Part shown: positions 1 to 64,000 of the stretch, one piece after another
Layout: each line of letters starts with the position of its first letter
Numbering within the stretch: position 1 is the stretch's first letter
Origin: Nitrosomonas sp.
Lineage (GTDB): Bacteria > Pseudomonadota > Gammaproteobacteria > Burkholderiales > Nitrosomonadaceae
Direction: 5' to 3'
Assembly (NCBI GenBank): GCA_031316255.1
Contig: JALDQW010000001.1
Span: 682,001-746,000 of the forward strand
DNA: 64,000 nt
Translations under genes and position numbers: made by a program
Notes under the pieces: model-generated
Told to the model about the DNA's origin: nothing
Seen by the model: the letters and a program-made list of their open reading frames with translations, nothing else
Database searches by the model: none

Positions 1-35
1 AAAAACCCCATATAACCTAGTTACTATGGGGTTTT
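1..35 (-). terminator. Hairpin terminator downstream of the PEP-CTERM gene
   Basis: An inverted repeat pairs AAAACCCCATA (2-12) with TATGGGGTTTT (25-35). Read on the minus strand the right-hand stem runs into five T residues, as expected for an intrinsic terminator of the leftward gene that ends at 112. The stem also has T residues on the plus side, so it may act in both directions. The window edge hides what lies beyond. Confidence 0.6.
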
Positions 36-111
36 CAATTTTAAGCCAAGCTGACTAACAGTTGTATTTTTATTGTAGTTTAAAGTCAACTGTTGTCTTT
101 AGTTGATCAGC

Positions 112-690
112 TTAGGCCTTTCTCAGACGGCGGCTTCCGACAAATCCCAACATTCCGAGTCCGATTAACGCAAGAATTGATGGCTCAGGAACAGCATTAG
201 ATGAAGACCATGTAAATGTTCCTTGGCCTAAAGAATTTGCTGTAAATGTCCAAGTTCCTTTTGTATCTTCAAAACTCGGATGATGTAATATACCCATACC
301 AGACAGATTAACCTGAGTTGCAGTTTGAACGTCTACATATAACGTATTCAAATCAAAGCTAAAGTCTCCAGTCGTACCCGTAGTTGTCGTCCAAAGTGGA
401 GCAACTGGTGTATTTGGCGGATTAAAGTAAAAATCGTTATGATTAACCGTATCGCCAAATGACAGTCCTTCCGCACTAAAATCGCCTGATGTTGTGCTGA
501 CAATGGCATTGCCAATATCAAATCCGTCCGCATTTAAAAGATTTCCCCCGCTTGGGGCGCCTAAACTATCAACAGGGGTATAGTTACCACTTAACCCAAT
601 TCCGCCTGAAATTAACGCAGCATTCGCTACACTCGCCATTGATAGACCAACAATTGCTGCTACCGTTGCTTTTAAAACTGTATTTTTCAT
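112..690 (-). CDS. PEP-CTERM sorting-domain surface protein
   Basis: 192-residue exported protein. Residues 1-24 form a signal peptide ending in VANA. The C-terminus (about 167-192) is a textbook PEP-CTERM tail: VPEP, a hydrophobic helix (ILALIGLGMLGFVG), then the basic cluster SRRLRKA. Such tails are recognised and removed by an exosortase, and the mature protein goes to the cell surface or exopolysaccharide. The middle is Gly/Ser/Thr/Asn-rich with no recognisable catalytic domain, so the specific role is unknown. The start is backed by AAGGAG ten bases upstream. A sigma-54 promoter and an upstream element lie 137-251 bp before the start. No exosortase gene is visible in the window, so it must be encoded elsewhere. 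Confidence 0.9.
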   Translation of the reverse strand: MKNTVLKATVAAIVGLSMASVANAALISGGIGLSGNYTPVDSLGAPSGGNLLNADGFDIGNAIVSTTSGDFSAEGLSFGDTVNHNDFYFNPPNTPVAPLWTTTTGTTGDFSFDLNTLYVDVQTATQVNLSGMGILHHPSFEDTKGTWTFTANSLGQGTFTWSSSNAVPEPSILALIGLGMLGFVGSRRLRKA

Positions 691-826
691 TATAAAGCAC
701 TCCTTAACAATCCAAAATTTAATGAATCAAGATTTAAAAACAACCTAAATCCTAATTCCAGTACCAATTTAATCCGAAATTGAAAATCAGCAACTTCAAT
801 TTCTTCAAAACCTCACTTTAATATAA

Positions 827-841
827 GCAATTCTCGTGCCA
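827..841 (-). promoter_or_regulatory. Sigma-54 (-24/-12) promoter of the PEP-CTERM gene
   Basis: On the minus strand this reads TGGCAC-GAGAA-TTGC, a perfect match to the RpoN consensus TGGCAC-N5-TTGC, with the invariant GG and GC ten bases apart. It points at the PEP-CTERM gene starting at 690 and would give a leader of roughly 125 nt. Sigma-54 promoters need an upstream-bound activator; the element at 923-941 is the candidate site. Confidence 0.8.
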
Positions 842-922
842 TATTTACTAATACCTGTTAACACATTGATATATTGGATATTATGCCAGCACACTTTAAA
901 ATAAGATATAAATTTTTTATAG

Positions 923-941
923 AGTGTAAAATTTTTCGACA
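923..941 (-). promoter_or_regulatory. Upstream activator element, identical to the one at 44203-44221
   Basis: The minus strand reads TGTCGAAAAATTTTACACT, a partly dyad-symmetric AT-rich element. The same 19 bases recur at 44203-44221 in the same orientation relative to another sigma-54 site. Here 81 nt separate it from the -24 box; at the other locus 79 nt do. From family knowledge, PEP-CTERM genes in several proteobacteria are controlled by the PrsK/PrsR two-component system with RpoN. That this element binds PrsR is inference. Confidence 0.7.
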
Positions 942-1048
942 TATTTGCTTTCTTTGAATAATTGCTTTATGTCCAAAACCGCATTTTAATACAATACGCG
1001 ACTGAATGCATTAATCATTATTTTCCCGGATAACACGGAAAACATCGT

Positions 1049-1483
1049 ATGGATGAATCACTCCCGCACCTTCTCGCACTGGTTATCACAGCAAACGGCG
1101 CACCGATAGCACTCCGGTATCTGGCCGGTCATAAAATGGCTTATCCGGTAGATTTTCACATTTATTTTATTGATCAAAAACGGCTTTTCGGAAACACCAA
1201 GACCTGGCGCGGGCTGATGGCTTCATTGTTGCTAACCTGTCCGGCAGCGGTGTTGCTCGATTACGATTTAAAAACCGGTTTTTTAATTGCAGCCGGGGCC
1301 ATGAGTGGCGATCTGCTGTCAAGCTTTATTAAGCGGCGGCTGAATATGCGGCCAAGCTCAATGGCGCCGCTTCTGGATCAAGTCCCGGAATCGTTAATTC
1401 CGGCTTTACTTGTGATGCATAGTTTTCATTTAACGGCACATACCATCATTTATCTGGTCATTCTATTTTTTGTGCTTGAATAA
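1049..1483 (+). CDS. CarS/DUF46-like CDP-alcohol synthase family membrane protein
   Basis: 144 residues with about four hydrophobic segments. The motif series (ANGAPI near 16, DQKRLFGNTKTWRG near 45-58, GAMSGDLLSSFIKRRL near 84-99, LDQVPE near 109) matches the CarS/CdsA-related family that transfers CMP to a lipid phosphate. Archaeal CarS makes CDP-archaeol; the bacterial homologues have no settled function. The length fits this short family. It stands alone, 241 bp ahead of the HxlR gene. Family membership is fairly secure from the motifs; the substrate is unknown. Confidence 0.7.
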   Translation: MDESLPHLLALVITANGAPIALRYLAGHKMAYPVDFHIYFIDQKRLFGNTKTWRGLMASLLLTCPAAVLLDYDLKTGFLIAAGAMSGDLLSSFIKRRLNMRPSSMAPLLDQVPESLIPALLVMHSFHLTAHTIIYLVILFFVLE

Positions 1484-1688
1484 TACCTGCTCTCCGTATT
1501 GTTCTATGAATTGGGAATACGTAAAAAACCTTATTAGAAATACACAGCATCTCTCTCAATAGCCTGCGGTACCGTTTTGGCGATAACCGAATCCACCGGA
1601 TATGATTGAATTCTTTATGCTGAAAATGTTTACTACGAGTATATCCTGCTTTAAAAAATTGACTGACACAGCACCCGTTGCTTTTGAT

Positions 1689-1718
1689 TTGCAAGCCGAA
1701 AAATAAATACGCTATACT
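1689..1718 (+). promoter_or_regulatory. Sigma-70-type promoter of the HxlR gene
   Basis: TTGCAA (1689-1694), an 18-bp spacer and TATACT (1713-1718). The expected transcription start, about seven bases after the -10 box, falls on or next to the ATG at 1725, and no Shine-Dalgarno sequence fits between. The mRNA may therefore be leaderless. Confidence 0.45.
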
Positions 1719-1724
1719 AATACT

Positions 1725-2099
1725 ATGAAAGATTCTGGAAAAATGATACAGATTGACCGCATGCGGTCGCCTTGTCCGATTGCCAATGCACTGGAAATTG
1801 TGGGCGACAAATGGACATTACTGATCTTGCGCGACGCATTTTCAGGAAAAAATATTTACAGTGAATTTCAGGCTTCACCCGAGGGTATCCCGACCAATAT
1901 ACTGGCGGATCGGTTAAAGCGACTGGTTTCATTCGATATCCTGAAAAAAACACCCTACCAGCAACACCCGGTGCGCTTTTCCTACCATCTGACAGAGAAA
2001 GGACGCTCACTTGCCCCGCTACTCAAGGAAATATCGAACTGGGGTTTAACCCATATTTCGCAAACCGATGCAAAAATAAAAATAGATTGGCAAGCTTAA
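1725..2099 (+). CDS. HxlR-family winged-helix transcriptional regulator
   Basis: 124 residues with the HxlR signature: CPIANALEIVGDKWTLLILRDAFSGKNIYSEF near residues 16-48, then a winged helix with ILADRLKRLVSFDILKK and the wing YHLTEKGRSLAPLL. The single Cys before the helix is common in redox- or electrophile-sensing members, but a sensing role is inference. It lies 34 bp upstream of the broken TauE/SafE gene in the same direction, so that transporter is its likely target. These regulators usually act as dimers and often autoregulate. Confidence 0.9.
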   Translation: MKDSGKMIQIDRMRSPCPIANALEIVGDKWTLLILRDAFSGKNIYSEFQASPEGIPTNILADRLKRLVSFDILKKTPYQQHPVRFSYHLTEKGRSLAPLLKEISNWGLTHISQTDAKIKIDWQA

Positions 2100-2133
2100 T
2101 CCCGCAACACCAGGCTTTAGCAAAACCATAACC

Positions 2134-2907
2134 ATGGATTTTTTCATTGTCTGCCTGGCCACAATGGTTGCCTCTGCACTGACATTGTTTTCCGGTTTCG
2201 GGCTTGGCACACTGCTGATGCCTGTAATCGCGCTATTCTTCCCGCTCGAAACCGCGATTGCCATGACGGCCATGGTTCATCTGGCAAATAATTTTTTTAA
2301 AACCGGTCTGCTCGGAAAACATGCCGACCGGCAAGTACTCCTGCGTTTTGGTCTACCCGCGATTATCGCTGCTTTTGCGGGCGCCACGCTCATGACCTGG
2401 CTAAGCGATATCCGCCCCATCTATGAATACCAGGCTTTTGGCAACGCACTTCAGGTTTCGCCACTTAAACTGGTTATCGGACTACTGATTATTTTCTTCG
2501 TCACGATCGAATTATCGCCACGCTTCTCAAAAATCGTTTTAGACCGCAAATACCTGTCTGTTGGCGGCATGATCAGCGGTTTTTTCGGCGGACTATCCGG
2601 CCATCAGGGTGCATTCCGAAGTATGTTTTTGCTAAAAGCCGGCCTCAGTAAAGAAACATTTATCGCCACCGGAATTGCTATTGCCGTTATGGTTGATTTG
2701 TCACGCATGGTGATTTATGGTCTGGACATTTCAATACAACAGAAGCAACTTGAATAGCCGCTGATTACCGCCGCCACGTTCTCTGCCTTCGCTGGCGCAT
2801 ATTTCGGTTCCAAACTACTCAAAAAGGTAACTATTCGCTTTGTTCAGATTATGGTGGCTATTTTACTCGCAACAGTTTCATTGGGCCTGATATCGGGAGT
2901 ATTGTAG
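2134..2907 (+). pseudogene. TauE/SafE-family transporter interrupted by an in-frame TAG
   Basis: The first 207 codons encode a TauE/SafE (DUF81) permease with repeated membrane helices and the GSMISGFFGGLSGHQGAF-type glycine-rich loop (here GGMISGFFGGLSGHQGAF). A TAG at 2755-2757 stops it, yet the same frame stays open for 49 more codons (2758-2904) to a TAG at 2905-2907. Those codons encode a normal family C-terminus (AFAGAYFGSKLLKKV, then a last hydrophobic helix LLATVSLGLISGVL). The intact product would be 257 residues, the usual length. Without the tail it lacks its last one or two helices. Family members export sulfite, sulfonates or other organic anions. A point mutation and a sequencing error are both possible. 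Confidence 0.8.
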
Positions 2908-2972
2908 GATACGCCACCTTTATCCCGTACGCTCAACTGGTACCGGAATTCAAATATTGACGGCAGGCTTTA

Positions 2973-3124
2973 GGGCACCTCTAAAAATTCAGAGTTTTAA
3001 ACAAGACGAGGCCAGTTTTTGTTGATAGCAAAAAATATTCACGCAGCATAGGGTTGATAGGTAAGGAGATATTTTCTGTGAACAACAAAGTATTGTGACA
3101 AAATATGGATATTTAGCGATGCCC
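2973..3124. repeat. 152-bp MITE-like element with TTTA target duplication
   Basis: The ends are inverted repeats: the left 19 bases (GGGCACCTCTAAAAATTCA) match the complement of the right end (GGGCATCGCTAAATATCCA) at 15 of 19 positions. TTTA directly flanks both sides (2969-2972 and 3125-3128). There is no coding capacity. This fits a non-autonomous element moved in trans by some transposase; its parent is not recognisable here. It lies 65 bp beyond the end of the broken TauE/SafE gene. Confidence 0.5.
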
Positions 3125-3205
3125 TTTAATCAATTTTACTATCTTTATAAGTAGTCAACCCTGAAAAAAGATATTCTGAAAGATCTTAAGCACAATAATT
3201 TCAAC

Positions 3206-4632
3206 CAGGGATTCTTTATCTTGTCTGCGAACTTTTTCTTCAGGAATTTCCGGCGGCAATGCTTATTTTTGCCTTATGTTTTGCTGCAAAAAACAGCCAA
3301 AAAATGGCCAACAGCCATTGTTTCAGATTCCAGGCGCAAGCAGCCATCAGCAGGTTGATCTGATCACCGATGGCGCCTTTCAAATAGTTTCTTGCCATTC
3401 GATAGTCCGATTTCAAGTGGCCGATAATGGGCTCAATAGCTGCACGCCTTCTGCATTGTTTACGCTTCTTGTCTCTCTGGTAGCGACTGTCTCGTTTGAG
3501 TGCTTTTCCCGGTAGAATGATTGTTGTTCCATTGACTTCACTTTTGCCACGGTAGCCGCGATCACACACTGCTTGTTTGGCTGTTTTGCCACGCGATGTT
3601 TCAACATGCTGAAGTATTTCCGGCAACGTATGGCTGTCATGCAGGTTTTGTTCATGGTTGACCACGCCGACGATGATATTGTTTCGCGCCGTACAGGCGA
3701 TTGATGCCTTGCTGCCATATTCGTATTGTTTATGGTCTTTTCCTTTGGCAACACAGTAGACCTGTGGTTCATGCAGGGAATAGATTTTGTTTGTGTCTTT
3801 GGGTTGCTGTTTCAAAATACGCTCATACAGCAGAAAATCCTGTTGGTAGCGTTCAAACAAGCAGTACTGCGGCAGCTTCCTTCTGAGCTCCCGTATCAAA
3901 ATGCCCGCAATGGTTCGCAACCGTTTCAGCGCACGCTTGGCCTTGGCTCTTTTCTTGGCATGGCGAAAATGCCGAATATCCAGGCGCAGGGATTTGACTT
4001 CCTTGACGAAGGTGCGCCGCTGGGGAATGCCATGCGCTTTGGCAAGCTTGTTCAAGCGATTGATGATTTTGATTGCAAGCTTGCTGTCTGTCGGATAGGT
4101 GATGTTCTTTTCCTGTACTGTGGTGTCAATATGAACCGCATCTTCCTGCGCCGCTTTGCCATGCAAACCAACGCTCATCCGGAATATCCGTTCAACACCT
4201 TCAGCGCCAATCCGCTTGCGAAAATGAACCAGCTCCGTGCTGTGGCAAGGCAATCTGCGTTGGAATTCTTTCATGCCGCAAAAAGCCTGGTAGTACGGAT
4301 TGCGCTTCCACTGCAATACTACCGCTTCATCGCTCAAGTTCTCCAGTTGCTTCAGGATCAACAATCCTACCATCAGGCGAATGGGTTTGCTGGGCGCGCC
4401 GATGCCTTCGGTGTAATGAACGCTAAACGCTTCGTCAAACACGTGCCAGGGGATAACGGTTGATAGTTTGAGCAACGGATCGGAAGGATCAAGTTGTAAT
4501 AACAGGTCAGTTTCAAACAAACTGGGTTGATGAAAAGTTTTGCTGGGTGTGAGCATCTATAAATCACCATTTCGACCAGAAACAAGTGCTTATTTTAGCA
4601 TTTTCTGGTCGTTTTGAACAGCAAAAACCCTG
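3206..4632 (-). mobile_element. IS5-type insertion sequence (boundaries approximate)
   Basis: Proposed ends are CAGGGATTCTT at 3206 and the inverted CAGGGTTTTTG ending at 4632 (8 of 11 matched), giving 1427 bp around one transposase. No clear target duplication is visible at these ends, so they are tentative. A 10-bp hairpin, CGACCAGAAA / TTTCTGGTCG (4573-4611), lies just upstream of the transposase start and could shield it from read-through expression. The right end is interrupted by a second element. Confidence 0.55.
3240..4556 (-). CDS. IS5-family DDE transposase
   Basis: 438 residues and apparently intact. The N-terminal domain (about 1-130) is the DUF772-type region (PSKPIRLMVGLLILKQLENLSDE). 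The catalytic acidic residues can be placed as D in HIDTTVQEKNI (about 143), D in AVCDRGYRG (about 338) and E in AAIEPIIGHLKSDYRM (about 374). The region between is rich in Arg and Lys. The length and the IEPIIGHLK...RNYLKG signature fit the longer IS5-family transposases. Antisense open frames across it are shadows. Confidence 0.9.
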   Translation of the reverse strand: MLTPSKTFHQPSLFETDLLLQLDPSDPLLKLSTVIPWHVFDEAFSVHYTEGIGAPSKPIRLMVGLLILKQLENLSDEAVVLQWKRNPYYQAFCGMKEFQRRLPCHSTELVHFRKRIGAEGVERIFRMSVGLHGKAAQEDAVHIDTTVQEKNITYPTDSKLAIKIINRLNKLAKAHGIPQRRTFVKEVKSLRLDIRHFRHAKKRAKAKRALKRLRTIAGILIRELRRKLPQYCLFERYQQDFLLYERILKQQPKDTNKIYSLHEPQVYCVAKGKDHKQYEYGSKASIACTARNNIIVGVVNHEQNLHDSHTLPEILQHVETSRGKTAKQAVCDRGYRGKSEVNGTTIILPGKALKRDSRYQRDKKRKQCRRRAAIEPIIGHLKSDYRMARNYLKGAIGDQINLLMAACAWNLKQWLLAIFWLFFAAKHKAKISIAAGNS

Positions 4633-4637
4633 ATAAT
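4617..4637. repeat. Left copy of the 21-bp target-site duplication
   Basis: These 21 bases, containing GCAAAAACCCTG, recur exactly at 5993-6013. The pair brackets the IS1202-like element. The duplicated sequence spans the proposed right end of the IS5-type element (CCCTG at 4628-4632), which shows the second insertion came later. Confidence 0.85.
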
Positions 4638-5992
4638 GTAGAGAACAAATAAACTGTCCGGGTATGTAGCAAATGATTTGTCCGGATTATCTTAGTCCCA
4701 GGAGGGACAAGGATGAAACGGACAGAATGGCTACAGGAGACACGGAAGATGAGATTTGAGGAAGCCTATGGGAATTATAAAAGTGGGAGTATCACGCAAG
4801 ACGAAGCAGCAAAGCTGCTTGGTGTATGTGATCGCACATTTCGGCGCTACATGAACAAATACGACGAAGGTGGTCTGGATGCGTTATTGGACAAGCGGCT
4901 GACCCAGGCATCGCACCGCTGTGCGCCAGTGGATGAAGTGATGCGTTTAACGGAACAGTATCGCAACCGTTATTCTGGCTGGAATGCCAGGCATTTTCAT
5001 GCATGGTATTGCAAGGACGGTGGCACACGCAGTTATACGTGGGTTAAGAGCCGGTTACAAGAAGCTGGGTTGATCAAACGTACATCAAAGCGTGGCGCGC
5101 ATCGAAAACGTCGTGAACGCTCACCACTGACCGGAATGATGATTCATCAGGATGGCAGCACCCATGAATGGGTAGCCAATCAGAAATGGGATTTAATCGT
5201 CACTATGGACGATGCAACCAGTGAACATTACTCGATGTTTTTTGTTCAGGAAGAAGGCACTGCCAGCAGCTTCAGAGGCGTTCAGGCGGTGATAGAGAAG
5301 CAAGGATTGTTCTGTTCCTTTTATTCAGACCGAGGCAGTCACTACTGGCATACACCAGAGGCTGGTGGCAAAGTAGACAAACATAATCTTACGCAGTTTG
5401 GACAAGCCATGAAGCGGCTCGGAATTGAAATGATCGCGGCCTACTCGCCACAGGCGCGTGGACGCAGTGAGCGCATGTTCCGCACCCATCAAGAACGTTT
5501 ACCCAAGGAACTGGCGCTGGCAGGCATCGCCGACATGGAAACGGCAAACCGTTATCTGCAGGAAGTCTATATGCCTGCTTTTAACGATGAATTCAAGCAG
5601 CCTGCTGCGGTAGATGGATCAGCATTTGTACCCTGGATCGGTGGAGAAATTGAGGATTTCCTGTGCGAGCGTCATGAGCGTGTCGTGGGTCATGACAATT
5701 GCGTCAGCTTCAACAACTTGAAGCTGCAAATTCCTGCCAATCAACATCGGTGTCATTACGTGAAGGCCAAGGTGACAGTACTGCGCTATCCCGACGGCAA
5801 GTTAGCGATCTTGCATGGGCCGCGGAAAATTGCCCAGTACGATAAAGCAGGCCAGGAAATAAAACATGATGAAAAGCTGTTGCGTAAATCCGCCGCCACA
5901 GCTTCGCAATGAACATCGAGAGGAGTTCACTGCGTTTAATTGCAAAGCGGACAGTTTATTTGCTATAAAACCGGACAATTCTATTTGTTGAC
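4638..5992 (+). mobile_element. IS1202-like insertion sequence, 1355 bp
   Basis: Bounded by a perfect 21-bp direct repeat. The ends are imperfect inverted repeats beginning GT, and each carries two copies of a motif of the form caaata-n-tgtccg: left end AACAAATAAACTGTCCGG then AGCAAATGATTTGTCCGG; right end (complement) AACAAATAGAATTGTCCGG then AGCAAATAAACTGTCCG. Such doubled sites look like transposase-binding repeats. Unusually long target duplications are, as I recall, typical of the IS1202 group; the assignment also rests on the transposase. Confidence 0.75.
4713..5912 (+). CDS. IS1202/ISNCY-type integrase-core transposase
   Basis: 399 residues. The N-terminus is a helix-turn-helix of the type found in rve-class transposases (SITQDEAAKLLGVCDRTFRRYMNKY, about 25-50). 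An RNase H-like integrase core follows: the first D in WDLIVTMDDATSEHY (near 165), the second in FYSDRGSHYWHT (near 208) and E in SPQARGRSERMFRTHQERLP (near 253). The C-terminal part has a beta-barrel-like region (CHYVKAKVTVLRYPDGKLAI). A good ribosome site, AGGAGGGACAAGG, precedes the ATG. It appears intact and possibly active. Confidence 0.85.
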   Translation: MKRTEWLQETRKMRFEEAYGNYKSGSITQDEAAKLLGVCDRTFRRYMNKYDEGGLDALLDKRLTQASHRCAPVDEVMRLTEQYRNRYSGWNARHFHAWYCKDGGTRSYTWVKSRLQEAGLIKRTSKRGAHRKRRERSPLTGMMIHQDGSTHEWVANQKWDLIVTMDDATSEHYSMFFVQEEGTASSFRGVQAVIEKQGLFCSFYSDRGSHYWHTPEAGGKVDKHNLTQFGQAMKRLGIEMIAAYSPQARGRSERMFRTHQERLPKELALAGIADMETANRYLQEVYMPAFNDEFKQPAAVDGSAFVPWIGGEIEDFLCERHERVVGHDNCVSFNNLKLQIPANQHRCHYVKAKVTVLRYPDGKLAILHGPRKIAQYDKAGQEIKHDEKLLRKSAATASQ

Positions 5993-6013
5993 AACAGCAA
6001 AAACCCTGATAAT
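5993..6013. repeat. Right copy of the 21-bp target-site duplication
   Basis: Exact repeat of 4617-4637. The chromosome resumes after it, about 150 bp downstream of the stop codon of the SGNH hydrolase gene, so the insertions did not break that gene. Confidence 0.85.
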
Positions 6014-6073
6014 CGCTATTAATATCATGCACTTGAGGATATTTTAAGGGCCGACTAAGTAAACGCAGCCCGC

Positions 6074-6102
6074 TGTCGAGGGCGCAAACCACACCCTCGA
6101 CA
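6074..6102 (-). terminator. Hairpin downstream of the SGNH hydrolase gene
   Basis: Perfect 9-bp inverted repeat TGTCGAGGG (6074-6082) / CCCTCGACA (6094-6102) with an 11-nt loop, 63 bp past the stop codon at 6165. There is no T-run on the minus strand, so a Rho-independent role is uncertain. Confidence 0.4.
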
Positions 6103-6164
6103 ATGAAAACATTTTTCGAGTTGTTCTCAGGCTGTCATTCCAAAATAATAAAGCAGATCGATTC

Positions 6165-7835
6165 TTAATTCTCGGCACAGCGGGGATGATCGCACTCAAG
6201 AACCAGCTTGCGCATATCCAGCACCGTGATTCGTCCGTCACCGTCCAGATCCCTCGGGTCCAGATCGCTATAAGCGTTTGTATTCAGGGCATTCCGGAGA
6301 ATATAGAGATCATTGATATCAACTACGCCATCCCCATTGAGTTCGCCTCGTGGTGCACCTGGAAGAATATAAGTGATAATTAACTGAGAGTAATCCACCA
6401 TGGTGTCATCGCCGATGATCAAGTTTAATTCGCCATCGCTCAGCATCCCAAGAAGATTCCGGTGCTCATCAGCCCCTCCTGGCCAATGATCTCCTGGCGT
6501 CAATTGGGTGTGAATACGCACCGGCACTTTGGCAAGATTAATCTTAAGATCTAAAACTTCTTGCTGCGCAGGCTCACGACCCAAAAGATCTTTTAAGACG
6601 ATCAGCGGCGAGTATTGTTTTCGCGTACAAGGCGCAGTACATTCGTTGAGTGGATCAAGAACCGATTGATCATAAATAATGCTGTCATTATAGTTCTCGG
6701 CTGAACCTTTGGCCCGAAGCTCAAGAGTCGCTGCGGTAATTCGCGCACCTGCTGGAAGTGAGAAGGTGTGCGTAAACCCAACCGGGCGATTTGTGTCGAA
6801 ACCACCGGGGCCGGCAGTATCCAGGTCGGCTGCGGGATTCTGACCAGGGTCGGTCGCAATATAGTCCAGAACACTCATCACAAAAGCCGATCTGTCCGGC
6901 ATGTCGGCCGAATCTCCACCGTGGAAATTATCCCTGTCGCCCACAACATCAATTCTTTGTTGAATATGGCGTTTGATTCCGGAGAACCATGCTGGCGCCA
7001 TTTTCTGATAGGTATCCAGATCTATTGGATGTACGCCATCAGTATAGTCACCAAGGCTTAATGTTGAGCCGACATCGACAAAGCGCAGATTAGTCAATCC
7101 GTAATCCGTTATCCTTTGCTGAACAGCCTGATTAAAATTATCTATTTCTAAATTTAGGTTATCCTGCCTGATTGCCAACCATGCCTGGGGATCAGGTTCG
7201 CTAACGGGTGGCTGACAGGCTTTAAAAAAATTGACCACGACGCTAATCGGCGGAATTGAAGAAACGAATAATTGCGTTGCAGGAGATTCCCTTAAAATAT
7301 TTTCAATCAATCCGGTTTTCAACCCGGCTTCGATTTTCAGTAGCCTGTCGGCGAACTCCTCAAACTTTGTCTCAGGATTTGCACTGCAGTAATTATAACC
7401 CTGCAAGAAATCATTTGTTCCGGCCATCAAAAGCGCAATATCCGGTGTATATATCTTCCAAGGAGTAATATCCGAGCCTGAAGGAATTCTTAGATTATCA
7501 ATCGCTGTAATTGTTCGCCCCACACCGCTCTCATGCGCCAGATCATTACATGGATCAGAAGCGTCCTCACTGCTTGATCCGACATAATCGATAAATAATC
7601 CGCTATCTGCGAGCAGGCCGCGAAGACCTTCGTCATCTCCTCTATACCCTGGGATTGCTCTAAAACCCAGCGTCAAAGAATCCCCAACAGGCATAATGGT
7701 CGTGCGATCACAATCGGCTCGCGCCAACGGTATCCATGCAACGCATGTTAACAAAAATGCTATCAATACAACTTGTAATGCGTGAAAAAAATTGCATATT
7801 TTTCTATCTTTGATAAAACTGTATTTGATTAACAT
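6165..7835 (-). CDS. Secreted SGNH/GDSL hydrolase with C-terminal type I dockerin
   Basis: 556 residues from the ATG at 7835, chosen because CAGGAGAG precedes it and a signal peptide (1-40, ending PLARA) follows directly; an upstream in-frame ATG at 8027 would bury the signal. The SGNH domain has block I GDSLTLG (51-57), GTND (139-142) and DGVHP (266-270), so the Ser, Asn, Asp and His residues are all present. A beta-rich domain (about 300-490) follows, then a dockerin (about 498-548) with two Ca-binding repeats, LNGDGVVDINDLYILRNAL and DLDGDGRITVLDMRKLVL. These enzymes are typically esterases or lipases acting on acylated glycans or lipids. The dockerin predicts binding to a cohesin; a cohesin-like protein is encoded just upstream. 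No PEP-CTERM tail is seen. Confidence 0.85.
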   Translation of the reverse strand: MLIKYSFIKDRKICNFFHALQVVLIAFLLTCVAWIPLARADCDRTTIMPVGDSLTLGFRAIPGYRGDDEGLRGLLADSGLFIDYVGSSSEDASDPCNDLAHESGVGRTITAIDNLRIPSGSDITPWKIYTPDIALLMAGTNDFLQGYNYCSANPETKFEEFADRLLKIEAGLKTGLIENILRESPATQLFVSSIPPISVVVNFFKACQPPVSEPDPQAWLAIRQDNLNLEIDNFNQAVQQRITDYGLTNLRFVDVGSTLSLGDYTDGVHPIDLDTYQKMAPAWFSGIKRHIQQRIDVVGDRDNFHGGDSADMPDRSAFVMSVLDYIATDPGQNPAADLDTAGPGGFDTNRPVGFTHTFSLPAGARITAATLELRAKGSAENYNDSIIYDQSVLDPLNECTAPCTRKQYSPLIVLKDLLGREPAQQEVLDLKINLAKVPVRIHTQLTPGDHWPGGADEHRNLLGMLSDGELNLIIGDDTMVDYSQLIITYILPGAPRGELNGDGVVDINDLYILRNALNTNAYSDLDPRDLDGDGRITVLDMRKLVLECDHPRCAEN

Positions 7836-8061
7836 TGCAAAACTCTCCTGTTTGATTATTCTTTCTATAAAACAATCTGTTGGCCAAATCAATTTCAGTG
7901 ACTTTAAATTCCCGCCATTAAGGCTCGCAACAAAAGAAGCTTGCATGAACCGTAAGATTCGCCAGGAAAACACTGAACAATTAGCGCGCCTACGAAAACC
8001 GGACGTTAGTTTCTGATTTATCGACACTGATCATCTCAATAAAACCTAAAAAATTAATAAA

Positions 8062-8733
8062 TTAACTGCTCTCGAGCATCGAGGAAAACGATAATTCGCG
8101 TGAACGTCGCACAGCGAGCCAACCGAGCAACCCAATTCCAATCAGCGCAATGGTTGCCGGTATCGGCACTACATCAATGGACATGGATGGGTGCGCAACC
8201 GGTGTAAGCGCGCCACCGAATGCATCACCAAGAATGATATTATCTGTCCTGAAAATTGAGTGAATTGATGCAACACCACCTGTTGATGGCGCAAAAAGAC
8301 CGATTGTCGCCAAGGTAAAACTATCGCCTTGCAAATCTTCTAGCAAAGGATCGACACAAAAGACACATGTAATTGCATCAGCTTCCAGTAAGGAGAGCAC
8401 ACCGACATGAAAAACACCTGGCGTGGTTACCGGTTGAACGAGACTGATCGCTTCACCCAAAGCCAAATTGCCCAGCGACGAACCTAATCCCGCAGGTGAT
8501 ACTGGAAGAAGCTGAAAAATGCCCGGATCAAAAACAAAGTCCATCTCCCAGGCGCCAAGCAATGCATTGATGCCATTCGACTGGAGTCCAGACACATTGA
8601 TATCTACAAATATATTCTCTGGCGTATGTATCTTTGACGGATGAGGGTCAAGATTGATGGAGATGGTAGCGATGGCTTGATTTGCCGATGAAATCACAAA
8701 GCAGAACAAAAAAACCCACAATAATCTCTTCAT
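8062..8733 (-). CDS. Cohesin-like PEP-CTERM surface protein
   Basis: 223 residues. The signal peptide is 1-22 (ends QAIA). Residues about 24-185 look like a cohesin domain: SINLDPHPSKIHTPENIFVDINV, then GINALLGAWEMDFVFDPGIFQLL, and later GDSFTLATIGLFAP, the same order of strands as in scaffoldin cohesins. The C-terminus from 189 is a PEP-CTERM-like tail (VPIPATIALIGIGLLGWLAVRRSR) in which the usual VPEP is VPIP, followed by eleven extra residues. The start has an excellent AGGAGG site. The dockerin hydrolase lies directly downstream (226 bp), so the two may form an anchored complex. The cohesin call is by eye and needs profile confirmation. Confidence 0.7.
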   Translation of the reverse strand: MKRLLWVFLFCFVISSANQAIATISINLDPHPSKIHTPENIFVDINVSGLQSNGINALLGAWEMDFVFDPGIFQLLPVSPAGLGSSLGNLALGEAISLVQPVTTPGVFHVGVLSLLEADAITCVFCVDPLLEDLQGDSFTLATIGLFAPSTGGVASIHSIFRTDNIILGDAFGGALTPVAHPSMSIDVVPIPATIALIGIGLLGWLAVRRSRELSFSSMLESS

Positions 8734-9085
8734 TTTTTCCTCCTAATACACTATGCGAATTGATAAATTGAACAAAACCAAAACCAGCAACCTTGTACTG
8801 ATGGTCTTTTGCCACTATTATTTAAGTCGCCTGATTTATGAGAAGGTTATCGCAACGCGTTGAGTAAAAAAATACGTACAAATACTTAGGGAAAATCCTT
8901 ATTCCGAATCCAATTGATTTACGAGCACATGTCGCAATCAAACTGATAAATTGAATCAAGGCAATGCCTCAAGGGATAGGCGAAAGGAGATACTTTGGGC
9001 CTTGCTCGGTTGTTAAACAAATTGACCGGCTCACAACACAGATGCTTCAAAATCAAAAAAGTCACAAAAACAACTGGCGCGCAAT
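8734..9085. other. Intergenic region between the cohesin-like gene and fluC
   Basis: 352 bp between two divergent genes. Apart from the ribosome site of the leftward gene nothing firm is visible. No sigma-54 site or 19-bp element like those at the PEP-CTERM gene was found, and no convincing fluoride riboswitch fold precedes fluC. Confidence 0.4.
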
Positions 9086-9469
9086 ATGCTGAACACGCTT
9101 GCAGCAATCGGCATAGGCGGCGCGCTGGGTGCGATCTCGCGTTACGGCGTCAGTCTGGCTGCATTACATCTGTTCGGACATGGTTTTCCGTGGGGAACAT
9201 TGATCGTCAATATCGCCGGATCATTTTTAATGGGTGCGTTAATCGCCGTGTTCGCGCATATGTGGCATCCCTCAGAAACCTGGCGATTGTTCCTGGTGAC
9301 CGGTTTTCTAGGCGGATTCACCACTTTTTCCACATTTTCTCTGGATATTGTCTCGCTTTACGAACGTGGAGAATTATTGACTGCAGGATTATACGCAATG
9401 GCTTCTGTTGTACTTTCAATCGGCGCATTATTTGGCGGCTTGGCGTTAATACGGAATTTTGCACCATAG
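9086..9469 (+). CDS. crcB: Fluoride-selective channel FluC/CrcB
   Basis: 127 residues, four membrane helices, normal length. Family landmarks are GGALGAISRYG (near 12-22), PWGTLIVNIAGSFLMG (near 36-51, with the conserved Asn) and GFLGGFTTFSTFSLD (near 72-86, holding the Phe and Thr/Ser residues lining the pore and the central Na+ site). The protein works as an antiparallel dimer in the inner membrane and lets fluoride leak out. The gene stands alone and has only a weak ribosome site. Confidence 0.95.
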   Translation: MLNTLAAIGIGGALGAISRYGVSLAALHLFGHGFPWGTLIVNIAGSFLMGALIAVFAHMWHPSETWRLFLVTGFLGGFTTFSTFSLDIVSLYERGELLTAGLYAMASVVLSIGALFGGLALIRNFAP

Positions 9470-9593
9470 TAATCTAGTCACGAAAACCGGAAAGCGCGGA
9501 CACAGCAAAAAAAGCGACCGGGCTTGCGCATTAAATAATACCCAGACGCCTATTTCGAAACCCTAACCTGCAATCAGTACAACCACTCCTCGC

Positions 9594-11720
9594 TTAGATG
9601 GCCATCCCATTATGCCGCAACAAGGCTTCCATTTGTGGTTCACGCCCACGAAATGCGACAAATGATTCCATTGCCGGACGGCTGCCGCCCGTAGCGAGAA
9701 TTTCCTGCCTGAAACGTGAGCCGGTGCCGTTATCCACCACACCGGAATTGCTTTTTTCAGCGTTTTCTTCAAACAGGCCGTAGGCGTCTGCCGATAACAC
9801 TTCCGCCCACTTATAGCTGTAATAGCCCGCCGCATAACCACCACCAAAGATATGCGCAAAACTGTTGGGAAAACGATTATAGGCGGGCGGGGTAATGACG
9901 GCAACTTCCTTGCGCACATCGTCGAGCAACTGCAGAACGGTTTTATCGCCATGCGGATCAAAATCATAGTGCAGATGCATATCGAACAAGGCAAATTCAA
10001 TCTGCCGCACCATTTGCATGCCGCTCTGGAAATTCTTGGCCGCAAGCATTTTATCGAATAATTCTTTCGGTAAGGATTCGCCGGTGTTGACATGCCGTGA
10101 CATTTCAGCAAGCACATCCCATTCCCAACAGAAATTTTCCATAAACTGACTGGGCAACTCCACTGCGTCCCATTCCACACCGCCGATACCCGACACATTC
10201 AAATCGTCAACCTGGGTCAGCAGGTGATGCAAGCCGTGCCCGAACTCATGAAACAGCACAATCACTTCATTGTGGGTAAACAACGCCGGCCTGTGCTGGC
10301 CATCAATAGATACGGGCGGAGAAAAATTACAGGTCAGATAGGCTACCGGTAGTTGTATTGTACTGCCGTGTTGTGCACATTCCACGCGACGACGGGCAAT
10401 GGCGCCGTCCATCCATGCTCCGCCGCGTTTGCTCGCACGCGCGTATAAATCAACATAAAACCGTCCGATCAATACGCCAGCAACATCAAAAATATCGAAC
10501 AGTTTGACGTCCGGGTGCCAGTATTGAATTTTATGCTCAAGCTCAATCGAATCTGCCGGAACAATGGAGATACCATAGAGTTTTTCAACCAGTTTAAACA
10601 TGCCCGGCAAAACCTTATCTTCCGGGAAATACTGTTTGACTTCCTGATCGGAAAAGGCATAACGCGCCTGCCGCAATTTCTCGCTGGCATACGCAATATC
10701 CCAAGCCTCGAGCTTTGGCAGATTCAATTCCTTTGCCGCAAATTGTTGCAATTCCTGCAAATCCCTTTCAGCGTATGGTTTGGCCTTTGCCGCCAGTTCT
10801 CTGAGAAAATCCAGCACCTGGCTCGGCGATGACGCCATTTTGGTCGCCAGTGAAACTTCCGCGTAATTTTGATAACCCAGCAGTTTTGCCTCTTCCTCAC
10901 GCAACGCAAGAATGTCATTGATCAATGGCATATTATCCCAACGCTTTTCTCCAGATTGATCATCGGACATATTGAATTCACTGGCACGCGTATAATACGC
11001 ATGATACATCTTTTCACGTAACGCGCGATTATCGGCGTATTGCTGTATGGGCAGATAAGATGGCATATGGAGGGTAAATTTCCAGCCATTCCTGGATTCT
11101 TTCTCGGCCAATTGTCTGGCTGAGTGCAACACATCTTCAGGAATACCTGAAACTTCGTCAGTTTTCTCGACCAGCAATGAAAACGCGTTAGTTGCATCGA
11201 GTAAATTATCATTGAATTTTGAAGACAATTCCGACAAGGCTTCTTGAATCTTGAGAAAACGCTGCTTCTTCTCAGGCGGCAATTCTGCGCCGCCCAGACG
11301 GAAATCCCTAAGTTCGTTGTCGACAATTTTCTTACGCGCAGGACTGAGCATATCAAATTCGTTACTTGCCCGTAATTGCTTGAATTTTTCGAATAACTGC
11401 TGGTCCTGTGACAGTTCCGCACAAAACTGAGTAATCAGGGGCAGGTTTTTGTTGTACATTTCGCGCAATTCGGGTGTATTCATGACCGCATTCAAGTGAG
11501 AGATCTGTCCCCAGGCACGCGACAGGCGTTCATTGGCATCGACCATGGGCTGAACAAATGACTGCCAGGTCGGCAGTTGATCATCGTGGCGGATTTTGTC
11601 GATAATCGCCTTGTTTTCGTTGAGCAGCGCTTCAATTGCGGGCGTGATATGCGCGGTATTTATTTCATCAAAATGGGGTAGTCCTGAAAAATCAAGTAAC
11701 GGATTCGATAGCGTATTCAT
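9594..11720 (-). CDS. prlC: Oligopeptidase A (M3 family zinc metallopeptidase)
   Basis: 708 residues from the ATG at 11720. An in-frame ATG at 11771 would overlap the preceding gene and lacks homology-like sequence, so the shorter form is preferred. The zinc site is HEFGHGLHH (His 491, Glu 492, His 495) with the third ligand in AVELPSQF (about Glu 521). Substrate-loop residues are in HIFGGGYAAGYYSYKW. It degrades short cytosolic peptides, including signal-peptide remnants. The length matches E. coli PrlC (about 680). It is the last gene of the pyr-region run, 20 bp after the dihydroorotase homologue. Confidence 0.93.
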   Translation of the reverse strand: MNTLSNPLLDFSGLPHFDEINTAHITPAIEALLNENKAIIDKIRHDDQLPTWQSFVQPMVDANERLSRAWGQISHLNAVMNTPELREMYNKNLPLITQFCAELSQDQQLFEKFKQLRASNEFDMLSPARKKIVDNELRDFRLGGAELPPEKKQRFLKIQEALSELSSKFNDNLLDATNAFSLLVEKTDEVSGIPEDVLHSARQLAEKESRNGWKFTLHMPSYLPIQQYADNRALREKMYHAYYTRASEFNMSDDQSGEKRWDNMPLINDILALREEEAKLLGYQNYAEVSLATKMASSPSQVLDFLRELAAKAKPYAERDLQELQQFAAKELNLPKLEAWDIAYASEKLRQARYAFSDQEVKQYFPEDKVLPGMFKLVEKLYGISIVPADSIELEHKIQYWHPDVKLFDIFDVAGVLIGRFYVDLYARASKRGGAWMDGAIARRRVECAQHGSTIQLPVAYLTCNFSPPVSIDGQHRPALFTHNEVIVLFHEFGHGLHHLLTQVDDLNVSGIGGVEWDAVELPSQFMENFCWEWDVLAEMSRHVNTGESLPKELFDKMLAAKNFQSGMQMVRQIEFALFDMHLHYDFDPHGDKTVLQLLDDVRKEVAVITPPAYNRFPNSFAHIFGGGYAAGYYSYKWAEVLSADAYGLFEENAEKSNSGVVDNGTGSRFRQEILATGGSRPAMESFVAFRGREPQMEALLRHNGMAI

Positions 11721-11739
11721 AAATAGACAACTCTTTTTG

Positions 11740-13020
11740 TTAATGTTCAGATTCGTAGACGATGTGACCATTGACCAGGGTATATCGGACTTTCCCGGGC
11801 ACTTCCATACCGAGAAACGGGGTATTTTTTCCCTGGCTCAACAGTGTGGTTGCAGATACTTTCCAATATATGTCAGGGTCAAAAACACACAAATCAGCGG
11901 CTCCGCCCGGCGACAAATACCCGGCATCAATATTCAATACCTTTGCCGGTTCAGAAGTAATTGCAGCCAGAACGTCCACAAGCGGACGTTTCATTTCCAT
12001 GCCGTATTTTAATGTCAGCGGCAACAGCAATTCTACACCGGTGGCCCCGACTTCCGACTGGCCAAAAGGCAGCAACTTGGCGTCTTCATCAACCGGCGCA
12101 TGATCCGAGCAAACCGCATTGATCGTTCCATCCAGCAACCCTTTACGCAGGGCGTCGCGGTCACTGAAACTTCTCAATGGCGGCATCATGTGACAATTGG
12201 AATCAAAATAACCGATATCCATATCCGACAAATGAAGATGATTGATGGTCACATCACAGGTAATCGACATGCCCTGCTGCCTCGCTGCACGTACCAATGC
12301 AAGTCCTTCAGCACTGGAAATTCGGCACAGATGTATATGGACGTCAATTTCCTTTGCCAGCAGGATGATATTCGAAATGGCTATTGTTTCCGCACAAACC
12401 GGTATAGCGGGCAAACCCAGCCGCATTGCCATTTCTCCGTCATGCGCCACACCGTCATAAGCCAGATTTCTGTCTTGCGGACTGAGCCATACACTAAAGC
12501 CAAATGTCGATGCATATTGCATCGCCTGCATCAACACTCTCAAGTCGGTAAGAAAACCGTTCGGCTGACCAAACACAATGCAACCGGCATCGTGCAGTTC
12601 GGCCATTTCGGTCAAGTGTTCACCGTTTAATCCTTGGGTCAACGCGCCAATAGGATAAACATGCGCCTGATTAAGAATCCTCGCGCGATGCTTGAGCATT
12701 TCCACAAGTCCAGGCTCATCAAGCGGCGGATCTGTATCCGGTGGGCAGGCAAAGCTGGTCACACCCCCGGAAATTGTGGCATTCATTTCTGATTCCAGCG
12801 TAGCTTTATATTCCAGGCCCGGTTCGCGCAAACGCACCGATAAATCAATCAAACCCGGACAAACCACCAAACCACCTGCATCCAGAACATGGTCAGGGTG
12901 AAATGCAGCGGGCAAACTGCCAATTGCCAGTATTTTACCGTTTGCAATATAGACATCCTGAATGGCATCGATACCGCTTTTCGGATCCACCAACCGGCCA
13001 TTTCTGATATGAATATTCAT
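11740..13020 (-). CDS. pyrX: Dihydroorotase-like protein lacking zinc ligands (PyrC'/PyrX type)
   Basis: 426 residues, amidohydrolase fold of class I dihydroorotase. The metal site is not conserved: the usual DxHxHxREPG reads DLSVRLREPG; the AHCED-type His region reads WLSPQDRNLAYDG; the HVCHVS region reads HIHLCRISSAEG. The DHAP motif near the C-terminus (CSDHAPVDED) remains. From knowledge of Pseudomonas, such inactive homologues assemble with aspartate carbamoyltransferase as a structural partner, and true dihydroorotase is encoded elsewhere. Its position directly after pyrB (15 bp) supports that role here. Non-catalytic status is inferred from the missing residues. Confidence 0.85.
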   Translation of the reverse strand: MNIHIRNGRLVDPKSGIDAIQDVYIANGKILAIGSLPAAFHPDHVLDAGGLVVCPGLIDLSVRLREPGLEYKATLESEMNATISGGVTSFACPPDTDPPLDEPGLVEMLKHRARILNQAHVYPIGALTQGLNGEHLTEMAELHDAGCIVFGQPNGFLTDLRVLMQAMQYASTFGFSVWLSPQDRNLAYDGVAHDGEMAMRLGLPAIPVCAETIAISNIILLAKEIDVHIHLCRISSAEGLALVRAARQQGMSITCDVTINHLHLSDMDIGYFDSNCHMMPPLRSFSDRDALRKGLLDGTINAVCSDHAPVDEDAKLLPFGQSEVGATGVELLLPLTLKYGMEMKRPLVDVLAAITSEPAKVLNIDAGYLSPGGAADLCVFDPDIYWKVSATTLLSQGKNTPFLGMEVPGKVRYTLVNGHIVYESEH

Positions 13021-13035
13021 TTGAATGCGATGCCC

Positions 13036-13995
13036 CTACACCTGATGACCTGCCAGAATGGACATCACCGCCATTCGCACCGCGATGCCGTATGTAACCT
13101 GCGGCAAAATAACCGACTGATTGCCATCGGCGACCATCGAATCAATCTCCACCCCGCGATTCATCGGACCGGGATGCATTACAATCGCATCGGGTTTCGC
13201 CAACCTCAATTTTTCCGGTGTCAGCCCATAATTTTTGAAATACTCTTCAGAACTGGGCAAATTCGCACCCTGCATACGCTCTTTCTGCAAGCGTAGCATC
13301 ATCAACACGTCGATATCGCGTAACCCGGCGTTCATATCATGAAAAACATGCACACCCAGACGCTCCACTTTGCTGGGCAATAAAGTTTTCGGCGCGATTA
13401 CGCGGACTTCCGGAACACCCAATGTCGTCAACGCATGGATCTGGGAACGCGCCACTCTTGAATGCAGAATATCGCCGACAATCGCAATCTTCAGATTATG
13501 AAATTCCTTTTTATAACGGCGAATGGTAAACATATCGAGCAGCGCCTGCGTTGGGTGTGCATGGCGGCCATCACCGGCATTAATGACATGAATACCCGGT
13601 TTTGCGTGTTTTGCGATCAAATGTGCGGCGCCACTTTGCACATGCCGAACCACGAACATATCCGCATTCATCGCGGAGAGATTGTCTACGGTATCGAGCA
13701 ATGTTTCACCCTTGGATTGGGCGGAAACAGCAATATTCAAATTAAAAACATCCGCTGACAGGCGCTTGGCGGCTATTTCAAAGGTTGTCCGGGTTCGGGT
13801 GCTGGGCTCAAAAAAAAGGTTGAAAATAGACTTGCCTCTTAACAACGGCACTTTTTTGACATCGCGTTCGGTAACGCCCACAAATGACTCGGCCGTATCC
13901 AGGATCTGCAATAAAATCGACGCAGGCAACCCTTCTGTTGTAAGCAAATGCTGCAGCACGCGGTTTTTGTCCAACTGCGGATTCCGGTTGATCAT
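13036..13995 (-). CDS. pyrB: Aspartate carbamoyltransferase catalytic chain
   Basis: 319 residues. It makes carbamoyl-aspartate in pyrimidine synthesis. The carbamoyl-phosphate site [12 protein letters not shown] (about 62-73) and the downstream HPTQALLD and [10 protein letters not shown] motifs are intact. The ATG overlaps the pyrR stop by 4 bp, showing translational coupling. With no pyrI regulatory gene nearby and a PyrX-like partner downstream, a dodecameric PyrB6-PyrX6 type enzyme is likely. Confidence 0.97.
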
Positions 13996-14549
13996 GCCGG
14001 CAAATCTTCCTTCCCGTTTGCAATTACTTTTTTATCTTTCAGGCTCAGACTGAATCTCCCGTTATTATCCCGATTAAAAACCAGAATCTTTTCTTTGGGC
14101 AACCGCAACTCGGCACCGGTAAACTGCGCGTAAATGGGCAATTCTCTGTCACCGCGATCGACCAGAGCCGCCAGGCTTATCGAAGCCGGTCTACCGTAAT
14201 CAAATAACTCGTTGATTGCCGCCCGAATGGTTCGTCCGGTTTGCAGTACGTCATCAACCAAAAGAATATGTGCGCCATCAACAGCAAAAGGAATATCTGA
14301 TGGTTTCACTTGTGCATGCAGTCCGATTTTGTCAAAATCATCGCGATAAAACGAAACGCTGAGCAAACCGAGCGGCGCCATGGGCTGTGTTGCCGAAAGT
14401 TCGCGATGCAGGCGCTCGGCCAACCACACGCCGCCCGTATGGATGCCTACCAGTGCAAAACGTTTTTCGCTGTCAGCTTTAATGTGTTCTACCAGCTGTT
14501 TGTATAAAATTTCCGCGTCAGGCAGTGGGATATCGCACATGTCGTTCAT
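13992..14549 (-). CDS. pyrR: PyrR-family uracil phosphoribosyltransferase/regulator
   Basis: 185 residues from ATG 14549; a longer frame reaching 14642 has no family-like sequence. The PRPP-binding loop [15 protein letters not shown] (about 98-112) and the [13 protein letters not shown] segment are intact. In Gram-positive bacteria PyrR controls pyr mRNA by attenuation; in Gram-negative operons of this layout the role is less clear and may be uracil salvage. It overlaps ruvX by 32 bp and pyrB by 4 bp. Confidence 0.93.
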
Positions 14550-15018
14550 CGAAAAAAGACTGAAGTATATGCTGTGCGGCGATTTGATCCAAGAACTGTT
14601 TCTGTTTCCTACCCGAAACACCCGCCTGGCGCAGCGCCGCACCAGCGGTTTTGGAGGTATAACGCTCGTCCACCAGCAGTACTTTTAAATTAAAACGGCC
14701 GGCAAGACGCCGTGCAAACCGTTGACTTAAACGGGTCAATTCATGTTCAGAACCATCCACATGACTGGGCAACCCAACCACCAAAAAAACCGGATCCCAG
14801 TTTTCGATCAACACGCTGATCTGGGAAAAGCGCTGGTCATTTTTTTCACTTGCAATGGTCGTCAACGGATGCGCCAATCCTATAACCGTATCTCCGACGG
14901 CAACCCCAATTCGCTTTTGACCGAAATCAAAGGCAAGAACCGTGCCTTCAATCGCAAGACCATTTGCTTGATTTGTTGCGGAAGCCAGGTCATTTTGACG
15001 TGTAGATTGATCAGTCAT
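14518..15018 (-). CDS. ruvX: RuvX/YqgF putative pre-16S rRNA nuclease
   Basis: 166 residues with an RNase H-like fold: the first strand holds VLAFDFGQKRIGVAVGD (about 28-44, catalytic Asp) and LLVDERYTSKTA (about 117-128) the second acidic site. Enterobacterial YqgF completes the 5' end of 16S rRNA; the older Holliday-junction resolvase label is disputed. The N-terminal 25 residues are longer than usual, so the true start may be internal. It sits between yqgE and pyrR, a common arrangement in beta- and gammaproteobacteria. Confidence 0.92.
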   Translation of the reverse strand: MTDQSTRQNDLASATNQANGLAIEGTVLAFDFGQKRIGVAVGDTVIGLAHPLTTIASEKNDQRFSQISVLIENWDPVFLVVGLPSHVDGSEHELTRLSQRFARRLAGRFNLKVLLVDERYTSKTAGAALRQAGVSGRKQKQFLDQIAAQHILQSFFDERHVRYPTA

Positions 15019-15051
15019 TTCACCAAGAATTTCGACCGGATTGACAGCCTA

Positions 15052-15612
15052 TCAAGCATGGCCAACGTCATTTGACAATCGGGTGTAATCGACGCCCAGT
15101 AACGCCATCGCTGCCGGCAGCCGCTCTTCGGAAGGCATGTCGAATATGATATCGTTGGTAGCAGGCACAGACAACCACGCATTCTGAGCCATTTCATGTT
15201 CAATCTGGCCGGCAGCCCAGCCCGCATAACCCAGCGCCACCAGAATTTGGTCCGGTCCTTCTGCGTTCGCGATGGCTTTTAATATATCCAGCGAAGTCGT
15301 AAGCCCCAGTTGCTGATTGATGGTCAATGTGGATTGCCATTGACCAATCGGCTGATGCAACACAAAACCACAATCAACCTGAACCGGCCCCCCAAACAAC
15401 ACCGTTGACTCATTACGCAATGTTTCTCCTGCAGCGATATCCAGTTGTTTAAACAAACCGCCCAGCGACAAATCCATCGGCCGGTTAATGACCAGTCCTA
15501 ATGCCCCCTGCTCATTATGTTCACAGATATAAGTCACCGTTTTGGTAAAAAAGGAATTCTCCATTGCCGGCATAGCGATCAAGAAATGATGCGTCAGATT
15601 GATTTTTTCCAT
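15052..15612 (-). CDS. yqgE: YqgE/AlgH family protein
   Basis: 186 residues. It begins with the family signature [28 protein letters not shown] and contains [10 protein letters not shown] and [16 protein letters not shown]0301 members (AlgH in Pseudomonas) are cytosolic and of unclear biochemical function. The yqgE-ruvX-pyrR-pyrB order is widely conserved. It lies 33 bp upstream of ruvX. Confidence 0.93.
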
Positions 15613-15676
15613 GGCGAATTCATTTTTTCGTCATCAGATACCTGCGATCAGCAGTCCATCCCGGCGGCCCATGCCG

Positions 15677-16303
15677 TCAAACCCAATATGCCGTTTGAGT
15701 CATTACTTTGGAGCTAAGTTTCATTGCAAATTTAACCGGTAAAGGGAGTTCGGCGCCTCCTTGAGATAATGCCATGGTCGCATGACAAGCTTCATCAATC
15801 TGCATCTGAGCAACAATGGCACGGCTTTTCACATCATTTTGCGGCAAACGCTGCAAATGTCCCGTCAGATGATCCCCTACCTGTTTCTCGGTCTCGGCCA
15901 AAAAACCCAGGTTCCATTTATCGCCCATAAATCCGGCAAGCATACCAATTGCAAAAGAACCGCCATACCACAGAGGATTCAACAGGCTCTTTCGACCACC
16001 CAGTTCTTCAATGCGCCGCTCGGTCCATGCCAGATGTTCTGTCTCTTCCCGCGCTGCCTGTACGAGTTTCTGCTGCACCATTTCATTGCGCGCAGTCAGG
16101 CCCTGCCCCTGATACAGGGCCTGTGCGCAAACCTCGCCGACATGGTTGATACGCATGAGTGCAGCGGACAAATCTTTTTCCGAAACAGTCAAATCAGGAT
16201 CCGGCAGGTCGCTGCCCGGAACAGGCCTGGCCGTCTGCGCCGGTGTGAAAAGCGTTCGCAATGCGCTATCAAAACCAATAATCAATTTGTCAAAATTTAT
16301 CAT
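15677..16303 (-). CDS. coq7: Demethoxyubiquinone hydroxylase (Coq7)
   Basis: 208 residues, diiron monooxygenase catalysing the last hydroxylation in ubiquinone synthesis. The diiron ligands are visible: E in [21 protein letters not shown] ([11 protein letters not shown]), E in [17 protein letters not shown] and DEACH ([10 protein letters not shown]). One hydrophobic stretch ([15 protein letters not shown]) probably dips into the membrane. Length is normal. It lies 64 bp upstream of yqgE. Confidence 0.93.
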
Positions 16304-16349
16304 AGTCGTTTTTTGGATCGTAAAAATAACTCGTGTTCACTACAATACT

Positions 16350-17702
16350 TTACTGCATTCCCATTTGACGCGCCAGCAATGTAACCGGATGCAACACTTC
16401 GATATCGATACCGATTTCACGTAATCGCCCCGCAATATGCATTGCACATCCCACATTTGAGGTCACCAACAATTGCGCACCACTTTGAATTATTGCTTGT
16501 ATTTTATCATCAAGCAACCTGTCTGCTAATTCTGGCTGCCGGATAAAATATGTACCCGCAGCGCCACAACATTGATCATTATCCGCCAAAACAACCACCT
16601 GCGCACCCGGAATAAAATGCAGCAATTGATACGGATAATCCTGATCACCCAAAACATGGCGCAAGCTGCAAGGATCGTGGATCGCTATTTTTTTATCCAA
16701 AGGCAAAATGGGCACATCGCTCCAGCATTTTGCAGTCATCAGAAATTTACTGATATCCATGACTTCCGGAAACGTTTCGCACTCCGTACTGACCGTTTTA
16801 TCCTGCGTACCCGCCATATTGTATTCAGTCAGTTGTACACCGCAACCCGAAGCAAGACTGATGACCGCGAGCAAATCCGGTTCTCCGAAAGCCTGCATGT
16901 TTATCCGCTTCAACTGCTCCGCCTTATCGGCATCACCCGCATGCTGATGCAACGCGCCGCAGCAGGTCTGACTTGCGGGCAAACTAACGCCATATCCAAG
17001 ACGATTCAGAACAAAAATCCCAGCATTCAACGTGGCGGCATCGGCCAAACGCGCAATACACCCCAGAAACAACCCGACCTTGCCTTTTTCTGCTCCGACA
17101 GCCGGATATACTGCACGCCAAGTTAGTCTAAAACTGTTTTCTCCGCCTGAATAAGGAAACACAATTGGAGGCAGTTGCATTAACAGTTTATTCACATCGT
17201 ATCGTTTCCAGAAACTGCTTTTCTTCAGCCAGTTCACCGAATTCAACCAACGCAACAATCCGATTTTCTGAAACAGATAAACCAGCCAGCGCAAACGATC
17301 CAGTCGCGCCGGCCGGGCAACCTGTGCTGCCAGCAACTTCAAAACTGGCAGCTGCCCCTGTTGCGCTTCACCATCTGCTTTATTCTGACGCAAATTGAAT
17401 TGAACCATTTTGCGCGCCTCATCGATAAGCTGTCCGTATGCCACTTCATTTGGACAGACCGACTCACAGGCACGACAGGTTAAACAACGATCCAAATGCG
17501 CTACGGCTTTCTCATTGAGCGGAATGCGGCCGCTTACAACGCCATTCATAATGGCTATCCGCCCACGCGGAGAATCCGCCTCTGACCCCAGTAAACGATA
17601 AGTCGGGCAGTGCGGCAGACAAAGGCCGCAGGAAACACAGCGATTGGTTTCTTCGAGCAGAAATTTTTCTGAATACCCGGATGATAAATGATCGAAATCC
17701 AC
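16350..17702 (-). CDS. glcF: GlcF-like iron-sulfur subunit of a glycolate/lactate-type oxidase
   Basis: 450 residues. Two N-terminal 4Fe-4S motifs, CVSCGLCLPHCPTY (about 22-35) and CLTCRACESVCPN (about 72-84), are followed by two cysteine-rich domains of the CCG type (SQTCCGALHQHAGD near 248 and DNQCCGAAGTYF near 376). This is the layout of GlcF, which passes electrons from the flavin subunit GlcD to quinone. No glcD or glcE is adjacent, so the partner enzyme must be elsewhere and another related oxidase is possible. The gene starts at 17702 and is divergent from the K+ channel gene. Confidence 0.8.
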   Translation of the reverse strand: MDFDHLSSGYSEKFLLEETNRCVSCGLCLPHCPTYRLLGSEADSPRGRIAIMNGVVSGRIPLNEKAVAHLDRCLTCRACESVCPNEVAYGQLIDEARKMVQFNLRQNKADGEAQQGQLPVLKLLAAQVARPARLDRLRWLVYLFQKIGLLRWLNSVNWLKKSSFWKRYDVNKLLMQLPPIVFPYSGGENSFRLTWRAVYPAVGAEKGKVGLFLGCIARLADAATLNAGIFVLNRLGYGVSLPASQTCCGALHQHAGDADKAEQLKRINMQAFGEPDLLAVISLASGCGVQLTEYNMAGTQDKTVSTECETFPEVMDISKFLMTAKCWSDVPILPLDKKIAIHDPCSLRHVLGDQDYPYQLLHFIPGAQVVVLADNDQCCGAAGTYFIRQPELADRLLDDKIQAIIQSGAQLLVTSNVGCAMHIAGRLREIGIDIEVLHPVTLLARQMGMQ

Positions 17703-17943
17703 GATAATTGATCGGCGTTTGGTTACACGATTAAGACAATTGTTCGAAAATTAAATTTAAAGATCTCTATTATTGATGCAATAAAATGAGGGAACCCTGT
17801 TCAACCAGAATAAACCACATTCTATCAAGTAATCCCACTTTGAATTCAAGCGTGCAAGTATCAAGAAGCACATCACTCGACAGCTACAAACTGCTAAACT
17901 TGACCCGGCAGCAACATAAATACTTCGATAAAAAACATGAATT

Positions 17944-18405
17944 ATGAATGAATATACTGAACACATACATGCTTTATTAATTTCGAGCGCCATCGTCATA
18001 TTTTGCGTAGTGTTGCATTATGAAGCGTTACGATTGCTAAGCCATTCTGTCGGCATACATGTGCATAAACGAATCGGCGTGCTGGTCGTCATGTTGGGTT
18101 TGTTGGCGGCACATGTCTTTGAAATTATCATTTTTGCCCTGGGCTATATGCTCTTGCAGCATCAGTTTGGATTAGGACATATTACCAATCTCGACGAAAA
18201 CAGTTTTATAGACTACATATACTATTCTTCAGTCGTATATACAACAGTCGGTTTCGGTGATTTGCTACCTGTCGGCGCCACACGTATGCTGAGCGCTGCC
18301 GAAGGTTTGGTAGGGCTGGCAATGATAACCTGGTCTGCTTCCTTTACTTTTCTCGCCATGAAACGCTTTTGGCCTCACCCTCTTGAGGAATTAGATTCTC
18401 GATAA
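17944..18405 (+). CDS. Small potassium channel protein
   Basis: 153 residues. Hydrophobic segments near 10-32 and 44-72 precede a pore loop with the selectivity filter TTVGFGD (about 101-107), then a last helix (about 112-138). TVGFGD is the K+ filter form common in ion-trans-2 channels. There is no regulatory RCK/TrkA domain, so gating is unknown. It would work as a tetramer in the inner membrane. The extra N-terminal helix makes three membrane segments rather than the minimal two. Confidence 0.8.
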   Translation: MNEYTEHIHALLISSAIVIFCVVLHYEALRLLSHSVGIHVHKRIGVLVVMLGLLAAHVFEIIIFALGYMLLQHQFGLGHITNLDENSFIDYIYYSSVVYTTVGFGDLLPVGATRMLSAAEGLVGLAMITWSASFTFLAMKRFWPHPLEELDSR

Positions 18406-18468
18406 GGTCCTGTCAATTTCTCGGGTGTTGTCAATGATTGATCGAACAAAATTCAATCAGAACAGTTG

Positions 18469-18503
18469 TTAAATTACCTCCAGCAAAGCCGGAGGTAATT
18501 TAA
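18469..18503. terminator. Bidirectional hairpin between convergent genes
   Basis: Perfect 13-bp inverted repeat TTAAATTACCTCC (18469-18481) / GGAGGTAATTTAA (18491-18503) with a 9-nt loop, placed between the K+ channel stop (18405) and the LEA-like stop (18512). The AT-rich stem foot supplies T residues on both strands. Confidence 0.6.
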
Positions 18504-18511
18504 CTATTTTA

Positions 18512-18817
18512 TTAAACGTTACTATCTTCAGTACTGGCAGCATCCGCCATTTCGCTTTGTTTTTCGGCAGCACTTTCAGCCATCCTTGCAGCATTGTCAA
18601 CCGTACCACTTGCCGCGTTCTGAACCGTACTAGCGGCATTGCTTGCCATCTCGGATACTGCTGCAGTCGCATCCCCTGCAGCTTCCTTTGCATTGCCAAC
18701 AAAATCTTCAGTTGTATTCGCCACATCCCCCGCTACATCTTTAGCCGAATCAACTACATTGTTAGCTGCATCTTTCGTTCCACCTAGAAAGCCTTTTACC
18801 ATATCGAAGAATCCCAT
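18512..18817 (-). CDS. Alanine-rich LEA/apolipoprotein-like helical repeat protein
   Basis: 101 residues made almost wholly of Ala, Asp, Glu, Asn, Lys and Ser after a short amphipathic head (MGFFDMVKGFLGG). Repeating units of about 11 residues (DAANNVVDSAKDVAGDVANT, NAKEAAGDATAA, NAASTVQNAASG) predict an amphipathic helix or coiled coil, as in group 3 LEA and YtxH-like proteins. Such proteins are often linked to desiccation or membrane stress, but the function here is inference. GGAGG precedes the ATG. It is a single-gene unit. Confidence 0.65.
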   Translation of the reverse strand: MGFFDMVKGFLGGTKDAANNVVDSAKDVAGDVANTTEDFVGNAKEAAGDATAAVSEMASNAASTVQNAASGTVDNAARMAESAAEKQSEMADAASTEDSNV

Positions 18818-19324
18818 ACCAACCTCCTTTCAATAAAGTTGATCGCCAAACACCTCAACGATTCAATGAATTATACCACTAAATCAAAGCATTATAAGCA
18901 TAAAAATATGCCAGTTACTACACCATGCTGACCACCCTCGAAATAAGAATACTTTGTTGATTCATAATTGCTTGCCCAATAATTTAAACGTAAAAACAAA
19001 CAGTTACTATCACAAAATGCATTCTTCAGGTCCCAGAGCCTGCTCGCAATCTGCATGCTTGATAGATACTTTTCTATGTGTCTATCAAGCATGCAGATTA
19101 ACGCTCTGCCATAACATGTCCTACTATTACATTGCACCTACAAATTGTAATGCCGGGTTCCTTACTGGACCCGCATCAACAAATACAACCGTGAAACAAG
19201 TACTGCTTCCGGAGCACTCAACATCACTGCATTTTGTGCTGAAGAGAAGCAAACCCGGCATATAAGCATTGCATGTTTGATTACTCCAGAAACGCACTTT
19301 TTCTTGGATAACCTCAGTATACGT
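18818..19324. other. Intergenic region between ftsZ and the LEA-like gene
   Basis: 507 bp. The 22-bp hairpin is the only structure seen. The 103-codon frame on the plus strand has a composition unlike the neighbours and no ribosome site, so it is not called a gene. Confidence 0.5.
19048..19099. repeat. 22-bp near-perfect hairpin in a 500-bp intergenic region
   Basis: Left arm 19048-19069 and right arm 19078-19099 pair over 22 bases with one G-T type mismatch and an 8-nt loop (core CTGCATGCTTGATAGA). Neither side has a T-run, so it is not a simple terminator. It lies about 230 bp after ftsZ and 230 bp before the LEA-like gene, both leftward. It may be an mRNA-end structure, a small RNA or a dispersed repeat. 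Confidence 0.6.
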
Positions 19325-20476
19325 CTAGTCCGCCTGCCTTCTCAGAAACGCCGGAATATCCATGGGATCCACCCCGGATTGACGCATAGCAGCCACTGTT
19401 GCATCGTTTCTTCTGCCTGTACGTATTACAGCCGGTTCTTCCGATATCAGCAGACCTTCGCGATCATCGGTTCCCGTTCTTGAATGCACGACAGACAGCG
19501 GTTTCTTGCCTTGTTGGCTATGAACATTTCCCAGACCGGTTGCAACCATGGTTACACGCAGGTCTTCATTCATACTCTCATCAATGACGGTTCCGATAAT
19601 GATTGTTGCATCTTCTGCGGTCAATTCCTTAATGGTTCCCATAACCTCATGAACTTCTCTCATTTTTAATGATGAATTTGCGGTGATATTAACTAACACA
19701 CCCCGTGCACCCGCAAGCGAGATATCCTCAAGCAACGGGCTTGCCACCGCCTGTTCTGCTGAAATCCGCGCGCGATCCACACCGCTTGATATCGCAGAAC
19801 CCATCATGGCCATGCCCATCTCGGACATCACAGTCCTCACATCTGCAAAATCGACATTCACCAGTCCGGGGCAGTTAATCACTTCTGCAATCCCCGCAAC
19901 CGCACCATATAGCACATCGTTTGCCGCCCTGAATGCATCCAGCATACTGATATCGTTGCCCAGAACCATCATCAGCTTGTCGTTCGGGATGACAATCAAG
20001 GAGTCGACATGCTGAGACAACTCTTCCATCCCCAGTTGTGCCGCTCTGAGGCGCTTTCCTTCAAACTGGAATGGCTTGCTGACAACAGCAACCGTGAGAA
20101 TACCCATTTCCTTGGCGACTTGCGCCACCACCGGCGCGGCGCCTGTACCTGTTCCACCACCCATACCTGCCGTAACAAACAGCATATCGGAACCTTGAAT
20201 CAGTTCTGCGATACGATCGCGATCTTCCAATGCGGCTTCACGTCCAATCTCGGGGTTGGCGCCAGCGCCCAAACCTCTGGTAATACCCGATCCCAACTGT
20301 AAGATGATATCCGCTTTGGTATTTTTTAATGCCTGCGCATCCGTATTCATGCTGATGAATTCAACACCTTTCATTTCATTCTGAATCATATGATCCACCG
20401 CGTTACATCCGCAGCCACCGATACCAATCACTTTGATGATCGCTTCCTGTGTTTCGTTATTCATAATTTCAAACAT
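19325..20476 (-). CDS. ftsZ: Cell division protein FtsZ
   Basis: 383 residues, tubulin-like GTPase forming the Z ring. The G-box GGGTGTG is at 106-112, IGIGGCGCNAVDHM is near the N-terminus and NVDFADVRTVM lies in the T7/catalytic-loop region. The C-terminal peptide PMDIPAFLRR is the conserved tail that binds FtsA and ZipA. The start at 20476 has AGGAGAGG. It is the last gene of the division cluster; lpxC, which follows ftsZ in many bacteria, is absent here. Confidence 0.98.
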   Translation of the reverse strand: MFEIMNNETQEAIIKVIGIGGCGCNAVDHMIQNEMKGVEFISMNTDAQALKNTKADIILQLGSGITRGLGAGANPEIGREAALEDRDRIAELIQGSDMLFVTAGMGGGTGTGAAPVVAQVAKEMGILTVAVVSKPFQFEGKRLRAAQLGMEELSQHVDSLIVIPNDKLMMVLGNDISMLDAFRAANDVLYGAVAGIAEVINCPGLVNVDFADVRTVMSEMGMAMMGSAISSGVDRARISAEQAVASPLLEDISLAGARGVLVNITANSSLKMREVHEVMGTIKELTAEDATIIIGTVIDESMNEDLRVTMVATGLGNVHSQQGKKPLSVVHSRTGTDDREGLLISEEPAVIRTGRRNDATVAAMRQSGVDPMDIPAFLRRQAD

Positions 20477-20542
20477 AATTCCTCTCCTTTATATCAATAT
20501 GACAAGAACCCTAGAAAAAACAACCCCATAAAAACCACTCAC

Positions 20543-21781
20543 CTAAAAATTCTTCTGAAACCAGTTTTTCATCCTGGTAAAGATCTGTTTTGCAGAACCG
20601 CCCTGCAATCGCATATGCTGCTGATGCCTGATATGCTCAATGCCCGTCATAATCAACCCGACTCCTGTTGAATACCGTGGCGTATGTATAACCTCTTGCA
20701 AATTACCCTTATAGTTGGGTACGCCCAAGCGCACAGGCATATGAAATATTTCCTCCCCCAGTTCAACCATTCCTCGCAAAGAAGCACTGCCGCCCGTGAT
20801 TACAATGCCTGAAGAGAGCAATTCTTCATAACCGCTGCGTCTTAATTCCGCCTGAACCATGGTGTAAAGCTCTTCCGCTCGCGGCTCAATCACTTCGGCC
20901 AATGTTTGCACTGATAATTGCCGCGATCCTCTGTTGCCGACATCCGGCACTTCTATCGTTTCGCGCGTATCCGCCAGACTTCTGAGTGCATAGCCATAGC
21001 GGCATTTCAAATCTTCTGCATTCTTTGTCGGTGTACGCAATGCCATGGCAATATCGTTGGTTATCTGGTCGCCAGCAATTGGAATCACTGCGGTATGACG
21101 GATTGCGCCATTGGTAAACACTGCTATGTCGGTCGTGCCGCCACCAATATCTACGAGGCAAACGCCTAAATCTTTCTCGTCTTCGCTCAACACCGCCATC
21201 GCCGAAGCCAGTGGCTGTAGAATCAGATCTCGTACCTCCAGACCACATCGATGCACACACTTGACAATATTCTGGGCTGCTGAAACGGCGCCTGTTACGA
21301 TATGCACCTTTACTTCAAGCCGTATGCCACTCATACCGACAGGTTCACGCACATCTTCTTGTCCATCGATAATAAATTCCTGGTTCAGGATATGCAGGAT
21401 CTGCTGATCTGCCGGAATATTCACCGCTTTGGCTGCTTCCATCACGCGTTCAACATCCGCCTCGGTCACTTCCTTATCCTTGATTGGCACCATGCCATCG
21501 GAATTAATACCTTTAATATGACTGCCGGCAATACCTGTAAAAACTTCGTTGATCTTACAGTCTGCCATCAATTCAACTTCTTCCAGTGCGCGCTGAATGG
21601 CATTGACAGTTGTTTCAATATTGGCAACCACACCTTTTTTTAAACCACGGGATGGATGACTGCCTAGCCCGATAATTTCAAAACCACCCTCAGGCAGAAT
21701 CTCTGCAACGATCGCCACAATTTTTGACGTACCAATATCAAGCCCGACAATCAGATTTCTACTTTCCCTAGCTTTACTCAT
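20543..21781 (-). CDS. ftsA: Cell division protein FtsA
   Basis: 412 residues, actin-like ATPase that anchors FtsZ filaments to the membrane. It begins with NLIVGLDIGTSKIVAIVAEI (phosphate-1 loop), has CLVDIGGGTTDIAVF (phosphate-2) and GIVITGGSASLRGM (adenosine motif). The C-terminal GSAKQIFTRMKNWFQKNF is the amphipathic membrane-targeting helix. It is 66 bp upstream of ftsZ and 20 bp after ftsQ. Confidence 0.98.
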   Translation of the reverse strand: MSKARESRNLIVGLDIGTSKIVAIVAEILPEGGFEIIGLGSHPSRGLKKGVVANIETTVNAIQRALEEVELMADCKINEVFTGIAGSHIKGINSDGMVPIKDKEVTEADVERVMEAAKAVNIPADQQILHILNQEFIIDGQEDVREPVGMSGIRLEVKVHIVTGAVSAAQNIVKCVHRCGLEVRDLILQPLASAMAVLSEDEKDLGVCLVDIGGGTTDIAVFTNGAIRHTAVIPIAGDQITNDIAMALRTPTKNAEDLKCRYGYALRSLADTRETIEVPDVGNRGSRQLSVQTLAEVIEPRAEELYTMVQAELRRSGYEELLSSGIVITGGSASLRGMVELGEEIFHMPVRLGVPNYKGNLQEVIHTPRYSTGVGLIMTGIEHIRHQQHMRLQGGSAKQIFTRMKNWFQKNF

Positions 21782-21801
21782 CTAGTCACATCTCCATGAT
21801 T

Positions 21802-22569
21802 TCACGTTTCTTTCCTTATATCGCGCCTACCTTTTAATGATTTTTTTGATTCAGGCATATATACCGCGAACCCATTGGGATAACGCAAATCCACATATGC
21901 AAGCGGTTCATCCTGATTTAAGTGTGCGATGCTATGGTTGTATACAGACACGTATCGTAACAACCGTTTTTCAATATCCTGTCGACCCAACTCAAGTATG
22001 GTTCCTGTATCCAGATGGATACGCCAGGCATGCCGGGACGACAGATTGATCGCTGTAATCGACTGCTTCAACGGTGCCAGGGCTTCACTGAACTGTCTGT
22101 AGCGTTGGGCGACTTCATGAGAGTTCGCCTCCATCGGACCAGTAAAAACAGGCATTTCTTCTTCGAGCACAACACGGAACACTTCTCCATAGGTATTAAC
22201 CAGTGCATGACTGCCCCAATGCGCAAACGCCCGGTGCTCTTCCAGTTTAACAATCAGGCCCAGCGGCCAGACCCGTTCAATTCGTGCGTCCCGCACCCAA
22301 GGCATCCTTAAAAAGGCATCGCGTACCGCGGCCAGATCTACCGACAAAAAATTTCCAGCAACATCCTGTTTAACAATCTGTTCTATTTGCTCACGGGTAA
22401 TATGTTTAAACTCAGCATGCGTAGAATGCATGCCTTGAACATGAATTTCCTTCAAGGGCAAAAAACGCGGCAAGCCGTAGTATTGAGAAAGGGCATAGAA
22501 CACCACCGTTGCCACTATCAGAAACAACGTATTGGACAAAAAGTTTAAAAAACGGTGACTATCCCACAT
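21802..22569 (-). CDS. ftsQ: Cell division protein FtsQ
   Basis: 255 residues. One N-terminal membrane helix (about 9-26) is followed by a POTRA domain ([28 protein letters not shown]) and the FtsQ beta domain ([24 protein letters not shown]...LVNTYGEVF). It bridges early and late divisome proteins through FtsB and FtsL. The start overlaps the ddl stop by 11 bp. Confidence 0.95.
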
Positions 22570-23476
22570 GAGACAAACTCAATATTTTTAAAACCAGATC
22601 TTCAAAACCAATTCCAGCGGTTGCGGCCGCCATCGGCACCAGACTGTGGCTCGTCATACCCGGTGATGTATTGGCTTCAAGGAAATAAAACCGGCCATCC
22701 TGACTTAAAATCAAATCAATTCTGCCCCACCCTTCACATCCCAGCGTTTGATATGCCGCCAAGGCCTGCTGCTGAATCAAATGTTCTTGTTCCTCCGGCA
22801 AACCGCAAGGACAGAAATAGCGGGTATCGTCGGACAGATATTTGGCCTCGTAGTCATATAGCTCACCCGCAACCACTATTCTCACCAGTGGCAAAGTTGT
22901 ATCACCGAGTATCGCCGCAGTTAACTCTGTCCCTTCAATAAATTCTTCAGCCAACACGAGAGCGTCATGTTCAGCCGCCACATGGTAGGCCTGCGCAAGA
23001 TCCTGGGCCCGATGGATTTTACTCAATCCAATTGTCGATCCTTCGCGCGCCGGCTTGACGATCAGTGGCAATCCCAGTGTACCCACAACCGCATCAAAGT
23101 CGCTTTGTTCATTTAACAACAGGCTGCGCGGTGATTTGATGCCCACTGCTTCCCAGAGTAATTTTGTGCGCCATTTATCCATTGCAAGCGCACTCGCCAT
23201 AACCCCGCTGCCGGTGTAAGGAATACCCATTAACTCTAGTGCGCCCTGCATCGTCCCGTCTTCACCAAATCGGCCGTGCAACGCGATATGCGCCCTGTCG
23301 AACTTTTCGTCCAGCAACGCGGCAAGCGGTTTTTTTCCCGGATCAAAAGGATGCGCATCCACACCACAGTTACGCAATGCCTCCAGAACAGCCTGCCCGC
23401 TCTGTAGCGAAATTTCACGTTCGGCCGAACGTCCACCGAGTAGAACCGCCACTTTTCCGAAATCATGCCCTTTCAC
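22559..23476 (-). CDS. ddl: D-alanine-D-alanine ligase
   Basis: 305 residues, ATP-grasp enzyme making the D-Ala-D-Ala peptidoglycan terminus. Signatures seen: [19 protein letters not shown] (about 9-27), [15 protein letters not shown] (about 65-79), [34 protein letters not shown] near the end. It starts with GTG, whose first base is shared with the TAG of murB, and GGAG precedes it. Its place in the cluster matches ddlB. Confidence 0.97.
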
Positions 23477-24468
23477 TACGCATTACTCCCCGTTTTACCA
23501 ATAATGTGAACTTCCGGCATCAATTCGACACCCGTCTCCTTTTTAACCTTCTCCTGCACCAGCATTATCAACGTTTCGATATCGGTTGCAGAGGCATTAG
23601 CGATATTGACAATAAAATTCGCATGCTGCGTGGAAACCATCGCCCCACCGACACGCATGCCTTTTAGTCCGCATGCTTCTATTAAACGTGCGGCATGATC
23701 TCTTGGAGGATTTCTGAATACCGACCCTGCACTGGGCTTGTTCAATGGCTGACTCTGCACACGCCGCGTTAATAGTTGCCTGATCTTTTGCCGGGACACA
23801 GCCTCATCGCCCGTCTTTAACTGGAAGTATCCGCCCACAAACCATTCCGAATCGCTATCCGATACTGCCTTTCGCCGCACACTGCGATATCCAATTTCAT
23901 AATCATCGGGTGATTGCACAGATATTTTTCCACTGCGGGTTATCACCTGAACCTGTTCGATAATCTCCCAGGTTTCAGCGCCATAACACCCTGCATTCAT
24001 CGCCAATGCGCCACCGACCGTTCCCGGAATTCCCGCCAGAAACTCTGCGCCGGCCAGTTGATGCATCGCAGCAAATCGAGCAACCTTGGCACAGGCCACG
24101 CCAGCTCCCGCATAAATCAATCCACATTCACTATCCTGACGCATCAGTTGCAAATCGTTCAGCCGGGCATGAACCGCAATCACTGTACCCGGCAGACCGC
24201 CATCTCTGACCAGCAGATTACTTCCCAGGCCCACCATATATACCGGTTCGTCAACTGGCAGTTGTTGCAAAAAAAGCCCCAGGTCTTCCAAATCGGCCGG
24301 AATGAAATAGCGTCGGGCAATACCGCCTGCACGCCACGACGTATGCCGGCTCATCGGTTCGTTTATTCGCATTTCCCCGCGAACCAGACGCATACTCAGC
24401 TCACTGGAAAAAAAACCAGTCAAACGGTTGACATTCCACTTGTCTATTTGAAATACCGTTTTCATCAC
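23476..24468 (-). CDS. murB: UDP-N-acetylenolpyruvoylglucosamine reductase
   Basis: 330 residues, FAD enzyme reducing the enolpyruvyl group to make UDP-MurNAc. FAD-binding and active-site motifs: NTSWRAGG-like [45 protein letters not shown], and [23 protein letters not shown] with the catalytic Ser. The C-terminal domain matches the type II short form rather than the longer E. coli form. The first 30 residues are less conserved, so the start may be internal. Confidence 0.95.
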
Positions 24469-24496
24469 ACACGCCCCCAGCCTATCTCCAGTTCAG

Positions 24497-25918
24497 TCAC
24501 TCATTAATAATCATCATCAATTTTTGTTGCTTTCTTACAATTTCAGGCGCAACTCTCGATACAGAACCGGCTCCCATGACCAGAACCAGATCATCATCTT
24601 CGACCACATCCAGAATCGCTGCGACCAGCTCCTCCACTGTGCCGGCATAAATCGGTTCCACTTTCCCGTGTATACGCACCGATCTTGCCAGTGATTTACT
24701 ATCAGCGGCCACAATGGGTTCTTCACCCGCCGGAAAAACTTCGGCCAGCAACAAAATATCCGGCTGAGAAAGCACTTTGATAAAATCTTCGAATAAATTG
24801 CATGTCCGCGAATAGCGGTGCGGCTGAAAAGCCAGAACCAGGCGCCGACCGGGAAAAGCGCCACGCGCCGCATGCATCGTCGCAGCAAGCTCTGCCGGAT
24901 GATGGCCGTAATCGTCAATCAATGCAAAACGACGCTCATTGGACAAATGGATTTCGCCATAATGCTGGAAACGCCGCTCAACACCCTTGAACTCCGACAA
25001 CGCTTTGGTTATTGCTGCATCTGAAGCGCCAATCTCGTTTGCCACCGCAATCGCTGCCAAAGCATTCTGCACATTATGCAAACCGGGCAAATTCAAAACG
25101 ATAGGCAATTTTCGTGCTGAACCATTGACGCCAACCAAAGCCGTAAAATGCATTTGACCGTGGTGATGCTCGATATCCAGCGCCCGAACTTGAGCTTCCT
25201 CGGAAAGCCCGTAGGTTGTGATTGGTTTTGTAATATCGGGCATGAGTGCGCGTACATTTTCATCATCGATACACAAAACCGCCATGCCATAAAAAGGCAA
25301 ATGTTGCATAAATTCGATGAATGTCTGTTTCAGCCGGTTAAAATCATGGCCGTAAGTTTCCATATGATCCGCATCCACATTGGTCACTACCGCCAGAACG
25401 GGTTGCAGATAAAGAAATGACGCATCCGATTCGTCCGCTTCAACCACGATAAATTCGCCGCTTCCGAGTTTGGCGTGACAACCCGCAGCTTTTAATCGAC
25501 CACCGATCACAAATGTTGGATCCATGTCCGCTTCAGCCAAAATACTGGCCACCAGGCTAGTCGTCGTCGTCTTGCCGTGCGTTCCTGCGATTGCTATACC
25601 ACGCCTCAGCCTGAGCAGCTCCGCCAGCATTAATGCACGTGGCACAACCGGGACATTCTTCTCATGCGCAGCAATCACTTCAGGATTCTCAGGCTTGACT
25701 GCTGTTGAAGTAACCACCACATCTGCGCCCTCAATCTGCGAACTTGCATGACCGGTATAAACCGTAGCACCCAAATTTCTTAAACGCTGGGCGACCAAAT
25801 TGTCAGACAAATCCGAGCCGCTAATCCGGTATTTCAGGTTCAGCATTACCTCAGCGATACCGCTCATCCCCGAGCCACAAATTCCTACGAAATGGATATG
25901 TTTGACTTTATGCCTCAT
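24497..25918 (-). CDS. murC: UDP-N-acetylmuramate-L-alanine ligase
   Basis: 473 residues, adds L-Ala to UDP-MurNAc. The N-terminal Rossmann motif is [17 protein letters not shown], the ATP loop [14 protein letters not shown] (near 111-124), and [16 protein letters not shown] marks the C-terminal domain. The start overlaps the murG stop by 4 bp. Confidence 0.98.
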
Positions 25919-26997
25919 GTTGTCGTTTCGCTCGCTTCAATACACGCCTGCGCAACCCGCATGGTTGCGTCAGGCATGGCCTGTTTTCTCGCCGCAATCG
26001 CCATCGCCAATAATTTCTCGCGGGTCATGTTTCGTAAAATTTCCATCAGATTATCCGGATTTAAATCGCGTTGTTGCAGCAAGACAGCCGCCTGATGCTC
26101 ACTCAAAAATCGCGCATTCGCTGTCTGATGATCATCCACCGCATAAGGATAGGGCACCAGTATGCTTGCCACACCCGCCGCAGCCAATTCGGATACCGTT
26201 AAAGCGCCTGCTCGGCATAACACCAGATCACAGGTTGCATAGTATTGCGCCATATCATCGATAAATGCAGTCAGCTCAGCTGTAACACCCAAGCCCGAAT
26301 AGTTCTTACGCAACCCGTCCAAATTCTTTTCTCCCGCCTGATGTATCACAACCGGACGGTGATTTTCCGGCATGAGCTTTAAAGCCTGCGGCACCACCGT
26401 ATTCAATACCTGTGCACCGCGGCTGCCGCCAACCACCAGCATTTTAAGCGGACCACTACGTCCCGCAAAACGTGCTTCCGGCGAACCCAGTTGCGTAATT
26501 TGAATACGTACAGGATTGCCCGAAAAAATCACCTTGCTTTTGTCCGCTTTGATAATATCCGGAAAGCCCAAAAGCACTTTATCAGCCAACTTTGCCAATA
26601 CTTTATTGGTTAGACCCGGTATGGAATTCTGCTCATGAATAACCAGCGGTTTGTTAAGCAAGGAAGCCATCATCCCCCCTGGAAACGCCGGATATCCACC
26701 CATACCCAGTACTACATCCGGCTGTACTCTGCGCAAAATTCTAAGACTTTGCAGAAATGCTCTAAGCAATTTGAATGGCAATATCAGCCAGGTTGATACG
26801 CGTTTTCCACGTAAACCCGAAAAATCAATCGCTTCCATATCATATCCATGTTGCACAACCAATCTGCTCTCCATACCCGTTTTGGTGCCCAACCAAACCA
26901 CTCGCCATCCTGCCGACTTCAGATAATCCGCCACGGCCAGACCTGGAAATACATGACCTCCGGTGCCACCGGCCATAATCAATATGGTTTGTGTCAT
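25915..26997 (-). CDS. murG: UDP-GlcNAc:lipid I transferase MurG
   Basis: 360 residues, GT28 glycosyltransferase making lipid II at the inner membrane face. It starts with [22 protein letters not shown], has [15 protein letters not shown] and [15 protein letters not shown], and the donor-binding [27 protein letters not shown]. It lies 40 bp downstream of ftsW. Confidence 0.98.
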
Positions 26998-27037
26998 CTC
27001 CAGTCCTTCGGCTTCATGTTGTTTCCACTCCGAGTCT

Positions 27038-28210
27038 TCAAATACTCATCCCCTTTAACCGCCGCCTGTTTTCCCAGTCAATTCTCAGCAAAACAGCCAA
27101 CGCAAAACAAATCGCTGTGATGCTGCTGCCACCAAAACTCATCAATGGCAGCGTCAATCCTTTGGTCGGCAAAACACCCATATTGACGCCCATATTGATG
27201 AGTGCCTGCATGCCTATCCACAACCCGATACCTTGTGCAACCAATGCCGCAAAATAACATTCCAGTTTTGCGGCCCTGCGCCCGATGGCAAAAGCGCGCA
27301 TGACGACGACAGCAAAAAGCGTAATTACTGTCACAACACCTATAAATCCAAGTTCTTCAGCCAGTACAGCCAGAAGAAAATCGGTGTGCGCTTCGGGCAG
27401 GTAAAATAATTTTTCCACGCTGCCCCCCAGTCCGACACCAAACCATTCTCCGCGTCCAAAAGCAATCAGCGCGTGACTGAGCTGATAGCCTTTGCCCAAT
27501 GGATCAGCCCAAGGATCCATAAAACCAATAATGCGGTCCAGCCGGTAGTTGGCAACATATATCAATACAAACATACCCGCCGCCATTAAGCCCAAAAGTG
27601 TTGTAAATATCTTTATGCTGACTCCACCTAAAAACAGAATACAAATCATCAATGCTGTAACCACAACGGCAGCGCCAAAATCCGGTTGTTGCAACAAGAG
27701 AAAACCGACAACACCGGTCACGGCAATTAACGGCAAAAAACCTTTATAAAAATTGTCCAGATCGGCCGCCTTGCGCACCACATAATCCGCCGCATAGATA
27801 ATCATGAAGAGCTTCATGAATTCAGAAGGCTGAAGATTTACCATGTACAATGATATCCACCGCTGACTGCCGTTGACTTCGCGCCCAATCCCGGGAATCA
27901 ATACCAGTATCAGCAATAAAATACCAGCGAGAAACAGAAAAATGGCATATTTCTGCCACATTTGAACGGGCACCTGAAACGCTGCAAGCCCTAACAACAT
28001 ACCCAACACCAGATAAACCACATGACGAATCAGATAATGATTGGAATGATTGACACCAAACTGTGCTTCGGCGATGGCAATCGAAGCTGAATAAACCATA
28101 ATCAATCCAATGCTTAACAAAAACAATATAGACCAAAGCAGCACCTGATCCAATTCAGGCACCTTGCTTGTATTTGTACTCGGATTTGTATTGCTTGCCG
28201 GATAAATCAT
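27038..28210 (-). CDS. ftsW: Lipid II polymerase FtsW
   Basis: 390 residues from ATG 28210; the longer frame to 28288 would run back into murD. A SEDS-family protein with about ten membrane helices, including [21 protein letters not shown] (periplasmic loop motif), [11 protein letters not shown] and the C-terminal [14 protein letters not shown]. It polymerises septal glycan together with FtsI. It begins 5 bp after the murD stop. Confidence 0.95.
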
Positions 28211-28214
28211 GTGA

Positions 28215-29630
28215 TTAATGAGTATTTTCTCCAATACTGAACAATCTTTCCTCGATATCCTTGACCGCCGCACTAAAAACTTCCGCACGATGGATATAAT
28301 TCCTGAACATATCTAAACTGGCGCACGCCGGTGACAACATCACCACATCATCTTTCCGCGCCAGCAAGAAACATTTCTGCACCGCTTCCGCCATGGTTCT
28401 TGCAAAAAGAACCGGCACACCGCAACCGTCCAGCGCCGTGGCTATCTTATCCGCATCACGGCCAATCAACACAACACCGCGCGCATTCTCCGCGACCACA
28501 TTATTTAATGCAGAAAATTCCTGCCCTTTCCCGTCGCCACCTGCAATCAAAACCACTTTACGCTGCAACCCCTTTAGCGCAGCGACCGTTGCACCGACAT
28601 TGGTACTCTTTGAGTCGTCGATAAAAACCACGCCATTGAAAGCGGCAACTTCTTCCATGCGGTGCGGCAATCCCTTGAATTCACGCAGTGCTGACAACAG
28701 TGGTTCGATGGGAACCTGCAAAGCCCGGCAGAGTGCCAGCGCAGCCAACGCATTGGCAGCATTATGCATACCATTTAGCATTAATTCGGAAACTTTCATT
28801 AACAGCATCCGCCCTTCAGCCAGCCAGATACCATCACTCGTATGCACGATACCAAAATCTGTTTTTGTTACCGGCTCATTCAGTCCGAATGTAATCTGTT
28901 TTTTCTCCGACAGGCCCATCGCTATCGATTCGGCGTCATCCCGGTTAAGAACTTGTGTTCCGCTGGCTGGCTTCTCATGTTGGAAGATTCTGGCTTTTGC
29001 AAGCACATAGTCACCAAAGCTGTCATAACGATCCAAATGATCCTGTTCCAGATTCAAAACTGTTGCCACATCTGCGTTTAAATTCTCAGTCAACTCCAGT
29101 TGAAAACTGGAAACCTCCAAAACCCAGAATTGCGGCAAATGACCACTATCCATGCAGCGCATCAATGAATCGAGCACTGCGGGGCCAATATTTCCGGCGA
29201 CCTCCACATCAAACCCGGCTTTTTTTAACATTGAACCGACCATTGCCGTAACTGTCGTCTTCCCATTTGTTCCCGTAATCGCAAGAATTTCAGGTTTTGG
29301 CGCCTCACATTGTTCAAGCGCCCAGTTAAACAGTGTAATGTCGCCCACGACCGGTACACCGCACTTGATCGCCTGCTGAACATGTGATTCCGCCATTGGT
29401 ACACCCGGACTCATCGCAATCAACTCGACACCCTCAAATATCTTGCTTTCAAATGGGCCTTTAAAAATTTCGACTTCCGGCAACACGCTTTCCATAGTCA
29501 GCATATTTGGCGGGTCAGAACGGCTATCAGCCAGGCGCACACGGGCATTCTGGCGTACCAGCCATTTTGCTATCGATAGTCCTGTTTCACCCATACCCAG
29601 TACCAGCACATGTTTTCCTTTTAGATTCAT
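28215..29630 (-). CDS. murD: UDP-N-acetylmuramoylalanine-D-glutamate ligase
   Basis: 471 residues. N-terminal [20 protein letters not shown] loop [29 protein letters not shown] and the C-terminal [15 protein letters not shown] (lysine-bearing loop). It adds D-Glu to UDP-MurNAc-L-Ala. The start overlaps the mraY stop by 4 bp. Confidence 0.98.
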
Positions 29631-30712
29631 CTCAGTTTCAAGGTCGACAGACCCACCAGAACCAAAATAATGGTAATAATCCAGAATCTCACAACCACCT
29701 GGTTCTCTTTCCAGCCTTTCAATTCAAAGTGATGATGCAATGGCGCCATTCGAAAAATACGTCGTCCAGTCAGTTTGTAGGAGGCCACCTGCAACATCAC
29801 AGAAAGCGCTTCCATCACAAAAATACCACCCATAATAATCAGCACAATCTCCTGACGAACAATCACGGTTATTACGCCGAGCGCCGCGCCGAGAGATAGC
29901 GCGCCCACATCGCCCATGAACACTTCCGCCGGATACGTGTTAAACCATAAAAAAGCAAGACCGGCACCCGCCAAGGCGCCGCAGAAAACCGATAATTCAC
30001 CCGCATTCGGGATATAAGGAATACCCAGGTAATTTGCAAAAACGACATGACCGGCAACGTAAGCAAAAATTGCCAACGCACCGCCTATCATCACTGTCGG
30101 CATTATTGCCAAGCCATCCAGACCATCCGTTAAATTAACCGCATTGCTGGTGCCGACAATAACAAAGTAGGTCAGTATGATAAAACCGGTCACTCCCAAT
30201 GGAATCGCAATTTCCTTGAAAAAAGGCACGATCATATCGGTTTGTGCAGGCAATTCAGCAGTCACCGCCAGATATACCGCCACTGTAAATGCAATAACTG
30301 ATTGCCAAAAAAACTTGGCGCTAGCGGAGAGTCCTTTTGGGTTCCGATAAACAACCTTCCTGTAATCATCTACCCATCCAATAATGCCAAAACCCAACGT
30401 GGTCAGCAGTACCACCCAAATATAACGATTACTTAAATCCGCCCACAGCAAGGTCGTCAAAACAATCGCCACCAGAATTAACGCCCCGCCCATTGTCGGC
30501 GTACCTGCCTTGATCAAATGGGTTTGCGGCCCGTCATCGCGCACCGATTGTCCTATCTTGTAAGCGGTCAGTTTTCGAATCATGACCGGACCGATCAGAA
30601 ATGAAATTGCCAATGCTGTCAGTGCCGCAAGCATTGTACGTAATGTCAAATAACTAAATACATTGAACGCACGGATATCCTGAGCCAGCCATTGAGATAA
30701 CTCTAGCAACAT
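29627..30712 (-). CDS. mraY: Phospho-N-acetylmuramoyl-pentapeptide transferase MraY
   Basis: 361 residues, about ten membrane helices. It forms lipid I. Landmarks: [11 protein letters not shown], the Asp pair in [22 protein letters not shown] (Mg-binding Asp) and [14 protein letters not shown], ending with [22 protein letters not shown]. It follows murF after 106 bp, the largest gap in this part of the cluster. Confidence 0.98.
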
Positions 30713-30818
30713 GGCAACGTCCTCAGCCCAATTAAACCAATCTGTACTATTTGCTTGCTTCGCATCATCTTCGCAGATTCTGACAATGCATTATTTATGA
30801 AACAACGCATAAGCATGA

Positions 30819-32216
30819 TCATGCCTCCAGCCTATCGACAACCCGTTCCATTCGCATAAATCGGGACCCTTTAACAAGCACAGTAACGTCTTCATTCAGC
30901 AAACTTTCCGCCACATCCAGCAATTCATCCATGCTATTGAAATGCTCGGCGCCTTGACCAAACGCAGCACTTGCGAACTGACTCAATTCACCCAGTGTCA
31001 ACAGCTTATCCAGTTTGGCATGTCGCGCTTCTTCACCGATTGTTCGATGCAAGTCAACCGATGATTCACCCAGTTCACCCATGTCCCCGAGCACCAGGAT
31101 CCTTTTACCCGCCGCAGCCGTCAAGACTGCCAGAGCTGCACGCACCGACTCCGGATTTGCGTTGTAACTGTCGTCTATCAACACTGAATGCCGCAATCCT
31201 TTTTTTCTCTGCAACCGCCCGCGCACTCCCCTGAAATTCTCCAGCCCCGCAGCAATTGTTTTGCCATCGATTTCAACCGCCACCGCGGCGGCAGCTGCCG
31301 CTAGCGCATTTCGGATATTATGCACACCGGGCACCTGCAGATTTACGTTTACAACACCGTCGGGAAGGTGTAATTGCAGTGAACTGTCATATCCGTCCGC
31401 CTGGTATTCTGCAAACACCTGTGCTTGCTTAGCCTGCTGACCCAATCCAAAATCAATAATCCGCCGACTCCCTGCAAACCTATGCCATAAGGATGCGTAG
31501 CGATCGTCTGCATTCACGATCGCAGTGCCATGTTCAGCGAGCCCTGAGAAAATCTCGCCTTTAGCCTGCGCTACCGCTTCCACTGTACCCAGGCCCTGTA
31601 TATGGGCTAATCCTGCATTGGTTACTACAGCCACATCCGGTTTTGCCAGTTGAGTCAGATAAGCAATTTCACCCATATGATTCATGCCCATTTCAATCAC
31701 TGCATAGCGATGTGTATCGCGCATTCGCAGCAACATCAATGGCATACCGATATCGTTATTCAGATTACCTTCGGTCGCCAGTACTCTTGAATTTGCCGAT
31801 ATACTTTGTCCTGTGATATCCGCATTTCCCAGCGACTGACAAAGTATTGCCGCCAGCATATCTTTCACGGTTGTTTTTCCATTACTGCCTGTAACAGCAA
31901 TGACCGGCATTGAAAACCGGCCGCGCCAGAATGCGGCCAACTGTCCCAATTTCAAACGCGTGTCATCCACTTGAAGAAATGATATGTCTGTGGACAGCAC
32001 ATCATCATCCGCATTCAGCCCGACCATGGCTGCTACGGCACCGTTATTTTGTGCAGCACGGACAAAACGAGATCCTTCGAATCTTTCACCAGACAAAGCC
32101 ACAAAAAGATCGCCACTCTTGAGCGTCCTGCTATCCGTACTTACGCCGGTAAACAAAACATTTTCACCTCGCCATCGCGCATTCAGAGCTTGAGCGGCTT
32201 CCTGTAATAACATCAT
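30819..32216 (-). CDS. murF: UDP-MurNAc-tripeptide D-alanyl-D-alanine ligase
   Basis: 465 residues. Substrate domain with FTGVSTDSRTLKSGDLFVAL, ATP loop VTGSNGKTTVKDMLAAIL, and DDSYNANPESVRAAL with the conserved Asn. It attaches D-Ala-D-Ala to the nucleotide tripeptide. The start overlaps the murE stop by 4 bp. Confidence 0.98.
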   Translation of the reverse strand: MMLLQEAAQALNARWRGENVLFTGVSTDSRTLKSGDLFVALSGERFEGSRFVRAAQNNGAVAAMVGLNADDDVLSTDISFLQVDDTRLKLGQLAAFWRGRFSMPVIAVTGSNGKTTVKDMLAAILCQSLGNADITGQSISANSRVLATEGNLNNDIGMPLMLLRMRDTHRYAVIEMGMNHMGEIAYLTQLAKPDVAVVTNAGLAHIQGLGTVEAVAQAKGEIFSGLAEHGTAIVNADDRYASLWHRFAGSRRIIDFGLGQQAKQAQVFAEYQADGYDSSLQLHLPDGVVNVNLQVPGVHNIRNALAAAAAAVAVEIDGKTIAAGLENFRGVRGRLQRKKGLRHSVLIDDSYNANPESVRAALAVLTAAAGKRILVLGDMGELGESSVDLHRTIGEEARHAKLDKLLTLGELSQFASAAFGQGAEHFNSMDELLDVAESLLNEDVTVLVKGSRFMRMERVVDRLEA

Positions 32217-33769
32217 GCCCGCCCTCTTTTTTTACCTGATAAGTCATGGAGTATCTGCTGCACAACAACAGCGTCACTGAACGGTATTTTTTGTCCTTTG
32301 ATCTCCTGGTAATTTTCGTGCCCCTTACCGGCAACCAATACAACATCATCTGAAGAAGCACTGCTGATCGATTGATAAATCGCCAATTCACGATTGATTT
32401 CAACTTGATAATTATCTCGATCTGCGCCGGATATGATGTCATTAACAATCGCTTGGGAATCTTCGTTACGCGGATTATCGCTGGTAAAAATAACATCATC
32501 CGCATAACGCGTAGCCACGCCCCCGATCAATTGCCGCTTACCTTTGTCCCGTTCACCGCCACACCCCAATACGCAATGTAAACGCCCCGATCCCCGGGTC
32601 ATTTTTTTTGTTTCACGGGAAATTTGCAAAATCTCGCGCAATGTCATTAGCACCTTCTCCAATGCATCCGGCGTATGCGCATAATCCACAATCACAACAG
32701 GCTGACTCCCACCACCAAATTTTTCCATACGCCCCGTAATCGGCTGGACATATTGAAGCGCTCTGACCGCGTCTGTAAAAGCAACGCCACTTGCCAAAAG
32801 TGCTGCCGCCACTGCCAACAAGTTCGCTGCATTAAATTTACCCGTCAGATCAGTTTTCAAATGTTCGCGACTGCCTTGGAATTCGATATCGAATTCAAGA
32901 CCATGCAGATCTACCTTAAGATTGGATCCATACACCATCCAACATTGTTGGGAAGCAGACTTAATCGCCTCTTTTCTGAATCCGTACCCGATGACTTGTA
33001 CAGGCTCGCAAGCGAGTTGCTGCAGCAGTTCAATTCCAAGTACGTCATCAATATTGACAACCGCATACTTCAAACCCGGCCAGAAAAAAAGGCGCGCCTT
33101 GGCCGCAGCATAGGCATCCATATCCTGGTGATAATCCAGATGATCACGTGATAAATTCGTCAATACTGCAACAGATAACGTTATGCCGTTAATACGGCCT
33201 TGCACGATACCGTGCGAGGAAACTTCCATCGCCACGTTTTTAGCGCCATTTTGTAAGAAGCGTGCCAGATTCTTCTGCAACGATACCGAATCTGGCGTTG
33301 TATTCACCGTCGTTTCTAGCGCATTGATAAAACCATTACCCAGTGTTCCTACCACAGCCGTTTTTTTTCGCAATTTTTCCATGGCCTGCGCATACCAATG
33401 ACTACACGATGTTTTACCATTTGTTCCGGTAAAACCGACCACGTTCAATGTATGAGACGGGTGACCATACACATGATCTGCAATAAATCCGACTTTATCC
33501 CGAAGATTCGCAACAGTCATTGAGGGTATGGACCATTCAGGGTTCCATGTAAAATCATGCGCATCCCATATCACAGCATTAGCGCCCGATGCAATGGCTT
33601 GCGGTATAAATCTGCGCGCATCGACTTTTTCACCCACCAAAGCTACAAAAGTATCGCCTGCCTGCACACAACGACTGTCTGTCACCAGATTTTGAACGGG
33701 TACACCCAGTTTTTCCAGCTGGCGATAATCAAACAATTTGCCTGTTTTATCAGCCATAACCTGGTTCAT
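32213..33769 (-). CDS. murE: UDP-MurNAc-L-Ala-D-Glu:meso-diaminopimelate ligase
   Basis: 518 residues. TDSRCVQAGDTFVAL, ATP loop GFTGTNGKTSCSHWYAQAM, EVSSHGIVQGRINGI and the DNPRNED motif that selects meso-diaminopimelate over lysine. The latter predicts ordinary Gram-negative peptidoglycan. The start overlaps the ftsI stop by 4 bp. Confidence 0.98.
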   Translation of the reverse strand: MNQVMADKTGKLFDYRQLEKLGVPVQNLVTDSRCVQAGDTFVALVGEKVDARRFIPQAIASGANAVIWDAHDFTWNPEWSIPSMTVANLRDKVGFIADHVYGHPSHTLNVVGFTGTNGKTSCSHWYAQAMEKLRKKTAVVGTLGNGFINALETTVNTTPDSVSLQKNLARFLQNGAKNVAMEVSSHGIVQGRINGITLSVAVLTNLSRDHLDYHQDMDAYAAAKARLFFWPGLKYAVVNIDDVLGIELLQQLACEPVQVIGYGFRKEAIKSASQQCWMVYGSNLKVDLHGLEFDIEFQGSREHLKTDLTGKFNAANLLAVAAALLASGVAFTDAVRALQYVQPITGRMEKFGGGSQPVVIVDYAHTPDALEKVLMTLREILQISRETKKMTRGSGRLHCVLGCGGERDKGKRQLIGGVATRYADDVIFTSDNPRNEDSQAIVNDIISGADRDNYQVEINRELAIYQSISSASSDDVVLVAGKGHENYQEIKGQKIPFSDAVVVQQILHDLSGKKRGRA

Positions 33770-35505
33770 CCTTCTCCGTTCATCGTCGATACGACTGAAA
33801 AATTCACACCATTATTCGCTGGCGGCGCATCGTGAGGCACATTTAGAATGCGTAGCGCACCAACCATGACCTGGCTGAATATTGGCGCCGCCACAGCGCC
33901 GCCAAAGTATTTTCCTGCGGAGGGTTCATCAAGCATAACAGCAATGATTAAACGCGGTCTGGAAACAGGCGCATAACCGACAAATGAGGAAATATAACGA
34001 TTCTTGGCATACCGCCCATCAACCAGTTTATGTGCAGTTCCCGTTTTTCCAGCCACGCGGTAACCGTTCACCTGTGCCAGTGGAGCGGTACCCTTAGACT
34101 GCGTGGCCATTTCCAGCATTTGACTGACAGCAAACGCTGTTTCACTCGAAATAACACGTTGACCCATAACTGGAAAGGCCTGCTTCTCAAGCGCAACCGG
34201 CTTGAGTTCGCCGCCCGTGGTAAAAATCGTATACGCACGCGCAAGTTGCATCAAAGAAACCGAAATGCCATGACCGAATGACATTGTTGCCTGCTCAATG
34301 GGGCGCCATTGATTATAGGGGCGAAGCAAGCCACTTGCTTCGCCCGGAAAACTCGTTCCGATAGGCACACCAAAGCCGACATTGTTATACATTTCCCACA
34401 ATGTTTGCGGCAGTAGCGACAAAGCAATTTTTACAGTTCCGACATTGCTGGAAACCTGTATCACCTCTGCAACCGACAATAAACCTTTATTGCTTACATC
34501 ACGTATTGTAGAGCGCCCGACTTTGAATGTTCCGGGCGAAGTCTGCAATACTGTATCGGGATTAACATGACCGATCTCAATGGCCGTTGCTATCGGAAAC
34601 GGTTTTAGCGTCGAACCCGGTTCAAATGTATCAATCAATGCACGATTGCGAAGTCTGTTGCTTGTAATGCTTGATCTTGAATTCGGGTTATAAACCGGGA
34701 AATTGGTCAGTGCCAGCACTTCTCCTGTTTGCGCGTCCAGTACCACAATACTGCCAGCTTTTGCCTTATGGGCGGCAACGGCGGATTTCAATTCTCGATG
34801 CGCGATATGCTGAATTCTTCTATCCAATGACAAAACCACATCCTGCCCTGGCTTCGGAAGCCGGATATTTTCTACATCTTCTATAATGCGACCTTTATTA
34901 TCCTTGATCACACGGCGACTTCCCATTTCGCCAGTCAGCACATCATTCCATCCGCGCTCGACACCTTCCTGACCTTGGTCATTAATATCGGTAAAACCGA
35001 CCACATGCGCCGCACCCTCTCCTTCGGGGTAATAACGCTTAAACTCTGTTTTAAATGCAACACCTGGAATATTTAAAGCGTCTATACGCTCGGCTATTTC
35101 CGGTACAATTTGCCGTTTCAGATAGACAAAGCGCCCCCGGTCTCGATAGATCCGTTTTTCGACTTCGCTTTTATCCATTTCCAGCAAGCGCGCCAACTGC
35201 TCCAATTGAACAGGTGTTATTTTTAAAATTTGGGGATCGACATAAACGGAAGCAACCGGCGAACTGATCGCCAGTATTTCCCCATTACGATCAGTAATCA
35301 TGCCCCGATCGGCATTCATTTCGACAATACGGCTGTAGCGCGCCTCACCCTCCTGCTGCAAAAAATCGTTATGCATGCCCTGCAAATACGCTGCGCGCGC
35401 CACCAGACTCATCAAACCCGCAATCAAACAGCCAAACAATAGCGATGAGCGACCTGGAGACAGTTTTGGTTGTGAGGAAGTCGCAGAATTAAAATTTTTC
35501 AACAT
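33766..35505 (-). CDS. ftsI: Septal transpeptidase FtsI (PBP3)
   Basis: 579 residues from ATG 35505; an alternative ATG at 35532 adds nine residues. One N-terminal membrane helix (LLFGCLIAGLMSLVARAAYLQ), a PBP dimerisation domain, and the transpeptidase domain with FEPGSTLKPFPI (active Ser and Lys), SSNVG and KTGTAHK. It cross-links septal peptidoglycan together with FtsW. It overlaps ftsL by 17 bp. Confidence 0.96.
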   Translation of the reverse strand: MLKNFNSATSSQPKLSPGRSSLLFGCLIAGLMSLVARAAYLQGMHNDFLQQEGEARYSRIVEMNADRGMITDRNGEILAISSPVASVYVDPQILKITPVQLEQLARLLEMDKSEVEKRIYRDRGRFVYLKRQIVPEIAERIDALNIPGVAFKTEFKRYYPEGEGAAHVVGFTDINDQGQEGVERGWNDVLTGEMGSRRVIKDNKGRIIEDVENIRLPKPGQDVVLSLDRRIQHIAHRELKSAVAAHKAKAGSIVVLDAQTGEVLALTNFPVYNPNSRSSITSNRLRNRALIDTFEPGSTLKPFPIATAIEIGHVNPDTVLQTSPGTFKVGRSTIRDVSNKGLLSVAEVIQVSSNVGTVKIALSLLPQTLWEMYNNVGFGVPIGTSFPGEASGLLRPYNQWRPIEQATMSFGHGISVSLMQLARAYTIFTTGGELKPVALEKQAFPVMGQRVISSETAFAVSQMLEMATQSKGTAPLAQVNGYRVAGKTGTAHKLVDGRYAKNRYISSFVGYAPVSRPRLIIAVMLDEPSAGKYFGGAVAAPIFSQVMVGALRILNVPHDAPPANNGVNFSVVSTMNGEG

Positions 35506-35830
35506 GATCAAGTACCGCCCACCGTGATTCATCTACTTTCTTTGCCGAAATTATCTGCACATGATCAGCAGAAGGCACCTCCATATTCAATTGTTTTCTA
35601 GCAGAATTTTCTATTAACTGTCGTGCAATAAGTGTACTTTGTTCCAGCTGCAACTTGCCCCATTCAACTTCCAGCTTTCGGGTTATTTTATTTTCATTTT
35701 CCAAAGCCATATTCAGTTTGCGCGTCTCATGCTGCGCCGTCACCAGAGCTAGCGCACAAATCACAAACATCACGATTAAAATAAGATTCAATTTAAACAT
35801 TCGCACATGTATTTGTTTTGAATCAAACAC
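35489..35830 (-). CDS. ftsL: Cell division protein FtsL
   Basis: Up to 113 residues from a GTG at 35830 that overlaps the rsmH stop by 8 bp; an ATG at 35800 is an alternative. A single membrane helix (LNLILIVMFVICALALVTA) is followed by a leucine-zipper-like coiled coil (LNMALENENKITRKLEVEWGKLQLEQSTL). It forms the FtsQLB complex that activates FtsWI. The small size and position between rsmH and ftsI fix the identity. Confidence 0.9.
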   Translation of the reverse strand: MFDSKQIHVRMFKLNLILIVMFVICALALVTAQHETRKLNMALENENKITRKLEVEWGKLQLEQSTLIARQLIENSARKQLNMEVPSADHVQIISAKKVDESRWAVLDHVEKF

Positions 35831-36785
35831 GTTCAGCCACGCGCATTACCGCACTCCTGGAACGCACATTTGCCGCGATTTCCGTTTGACCTGGACGTAT
35901 CGCTCTACCAATCACTTTAAACTGTTGTTGACTCATTTTTCTCAATTCGGCCTCCCGCAACGGAATTCCACGCGGCACATGATCTGTTTGCGAAGACGCC
36001 CTCATAAAACGCTTCACCATTCTGTCTTCCAGAGAATGGAAGCTAATCACGACCAGGCGTCCTCCCGGCCTGAGCAAATCCACACTTTGGTGCAACGCTA
36101 GCGACAACTCCTCAAGCTCCTGATTGATAGCAATCCGTATCGCCTGAAAAGTGCGCGTCGCCGGACTCTGCTTGCCCTCCCGCTTACGTTCACGTGAACG
36201 GACAACCGCTGTGACAATCTCGGCAAGTTGCAATGTGGTAATAATAGGCCGCCGCGCTCTTGCCACAACAATCGCTCTTGCAATCGACCCAGCATACCGT
36301 TCTTCGCCATATTCTCTAATCACTCTCTCTAGTTCTGTTTCAGATACCGTTTCAATCCATTGTGCAGCCGTCTGCCCTTGAGTGATGTCCATTCGCATAT
36401 CGAGCGGACCGTCTGCACGTAAACTAAAACCCCTTTCCGCATCCAGTTGCGGTGAAGATATGCCCAAATCCAACAAAATCCCGTCAACCTTCTGCACATC
36501 CATCTCGCACAATAACTGTTGCATTTGCGAGAACCTGCCATGCCTGATATAGAAATGAGGTGCATTTGCTGCCAACTCGGCGTTCAACAACTTTTCCTGT
36601 CTTCCCGCTTCAACTGCCGCCCAATCCCTATCCAATGCAATCAATCTTCCTTTTTGATTCAAACATGACAGAATCAAACGGCTGTGACCACCACGCCCAT
36701 ACGTTCCATCAACATAAACACCATCCGGTCTGATCGCCAGCGCTTCTACCGCCTCATGAAGCAAGACTGTAATATGCTCCGACAA
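35823..36785 (-). CDS. rsmH: 16S rRNA (cytosine-1402-N4) methyltransferase RsmH
   Basis: 320 residues. It begins HITVLLHEAVEALAIRPDGVYVDGTYGRGGHSRLIL, with the SAM motif DGTYGRGGHS, DLGISSPQLD and the C-terminal RPGGRLVVISFHSLEDRMVKRFM. It methylates C1402 of 16S rRNA together with RsmI. It lies 15 bp after mraZ. Confidence 0.97.
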   Translation of the reverse strand: MSEHITVLLHEAVEALAIRPDGVYVDGTYGRGGHSRLILSCLNQKGRLIALDRDWAAVEAGRQEKLLNAELAANAPHFYIRHGRFSQMQQLLCEMDVQKVDGILLDLGISSPQLDAERGFSLRADGPLDMRMDITQGQTAAQWIETVSETELERVIREYGEERYAGSIARAIVVARARRPIITTLQLAEIVTAVVRSRERKREGKQSPATRTFQAIRIAINQELEELSLALHQSVDLLRPGGRLVVISFHSLEDRMVKRFMRASSQTDHVPRGIPLREAELRKMSQQQFKVIGRAIRPGQTEIAANVRSRSAVMRVAERV

Positions 36786-36800
36786 AAAATCACCGTTTCT

Positions 36801-37247
36801 TCATAAAGAAAACCCCTCCAACTCAGGCGGCATATCCTTATCACTAAAAGACAACGCGTCTTCAATCACCTGATTCCATCCTCCTTCATCCCATAACTCA
36901 AACTTTTCCCCTTGTCCAACCAACACGACTTCCTTTGTCAAGTTCGCAAAACGGCGCAAAGGTGGCGCAACCAGGATACGTCCTGCGCCATCCATTTCAA
37001 CATCGCTGGCATTACCAATAAGGAGGCGCTGCAAACTACGCGTTTTCGAGTCAAAACTGGACAGACTATTCAGTCGCTGTTCAATGGGTTCCCATGCTGG
37101 CTGAGGATAGACCAATAGGCATTTAGACGGATCGGCAGTCACGATCAAATGCCCCGAGCATTTGGATACCAGCTCACCACGATACCTTGCGGGTATCGCA
37201 ATCCTGCCTTTTGCATCCAAACTGAGCTGCGTGACACCACGAAACAT
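36801..37247 (-). CDS. mraZ: Transcriptional regulator MraZ
   Basis: 148 residues with two SpoVT/AbrB-like halves, each with the DxxxR motif: LDAKGRIAIPARYR (about 10-23) and MDGAGRILVAPPLR (about 85-98). MraZ forms a ring and represses the division cluster by binding repeats ahead of its own gene. Such repeats are seen at 37291-37326. It is the first gene of the cluster. Confidence 0.96.
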   Translation of the reverse strand: MFRGVTQLSLDAKGRIAIPARYRGELVSKCSGHLIVTADPSKCLLVYPQPAWEPIEQRLNSLSSFDSKTRSLQRLLIGNASDVEMDGAGRILVAPPLRRFANLTKEVVLVGQGEKFELWDEGGWNQVIEDALSFSDKDMPPELEGFSL

Positions 37248-37290
37248 GTTGCCCTCTCATGATTAGAGGAAAAGTTAACCTGAACTTTTA

Positions 37291-37326
37291 CCCACAATTC
37301 ACCACTTTCTTACAATTGTCCCCCAC
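37291..37326 (-). promoter_or_regulatory. Probable MraZ-binding repeats
   Basis: On the minus strand three GTGG-type boxes occur: TGGGG near 37325, TGGTG near 37304 and TGGGT near 37294. The steps are 21 and 10 bases, so all lie on one helical face. E. coli MraZ binds TGGGN repeats spaced by 5 nt, the same 10-base period. The first box abuts the -10 element, as expected for repression. Confidence 0.5.
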
Positions 37327-37353
37327 TTTAATGAAAAAAATATAACTCGTCAA
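37325..37353 (-). promoter_or_regulatory. Promoter of the division and cell-wall cluster
   Basis: On the minus strand TTGACG (37348-37353), a 17-bp spacer and TAAAGT (37325-37330) form a sigma-70-type promoter 78 bp ahead of mraZ. Its -10 box overlaps the first MraZ-type repeat. Confidence 0.5.
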
Positions 37354-37996
37354 GTAAAATACAGATATTTTATTTATATGACAAAGACTTAATGATCGGA
37401 CATTTCGCGCCACTTATCCTGCAAAAAGATACAAAAAAATAGACAGATAGTCTGGTTTTTGAAAGTAACAACACAGGTTTTGGGAGAAACGTGATTAGAT
37501 TATTTTGCTGACAGGTAAAAAAGTGAATTTACCCCTGACAAATCACAACAAATGACGTTAAATGACGGGTGAATGTCTCAGAATGTACCTCAAAAATAGA
37601 TAAATTTGATCAATGGCCGTTCAATATAAGCCGGAAGATAATCTGGTGCCTTTACCCTTTAATCTTATAAAAAGTGCAACCTTGAATTAATAGCGGCTCG
37701 CAATTTTTCTCCATTGCAAATATGTGCATAGTATGAAATCATCTGTAACTCGATAAGGTCTAAGGTAAGTCAGCAGATCAAAAAGAACAAATCCAACATT
37801 AAAACACTTATTCTATGAAAATTATCCCACTAACCCTAACCGCTTATACTGTTACCCTTGCACCGATTGCTGCTTAACAGTTTTCCATGTCATTCGATAT
37901 AAAGATATAAAGGATTCAAGGCTTGTTTTTAATTCTTTTTATCAAATTTTATTCTTTTATAATTTATCCCGTCCCGGGACTAACAAGAATTCATAC
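37354..37996. other. AT-rich intergenic region between mraZ and czcC
   Basis: About 640 bp between divergent operons. It holds a 20-codon frame at 37815-37877 whose product (MKIIPLTLTAYTVTLAPIAA) looks like a bare signal peptide, a TATAAT box at 37958-37963 and a perfect palindrome GTCCCGGGAC at 37971-37980, 16 bp before czcC. No longer gene is seen. Confidence 0.4.
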
Positions 37997-39364
37997 ATGA
38001 ACGCAAATGGAATACTGGCAGCAGTGTTTTATCGCCACCGTCAGTCAAGAATGATTGTACTATTGATACTGGCTCTGGGTTTTGCTGCAGTTTCGGTAGC
38101 GGAAAACAACGCAACCGGAGTTTTTTCTCAACCCAATGAAGACACCGCACATGCACATGTATTACCAATAGAAGGGGAAATTCTCACGCTGCGCAATTCA
38201 ATACAGCTCGCACTGGAACACAACCCCGATCTCGCGTCTTTCGAAAAAGAAATAAAGGCTCTGCATGGTTTAACCATACAGGCTAATTTGTTGCCCAATC
38301 CTGTCATCCAGTATGACGGAGAAGATGTCAGTTCCCGCTCGCATGGGCCAGGTGCACGATTTGATTCGCTTCGCATTATTCAATTGTTCGAAACCGGTGG
38401 CAAGCGTTCGGCACGCACGAAGGCCGCTTTGCTGGGTCAGGAAAGCGCCGAGCAGGACTATGAGGCCAGACGGCTGGATTTGATTGCCCGGGTTGCCAAT
38501 ATGTTTCTGGATGTTCTATCGGGACAGGAGCGGTTGAAGCTTGCATTGGCCGGTCAGGAACTTGCACAAAAGGTGGTCGATGCGGCGAGTAAACGTGTCA
38601 TTGCTGGCAAAGCGCCACCGATTGAAGAAACACGGGCGCAAGTCGCGCTTGCGACGGCGAATATCGAAGTGGAGCAGGCGCAGCGTAATCTGATTTCTTT
38701 TCGCAGACAGCTTGCCCTGCTATGGGGAAGTCAGAATCCTGTTTTTTCAAATGTCATCGGCGAACTCGAAACATTTGTGGTGATACCTGAATTGGGCGAA
38801 CTGGAAACACGCTTGCTGCAAAACCCATTAGCCCTGCGCAGCCTGAAAAATCTCGAACAGCGGCAAGCAATGTTGACACTTGAAAAAGCGCGGCGAATTC
38901 CGGACATTACCTTAAATGCTGGCGTCAGGCGTTATGGCTGGGATATTCCCAATGACACCACAGCGCTGGTCGGTCTCTCCATACCGTTGCCACTGTTTGA
39001 CAGAAATCAGGGGAATCTGATGGCGGCACAGCAGCGCATCAATCGTGCGGTGGATGAGCAGGCTGCGATGGAACTGCAATTGAGGACGCTGCTGACGCAG
39101 GCTTATGAATCGCTTATCGCGGCGGACACACAAATCAATTTGTTACGCGAGGAAATACTTCCCGGAGCACGGGAAACATTCAGAATGGCAAGCCGTGGTT
39201 ACGAATTGGGCAGATTCGGGTTTCTGGAATTGCTCGACGCCCAGCGCACTTTATTTCAAAACCAGACGCTATATCTGCAAGCATTAACCAATTACCAGCG
39301 TTTGATCAATGAAATTGAGCGTTTGATTGCTGGCCCTATGGAATATATGAGTTACGAGCAATGA
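37997..39364 (+). CDS. czcC: CzcC-like outer membrane factor of a metal efflux system
   Basis: 455 residues of the TolC/OEP family. The N-terminal signal region (MIVLLILALGFAAVSVA, about 19-35) suggests the true start may be the ATG near residue 19. Two OEP repeats are rich in coiled coil (ALEHNPDLASFEKEIKAL... and LLDAQRTLFQNQTLYLQALTNYQ). It forms the trimeric outer-membrane channel for the CzcBA pump encoded next. Confidence 0.88.
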   Translation: MNANGILAAVFYRHRQSRMIVLLILALGFAAVSVAENNATGVFSQPNEDTAHAHVLPIEGEILTLRNSIQLALEHNPDLASFEKEIKALHGLTIQANLLPNPVIQYDGEDVSSRSHGPGARFDSLRIIQLFETGGKRSARTKAALLGQESAEQDYEARRLDLIARVANMFLDVLSGQERLKLALAGQELAQKVVDAASKRVIAGKAPPIEETRAQVALATANIEVEQAQRNLISFRRQLALLWGSQNPVFSNVIGELETFVVIPELGELETRLLQNPLALRSLKNLEQRQAMLTLEKARRIPDITLNAGVRRYGWDIPNDTTALVGLSIPLPLFDRNQGNLMAAQQRINRAVDEQAAMELQLRTLLTQAYESLIAADTQINLLREEILPGARETFRMASRGYELGRFGFLELLDAQRTLFQNQTLYLQALTNYQRLINEIERLIAGPMEYMSYEQ

Positions 39365-39427
39365 CAAAATTTCAAGCTGAGGTGAGTAAAAAATTGTCGG
39401 ATCGATCTGGGAGCTAAGGAGAACATT

Positions 39428-40930
39428 GTGAACGAAACCAATCTTAAACCGATTCTCATCGTGATCATTGTCGGTGTCATTCTCGGCGCAATGATTCTTA
39501 ACATGGAAAAATCAACCGTCACCGACGAGGCGGGTCAAGGCGAGTCTGCAAACACATCGGTTGATTCGAATCAAGCGGAAGAGACCGGTCCCAAAGGCGG
39601 TAGAATATTTACTGCGGATGATTTCAGCGTAGAAGTTACCATATATGAAAAAGGTGTTGATCCACAGTTCAGAATTTATCTTTATGAAAAAAATAAGCCC
39701 ATACCGCCAGATGAAGCTAAAGTTGCCATTACGCTGTCGCGATTGGGTAGATCAGCTCAATTATTTTCATTCAAACCGATTGGCGATTATCTGCTCGGCG
39801 ATCAGGTTGTAGAAGAACCGCATTCCTTCGAAGTTGCAATAGCTGCCGAGTGGAAAAATAAAGTGTTTCACTGGGGCTACGATCAGGTTGAGGCACGCAT
39901 TGAAATGAGCGACGAAACATTAACCAGAACCGGCGTTGAAATTAAAACAGCAGGTCCTGCCATCATTCGTCCAGCGCTTCAGTTGCCCGGGGTCGTCACA
40001 TTTAGCAAGCTCAATATCGTTCCCGTTGTGCCGCGAGCCCCGGGTATCGCCATTGAGGTTCCTCGTGATTTGGGGGACAAGGTTAAAAAAGGCGAAATAT
40101 TGGCAGTTTTCCAGAGTCCGTTGCTGGCTGATTTGCGCAGTCAGTATCTCGCAGCGGAAAAAAGACTGGCACTTGCTCAAGTAAATTATCAACGCGAAAG
40201 GCAACTCTGGGAAGAAAAAATTACCGCCAAGCAGGAGTATCTGACAACTCAGCAATTGCTCAGTGAAGCCGAAATTGCGCTCGATCTTGCCTCTGCAAGA
40301 TTGCGTGCCATTGGTGAAGAACCTGAAACGGTCAAGCTGTTAAAAAACCTGACACATTATGAAATTCGTTCACCGCTTACTGGCTTGATAACGAACAAGG
40401 CCATTGCACGCGGGCAGGTATTTAGAGAAGACGACCCTATCTTTACTGTCGTTGACATCTCCACGATGTATGCTGATTTGACCGTATATCCAAAGGATCT
40501 GGCTACGATAAAAATCGGCCAGCAGGCCACCATTAAATCCACAGCGGCGAAAATAGAAGGTACGGGTGTAATTACCTTTATTACAGCGATGGTTGATCAG
40601 CAAACGCGTACGGCTATGGCACGTATCATTTTGGAGAATCCGGAAGGACTGTGGCGCGACGGCATGTTTGTCAATGGCTTCATCAACACTGAAGAAATCG
40701 AGGTCCCGGTGGCTGTCAGCATGGATGCACTGCAAACCCTTTTTGATTGGACGGTCGTTTTTGGTCGCTATGGCGACTATTTTGAGGCGCGCCCAATTGA
40801 ATTGGGTCGAAATGATGGCGAAATGGTCGAAGTGCTTGAAGGATTGCATGCCGGTGAACACTATGCAGCAGGCAACAGTTTTGCAATCAAGGCTGAGTTA
40901 GGCAAGTCAGGCGCGGAGCATGATCATTAA
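39428..40930 (+). CDS. czcB: CzcB-like periplasmic adaptor (membrane fusion protein)
   Basis: 500 residues from a GTG start behind AAGGAG. A single N-terminal membrane anchor (ILIVIIVGVILGAMIL, about 9-24), then an extra N-terminal domain of about 130 residues typical of CzcB, a lipoyl/hairpin core (VPRDLGDKVKKGEILAVFQSPLLADLRSQYL), and beta-barrel domains. The C-terminus ends in EHDH, a possible metal-binding tail. It links the RND pump to the outer-membrane channel. Confidence 0.9.
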   Translation: MNETNLKPILIVIIVGVILGAMILNMEKSTVTDEAGQGESANTSVDSNQAEETGPKGGRIFTADDFSVEVTIYEKGVDPQFRIYLYEKNKPIPPDEAKVAITLSRLGRSAQLFSFKPIGDYLLGDQVVEEPHSFEVAIAAEWKNKVFHWGYDQVEARIEMSDETLTRTGVEIKTAGPAIIRPALQLPGVVTFSKLNIVPVVPRAPGIAIEVPRDLGDKVKKGEILAVFQSPLLADLRSQYLAAEKRLALAQVNYQRERQLWEEKITAKQEYLTTQQLLSEAEIALDLASARLRAIGEEPETVKLLKNLTHYEIRSPLTGLITNKAIARGQVFREDDPIFTVVDISTMYADLTVYPKDLATIKIGQQATIKSTAAKIEGTGVITFITAMVDQQTRTAMARIILENPEGLWRDGMFVNGFINTEEIEVPVAVSMDALQTLFDWTVVFGRYGDYFEARPIELGRNDGEMVEVLEGLHAGEHYAAGNSFAIKAELGKSGAEHDH

Positions 40931-41015
40931 CAGAGAGTGGGTACCAGATTGTGATAATAAATCTGGTGTTTTTTCTGTCAATTCAAATTTTTTAATCTGA
41001 TAGCGAGACAAGACC

Positions 41016-44000
41016 TTGTTCGAGCGTATTTTACAATTATCCATAGATTATCGCGGTCTGGTGATGGTGGCAGTGTTTGCCATGGCTTTGCTGGGTATTT
41101 ACAGCTACCAGAAGGTACCAATTGATGCGGTACCGGATATTACCAATGTTCAAGTACAGATTAATACCGAAGCGCCCGGTTATTCTCCGCTGGAAGCAGA
41201 ACAGCGGCTGACGTTTCCAATAGAAACCATCATGATGGGATTGCCAAATCTCGATTATACTCGCTCGCTGTCCCGTTATGGCTTGTCTCAGGTTACCGTG
41301 GTGTTTAAAGACGGCACCGATATTTATTTTGCGCGCCAGTTGGTCAGCCAGCGCATACAGGAAGTCAGGAACCGCCTTCCGGCTGGTATTGAACCGCGCA
41401 TGGGTCCGATTTCCACCGGGCTAGGCGAAATTTTTATGTGGACGGTGGACGCCAAACCCGGCGCAAAAAAACCGGATGGCACGTCATATACCACAACTGA
41501 TTTGCGTGAAATCCAGGACTGGATTATCCGGCCGCAATTACTGACCGTTCGTGGTGTAACCGAAGTCAATTCCGTCGGCGGTTATGTCAAGCAATTTCAT
41601 GTAACCCCCTATCCTGAGAAACTGATTTCACTTGGCCTGACCCTGCAGGATGTTGCGACAGCACTGGCGCGAAATAATATGAATATCGGCGCCGGTTATA
41701 TCGAAAGAAGAGGCGAGCAGTACCTTGTCAGAGTTCCCGGTCAGGTTACCAATCTGAACGAGATTGGTGAAATTATTCTGGGCAGCAGGCAAGGCGTGCC
41801 GATTCGTATCAAAGATGTTGCTGACGTTCTCATCGGCAAGGAATTACGTAATGGTGCCGCGACGCAAAACGGCAAGGAAGTTGTTTTGGGAACGGTACAT
41901 ATGTTGATTGGCGAAAACAGCCAAATCGTTTCCGAGACCGCCGCTGCCAAGCTGGAGGAGATTAATCGCAATTTGCCTGAAGGCATAGTGGCTACACCAG
42001 TATATAACCGTACGACGTTGGTCGACAAAACCATTCAAACGGTTGCCTCCAACTTGATCGAAGGTGCAATTCTGGTCATTGTGGTGCTGTTCCTGTTTCT
42101 TGGCAATTTCCGCGCAGCGTTGATTACTGCGCTGGTGATACCGCTTTCCATGTTGTTTACGTTGACCGGGATGGTGGCAAATGAAGTCAGCGCCAATCTG
42201 ATGAGTCTCGGTGCACTGGATTTCGGCATTATCGTCGATGGCGCCATTGTCATTATTGAAAATTGCATCCGCCATCTGGCCGAGGAGCAAAAAAGACTCG
42301 GCAGGCGATTGACGCTGACGGAACGCCTGGAAATAGTTTTCTCGGCCAGCAAGGAAACACGCAGAGCACTGTTATTCGGCCAATTGATTATCATGATCGT
42401 CTATATTCCGATATTTGCACTGTCGGGTGTGGAAGGCAAAATGTTTCATCCCATGGCGTTTACCGTGGTTACAGCGCTACTGGGAGCGATTATTCTTTCT
42501 ATTACTTTTGTTCCTGCTGCGGTTGCGCTTTTTCTGAGCGGCGACATCAGCGAAAAGGAAAGCAAAGTAGTCGTTCATTCCAAACAAATATATCTACCCA
42601 TGTTGAATTGGGTGTTACGCAACAAGGCATTAACGGTGACACTGGCAGTTACCATCATGGTGCTTTCCGGTTTGCTTGCAACCCGGCTGGGCAGTGAGTT
42701 TGTACCGAGTCTGAACGAAGGTGATATCGCCTTGCATGCGATACGAATTCCTGGCACCAGCCTGACAACTGCAATTGAGATGCAAAATGAGCTTGAAGAA
42801 AAAATCAAGACCTTTGCAGAAGTTAAAAGTGTTTTTTCCAAAATCGGTACCGCTGAAATCGCAACAGATCCCATGCCGCCAAGCGTGGCCGATATATTCA
42901 TTATTCTAAAAGATCAGGATGAATGGGAAGGTCCCTATAAAACCAAGGCTGAACTGATTGCTGCAATGGAAAAGGTGGTGAATGATGTGCCGGGCAACAA
43001 TTATGAATTCACACAGCCGATCCAGATGCGTTTTAACGAGTTGATATCCGGTGTGCGCGCCGATGTTGCCATCAAGGTATTTGGTGATAACATGGATGTC
43101 TTGCATGATGTCGGCGATAAAATTTTATCGGTGATCGAAAAAATACCGGGCGCAGCGGATGCAAAAATAGAGCAACTGACAGGCTTGCCCATGCTCTCAA
43201 TCCAGATGGATAGAGCCAAAATGGCGCGTTACGGATTGAATGTGGAAGATGTACAGAACGTTATTGCCATAGCCGTAGGTGGTATGTCGACCGGTCTGAT
43301 TTATGAAGGTGATCGGCGCTTCAATCTGGTTGTTCGCCTGCCGGAGCAAATGAGAGGCAGCATTGAAGCACTCAAACGCTTACCTGTTCAGTTGCCGAAT
43401 GCGGTATTAAATATACAACAAGGCCAGGTTGCGCCACCGGCTTACTTGACACTCGGTGATGTTGTCGACTTCAATGTCATTGAAGGTCCCAATCAGATCA
43501 GCCGCGAAAACGGAAAACGCCGTGTCGTAGTTAGCGCGAATGTCCGCGGAAGCGATTTGGGTACATTCGTGCATGAAGCACAATCGCGCATTGCTGAAGA
43601 AGTTAAAATTCCACCCGGTTACTGGATTGTTTGGGGTGGTCAATACGAGCAGCTTGTATCGGCCACAGAACGTTTGATGATTGTCGTGCCGGTAGCACTG
43701 GGTCTGATTTTTGTGCTGCTTTATTTGATGTTTGGAAATCTGCGTGATGGCCTGCTGGTTTTTACCGGCGTTCCATTTGCGCTTTCCGGCGGTATTCTGG
43801 CGCTCTGGTTGCGCGACATACCATTCTCGATTTCCGCCGCGGTTGGTTTTATTGCTCTGTCAGGTATAGCGGTACTGAATGGCCTGGTTCTGCTAACATT
43901 TATACGCAATCTCCGCAAAGAGGGTCACACGCTGGATGATGCTGTTAAGACCGGCGCATTGACACGACTTCGTCCCGTATTAATGACCGGTTTGACCGAT

Positions 44001-44186
44001 GCGATTGGATTTGTGCCGATGGCATTGGCAGTCACCATTGGCGCAGAAGTACAGCGGCCGCTTGCAACTGTTGTTATTGGCGGCATTTTAACTTCTACCG
44101 CTTTAACAATGTTGGTACTCCCCGTCTTGTATCACATCGTTTATCGAAAAAAGGAAATCAAATCCTCAGCGAAAACCCACATATAA
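41016..44186 (+). CDS. czcA: CzcA-like heavy-metal RND efflux pump
   Basis: 1056 residues from a TTG start, full length for an HME-RND transporter with 12 membrane helices and two large periplasmic loops. The proton-relay motif DFGIIVDGAIVIIE puts Asp 402, Asp 408 and Glu 415 at exactly the positions known to be essential in Cupriavidus CzcA, which points to divalent cations (Co, Zn, Cd) rather than Cu/Ag. Substrate assignment remains inference. No metal-sensing regulator lies next to the operon. Confidence 0.93.
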   Translation: MFERILQLSIDYRGLVMVAVFAMALLGIYSYQKVPIDAVPDITNVQVQINTEAPGYSPLEAEQRLTFPIETIMMGLPNLDYTRSLSRYGLSQVTVVFKDGTDIYFARQLVSQRIQEVRNRLPAGIEPRMGPISTGLGEIFMWTVDAKPGAKKPDGTSYTTTDLREIQDWIIRPQLLTVRGVTEVNSVGGYVKQFHVTPYPEKLISLGLTLQDVATALARNNMNIGAGYIERRGEQYLVRVPGQVTNLNEIGEIILGSRQGVPIRIKDVADVLIGKELRNGAATQNGKEVVLGTVHMLIGENSQIVSETAAAKLEEINRNLPEGIVATPVYNRTTLVDKTIQTVASNLIEGAILVIVVLFLFLGNFRAALITALVIPLSMLFTLTGMVANEVSANLMSLGALDFGIIVDGAIVIIENCIRHLAEEQKRLGRRLTLTERLEIVFSASKETRRALLFGQLIIMIVYIPIFALSGVEGKMFHPMAFTVVTALLGAIILSITFVPAAVALFLSGDISEKESKVVVHSKQIYLPMLNWVLRNKALTVTLAVTIMVLSGLLATRLGSEFVPSLNEGDIALHAIRIPGTSLTTAIEMQNELEEKIKTFAEVKSVFSKIGTAEIATDPMPPSVADIFIILKDQDEWEGPYKTKAELIAAMEKVVNDVPGNNYEFTQPIQMRFNELISGVRADVAIKVFGDNMDVLHDVGDKILSVIEKIPGAADAKIEQLTGLPMLSIQMDRAKMARYGLNVEDVQNVIAIAVGGMSTGLIYEGDRRFNLVVRLPEQMRGSIEALKRLPVQLPNAVLNIQQGQVAPPAYLTLGDVVDFNVIEGPNQISRENGKRRVVVSANVRGSDLGTFVHEAQSRIAEEVKIPPGYWIVWGGQYEQLVSATERLMIVVPVALGLIFVLLYLMFGNLRDGLLVFTGVPFALSGGILALWLRDIPFSISAAVGFIALSGIAVLNGLVLLTFIRNLRKEGHTLDDAVKTGALTRLRPVLMTGLTDAIGFVPMALAVTIGAEVQRPLATVVIGGILTSTALTMLVLPVLYHIVYRKKEIKSSAKTHI

Positions 44187-44202
44187 ATCACGTACAAATA
44201 AG

Positions 44203-44221
44203 TGTCGAAAAATTTTACACT
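44203..44221 (+). promoter_or_regulatory. Upstream activator element, identical to 923-941
   Basis: TGTCGAAAAATTTTACACT, the same 19 bases as ahead of the PEP-CTERM gene. It lies 79 nt before a sigma-54 site and 164 nt before the Tat-signal protein gene. Confidence 0.7.
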
Positions 44222-44300
44222 GACCGCAGGGTTTTTGTATTCAAATTTTCACCCTATGGTAACTAATTGTATTTAAATCATTAAAAACAAATTTATATTT

Positions 44301-44315
44301 TGGCCCAATATTTGC
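44301..44315 (+). promoter_or_regulatory. Sigma-54 promoter of the Tat protein/HPr-rel-A operon
   Basis: TGGCCC-AATAT-TTGC, with GG and GC ten bases apart as required for RpoN. One base differs from TGGCAC. Transcription would start near 44327, about 58 nt ahead of the ATG at 44385. Confidence 0.7.
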
Positions 44316-44384
44316 TATTATTCATATATATGGAAGTATTTAATTAATGAGTAATCGTATACTCACTTATGAGATCAGTTTAGT

Positions 44385-44864
44385 ATGATAAAAGAACGAT
44401 CACACGAACAAATTAATAAAGAGCGTTCGGCGTCAGACGCATCGGCAATAAATTCGCACTCGCAGAAGCGGAGAAAATTGTTAAAAGGTGCCGCATCGTT
44501 ACCGGTAATCATGACGTTATATAGTGGTGCGGCGCTTGCACGCACCAGCAATATTACAGGAGAGGCGGATTCGATCCAGAACGCTGTTTTTCTTGACACA
44601 GCAGATGGACCGCAGTTGCTTTGTGTTTTTCCTGATCCATTTCAGGAACAGATATCCGGCGGCCCCTATGATCTGGGTACAATGCCGCAAGCAACGCTTA
44701 TCCAACAACCCAAGATCGACCTCAGCGGAAACGCCGACACAATTTTGACAAACAAATTGCAGCAGCTTGACGATTGTCGCGCACGCGGCGGAATCATGAT
44801 CTCTGCTGCCGCTTACACGTCAATCATGAGTAAAGCAGGAATTAATATTAATCCGACTTTGTAA
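44385..44864 (+). CDS. Tat-signal exported protein of unknown function
   Basis: 159 residues, no family recognised. After a polar N-terminus a twin-arginine signal runs from SQKRRKLLKG (Arg 29-30) through a hydrophobic stretch to the ALA cleavage site near 52. The mature part of about 107 residues is small and polar, with two Cys (LLCVFPDP near 80 and LDDCRARGG near 134) and an EQISGGPYDLG segment. It is the first gene after the sigma-54 promoter and is separated by a hairpin from the PqqD-like gene. It is a candidate substrate or partner of the following three genes, which is inference from position only. Confidence 0.75.
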   Translation: MIKERSHEQINKERSASDASAINSHSQKRRKLLKGAASLPVIMTLYSGAALARTSNITGEADSIQNAVFLDTADGPQLLCVFPDPFQEQISGGPYDLGTMPQATLIQQPKIDLSGNADTILTNKLQQLDDCRARGGIMISAAAYTSIMSKAGININPTL

Positions 44865-44871
44865 ACAAACG

Positions 44872-44920
44872 GCGCCAATCAATTTAACCGGTAACCGGAA
44901 AGGCTTTTTGATGGGCGCCT
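44872..44920 (+). terminator. Intergenic hairpin after the Tat-signal protein gene
   Basis: GGCGCCAATCAA (44872-44883) pairs with TTGATGGGCGCC (44909-44920) at 10 of 12 positions; an inner CCGGTAACCGG may fold too. A run of six T residues follows after 12 bases. It may act as a partial terminator giving more of the first gene's product than of the enzymes downstream. Confidence 0.4.
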
Positions 44921-44978
44921 GATATTACGCGTTTTTTATTAGAAGTATTCTGTTTGAGAAAACTTTCCGTTTAGCATC

Positions 44979-45254
44979 ATGCATTGGCAATCAAATCTTT
45001 TTAATTCCCTACTGATCGAAGACTGGGGCGAAGAATATACCGTTTTTCAACCGGATTCAGGCAAAACGCACTTTCTAAATCAAATGAGTATGCAGATACT
45101 GGAATTCCTGGATCGAAATCCCGCCACAACTGAAAAGATCAGCGCTTATCTTGCCGAACAATTCCAGCAAGAACCGAATCACAACTTTCTACACAATATT
45201 GAAAAAATACTCTATCATTTCGATACATTGGGTTTAATCAATAAAGTAAACTAA
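44979..45254 (+). CDS. PqqD-like peptide chaperone of the HPr-rel-A system
   Basis: 91 residues. A short winged-helix fold of the PqqD/RRE type: LLIEDWGEEYTVFQPDSGKTHFLNQMSMQILEFLDRNPATTEKISAYLAEQF, followed by a C-terminal helix. In radical-SAM and lasso-peptide pathways PqqD-like domains hold the leader peptide of the substrate. A subfamily of these occurs next to HprK-related kinases, as here, with the kinase starting 11 bp after the stop. The peptide it would bind is not known. Confidence 0.75.
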   Translation: MHWQSNLFNSLLIEDWGEEYTVFQPDSGKTHFLNQMSMQILEFLDRNPATTEKISAYLAEQFQQEPNHNFLHNIEKILYHFDTLGLINKVN

Positions 45255-45264
45255 GGTTCTCGGC

Positions 45265-46173
45265 ATGATGGTTAATCAGATTCCATTTGAGGAATTCCAC
45301 ATGCTGCTCCAAAACCAGGGACTTAGAGTGGCGATAGGACCCTTTAATGTTTGTATTCAAACAAGATACAAACCGCTTGCAAAGCAGCTCTATATGCTCT
45401 ACAGCCACTATCAAATGACCCAGGATGAAATTGCAGAATTTCATGTACGGATCGTTACTGAGCGCTCCTTGAGAAATCCGCTAAAAAAAAATGTTCGCTT
45501 TCTTCTTGACGGACAATCCCCTTTTGACAGTTTTCCTCAAGAACAGGCACTTGCTGTTCTAGAATGGGGTATTAACCTCGCCATTGCTGTCCGTATCAAT
45601 CATCTATTGATACTGCATTCAGCTGTTGTAGAAAAAAATAACCATGTTATTTTGCTGCCCGCCTGGCCGGGCAGTGGCAAAACAACATTGTGCACGGTAT
45701 TATCTCACCGAGGATACCGGCTTTTCTCCGACGAATTTGGATTAATGGATCCACAAGAAAACTTTTTTTATCCCATACCCCGTTTGATGCCGCTTAAAAA
45801 TGAATCTATTGCAGTAATCCGAAGCTATCTGCCAGATGCCGTCATCGGAAAACCGATACCGAATACCCAGAAAGGCACTGTTGCACATGTCTGTCCACCA
45901 AAAGAAAGCTTACTGCAATCAAAAAATACTGCGAAAGCCAGATTGATTATCTTCCCCAAATGGATTGCTCATTCACAGACAAAAATTGAAATCATCTCTG
46001 ATTCTGAAGCGTTTATGCTGCTGGCAAGCAACGCATTTAATTATGAAATGCTCGGTGCGACAGGCTTTCACGCAGTTGCCCGACTGATAAATAGCTGCGA
46101 TTGTTATAAACTGGTTTATTCCGATCTGGACGATGTAACGGTCGCCTTGCAAAGGCTAATCGATGAAGTCTGA
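45265..46173 (+). CDS. HprK-related kinase (HprK-rel-A type)
   Basis: 302 residues. The central P-loop PAWPGSGKTT (132-141) and the acidic pair in LFSDEFGLMDP (Asp 156, Glu 157) match the HPr kinase/phosphorylase fold and its relatives that phosphorylate peptides. The N-terminal 110 residues are specific to this subfamily. True HprK phosphorylates a serine in HPr; that partner is not encoded nearby. The gene overlaps the nucleotidyltransferase by 11 bp, so the two are probably co-translated. Confidence 0.8.
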   Translation: MMVNQIPFEEFHMLLQNQGLRVAIGPFNVCIQTRYKPLAKQLYMLYSHYQMTQDEIAEFHVRIVTERSLRNPLKKNVRFLLDGQSPFDSFPQEQALAVLEWGINLAIAVRINHLLILHSAVVEKNNHVILLPAWPGSGKTTLCTVLSHRGYRLFSDEFGLMDPQENFFYPIPRLMPLKNESIAVIRSYLPDAVIGKPIPNTQKGTVAHVCPPKESLLQSKNTAKARLIIFPKWIAHSQTKIEIISDSEAFMLLASNAFNYEMLGATGFHAVARLINSCDCYKLVYSDLDDVTVALQRLIDEV

Positions 46174-47278
46174 TTGGCCACAGCATCAACAGATATTACT
46201 GCAGGCATTGATAAATCCGGAATGCCTCACCAATATCAGCAATTCGGAATGGGAACTCCTCATCAGATTGGCCAGGCGCGTAAAATTGCTTGGGCGTCTG
46301 GCCTTACTACTGCAAAATCAAGGACTCTGGAATGCGATACCGTTCCGAATCGCAAATCAATTGACGTCCGCTCTTGTGCAAGCCAGAAAATTTCAACAAT
46401 TAGCTCAGTGGGAACTCAACAGAATCATTTGGGCGATGAAAGAATTCGATACATCGATTATTGCGCTCAAAGGTATCGCCTATAGACTGGCCGAGCTGCC
46501 CTATTCAGAAGTACGACTATCTGTTGACCTTGATCTTTTGGTACCCAAAGAAGACCTGGCGGATATCGAATCATTACTCATGATCAAAGGCTGGAAGCAC
46601 AGACCGATCTCAGCTTATGATGAACACTATTATCGCGTTTGGAGCCATGAAATTCCGCCGCTTGTACATGCTGAACGCGAAACCGAAGTAGACATCCATC
46701 ATACGCTGATACCACTGACAAGTCGCCTAAAAATCGACACAAAACTACTTTTTGACTCAGCCACCACAATACAAAACACAAAGGTCAAACTGCTTTGCCC
46801 CGCCGACATGGTCATTCATTGCGCACTCAACTTGTTTCAAAACAATGAAATCGCAAACGATCTTAGGGATTTGCTAGACCTGCACGATTTAATGATTTTT
46901 TTCAGCAACAAAGACCCTGACTTCTGGTTACAACTCACTGATCGCGCCAACCAACTGAAATTAGGACGGATATTATTTTATGGTTTTCACTTCAGCCGGC
47001 ATATTTTCAAAACTCCAATCCCGGAAGATATAATCGCACGGTTACATTCGAAACCCGGCAAACTCAAACTTTGGTCAATGCACCGGCTCGTTCCATTGGC
47101 CTTGTTTCCTCAACATCCAGACAAACCTAAAAAGTCTGAATCTCTGGCACGTGCGTTACTTTATCTGCGCAGCCACATGATACGGATGCCGCTTTATATT
47201 CTGTTGCCCCACCTGGCATATAAAACAGCTCGGAACGTTTTCACGATAAAGCAGAATAAAGGCAGCCGCCAGCAATAA
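46163..47278 (+). CDS. NTP_transf_5-type nucleotidyltransferase
   Basis: 371 residues. The signature ALKGIAYRLAELPYSEVRLSVDLDLLV (about 101-127) carries the two metal-binding aspartates (Asp 122, Asp 124), and TEVDIHHTL adds the third. These proteins are nucleotidyltransferases of unproven substrate found in polysaccharide, lasso-peptide and HprK-related clusters. The last gene of the cassette, it converges with the J-domain/PilZ gene, with only 8 bp between the stop codons. Confidence 0.8.
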   Translation: MKSDWPQHQQILLQALINPECLTNISNSEWELLIRLARRVKLLGRLALLLQNQGLWNAIPFRIANQLTSALVQARKFQQLAQWELNRIIWAMKEFDTSIIALKGIAYRLAELPYSEVRLSVDLDLLVPKEDLADIESLLMIKGWKHRPISAYDEHYYRVWSHEIPPLVHAERETEVDIHHTLIPLTSRLKIDTKLLFDSATTIQNTKVKLLCPADMVIHCALNLFQNNEIANDLRDLLDLHDLMIFFSNKDPDFWLQLTDRANQLKLGRILFYGFHFSRHIFKTPIPEDIIARLHSKPGKLKLWSMHRLVPLALFPQHPDKPKKSESLARALLYLRSHMIRMPLYILLPHLAYKTARNVFTIKQNKGSRQQ

Positions 47279-47286
47279 ATCTTTAT

Positions 47287-48297
47287 CTAGACACAGACAG
47301 CAAGAAAATTACCGCACTCCTGTTCAAATTTAAATGTCAGAAAACGCACACCAATGGAAGTGTGATTCGCTTCAAATTGTTTATGGGCGACTTCTGCAAC
47401 GGCCTTAAAATTTGATGCATCTATTTTGATAATATCATATGGTTCAAGTGGAACATCGGCCAAAAATCGCACACCACGTGGCGATATATCCTGCAAAACA
47501 CCCTCGTAGGGTTCATCAGGCCAGAACAAATAAAAATTGAACTCCCCTTGAGCACTGATTCGGATGTTTGTGCGGCGCTTCTGTTCAAATTGTTCATCGG
47601 CTGGAACAGGTAATGGACTGGCACACTCAATACACGCATTATTCTGATAAGGACTCTGTTGCCTTGTATAGGGTGTTTGACAGAAAATGCAATAAGACAG
47701 CCCCTCTGTAGAATCTTCATCAACAGCGCAAGAAGCATTCCGGACAACACCGGTTTTAGGACCAATATCAATCTCTCCTACCGGAATCAATTTTTTTTGC
47801 GATACTGCCAAACCGCCTGAAAGAAGCGCATCATAACGCGCACGCAAAACCGGATTGACAAGCACCATATAGGATTCTTCTAATAAATCGGTATTTTGAT
47901 ATGGATAGTCCAACAACACGCGGTAACTTGCAATAATAACCTCAACAGGTGCATCAGGCTGAACCTGGAGAACACGGTAATAATTGCGCCGGTTCACATT
48001 AAACATTCTCGCAGAACGTCCAGTAAACCTTTTGACGGACCCCATAGCAAAAAATCCCAAGCTTAGCTTTTTAATCGGAAGACGTTTTTGCAGTTGCCGA
48101 TCATAATCCGCACGATTTAATGGATCCTGTAGTACTGTATAGGCGGTGTTTAGCAAGCCGGCCTGCAAATCCGCATAACCCTGATCCGGATGCAGTTTAA
48201 GTTTTTGTATCAGTACACGGTGACTCGCATTAATTACTGAAAGTGGCGCATCTGGTTGAACATAGAGTGTCCGGTATAAGTTGCGCCTTTCTTTCAT
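47287..48297 (-). CDS. Tandem J-domain, zinc-ribbon and PilZ fusion protein
   Basis: 336 residues. Residues 7-68 form a J domain with HPD at 36-38. Residues 104-158 repeat the same fold (NYYRVLQVQPDAPVEVIIASYRVLL) but lack HPD. A four-Cys ribbon (CIFC 203-206, CIEC 222-225) follows, then a PilZ domain (about 240-330) with RRTNIR (241-246) and DISPRG (270-275), the usual c-di-GMP-binding residues. It suggests a c-di-GMP-responsive co-chaperone or adaptor. The start has AAGGGAATGTC upstream. Function and partner are unknown; convergence with the HPr-rel-A cassette may be chance. Confidence 0.75.
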   Translation of the reverse strand: MKERRNLYRTLYVQPDAPLSVINASHRVLIQKLKLHPDQGYADLQAGLLNTAYTVLQDPLNRADYDRQLQKRLPIKKLSLGFFAMGSVKRFTGRSARMFNVNRRNYYRVLQVQPDAPVEVIIASYRVLLDYPYQNTDLLEESYMVLVNPVLRARYDALLSGGLAVSQKKLIPVGEIDIGPKTGVVRNASCAVDEDSTEGLSYCIFCQTPYTRQQSPYQNNACIECASPLPVPADEQFEQKRRTNIRISAQGEFNFYLFWPDEPYEGVLQDISPRGVRFLADVPLEPYDIIKIDASNFKAVAEVAHKQFEANHTSIGVRFLTFKFEQECGNFLAVCV

Positions 48298-48495
48298 GAC
48301 ATTCCCTTGTTTGTATTCAAGAATCCAAAAAATTGAAATAAGCTTTTTCTACAATACAAAAGCAATCTTTATGGAAAAAATGTTCATTTAACCAGCGTTA
48401 TGCTACTCGGGTTTTTCATAATATGCAAAACTCCCAGAACCACTCATTTTAGGATAATTCGTTCATTTTCCCCGTCCATGACATATCCAGTCAGA

Positions 48496-49058
48496 TTAAT
48501 TAAGATCAATCACGAACAAACAGTCAAAGACAATAGGATTACCTGCGTTACCGCCAAAATTGGTCATATCAACCATGCCTGACAACCGCACTGACCCAAC
48601 GCTATTTTTAAAACTCCCTGTGCCACCAATAACTCCATTTCCGTCATTGGCTGCACCGGTAATATGCGTGATTGGCTGACCAGATGGCGTGACTATCGGC
48701 TGCAATGCAGGTTGTACCGTAGTATTTCCTCTTGTAATCAAAGTACCCTGCGGAAGATGAAAATAGGTTGTTCCAACCAGAGCAAGACCATCTCCCATTG
48801 GTGTAATGTTTGATAAACAATCTGTAGCAGTCCCGATGACTTTCTGATTTTTTATATCGATTAAATCGGTATCAAAGCATATCGCCGGATCATCGTACCA
48901 TCGCCATCAATATCGGGAACTGTACTTTCGTACATATCGCCCGAGCCTTTCAAATTTAGCGCCAAACGTTCACCGCCACCCTTTCCGGCGACTGCCGCAC
49001 CTGAAAAAAGAAAAATAGCAACGGGAATCATGAATAAAACGCTTGTTTTCTTGTCCAT
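48496..49058 (-). pseudogene. Frameshifted exported barrel protein (allene oxide cyclase/dirigent-like)
   Basis: Two frames complete one protein. The first (49058 down to 48861) starts with a signal peptide (VLFMIPVAIFLFSGAAVAG) and ends DIDGDGTMIRRYALIPI. The second frame, opened near 48905, reads DDPAICFDTDLIDIKNQKVIG and runs to 48496, with GTTYFHLPQGTLITRG and IGGTGSFKNSVGSVRLSG, motifs seen in allene oxide cyclase-like and dirigent-like barrels. One base gained or two lost near 48900 would join them. The ribosome site GGAGTAAACAACA precedes the ATG. Frameshift mutation and sequencing error are both possible. Confidence 0.65.
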
Positions 49059-49371
49059 TGTTGTTTACTCCATTAATTAATAATTTATATCAAGCACTGC
49101 ACGGCATAGCGATGCATTGTTGAATCCTGTCAAATAACGCCGACAGGGACAATTATTTTACCCAGAAAAACCCTAGATGAAGCAATCAGATTCACATGAA
49201 ACTCAATCAAATAATCCTGATATGGATACAATTTTCATCACAAATTTACCCATTTGACCAAAATCCATAATTTCATTAGGGACTTAAATTTCCCGATGCA
49301 AGTGATAACAGTTTCCTGAAGCGTTATAATAATAGTCAGAATTTATATAATTTGATCAACAATACAACAAT
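49059..49371. other. Intergenic region ahead of ovoA
   Basis: 313 bp between divergent genes. A small inverted repeat CCTGTC / GACAGG lies at 49126-49147. The ovoA promoter is proposed at its right end. Confidence 0.4.
49302..49330 (+). promoter_or_regulatory. Probable sigma-70 promoter of ovoA
   Basis: A perfect TATAAT (49325-49330) preceded at 17 bp by GTGATA (49302-49307), a partial -35 match. The ATG of ovoA is 41 bp downstream. Confidence 0.4.
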
Positions 49372-51486
49372 ATGCTTAAACAACTGATTCAGAGAACACC
49401 CTTGCTCAACGGCGAAGACGTCGATGCGAAACGGGAAGAAATCCGCGCCTATTTTCATGGCACACTCGACTGCTACGAACAGCTTTTTCAAACTTTGCGC
49501 AATGATGAAGCCTATTACAAGAAACCGATTTCACTGCGCCATCCTCTGATTTTCTATTACGGCCATACCGCAACCTTTTTTGTAAACAAACTGGTTCTGG
49601 CCGGACTGATTACAGAACGCATTAATCCAAAATTTGAATCCATGTTTGCGGTCGGTGTCGATGAAATGAGCTGGGATGATCTGGACAACACGCATTATGA
49701 CTGGCCTTCCGCCGCGGAAGTCACAGCTTACCGTAGAAATATGCGCAACATGGTCGACAAACTGATCAGCGAATTGCCGCTGACGTTGCCGATTACCTGG
49801 GACAGTCCTTTCTGGCCGATTCTGATGGGCATCGAGCACGAGCAAATTCACCTTGAAACATCATCCGTACTGATCCGCCAGCACAATATAAAATATGTGC
49901 AACCTCATGAAAAGTGGCGTCCCTGCGACAAAACAGATTCGGCACCGGCCAATGAACTGATCAATGTAACAGCCGGCTCGATTGAAGTCGGCAAAAACAA
50001 ATCCTCACACGAGAATTACGGCTGGGACAATGAATACGGGCTACATAAAGCCGATATCGCCGCCTTCCAGGCCAGTAAATATCTAGTCAGCAATCAGGAG
50101 TTTTTTTCGTTCATAAACGCCCAAGGTTATCAAACAGATAATTACTGGGATGAAGAAGGTTTGTCCTGGCGGGATTTCAGTAAAGCAGAACACCCCACCT
50201 TCTGGGTCAAAGATGGCAACGACTGGCTTATGCGCACCATGACGGACGAAATACCCATGCCATGGGACTGGCCGGTTGACGTCAATTATCATGAAGCCAA
50301 AGCCTTCTGTAACTGGAAAGCAGCAATGACAGGCCAACCTGTCAGGCTGCCCACCGAAGACGAATGGTACCGGTTATATGATGTTGCCGGATTGTCTGAA
50401 ATCCCGCCTGAAAAACAGGCTGCCGGCAATCTACACCTTGATTATTATGCCTCAAGCTGTCCGGTAAATGAATTTCAGCACGGCGATTTTTATGACATCG
50501 TTGGCAATGTCTGGCAATGGACAGAAACCCCGACGTATCCTTTCGAAGGTTTCGATGTCCATCCGTTATACGATGACTTCACTACACCGACTTTCGATAA
50601 CCAGCACAACCTCATCAAAGGTGGTGCATGGGTTTCCTGTGGCAATGAAACGCTAAGAAGTTCGCGTTATGCTTTCCGGAAGCATTTTTTTCAGCACGCC
50701 GGTTTTCGTTATGTCGTCTCAGATGCACCGGCGACACTGCAAACCTCGAACTATGAAACCGACAAACTGCTGTCGGAATACGCCGAATTTCATTATGGCG
50801 ACACTTATTTTGACGTTCCTAATTTTCCTAAAGCACTTGCGGAAATTGCCATTAACGCCATGGGTAGCCGTCCAGCGCATAAGGCATTGGATCTCGGTTG
50901 CGCATCCGGTCGCTCCACATTTGAACTTGCCCACCATTTTGATCATGTCACCGGCATCGACTTCTCCGCGAGATTTATCGGTCAGGGTGTTCAACTGGCA
51001 CAGCAAGGCATACTGCGTTACACCCTGACTGACGAAGGCGATCTGGTTTTCTATCGGGAACGCACATTAAGCGGCCTGGGGTTGGAATCGGTCAAGAACA
51101 AGGTTGAGTTTTACCAAGGAGATGCCTGCAATCTGAAACCGTTGTTCTCGGGTTACGACCTGATTCTTGCGGCCAACCTGATTGATCGCCTGTACGATCC
51201 GGCCAAGCTGCTCAATTCCATCCATACGCGTATCAACATGGGGGGATTGCTGATGATCACTTCACCATATACCTGGCTGACCGAACATACCAAGAAGGAA
51301 TTCTGGATTGGCGGCTTTAAGCGTGACGGAGAAAACTTCACCACGCTGGATGGATTGAAAGAAATTCTCGGCAAGCATTTCAGGCTGATTCAAGGCCCAC
51401 AATCTGTACCGTTTGTCATCCGCGAGACAAGCCGCAAACACCAGCATACATTATCCGAAGTCACGATCTGGGAAAGAGTTTCCTAA
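49372..51486 (+). CDS. ovoA: 5-histidylcysteine sulfoxide synthase/4-mercaptohistidine methyltransferase OvoA
   Basis: 704 residues in three domains. The N-terminal DinB-like domain (about 25-180) has the iron-binding HEQIHLE (His 156, His 160, Glu 162). A formylglycine-generating-enzyme-like domain (about 190-450) has NVWQWTETP and RLPTEDEW. A SAM methyltransferase (about 475-704) has ALDLGCASGRST. OvoA joins cysteine to histidine with oxygen and later N-methylates the thiol product, giving ovothiol A. The lyase gene ovoB follows 14 bp later. There is no obvious ribosome site. Confidence 0.93.
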   Translation: MLKQLIQRTPLLNGEDVDAKREEIRAYFHGTLDCYEQLFQTLRNDEAYYKKPISLRHPLIFYYGHTATFFVNKLVLAGLITERINPKFESMFAVGVDEMSWDDLDNTHYDWPSAAEVTAYRRNMRNMVDKLISELPLTLPITWDSPFWPILMGIEHEQIHLETSSVLIRQHNIKYVQPHEKWRPCDKTDSAPANELINVTAGSIEVGKNKSSHENYGWDNEYGLHKADIAAFQASKYLVSNQEFFSFINAQGYQTDNYWDEEGLSWRDFSKAEHPTFWVKDGNDWLMRTMTDEIPMPWDWPVDVNYHEAKAFCNWKAAMTGQPVRLPTEDEWYRLYDVAGLSEIPPEKQAAGNLHLDYYASSCPVNEFQHGDFYDIVGNVWQWTETPTYPFEGFDVHPLYDDFTTPTFDNQHNLIKGGAWVSCGNETLRSSRYAFRKHFFQHAGFRYVVSDAPATLQTSNYETDKLLSEYAEFHYGDTYFDVPNFPKALAEIAINAMGSRPAHKALDLGCASGRSTFELAHHFDHVTGIDFSARFIGQGVQLAQQGILRYTLTDEGDLVFYRERTLSGLGLESVKNKVEFYQGDACNLKPLFSGYDLILAANLIDRLYDPAKLLNSIHTRINMGGLLMITSPYTWLTEHTKKEFWIGGFKRDGENFTTLDGLKEILGKHFRLIQGPQSVPFVIRETSRKHQHTLSEVTIWERVS

Positions 51487-51500
51487 ACGGCGGAATCGAT

Positions 51501-52667
51501 GTGATTGACTTCGATCAAATCATAAATCGCGAAGGAAGCAGCAGCACCAAGTATGACGGACGGCAAGGCATGTTTGGCAGACCGGATGTCATTCCGGCAT
51601 GGGTGGCGGATATGGATTTCGCCACACCCGCCGTCATCACCAACGCGTTGATTGAACGCGCAAGGCATCCGATATACGGGTATACCCTGTTTCCGGACAG
51701 CCTGTATGAAGCAGCCATCGATTGGATGCAACGACGGCATGGATGGACAATCGAGCGCGACTGGATTGTCATGTGCCCCGGCGTTGTGCCTTCACTGAAT
51801 GCCGCCGTGATGGCTTTCACGAAACCCGGAGAATCTGTCATCATTCAACCACCGGTTTACTTTCCTTTTTTCTCGGCAATCACGCAAACCGGCAGAACGC
51901 TCATCGAGAATCCGCTGAAATATGTGCAAGGAAATTACGCTATCGACTTTGACCATCTGGAGCACTGTGCACAAAACGCGCACTTATTGCTCCTCTGTTC
52001 GCCGCATAACCCAGTCGGCCGTGTCTGGTCGCCGCAAGAGCTTGATTCGTTATTGCAGATCGCCGAGAAATATAATCTCATCATTTTTTCCGATGAAATC
52101 CATGCCGACCTGATTTATCCGGATAACAAACATACTGTTTTTGCCACGCTCAAGGGTTCCGGAAATCGAATCATTACCGCCATGGCGCCAAGTAAAACTT
52201 TCAATATTCCGGGGCTCAATCTGTCAATGCTGATTATTCCAGACAAAAAAATCCGTAACGCCATTATCGATGTGTTTAACACCTGGCATATCAGCGCATC
52301 CAACCCTTTCAGCATCACCGCATTCGAGACCGCATACCGCAAGGGTGATAGATGGCTTGAAGCACTGCTTGTTTATCTGCGCAATACGCACGACAGCGTA
52401 GCGGACTTCCTGGTGAAACATTTGCCTCAAATAAAATTGATTCCATCTGAAGGCACTTATTTACTCTGGTTAGATTGTAGCGCGATGAATATGACCGATG
52501 CAGAGCTTAAGCGTTTCTTTATCCACGAAGCCGGCATTGGCATGAGCCCAGGAACACTATTTGGAGAGCAGGGCAGCGGTTTTATGCGGCTAAATATTGG
52601 CGCGCCAAAAAAAATGGTCATGCAAATCCTGAACAATACCCAGCAGGCATACGTACGACGAACATAA
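51501..52667 (+). CDS. ovoB: PLP-dependent C-S lyase, probable ovothiol lyase OvoB
   Basis: 388 residues from a GTG start. MalY/PatB-class fold-type I enzyme: PAWVADMDFATPAVI, LLLCSPHNPVGRVWS, FSDEIHADL and the PLP lysine in APSKTFNIPGLNLS (Lys 232). Alone it could be a cystathionine beta-lyase, but direct coupling to ovoA makes the 5-histidylcysteine sulfoxide lyase the best call, completing the ovothiol pathway together with OvoA. Confidence 0.82.
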   Translation: MIDFDQIINREGSSSTKYDGRQGMFGRPDVIPAWVADMDFATPAVITNALIERARHPIYGYTLFPDSLYEAAIDWMQRRHGWTIERDWIVMCPGVVPSLNAAVMAFTKPGESVIIQPPVYFPFFSAITQTGRTLIENPLKYVQGNYAIDFDHLEHCAQNAHLLLLCSPHNPVGRVWSPQELDSLLQIAEKYNLIIFSDEIHADLIYPDNKHTVFATLKGSGNRIITAMAPSKTFNIPGLNLSMLIIPDKKIRNAIIDVFNTWHISASNPFSITAFETAYRKGDRWLEALLVYLRNTHDSVADFLVKHLPQIKLIPSEGTYLLWLDCSAMNMTDAELKRFFIHEAGIGMSPGTLFGEQGSGFMRLNIGAPKKMVMQILNNTQQAYVRRT

Positions 52668-52786
52668 CAAGTATGTCCCCAGAATGGCCCACATGTTATC
52701 TTTTAAAGCTTGATTAATGGAAAACAAATAAAGCAGATCATGCTGACAGCCATCACTCCAACCAGTCTATCGAAAAATACATTTGC

Positions 52787-54013
52787 GTGAACTACCATAC
52801 TCAACAACACCGCACTAGCACCACGCCTGTAATGGAATATCACACGCTCATGCAAGCTGGCGAGCTGAAGCCGGACACGGATCAGGCCAATGCGGTCAAT
52901 GAATTGGAACGTTTATATCACGCATTAGCAAGTTATTCTCAATCAGGCGTTCAGAAAAGCAACTGGTTAACGCGTTTCATTAGCAATAGTGCGAAAAAAA
53001 AGCCATCTCCCAAAGGCATTTATCTGTATGGCAACGTCGGTCGCGGCAAGTCCATGTTAATGGATTTGTTCTACAGTGTTGCGCCATTAACGATGAAGCG
53101 GCGGATACATTTCCATGAATTCATGCTGGAAATTCATGCCAACCTCAAAACCTGGCACAGTCTCAACACACAACAACGCAAACAGGAAATCAAAAATTTA
53201 TCCAGATTTCGAGGTGGAAAGACGGACCTCGATGATCCCATGCCTGCGGTAGCACTCCGGATAGCAAACAAAACAAGTCTGTTATGCTTTGATGAATTGC
53301 AGGTAACCGATATTGCTGATGCAATGGTTGTTGCCCGGTTATTCAAAGAACTTTTTGAACAGGGTGTTGTGATTGTAGCCACGTCCAACAGAAAACCAGA
53401 CGATCTCTACAAGAATGGCCTGAATCGTCATCGTTTTCTCCCTTTTATTGACCGGATAAAAGAAACCATGGAAATTATCTCGCTCAATGGGCCTATTGAT
53501 TACCGCTACGATCGATTGAAAGGGACAGATACTTATTTTTACCCTGTCAACGAACACACCACTGCCGCACTATCCACAGCTTTTTTCCGTTTAACCGATC
53601 GCAGCATAGAAGACCGAAACAAAGTGCCCAGCGGCGAATTAATCGTGCAAGGTCGCAGACTATTTGTTCCCAAATCAGCGCGGGGCGTGGCTGTTTTTTC
53701 ATTTAAACGGCTCTGCGCCAATCCATTGGGCCCAGCCGATTACCTTGCAATTGCAAGAGCCTATCACACTGTCATCATGGTCGCGATTCCACAATTCACG
53801 CATGATAATGCCAGCGAGGCCACACGTTTTATTCATTTCATCGACGCGCTGTATGACCATGGCGTCAAATTCCTGTGTTCGGCAGCCATGCCGCCCGAGT
53901 TACTGTATCAGTCCGGCAATTCGGGCTTTGAATTTAAACGTACGGTCTCGAGATTAATGGAAATGCAGTCGGAAACTTATCTGCTAAAAGGGCATGGAAA
54001 ATTTAATGCCTGA
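52787..54013 (+). CDS. zapE: Cell division AFG1-like ATPase ZapE
   Basis: 408 residues from GTG 52787; an ATG 15 codons in is an alternative. Walker A GNVGRGKSM (82-90), KRRIHFHEFMLEIHANL, Walker B SLLCFDELQVTDIADAM and sensor motif VIVATSNRKPDDLYKNGL mark the AFG1/ZapE family. In E. coli ZapE reduces Z-ring stability under low oxygen or stress. It stands between ovoB and rpsP. Confidence 0.93.
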   Translation: MNYHTQQHRTSTTPVMEYHTLMQAGELKPDTDQANAVNELERLYHALASYSQSGVQKSNWLTRFISNSAKKKPSPKGIYLYGNVGRGKSMLMDLFYSVAPLTMKRRIHFHEFMLEIHANLKTWHSLNTQQRKQEIKNLSRFRGGKTDLDDPMPAVALRIANKTSLLCFDELQVTDIADAMVVARLFKELFEQGVVIVATSNRKPDDLYKNGLNRHRFLPFIDRIKETMEIISLNGPIDYRYDRLKGTDTYFYPVNEHTTAALSTAFFRLTDRSIEDRNKVPSGELIVQGRRLFVPKSARGVAVFSFKRLCANPLGPADYLAIARAYHTVIMVAIPQFTHDNASEATRFIHFIDALYDHGVKFLCSAAMPPELLYQSGNSGFEFKRTVSRLMEMQSETYLLKGHGKFNA

Positions 54014-54128
54014 AAATGCGCATAACTAAGAAATTAAACCGCATTATCCACCAAACACACTCAATATCAAATGGATAGAATACTCGCGCATCAGGAATCT
54101 CGTTATCTAACAAGAGTCAAGACAAAGC

Positions 54129-54158
54129 TTGCCTTTGGATTAAAATTACATGTAAAAT
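54129..54158 (+). promoter_or_regulatory. Possible promoter of the rpsP operon
   Basis: TTGCCT (54129-54134), an 18-bp spacer and TAAAAT (54153-54158), 76 bp before rpsP. Confidence 0.35.
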
Positions 54159-54233
54159 TAAGGGTTACACAAATTCACTATATTTAAGTTATAAGTTATA
54201 AATTTTGAGCAAAAGGCAAGTGGGCGATAAATT

Positions 54234-54503
54234 ATGGTCATAATCAGATTGGCACGCGGGGGCGCAAAAAAACGTCCTTTTTTTAACATGGTTGTTGCGA
54301 ATTCACGCAACGCACGGGATGGCAGATTTATAGAACGTGTTGGTTTTTATAACCCCAGGGCTACTGGTGGCGAAGAAACCTTACGCATTCAAATGGATCG
54401 GATCGATTATTGGCAATCGCATGGCGCACAGCTATCCGGCACGGTAAACAGATTATTAAAACAATTTGCGGCAACGAATAAACAAGCACCCGCAAATACC
54501 TAG
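54234..54503 (+). CDS. rpsP: 30S ribosomal protein S16
   Basis: 89 residues, normal length. Starts [41 protein letters not shown], the S16 signature. First gene of the standard rpsP-rimM-trmD-rplS operon. Confidence 0.98.
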
Positions 54504-54522
54504 TAGCGACCGACTAGAACCC

Positions 54523-55071
54523 ATGGTTATCATGGGCCATGTTATTAACGCTTTTGGTATTCTTGGCTGGATCAAGGTGCAGCCATACACGAATGAAATT
54601 GACGGACTGCTTGAATACAAAACCTGGTGGTTAGGACAAGAAAATAACCACTGGAATGAAATGCAGGTCATAACCGCTCGCATAAATGGCAATACACTGC
54701 ATGTAAAGTTAAAAGAATGCGATGACCGGGATCATGCGCTTCAGCTAAAAGGAATGCAAATTGCAGTTCCACGGAACGAACTACCGGATTTACCGGAAAA
54801 TGGAGAACACGGATACTACTGGTCTGATTTGATTGGCGCCGAAGTCGTTAATCTGAATAGCGAAAAACTTGGCACAGTGACAGGACTGATTGAAACGGGC
54901 TCTAATGATATACTGCGAGTTAAAACCGGGAACATCGTTTCTGAGCGCCCCGAACACTCTGGAAGTAATGGCACACAAGAGCTGCTGATTCCATTCATTG
55001 AGAAGACATTCATCAAAAAAGTGAATTTAGCGTGTTCTCAAATCGTTGTGGACTGGGAATTGGATTATTGA
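54523..55071 (+). CDS. rimM: Ribosome maturation factor RimM
   Basis: 182 residues from ATG 54523, 19 bp after rpsP. A frame opening with TTG at 54466 inside rpsP is rejected because its first residues are unlike the family. [20 protein letters not shown] begins the N-terminal barrel, and [14 protein letters not shown] begins the PRC-barrel domain. It aids 30S head maturation by binding S19. Confidence 0.93.
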
Positions 55072-55093
55072 AGCAGATATTAAGGTAAAAGCG

Positions 55094-55870
55094 ATGCCTT
55101 ATGAATGCGATGTGATCACATTGTTCCCGGATATGTTTGACGCCATTACGCAATATGGTGTCACAGGAAGGGCTCATAAAAACAGGCTGTTCCATTTAAT
55201 TAAATGGAATCCGCGTGATTTTAGTGAAAACAACTACCGCACTGTTGATGACAGCCCCTACGGTGGGGGCCCCGGAATGGTTATGATGGCAAAGCCGCTG
55301 GAACAGGCGATCATTAAGGCAAAAGAACGGCAGCAATCGCTTGGTATTGATAAAACAGAGGTCATTTATCTGTCTCCGCAAGGACAAAAGTTTGATTATG
55401 GACTGGTCAAGCGGCTAAGCAAGTTGCGCGGTATTATTTTGCTCTGCGGTCGTTATGAAGGCGTTGATGAACGCGTGTTAAACCGCCAGGTGGATACAGA
55501 AATCTCAATTGGCGATTACGTTCTGTCAGGCGGGGAGCTTGCGGCTATGGTAGTGATAGACGGTATAACACGGTTGATTCCAGGAACACTGGGCGATCCA
55601 GAATCAGCCAATCAGGACTCGTTTGTAAACGGACTGCTGGATTACCCGCATTACACGCGTCCTGAGAATTACTGTGACAGCAGTGTTCCGGAAGTATTAT
55701 TATCGGGCAATCATGCCGATATACGCCGCTGGCGCTTACAGCAGGCGTTAGGAAGGACTTGGCTGAAACGCCCGGATTTACTTAAATTGAAAGAAGCCCA
55801 AGGTATTACACAAGAAGAAGAAACGCTTCTGGAAGAATTTAAGAAAGCCTGCAAAACCAGGTTAAAATAA
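55094..55870 (+). CDS. trmD: tRNA (guanine-37-N1) methyltransferase TrmD
   Basis: 258 residues from ATG 55094; the longer frame from 55046 overlaps rimM and adds unlike residues. SPOUT-fold enzyme with [28 protein letters not shown] and [20 protein letters not shown] (knot and SAM pocket). It makes m1G37 and prevents frameshifting. Confidence 0.96.
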
Positions 55871-55892
55871 ACGGTAAATAGGAAAAAATGTT

Positions 55893-56330
55893 ATGAACAT
55901 CATTGATCAATTAGAAGCTGAAGAAATTAGTCGTTTAAATAAAGATATACCCAGTTTTGCCCCTGGTGATACCGTTGTTGTCAATGTCAATGTTGTCGAG
56001 GGAGACCGCAAACGGGTGCAGGCATATGAAGGCGTTGTCATTGCGAAACGCAATCGCGGCTTAAATTCGGCATTTACGGTTCGCAAGATTTCCAGCGGTG
56101 AAGGGGTAGAACGGACTTTCCAAACTTATTCTCCGCTTATTGCAAGTATAGAAATCAAACGCCGCGGTGATGTTCGTCGTGCAAAACTATATTATTTGAG
56201 AGACCGTTCAGGTAAATCTGCGCGCATTCGCGAAAAGCTGCCTGCACGTTTAAATAAACAAGCCCAAGCAACAGCACCTAAAAAGCAGGACAAACCCGTC
56301 AAGGATGCACAGGAAGCAATTTCTGAGTAA
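55893..56330 (+). CDS. rplS: 50S ribosomal protein L19
   Basis: 145 residues. The core [48 protein letters not shown] and [16 protein letters not shown] is standard L19. The C-terminus carries about 25 extra Lys/Ala/Gln-rich residues. Last gene of the operon, followed by a terminator. Confidence 0.98.
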
Positions 56331-56352
56331 GTGTTTAGAAAATTCCGTTTAA

Positions 56353-56391
56353 AAAAAGCCATAGATAGTTAGAAATCATCTATGGCTTTTT
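56353..56391. terminator. Intrinsic terminator of the rplS operon (bidirectional)
   Basis: AAAAAGCCATAGAT (56353-56366) pairs perfectly with ATCTATGGCTTTTT (56378-56391) and ends in five T residues on the plus strand and, by symmetry, on the minus strand. It lies between the convergent rplS and arsC-like genes. Confidence 0.9.
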
Positions 56392-56403
56392 AGAATGTAC
56401 CGG

Positions 56404-56751
56404 TTACAGCAGTTCCCGGATATTTTCGGGTGGTCGACATATTTTTGCCTTATCCCCACGCACCACAATTGGGCGTTGCATCAAATCGGGATTTTCAACC
56501 ATATGTCTAATCAATTCATCCTCCGAGACTGTATTTAAATCGAGCTCCCTTGCAGCAGGCTCATCCTCACGCAATACATCACGCGCAGACAGATTCAGTT
56601 TTTGTATCAACTCTTTCAATTTATCGACAGTTAGCGGTGTTTCGTAATAATTGACGGATTCATATTCCTGACCACTCTCATCAAGTAACGCCAATGTGCC
56701 GCGGCATTTACTGCATGTTGGCTTTTGATAAATTGTAATTTTATCGCTCAT
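56404..56751 (-). CDS. arsC: ArsC/Spx-family arsenate reductase-like protein
   Basis: 115 residues from ATG 56751; ATG 56760 is equally possible, with AAGGAG upstream. Thioredoxin-like fold with CSKC (13-16), catalytic Cys 13 and the arsenate-site Arg run MQRPIVVRGDKAKICRPP, typical of glutaredoxin-linked ArsC. No other ars genes are near, so the physiological substrate is uncertain. Confidence 0.85.
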   Translation of the reverse strand: MSDKITIYQKPTCSKCRGTLALLDESGQEYESVNYYETPLTVDKLKELIQKLNLSARDVLREDEPAARELDLNTVSEDELIRHMVENPDLMQRPIVVRGDKAKICRPPENIRELL

Positions 56752-56864
56752 GAAACACATCTTCTCCTTAACTAAATATCACTTTGCCATAGACGACGCG
56801 GGCCGTACTAACTTTGGCAACACGGCAACAAAATTGTTAACAAATCATTTTTTTCTGAGCTGAC

Positions 56865-57392
56865 TTAATTCACACCGCACTCATCAGAAATCGCCTTATG
56901 CGCTGCAGACGATCCTTTTAATCCAAAAGTGTCTGTTGTCGGCGTTCCGCGCGAAGAAGTTCCTTGAACCACCAGTGCGCTTCCACGCCGGATTGCATCA
57001 GCGAGCCTGTTATCGGTATCCTGATCCTGCGCCCACGCAGAATCGTCCTGGGTAAAAAGCTTAAAACTTTGATTATTGACCTTAACTGTAACTTCACTAC
57101 CCGCCTTATAGGTATAACCGGCAATATAGCTGAACACATTTTTACTGCCCTCTGCCGGACGATGAGTGACTAAAGCAAAAATATCGCCACGCTTTGAATA
57201 GTCACCTTCGTCTTTTTTTGGCTGGCTGACCATATAGCAAACTTTGCCATTGTTTTCCATAAACTTATATGCTGTCCAATCGCCATGTTGCCCCAACAAC
57301 TCGGGCTCGGATGCCTGGACTGGACTCATTGCACCACCCAGAAAAATAATGGCGCCTGTCAAAAATAACCTTCTGAATTGTCGATACTTCAT
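56865..57392 (-). CDS. Invasion-associated locus B (IalB)-like exported protein
   Basis: 175 residues. Signal peptide 1-27 (ending SPVQA). The mature domain, with LLGQHGDWTAYKFMENNGKVCYMVSQP and a C-terminal DECGVN, matches the IalB family. The paired Cys (about 53 and 173) may form a disulfide. The name comes from Bartonella; in free-living bacteria the function is unknown. It is a single-gene unit. Confidence 0.8.
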   Translation of the reverse strand: MKYRQFRRLFLTGAIIFLGGAMSPVQASEPELLGQHGDWTAYKFMENNGKVCYMVSQPKKDEGDYSKRGDIFALVTHRPAEGSKNVFSYIAGYTYKAGSEVTVKVNNQSFKLFTQDDSAWAQDQDTDNRLADAIRRGSALVVQGTSSRGTPTTDTFGLKGSSAAHKAISDECGVN

Positions 57393-57494
57393 AATGAAAA
57401 ACCCTGAGATTGTATTAGATCAACGAGTTTTCTGTAACTGTAAACTCAATTTATGGAAAATGCATTGCTCTGATTGATCAATGAAACAAAAAAC

Positions 57495-57752
57495 TTAAGC
57501 ACACCCTTCCATTTTATAAATGTAATAACCTGTATTATTTATGGCGTCAATCACATCAGGCGGCGCGCTTTGGCTATGACAGAAACTGCACTCTTTGCTG
57601 GTTACAACAGCATCATTCTCACCAATGGAAGTTAACCATTCTTTGGCGTATTCAACGGCTTTTTGATCGTCCTTAACCGCCGTAAAAACGTCAAAGTGCA
57701 TAATATGTCCATCTTTAGCTTTCACATAGGTATCATAAACATGAATCTGCAT
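57495..57752 (-). CDS. DUF2024 family small protein
   Basis: 85 residues from ATG 57752. MQIHVYDTYVKAKDGHIMHFDVFTAVKDDQKAVEYAKEWL is the DUF2024 signature, followed by a CSFCHSQ motif that may bind a metal. Function unknown. GAGG lies upstream. Confidence 0.85.
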   Translation of the reverse strand: MQIHVYDTYVKAKDGHIMHFDVFTAVKDDQKAVEYAKEWLTSIGENDAVVTSKECSFCHSQSAPPDVIDAINNTGYYIYKMEGCA

Positions 57753-58673
57753 ATTTCTTTTAGTCCTCAAAATTAAAACCGAAAAATTGGCAAAGCAATA
57801 TCATTAACACATCAAAATCGCATTGCTTTTCTTGAAGGGGTTACTATATCAATTAATCCAATAAACCGCCATGGTAATGAACCGATTTACAAAATCTTCA
57901 TAACAATTATAGCCGCTCAGTCACTTTATCCTGTCTAGCCAAAGCCAACTGGATAGTCAACTTTGGATGGATGCTCTTCGTGAGCGCATCATTTGCAGAT
58001 TATTAGAAATTTGACAGTTAGCGCGCGCATATTACTCGTTTCTCATTTTAAAACCGCCAAATGCTTTGTGTTTTCGTAAGCCATACGAAACCCCGGTTCA
58101 TTACCTGCCACTCCATTAACCATAAACTAAGAAAACTTGATCCAGCCAGGATTATTATTACAATGGGATTTTATAACCTATAGGGATGGTGTGGCGCGAA
58201 CAGATTCGAGCATTCTGAAATAACCCGCTATGATTATGTGTCTATTTCGCAAGGTGTACTGAGAAATGACGCTGTCTCGGGCAAGCGCAACGAACAACAT
58301 ACACTCAAAATTTTCGCCTTAAAAAGTGCTAATGGAGAATCTGGGTTGAAAATACAAAATCGTTGTAAGAAATAATAAATTTCGAGAAATGTGATGAGTA
58401 CGTAAAACTGACCGAACGTTACAATTTGTCTTATAAAAACATCGTATGATACCGCCGGGTTAAATATAATGAAAATCATACCGAGTAGTTTATAATTGCA
58501 AAAGCCTTTACAAGACCCTATTTACGAAAAACGCGAAAATTCAGCAATCCAATGTAGCGCATACTTAATATAATTCAATACAAAAAGTTAGCTTATTAAT
58601 GTATTAGTACCGTAGCGCCAGAATCGTTCAATCGGTATTTGCTTCAATGCAAACATGTAACTTGGAGAAAACG
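57753..58673. other. Long intergenic region before the GGDEF/EAL gene
   Basis: About 920 bp with no supported gene. A TATAAT hexamer at 58569-58574 lacks a good -35 box. The 81-codon minus-strand frame near 58234-58479 has no ribosome site or recognisable domain and is left out. Confidence 0.45.
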
Positions 58674-61550
58674 ATGTCAACTAAAGCTATTGCCGAGCCG
58701 ATACGTCTGGGCGTGATGTCGCCGATGACGGGTATCGTCGGTCTGTACGGTACCGAGATCAATTGGGCCGCCCGCATCGCCTGTGATGAAGTAAACTCAA
58801 ATGGAGGCATAGCGGGTCGGTCTGTTGAGTTGGTGGTAATCGACGACGGCAGCTTGCCGCAAACTGCAATCCCGGCTGCCATAAGGCTGATTGATGAATA
58901 TCAATGTGTGGCCATGATTGGCAATTTGTTATCAAACACACGAATTTCGGTTCTCAAACAGGTCGCGGAACCCAGGTGCATTCCGCTACTTAATTTTTCT
59001 TTTTATGAAGGTAGCCTTCATAGCCATTATTTTTTCCATTTTGCCGCGCTGCCTAATCAGCAAATCGATCGGATGATTCCTTTTATGGCTGAAAAATGCG
59101 GACTTAAGATGTTTTTTGCCGGAAACAATTATGAATGGCCGCGTGGCTCAATAGATGCAGCTAAGCAGATGTTGGGCAAAATCAGCGGAGAGGTGGTTGG
59201 TGAAGAATATTTTGAAATAGGTGTCAAAGAATCTGAGATTGATAGTCTGTTGATGCATGTAGCCCACTCAGGTGCGGATGTATTTGTTCCCTATTTTGCT
59301 GGCACAGATCAGATCATGTTATTAACACGTTTTACGGAAATGGGTTTAAAAAAACGTATGGCGGTTGTCATGGGGCATTATGATGAAATGATGGTAAGCA
59401 AAATGCCCGCCTCCGTGAGAGAAGGATTTTATTCCAGTAATACTTATTTTATGTCTGTTGATACGGTTGAGAATAAGCGATATTTGCAGAGTCTGCAGCA
59501 GCAACCGGACGTTACGGGCATATGGCCAAAAGGTAACGGTATCTTGACGAACTTTGGCGAGGGCGCATACCTATGTGTGCATGCTTTTGCCAAGGCGGCA
59601 AATGAAGCCGGGGAAATCAAAGGCGAATCCTTGATTCGTGCGCTGAGCACTGTCTGTGTGAATGGACCGCAAGGAAAAGTCACCATGCGCGCCAAATCAC
59701 ATCATGCCAAAGTCAACAATTACTTGTCACGCTGCAATGCAGACGGCACCTTTACAATTGTGAGTGCTTTCAAAGGAATAGAACCGGTCATTCCTGTCCG
59801 CTATCAGTATCAGGTTAGCGACATTGCCCAAAAAAAAGAAAAATGGAAGAGTAAATCGATTAGCAGTGATGTTCGGCAGATTTTATCTTTGGTTGATTTG
59901 CTGATTATCGTTACTGATAAAACGGGCGTCATTTTAGAAGCCAATCAGAATGCATGTCTGCTGTTTGACTATTCCAATAATGAGCTCATCGGCAAGTCAA
60001 TTCATAATCTTTTCCCGCTGATTCTGTATGTACAAAATACCGAACGCCTGAAAAAATTTGTATCCGGTAAGGAAACTCGGCTCCGGATGCAGCTTGAAGA
60101 TGAAATCATGGGGATGCGTAAGGACGGCGCTTTTGTTACTTTACAGCTTGGCATTTCAAAATATTTTTGTGATGATGATTTAATGCTGATCTTCAATATG
60201 CTGGATGTGACCAAACGAAAACATGAGGAAGAAGCACTTTGCCGACAATCGATTTACGATACATTGACGGATCTACCGAATCGTTTTTTGATTCATGGCC
60301 GATTGAACAATGCAATGAAACGCTCACAAAAAGATGGGCTAGATGTTGCTGTATTGTTTATCGATTTGGACAATTTCAAGTTGATTAATGATACCCACGG
60401 CCATGATGTGGGCGATATTTTGTTGAAAGAAGTTGCCGAGTGTTTGCTCCTGGAAGTGCGACCGGGAGACACAGTCGGACGGCTCGGTGGAGATGAGTTT
60501 ATTGTTATTTGCGAACAAATAGAAGCGCCTAGCATAATTTCAGACTTGGCAATGCGTATTAATGTCGTTTTAAGACAACCTTTTTTCATTGAAAATCTTC
60601 AGCTGTTCATATCGGCGAGCATTGGCGTTGTAGTATCGCATGGTAACGAATTTACGGCAGAAAATATGCTGCATTCAGCTGATCTGGCAATGTACGCTGT
60701 GAAACAAAAAGGACGTGATAGCTGGCAATTTTTTGATGAACAGCTGCAACAAGAAATCAATCAGAAACACAAGGTGATTCATGGATTGCGCCAGGCGCTC
60801 GAACGTAATGAATTCTTTGTATGTTTCCAACCGATTGTTTCAATAACGGGTGACGAGATTGCCGGAGCGGAATTATTGTTACGCTGGAAATTCGACGGCG
60901 AATTGATATCACCTGATTTCTTTATTCCGTTGGCAGAAAAAATTGGCGTCATTGCCTCAATCGGGAGGTGGGTGTTTCGTGAGGGATGCAAGGCAGAAGC
61001 CGGCTGGCGTAAACAATGGAAAAGCAAGGCGCCATATGTGTCAATCAATATGTCGACAATCCAGTTAAATGATAAAGATTTAATTAGCTGTTTTGCAAAG
61101 ACGCTATATGAAACAGGTGCAGACCCAACACGGATACTGCTGGAAATCACGGAAACTTCTTTGATGATGGATGTGGAGTCAAACCAGAGAGTTATTCATC
61201 AACTGTCATCTCTCGGTCTAAGGATCGCTGTTGATGACTTTGGTACTGGCTATTCTTCGCTGGCGCAATTGGCGCGGTTGTCTGTAAGTGTTCTAAAAAT
61301 TGACCGGGTATTTATTCATGATATGGAGCAATCAAAAGATATGCATACACTGGTGCGTACGATTATTGCTTTGGGACACTCATTAGGCTTAAAAATCATC
61401 GCCGAAGGTATAGAAACATACAGTCAGATGACAGAATTACAAAAACTGGATTGTGATTATATTCAAGGTTATCTTTGTTTCCGGCCTATGGATAAAAATG
61501 ATTTTGATAAAAAAATTGGAAGTATTATTTTGGCAGCGTCTAAAATCTAA
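58674..61550 (+). CDS. Ligand-binding/PAS/GGDEF/EAL c-di-GMP signalling protein
   Basis: 958 residues from ATG 58674 (GGAGAAAACG upstream). Residues about 10-375 are a type I periplasmic-binding fold of the AmiC/FmdD/UrtA kind (PIRLGVMSPMTGIVGLYG...), but there is no signal peptide or membrane helix, so it is cytoplasmic, as AmiC is. A PAS domain (about 405-515), a GGDEF domain with intact GGDEF (605-609) and an EAL domain follow. The EAL motif reads ELL (Glu 733), and the other metal and catalytic residues (SINMS, ITETS, VDDFGTG, LKIDR, AEGIET) are present. It probably ties amide, urea or amino-acid sensing to c-di-GMP synthesis or breakdown. Confidence 0.9.
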   Translation: MSTKAIAEPIRLGVMSPMTGIVGLYGTEINWAARIACDEVNSNGGIAGRSVELVVIDDGSLPQTAIPAAIRLIDEYQCVAMIGNLLSNTRISVLKQVAEPRCIPLLNFSFYEGSLHSHYFFHFAALPNQQIDRMIPFMAEKCGLKMFFAGNNYEWPRGSIDAAKQMLGKISGEVVGEEYFEIGVKESEIDSLLMHVAHSGADVFVPYFAGTDQIMLLTRFTEMGLKKRMAVVMGHYDEMMVSKMPASVREGFYSSNTYFMSVDTVENKRYLQSLQQQPDVTGIWPKGNGILTNFGEGAYLCVHAFAKAANEAGEIKGESLIRALSTVCVNGPQGKVTMRAKSHHAKVNNYLSRCNADGTFTIVSAFKGIEPVIPVRYQYQVSDIAQKKEKWKSKSISSDVRQILSLVDLLIIVTDKTGVILEANQNACLLFDYSNNELIGKSIHNLFPLILYVQNTERLKKFVSGKETRLRMQLEDEIMGMRKDGAFVTLQLGISKYFCDDDLMLIFNMLDVTKRKHEEEALCRQSIYDTLTDLPNRFLIHGRLNNAMKRSQKDGLDVAVLFIDLDNFKLINDTHGHDVGDILLKEVAECLLLEVRPGDTVGRLGGDEFIVICEQIEAPSIISDLAMRINVVLRQPFFIENLQLFISASIGVVVSHGNEFTAENMLHSADLAMYAVKQKGRDSWQFFDEQLQQEINQKHKVIHGLRQALERNEFFVCFQPIVSITGDEIAGAELLLRWKFDGELISPDFFIPLAEKIGVIASIGRWVFREGCKAEAGWRKQWKSKAPYVSINMSTIQLNDKDLISCFAKTLYETGADPTRILLEITETSLMMDVESNQRVIHQLSSLGLRIAVDDFGTGYSSLAQLARLSVSVLKIDRVFIHDMEQSKDMHTLVRTIIALGHSLGLKIIAEGIETYSQMTELQKLDCDYIQGYLCFRPMDKNDFDKKIGSIILAASKI

Positions 61551-61678
61551 ATGCAGCAATCCGGTTCAAGGTTCGACTTTATTCGATTAAGCATTTTGTA
61601 TCGGACAAATTGCATTGGCGTGAACTGCCGATAATTGTATAAAAACAGTTGTACCGCGATAGGCGGAAATATCAACAA

Positions 61679-62224
61679 TCAACCTGTCTTGTGAGAGCGC
61701 TCAATAATACCCGTGTGAAACGCAAGCTTACCTGCGTTGCGTTCAGTGATATAGCGTTTTAAAGGATCGTGAATTACGCGAAAAGCCATTTCATCCCAGG
61801 GTATTTCATTTTCGGACACCAGTTTGACTTCGCTGCTCTCGATACCGGGACTAAAATCCAGGTCAAGCAATCGTGCGCGAAACAGAACATATACCTGGCT
61901 GATATGCGGCAGGCTGTATATTGCATAAAGATCGCAGATTTCCACACGGGCGTTGGCTTCTTCCAACGTTTCCCGGGCAGCCGCTTCCGCTAACGTTTCA
62001 TTGTTTTCCATGAATCCTGCCGGCAGCGTCCACCAGCCACTGCGTGGTTCTATTGCACGCCGGCAAAGCAGAATTTTGTCTTCCCATTCGGGTATACAGC
62101 CGACTACGACCTTCGGGTTCTGATAATGAATTTCGTGACATTCCGTACAGATATATCTGGGTAACGTATCACCTTCTGGTATACGGAATTCTACGATCGC
62201 ACTACAACAGCTACAAAATTTCAT
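61679..62224 (-). CDS. Nudix hydrolase with N-terminal zinc ribbon
   Basis: 181 residues from ATG 62224. Zinc ribbon CSCC...CTEC (about 4-28), then the Nudix box GFMENNETLAEAAARETLEEANA (about 72-94), which has GX5EX7REX2EE but Asn in place of the last Gly. The family hydrolyses nucleoside diphosphate derivatives such as NADH, ADP-ribose or FAD; the exact substrate is not clear. Confidence 0.88.
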   Translation of the reverse strand: MKFCSCCSAIVEFRIPEGDTLPRYICTECHEIHYQNPKVVVGCIPEWEDKILLCRRAIEPRSGWWTLPAGFMENNETLAEAAARETLEEANARVEICDLYAIYSLPHISQVYVLFRARLLDLDFSPGIESSEVKLVSENEIPWDEMAFRVIHDPLKRYITERNAGKLAFHTGIIERSHKTG

Positions 62225-62283
62225 AAATTGCTTCAACCTGATTTTCTGATTTTTAAAAAATCAGATTGTAAAAAATAAATGTA

Positions 62284-63216
62284 TTACAAATGATTACTGA
62301 CGACAAAGTGCCGTTCTGACAATTGTTTGCCGTCCTTGTCTGTCAATACCGCTCGCCACGACCCTGTATTTCTTTGACTTAACACCTTATTGGCATAGGT
62401 GCGCCAGTTATTACCGCCTATACGAAGTTTTGTTTCTGCGACAGGTTGATCTTGATAATACCAGCTGATGGTAACCTGTTGTCCAGCGAGATCGTGTAAT
62501 TCAATAAAAAAATAAATGCTTTTACGTTTATCTTGTTCAAGCTGAATATGATTGATTTCGTCGACCGGTTCGCGATGTTTCACTGCATGGGTTAATTGCG
62601 CACGTATTACCTGAGGGTGGTCAGTTTCATTAAGGGGAAGCGACGACAGCAGTTCAGGACTGTTATTGTTCTGTGTCATTGTCTTTTGCGTATCGTTTAT
62701 TGTTAATTGCGGTTTCACGGCGGGCGCCGGTGGACTGTGTTTATTTGCATGATTCGGTTTGGAATCCGGTACGATGATACGCGCATTGTCTGACTCAGCT
62801 TTAGCCGTGTTCTTGGCCGTTTCAGTTATGTCTTTTATTTCGGAGGGTGGTTTTTTTTCATTTTCTGCATGTGTGGCAGAATTGGCCTGCGTGTCAAGTG
62901 TGGATTTTAAGGCGTTATTGTTATAATAATTAAAATTCCCAGCTGGATCTGAGCCACTGCCAGTATCTGATTGGAGGCTGCCGATATCAGCTTCATCATC
63001 ATTCTGGCTCAATAAAAGAACGCTGATCAATCCAATCACTGCGACCAATGCGAGTACTGCCAGTGAAATTTTACGCCAGTCAAATGGCGGCTTTTCCAGG
63101 TAATCTTGGGTGTCGATAACCGGAATGGATTCCCCGGTTACTTCAGTTTGACCCGTTTCTTCTGGGGTTTTAGGCTGCTGAATTTGGATACGAATTTTCA
63201 GTTTGTTATCAGTCAT
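62284..63216 (-). CDS. DUF2914 domain membrane protein
   Basis: 310 residues. Cytoplasmic head of about 50 residues, one membrane helix (KISLAVLALVAVIGLISVLLL, about 49-69), a low-complexity Ser/Asn/Lys/Pro linker (about 72-200) and a C-terminal DUF2914 domain (about 205-308, with SIYFFIELHDLAGQQVTISWYY and GSWRAVLTDKDGK). The C-terminal domain is likely periplasmic. Function unknown. It is divergent from ligA. Confidence 0.85.
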   Translation of the reverse strand: MTDNKLKIRIQIQQPKTPEETGQTEVTGESIPVIDTQDYLEKPPFDWRKISLAVLALVAVIGLISVLLLSQNDDEADIGSLQSDTGSGSDPAGNFNYYNNNALKSTLDTQANSATHAENEKKPPSEIKDITETAKNTAKAESDNARIIVPDSKPNHANKHSPPAPAVKPQLTINDTQKTMTQNNNSPELLSSLPLNETDHPQVIRAQLTHAVKHREPVDEINHIQLEQDKRKSIYFFIELHDLAGQQVTISWYYQDQPVAETKLRIGGNNWRTYANKVLSQRNTGSWRAVLTDKDGKQLSERHFVVSNHL

Positions 63217-63348
63217 ATCTGGTTTTGGCCTAAGCTTGATTTTATTACTCTGTTGGAATTATACCGTAGAACACGATAGACATTGGCACCTAAAAAATAT
63301 GCCAGGATCGCATCTTTAAACTGTCCTATCATATATATTCTACAATAG

Positions 63349-64000
<652 letters not shown>

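Follow-up and report, generated by a model that had tools for sequence, protein, structure and literature searches.

The regulatory element closest to the one considered here is the PEP-CTERM box, described by Haft et al. (2006, PMC1569441) as a motif 1 ending in TTTACA that is followed by a spacer and by a sigma-54 motif 2. According to the relevant part of that paper, the spacer has a mean of 62.8 (SD 10.6, range 32–92), the box is predicted to be bound by PrsR, which was itself derived from the phylogenetic profile of the box, and further box sites are found ahead of genes that do not encode PEP-CTERM proteins (PMC1569441). A PEP-CTERM gene of Aquincola tertiaricarbonis, pepA, is transcribed in an RpoN1-dependent manner (PMC9850573). 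A further described system of relevance is the HPr-rel-A system of NCBIfam (TIGR04352, TIGR04353). In the open-licence PMC papers that were searched no function of the HPr-rel-A cassette was found, and nothing linked an HprK-related kinase to PEP-CTERM; membership of HPr-rel-A in the PrsR/PEP-CTERM regulon was likewise not found in print in these papers. The element is already known; what is new here, within the searches made, is HPr-rel-A as a target of the regulon and a helical rule for the spacing. The placement of the cassette under PrsR and RpoN would link it to a condition, matrix and floc formation, and to an exported Tat protein as its likely output. The spacing rule would sharpen predictions of PrsR targets across genomes and make it easier to tell real promoters from look-alikes.

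The window analysed in this work, a 64-kb stretch of a Nitrosomonas sp. genome, contains two copies of the 19-mer TGTCGAAAAATTTTACACT, at 923-941 on the minus strand and at 44203-44221 on the plus strand. The initial annotation had claimed an identical 19-mer at these two loci, followed at both by an RpoN site at matching spacing. Both copies were recovered at the positions and on the strands that it gave, exact to the base, and so were the two −24/−12 sites, TGGCACGAGAATTGC at 827-841 (minus strand; 19.5 of 19.5 on our own scale) and TGGCCCAATATTTGC at 44301-44315 (plus strand), which lie 81 and 79 nt past the 19-mer, respectively. The 17-nt motif 1 ending in TTTACA, TGTCGAAAAATTTTACA, is present at both sites, and the distance from this 17-mer to the TGGC of the sigma-54 site, 83 and 81 nt, is within the published range of 32–92. 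Judged by its sequence, the 19-mer is not a new element but the published PEP-CTERM box. The likeness to the box and regulon of Haft et al. (PMC1569441) extends to the 17-nt motif ending in TTTACA, the spacer, the −24/−12 site, the intergenic position and a genome with both PrsR and PrsK; in the genome studied here PrsR (TIGR02915, 747 bits), PrsK (TIGR02916, 896 bits) and RpoN (TIGR02395, 489 bits) all score over their cut-offs. It differs in that one recurrent non-PEP-CTERM target is named here, and in that the spacer is quantised by the helical repeat, of which there is no mention in section 7 of that paper.

The box at 923-941, an exact match and a predicted PrsR site, stands ahead of the gene of a 192-aa PEP-CTERM protein (112-690, minus strand; TIGR02595 PEP_CTERM, 25 bits against a cut-off of 16), whose match to the floc_PepA profile is weak (39.7 bits, under the cut-off of 80). 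This arrangement is like that of Aquincola pepA, a PEP-CTERM gene with a −24/−12 promoter and a predicted upstream enhancer, but the target in that system is a PEP-CTERM gene, and the HPr-rel-A cassette is not seen in the part of that work used here (PMC9850573). The box at 44203-44221, also an exact match and one kept in relatives, begins 16 nt past the stop of a CusA/CzcA-type RND gene on the same strand. No PEP-CTERM gene follows it; the first gene downstream encodes a Tat protein and opens the HPr-rel-A operon.

We consider, with a probability of about 0.87, that both sites would be PrsR activator boxes for RpoN promoters, one belonging to a PEP-CTERM gene and one to the HPr-rel-A operon. 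PrsR would act as an NtrC-type response regulator, with the box as its upstream activator site; PrsK would switch PrsR, and phosphorylated PrsR would bind the box and contact the RNA polymerase with its sigma-54 over a short spacer, held so that both would stand on the same face of the DNA. The box at 923-941 would then drive the gene of a PEP-CTERM matrix protein, and that at 44203-44221 an operon for a Tat-exported protein, PqqD, HprK-related kinase A and an NTP_transf_5 protein. The initial annotation had proposed that the kinase/PqqD cassette would belong to the PEP-CTERM regulon under PrsK/PrsR and RpoN, and this proposal gains comparative support from the conservation of the box, the shared helical phase and the co-occurrence with PrsR. 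The regulon membership of the operon thus appears well supported by comparison, while PrsR binding and RpoN dependence are what we infer from it.

The first gene of the operon (44385-44864, plus strand, as are all four) encodes a 159-aa Tat-signal protein with the motif KRRKLLKG, the proposed substrate of the system, which has no match in Pfam or NCBIfam. It is followed by the PqqD-family protein of the HPr-rel-A system (44979-45254; TIGR04353, 59.6 bits against a cut-off of 35), HprK-related kinase A (45265-46173; TIGR04352, 345 bits against 200) and an NTP_transf_5 nucleotidyltransferase-like protein (46163-47278; PF14907, 170 bits against 31.2). As in the NCBIfam HPr-rel-A system (TIGR04352, TIGR04353), the kinase and the adjacent PqqD are both over the curated cut-offs; the present comparison adds the Tat protein as the first gene and the PrsR-type promoter. 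The predicted structure of the kinase has an HprK/PEPCK-type fold, with HprK matches from Foldseek only, the matches listed by the other structure comparison being all PEPCK; against Pfam the kinase has no match at E ≤ 0.001. Among the named loci (see below; best 80 of 120), an NTP_transf_5 homologue stands behind the kinase in 79 of 80, and a twin-arginine protein was called by script at the same position in most. One Tat protein, modelled from 10 sequences with a mean pLDDT of 69.7, has no match to a solved fold at E ≤ 0.001. In the loci L125–L179 the Tat-exported proteins encoded by the gene upstream of PqqD form a group that shares the pattern C..SG..SGN.S...SPGYW; for the members tried there is no model in Pfam or NCBIfam.

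The promoter of this operon is conserved in relatives. In a set of 61 genomes, consisting of this one and 60 relatives, a box with a sigma-54 site at 62–85 nt precedes the operon in 15 of the 16 genomes that have the full kinase (this one included), against 0 of 16 on the reverse strand, and the same 15 are positive under the thresholds used for the named loci. The sole exception, G041, has no box and site within 4 kb, and PrsR over the cut-off is missing from this genome alone among the 16. Named genomes were searched with an alignment of the kinase, and the best 80 of 120 loci were kept. The first profile scan, at a score of at least 20, found box and site in 37 of these 80 loci (controls: reverse 3, shuffle 1, downstream 4/79). 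With thresholds fixed by hand after the results of the earlier scan had been seen, the pair was found at −1600 to −600 of the kinase in 43 of 76 loci, against 0/76 on the reverse strand and 0.05 expected from mononucleotide shuffles; the four loci of the 80 with less than 1250 bp upstream (L159, L172, L175 and L178) were left out. Of 1764 other 1-kb segments taken from the same named loci, 10 were positive, and real promoters may be among them. The loci L116, L117 and L118 are the genomes G011, G020 and G035, so that three of the 43 named positives repeat three of the 15 relatives, and genome counts throughout this work are uncorrected for kinship. In four Nitrosomonas relatives (L085, L086, L087 and L089) the operon itself also contains a near-perfect box string, at −169 relative to the match of the kinase; it outscores the promoter box, which comes second, and no strong sigma-54 site follows it.

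PrsR and the kinase tend to occur together. Of the 61 genomes compared, 16 encode the full kinase, 19 a PrsR over the cut-off and 15 both, i.e. PrsR is present in 15 of 16 kinase genomes against 4 of 45 without the full kinase (Fisher 8e-10, uncorrected for kinship). When each of 24 other families of the order is represented by one genome, the same association gives a Fisher value of 0.008 for these 24 genomes. For the named loci (best 80 of 120), PrsR is over the cut-off in 74 of 79 kinase genomes (37/40 and 37/39), L160 having been left out of this search, and 11 of the 80 loci have, no more than 10 kb from the kinase, a PrsR with an identity of 55% or above. The two are 6–8 kb apart in the relatives G055 and G056. 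Where the named kinase genomes (best 80 of 120) have no PrsR, the box was found at the operon in none of four eligible (p 0.03, a weak result). One of these four, G084, has 4 canonical composites, and its PrsR is therefore probably just missing from the bin. In G034 PrsR (L197:9307-10667) is split around codon 343 into two parts that overlap and are read in different frames, with HPr-rel-A and the box kept; this split is either a sequencing error or a recent loss.

The conservation has clear exceptions. None of 12 eligible Sphingomonadales loci among the named loci (best 80 of 120; L180, L182–L184, L186 and L188–L194) has a box at the operon, and PrsR is present in 11 of the 12 genomes. The canonical composite is nearly absent from these genomes as a whole (3 matches, control 1), and the box itself may therefore be lost or changed there; the clade does not fit control of the cassette by PrsR through the box. 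Outside the Sphingomonads, the box is absent at 17 of 60 PrsR-positive named loci (best 80 of 120). When canonical composites with gaps of 50–80 only were counted in 20 non-Sphingomonad genomes that have no box at the operon, 12 had none, two had one and six had at least two, compared with 2 to 14 in six box-positive genomes taken as positives. Five genomes (G074, G077, G095, G097 and G109) have PrsR and at least two composites elsewhere, with none at the HPr-rel-A operon. Since this is the case in at least five PrsR genomes, control of the cassette differs between hosts and is not universal.

The genome to which the window belongs was scanned as one contig of 3,737,323 bp. The exact 17-mer core TGTCGN6TTTACA has 16 copies; the pattern with a gap of 5 (TGTCGN5TTTACA), used as a spacing control, has 4 exact copies, and all its matches, 69 (47 + 22) against a control of 36 + 44, are not the box. 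When one mismatch is tolerated, the genome shows no excess of the core over the control (118 against 112), so only near-exact copies are informative, and exact or composite patterns were used from then on. Taking a score of at least 16.5 of 19.5 on our own scale as a strong −24/−12 site, 11 of the 16 exact cores have one 51–118 nt downstream. The 16 cores fall into 13 intergenic regions, with one tandem pair and one group of three. Seven of these regions precede genes with PEP-CTERM signals or with C-terminal signals that we take to be of the VPLPA type (the C-termini being judged by eye), one precedes the HPr-rel-A operon and five precede other genes, whose products include a 296-aa SLT/Sel1 protein, a 1524-aa CBM96/Big_7 protein and a multicopper-oxidase-like pair. 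Counted from the genes, the PEP-CTERM profile at E ≤ 0.001 calls six loci in this genome, just three of which lie behind an exact core; at a fourth (3165030), the upstream DNA carries a core with one mismatch at a distance of about 0.8 kb. The initial annotation had named a clustering of such sites ahead of PEP-CTERM genes as support; 7 of 13 core regions have this position, and the view from the genes is weaker (3 of 6 loci called by the profile).

The remaining two of these five regions deserve a separate description. In L107:1967-9676 a tandem pair of boxes, with a sigma-54 site, stands about 700 bp upstream of the gene of a 2232-aa SdrD_B-repeat surface protein. At L110:8943-9282 three exact cores, two on the plus strand and one on the minus strand, are packed within 340 bp ahead of an open frame (9960-17999) of more than 2680 aa, a lower bound, as the frame continues past the stretch examined; the nearest sigma-54-like site (9307) is just 24 nt away from these cores, and another is found at 9629. 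Neither the window nor L110 has a match in Rfam at the gathering score.

The spacing between box and promoter follows a regular pattern. In 19 PrsR-bearing genomes, searched over a spacing range of 44–105 nt, the exact composite is present at 104 promoters (60 + 44; backwards control 0 and 1), and the spacings form classes near 52, 63, 74, 84, 96 and 105 nt, with few values between them (59 twice, 90, 91 and 100). The Rayleigh vector at a period of about 10.75 bp is 0.665 for these 104 promoters, a value never reached in 5000 trials in which each spacing was jittered by up to half a turn, and it is 0.52 when the Nitrosomonas genomes are collapsed to distinct values (46 in all). The p-values for the phasing are too small because orthologous promoters are not independent. 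The mean phase at 10.75 bp is 9.08 for the 92 other promoters (the 104 minus 12 HPr-rel-A promoters, hand-picked by coordinates) and 9.01 for the HPr-rel-A promoters of 43 named loci (best 80 of 120), and the two agree within 0.3 bp at the three periods tried. Both window promoters, whose distances to the 17-mer are 83 and 81 nt, belong to the 84-nt class. The nine composite spacings of this genome are 51, 62, 62, 63, 63, 64, 81, 81 and 83; when 108 and 118 are added, the 11 sites give p 0.054 at 10.5 bp and 0.012 at 11 bp, and the strongest of six periods tried is 9.5 bp (0.003). The phasing from this genome alone is not firm; the firm result is that from the 104 promoters of 19 genomes. Such quantised spacing fits an activator that stands on one face of the helix near the polymerase.

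The same data bear on several other explanations. The initial annotation had judged a chance origin of the pair unlikely, and the counts agree: no further match to the 19-mer at up to three mismatches exists in the window, shuffled sequences give a mean of 0.04 per window (100 shuffles), and the whole genome has 14 sites at up to three mismatches against 1 for the reversed pattern. That the two sites are merely AT-rich 19-mers, or a trivial repeat, which happen to lie ahead of sigma-54-like sites would accord with the lack of enrichment of the core at one mismatch, but we regard this explanation as having a negligible probability given these counts and the repeated presence of the box in front of this one operon, other genera included (43/76 loci against 0/76 on the reverse strand; best 80 of 120). 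It is improbable, to a much lesser degree, that the operon is mainly read through from the metal-efflux genes, or from a sigma-70 promoter, with the box being minor or vestigial. The RND gene, which has the same direction and a stop only 16 nt from the box, and the boxless PrsR-positive loci outside the Sphingomonads (17/60; best 80 of 120) speak for such transcription, whereas the retention of both box and helical phase in 43 named loci (best 80 of 120), mostly of other genera, argues against it.

The box could also be read by another NtrC-type activator, the co-occurrence with PrsR reflecting a shared biofilm ecology. Paralogues of this type are plentiful in the relatives (at least 6–24 matches per genome), the Sphingomonads have PrsR and no box at the operon, and G034 keeps its box despite a frameshifted PrsR. 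We nevertheless consider this unlikely, as Haft et al. obtained PrsR from the phylogenetic profile of the very same box (PMC1569441), and PrsR over the cut-off tracks the kinase across the 61 genomes. Control by PrsR through RpoN promoters is therefore the reading that we prefer for both window sites.

The role of the cassette is much less certain. Our guess is that PqqD may present the Tat protein to two enzymes, the kinase and the nucleotidyltransferase-like one, the product then being exported as a matrix component. Put more specifically, HPr-rel-A might be a PqqD-guided module in which the HprK-like kinase phosphorylates the Tat protein and NTP_transf_5 caps the phosphate with a nucleotide or a sugar before folded export beside the PEP-CTERM proteins; this is a tentative scheme, which we think more probably wrong than right. 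In the pseudomycoidin tailoring set, B1 is reportedly PqqD-like and K HprK-like. The cassette resembles this lasso set (B1, K, N) in that one precursor would be acted on by both a tailoring kinase and a protein annotated as a nucleotidyltransferase (PMC9266682). It differs from lasso-peptide biosynthesis in that the four-gene operon (44385-47278) has neither a B2 protease nor an asparagine-synthase-like cyclase, and in that the candidate substrate, as opposed to a lasso precursor, is a Tat protein of roughly 130–280 residues.

Phosphorylation of a Ser at the C-terminus, which is known from lasso precursors with a tailoring kinase, was considered and is not supported, there being no fixed C-terminal Ser in 57 candidate Tat proteins. 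Of these proteins, some of whose frames may be wrong, 25 of 57 have Ser or Thr among the last 3 residues (23.6 expected) and 34 of 57 among the last 5 (33.4 expected), with a mild excess, subject to the same uncertainty of frames, in the last 8 (50/57, 42.8 expected) and the last 10 (52/57, 46.7 expected). In the Sphingomonadales, most of the Tat proteins share a nearly invariant C-terminal tail, C(F/Y)ASLQMPRG.
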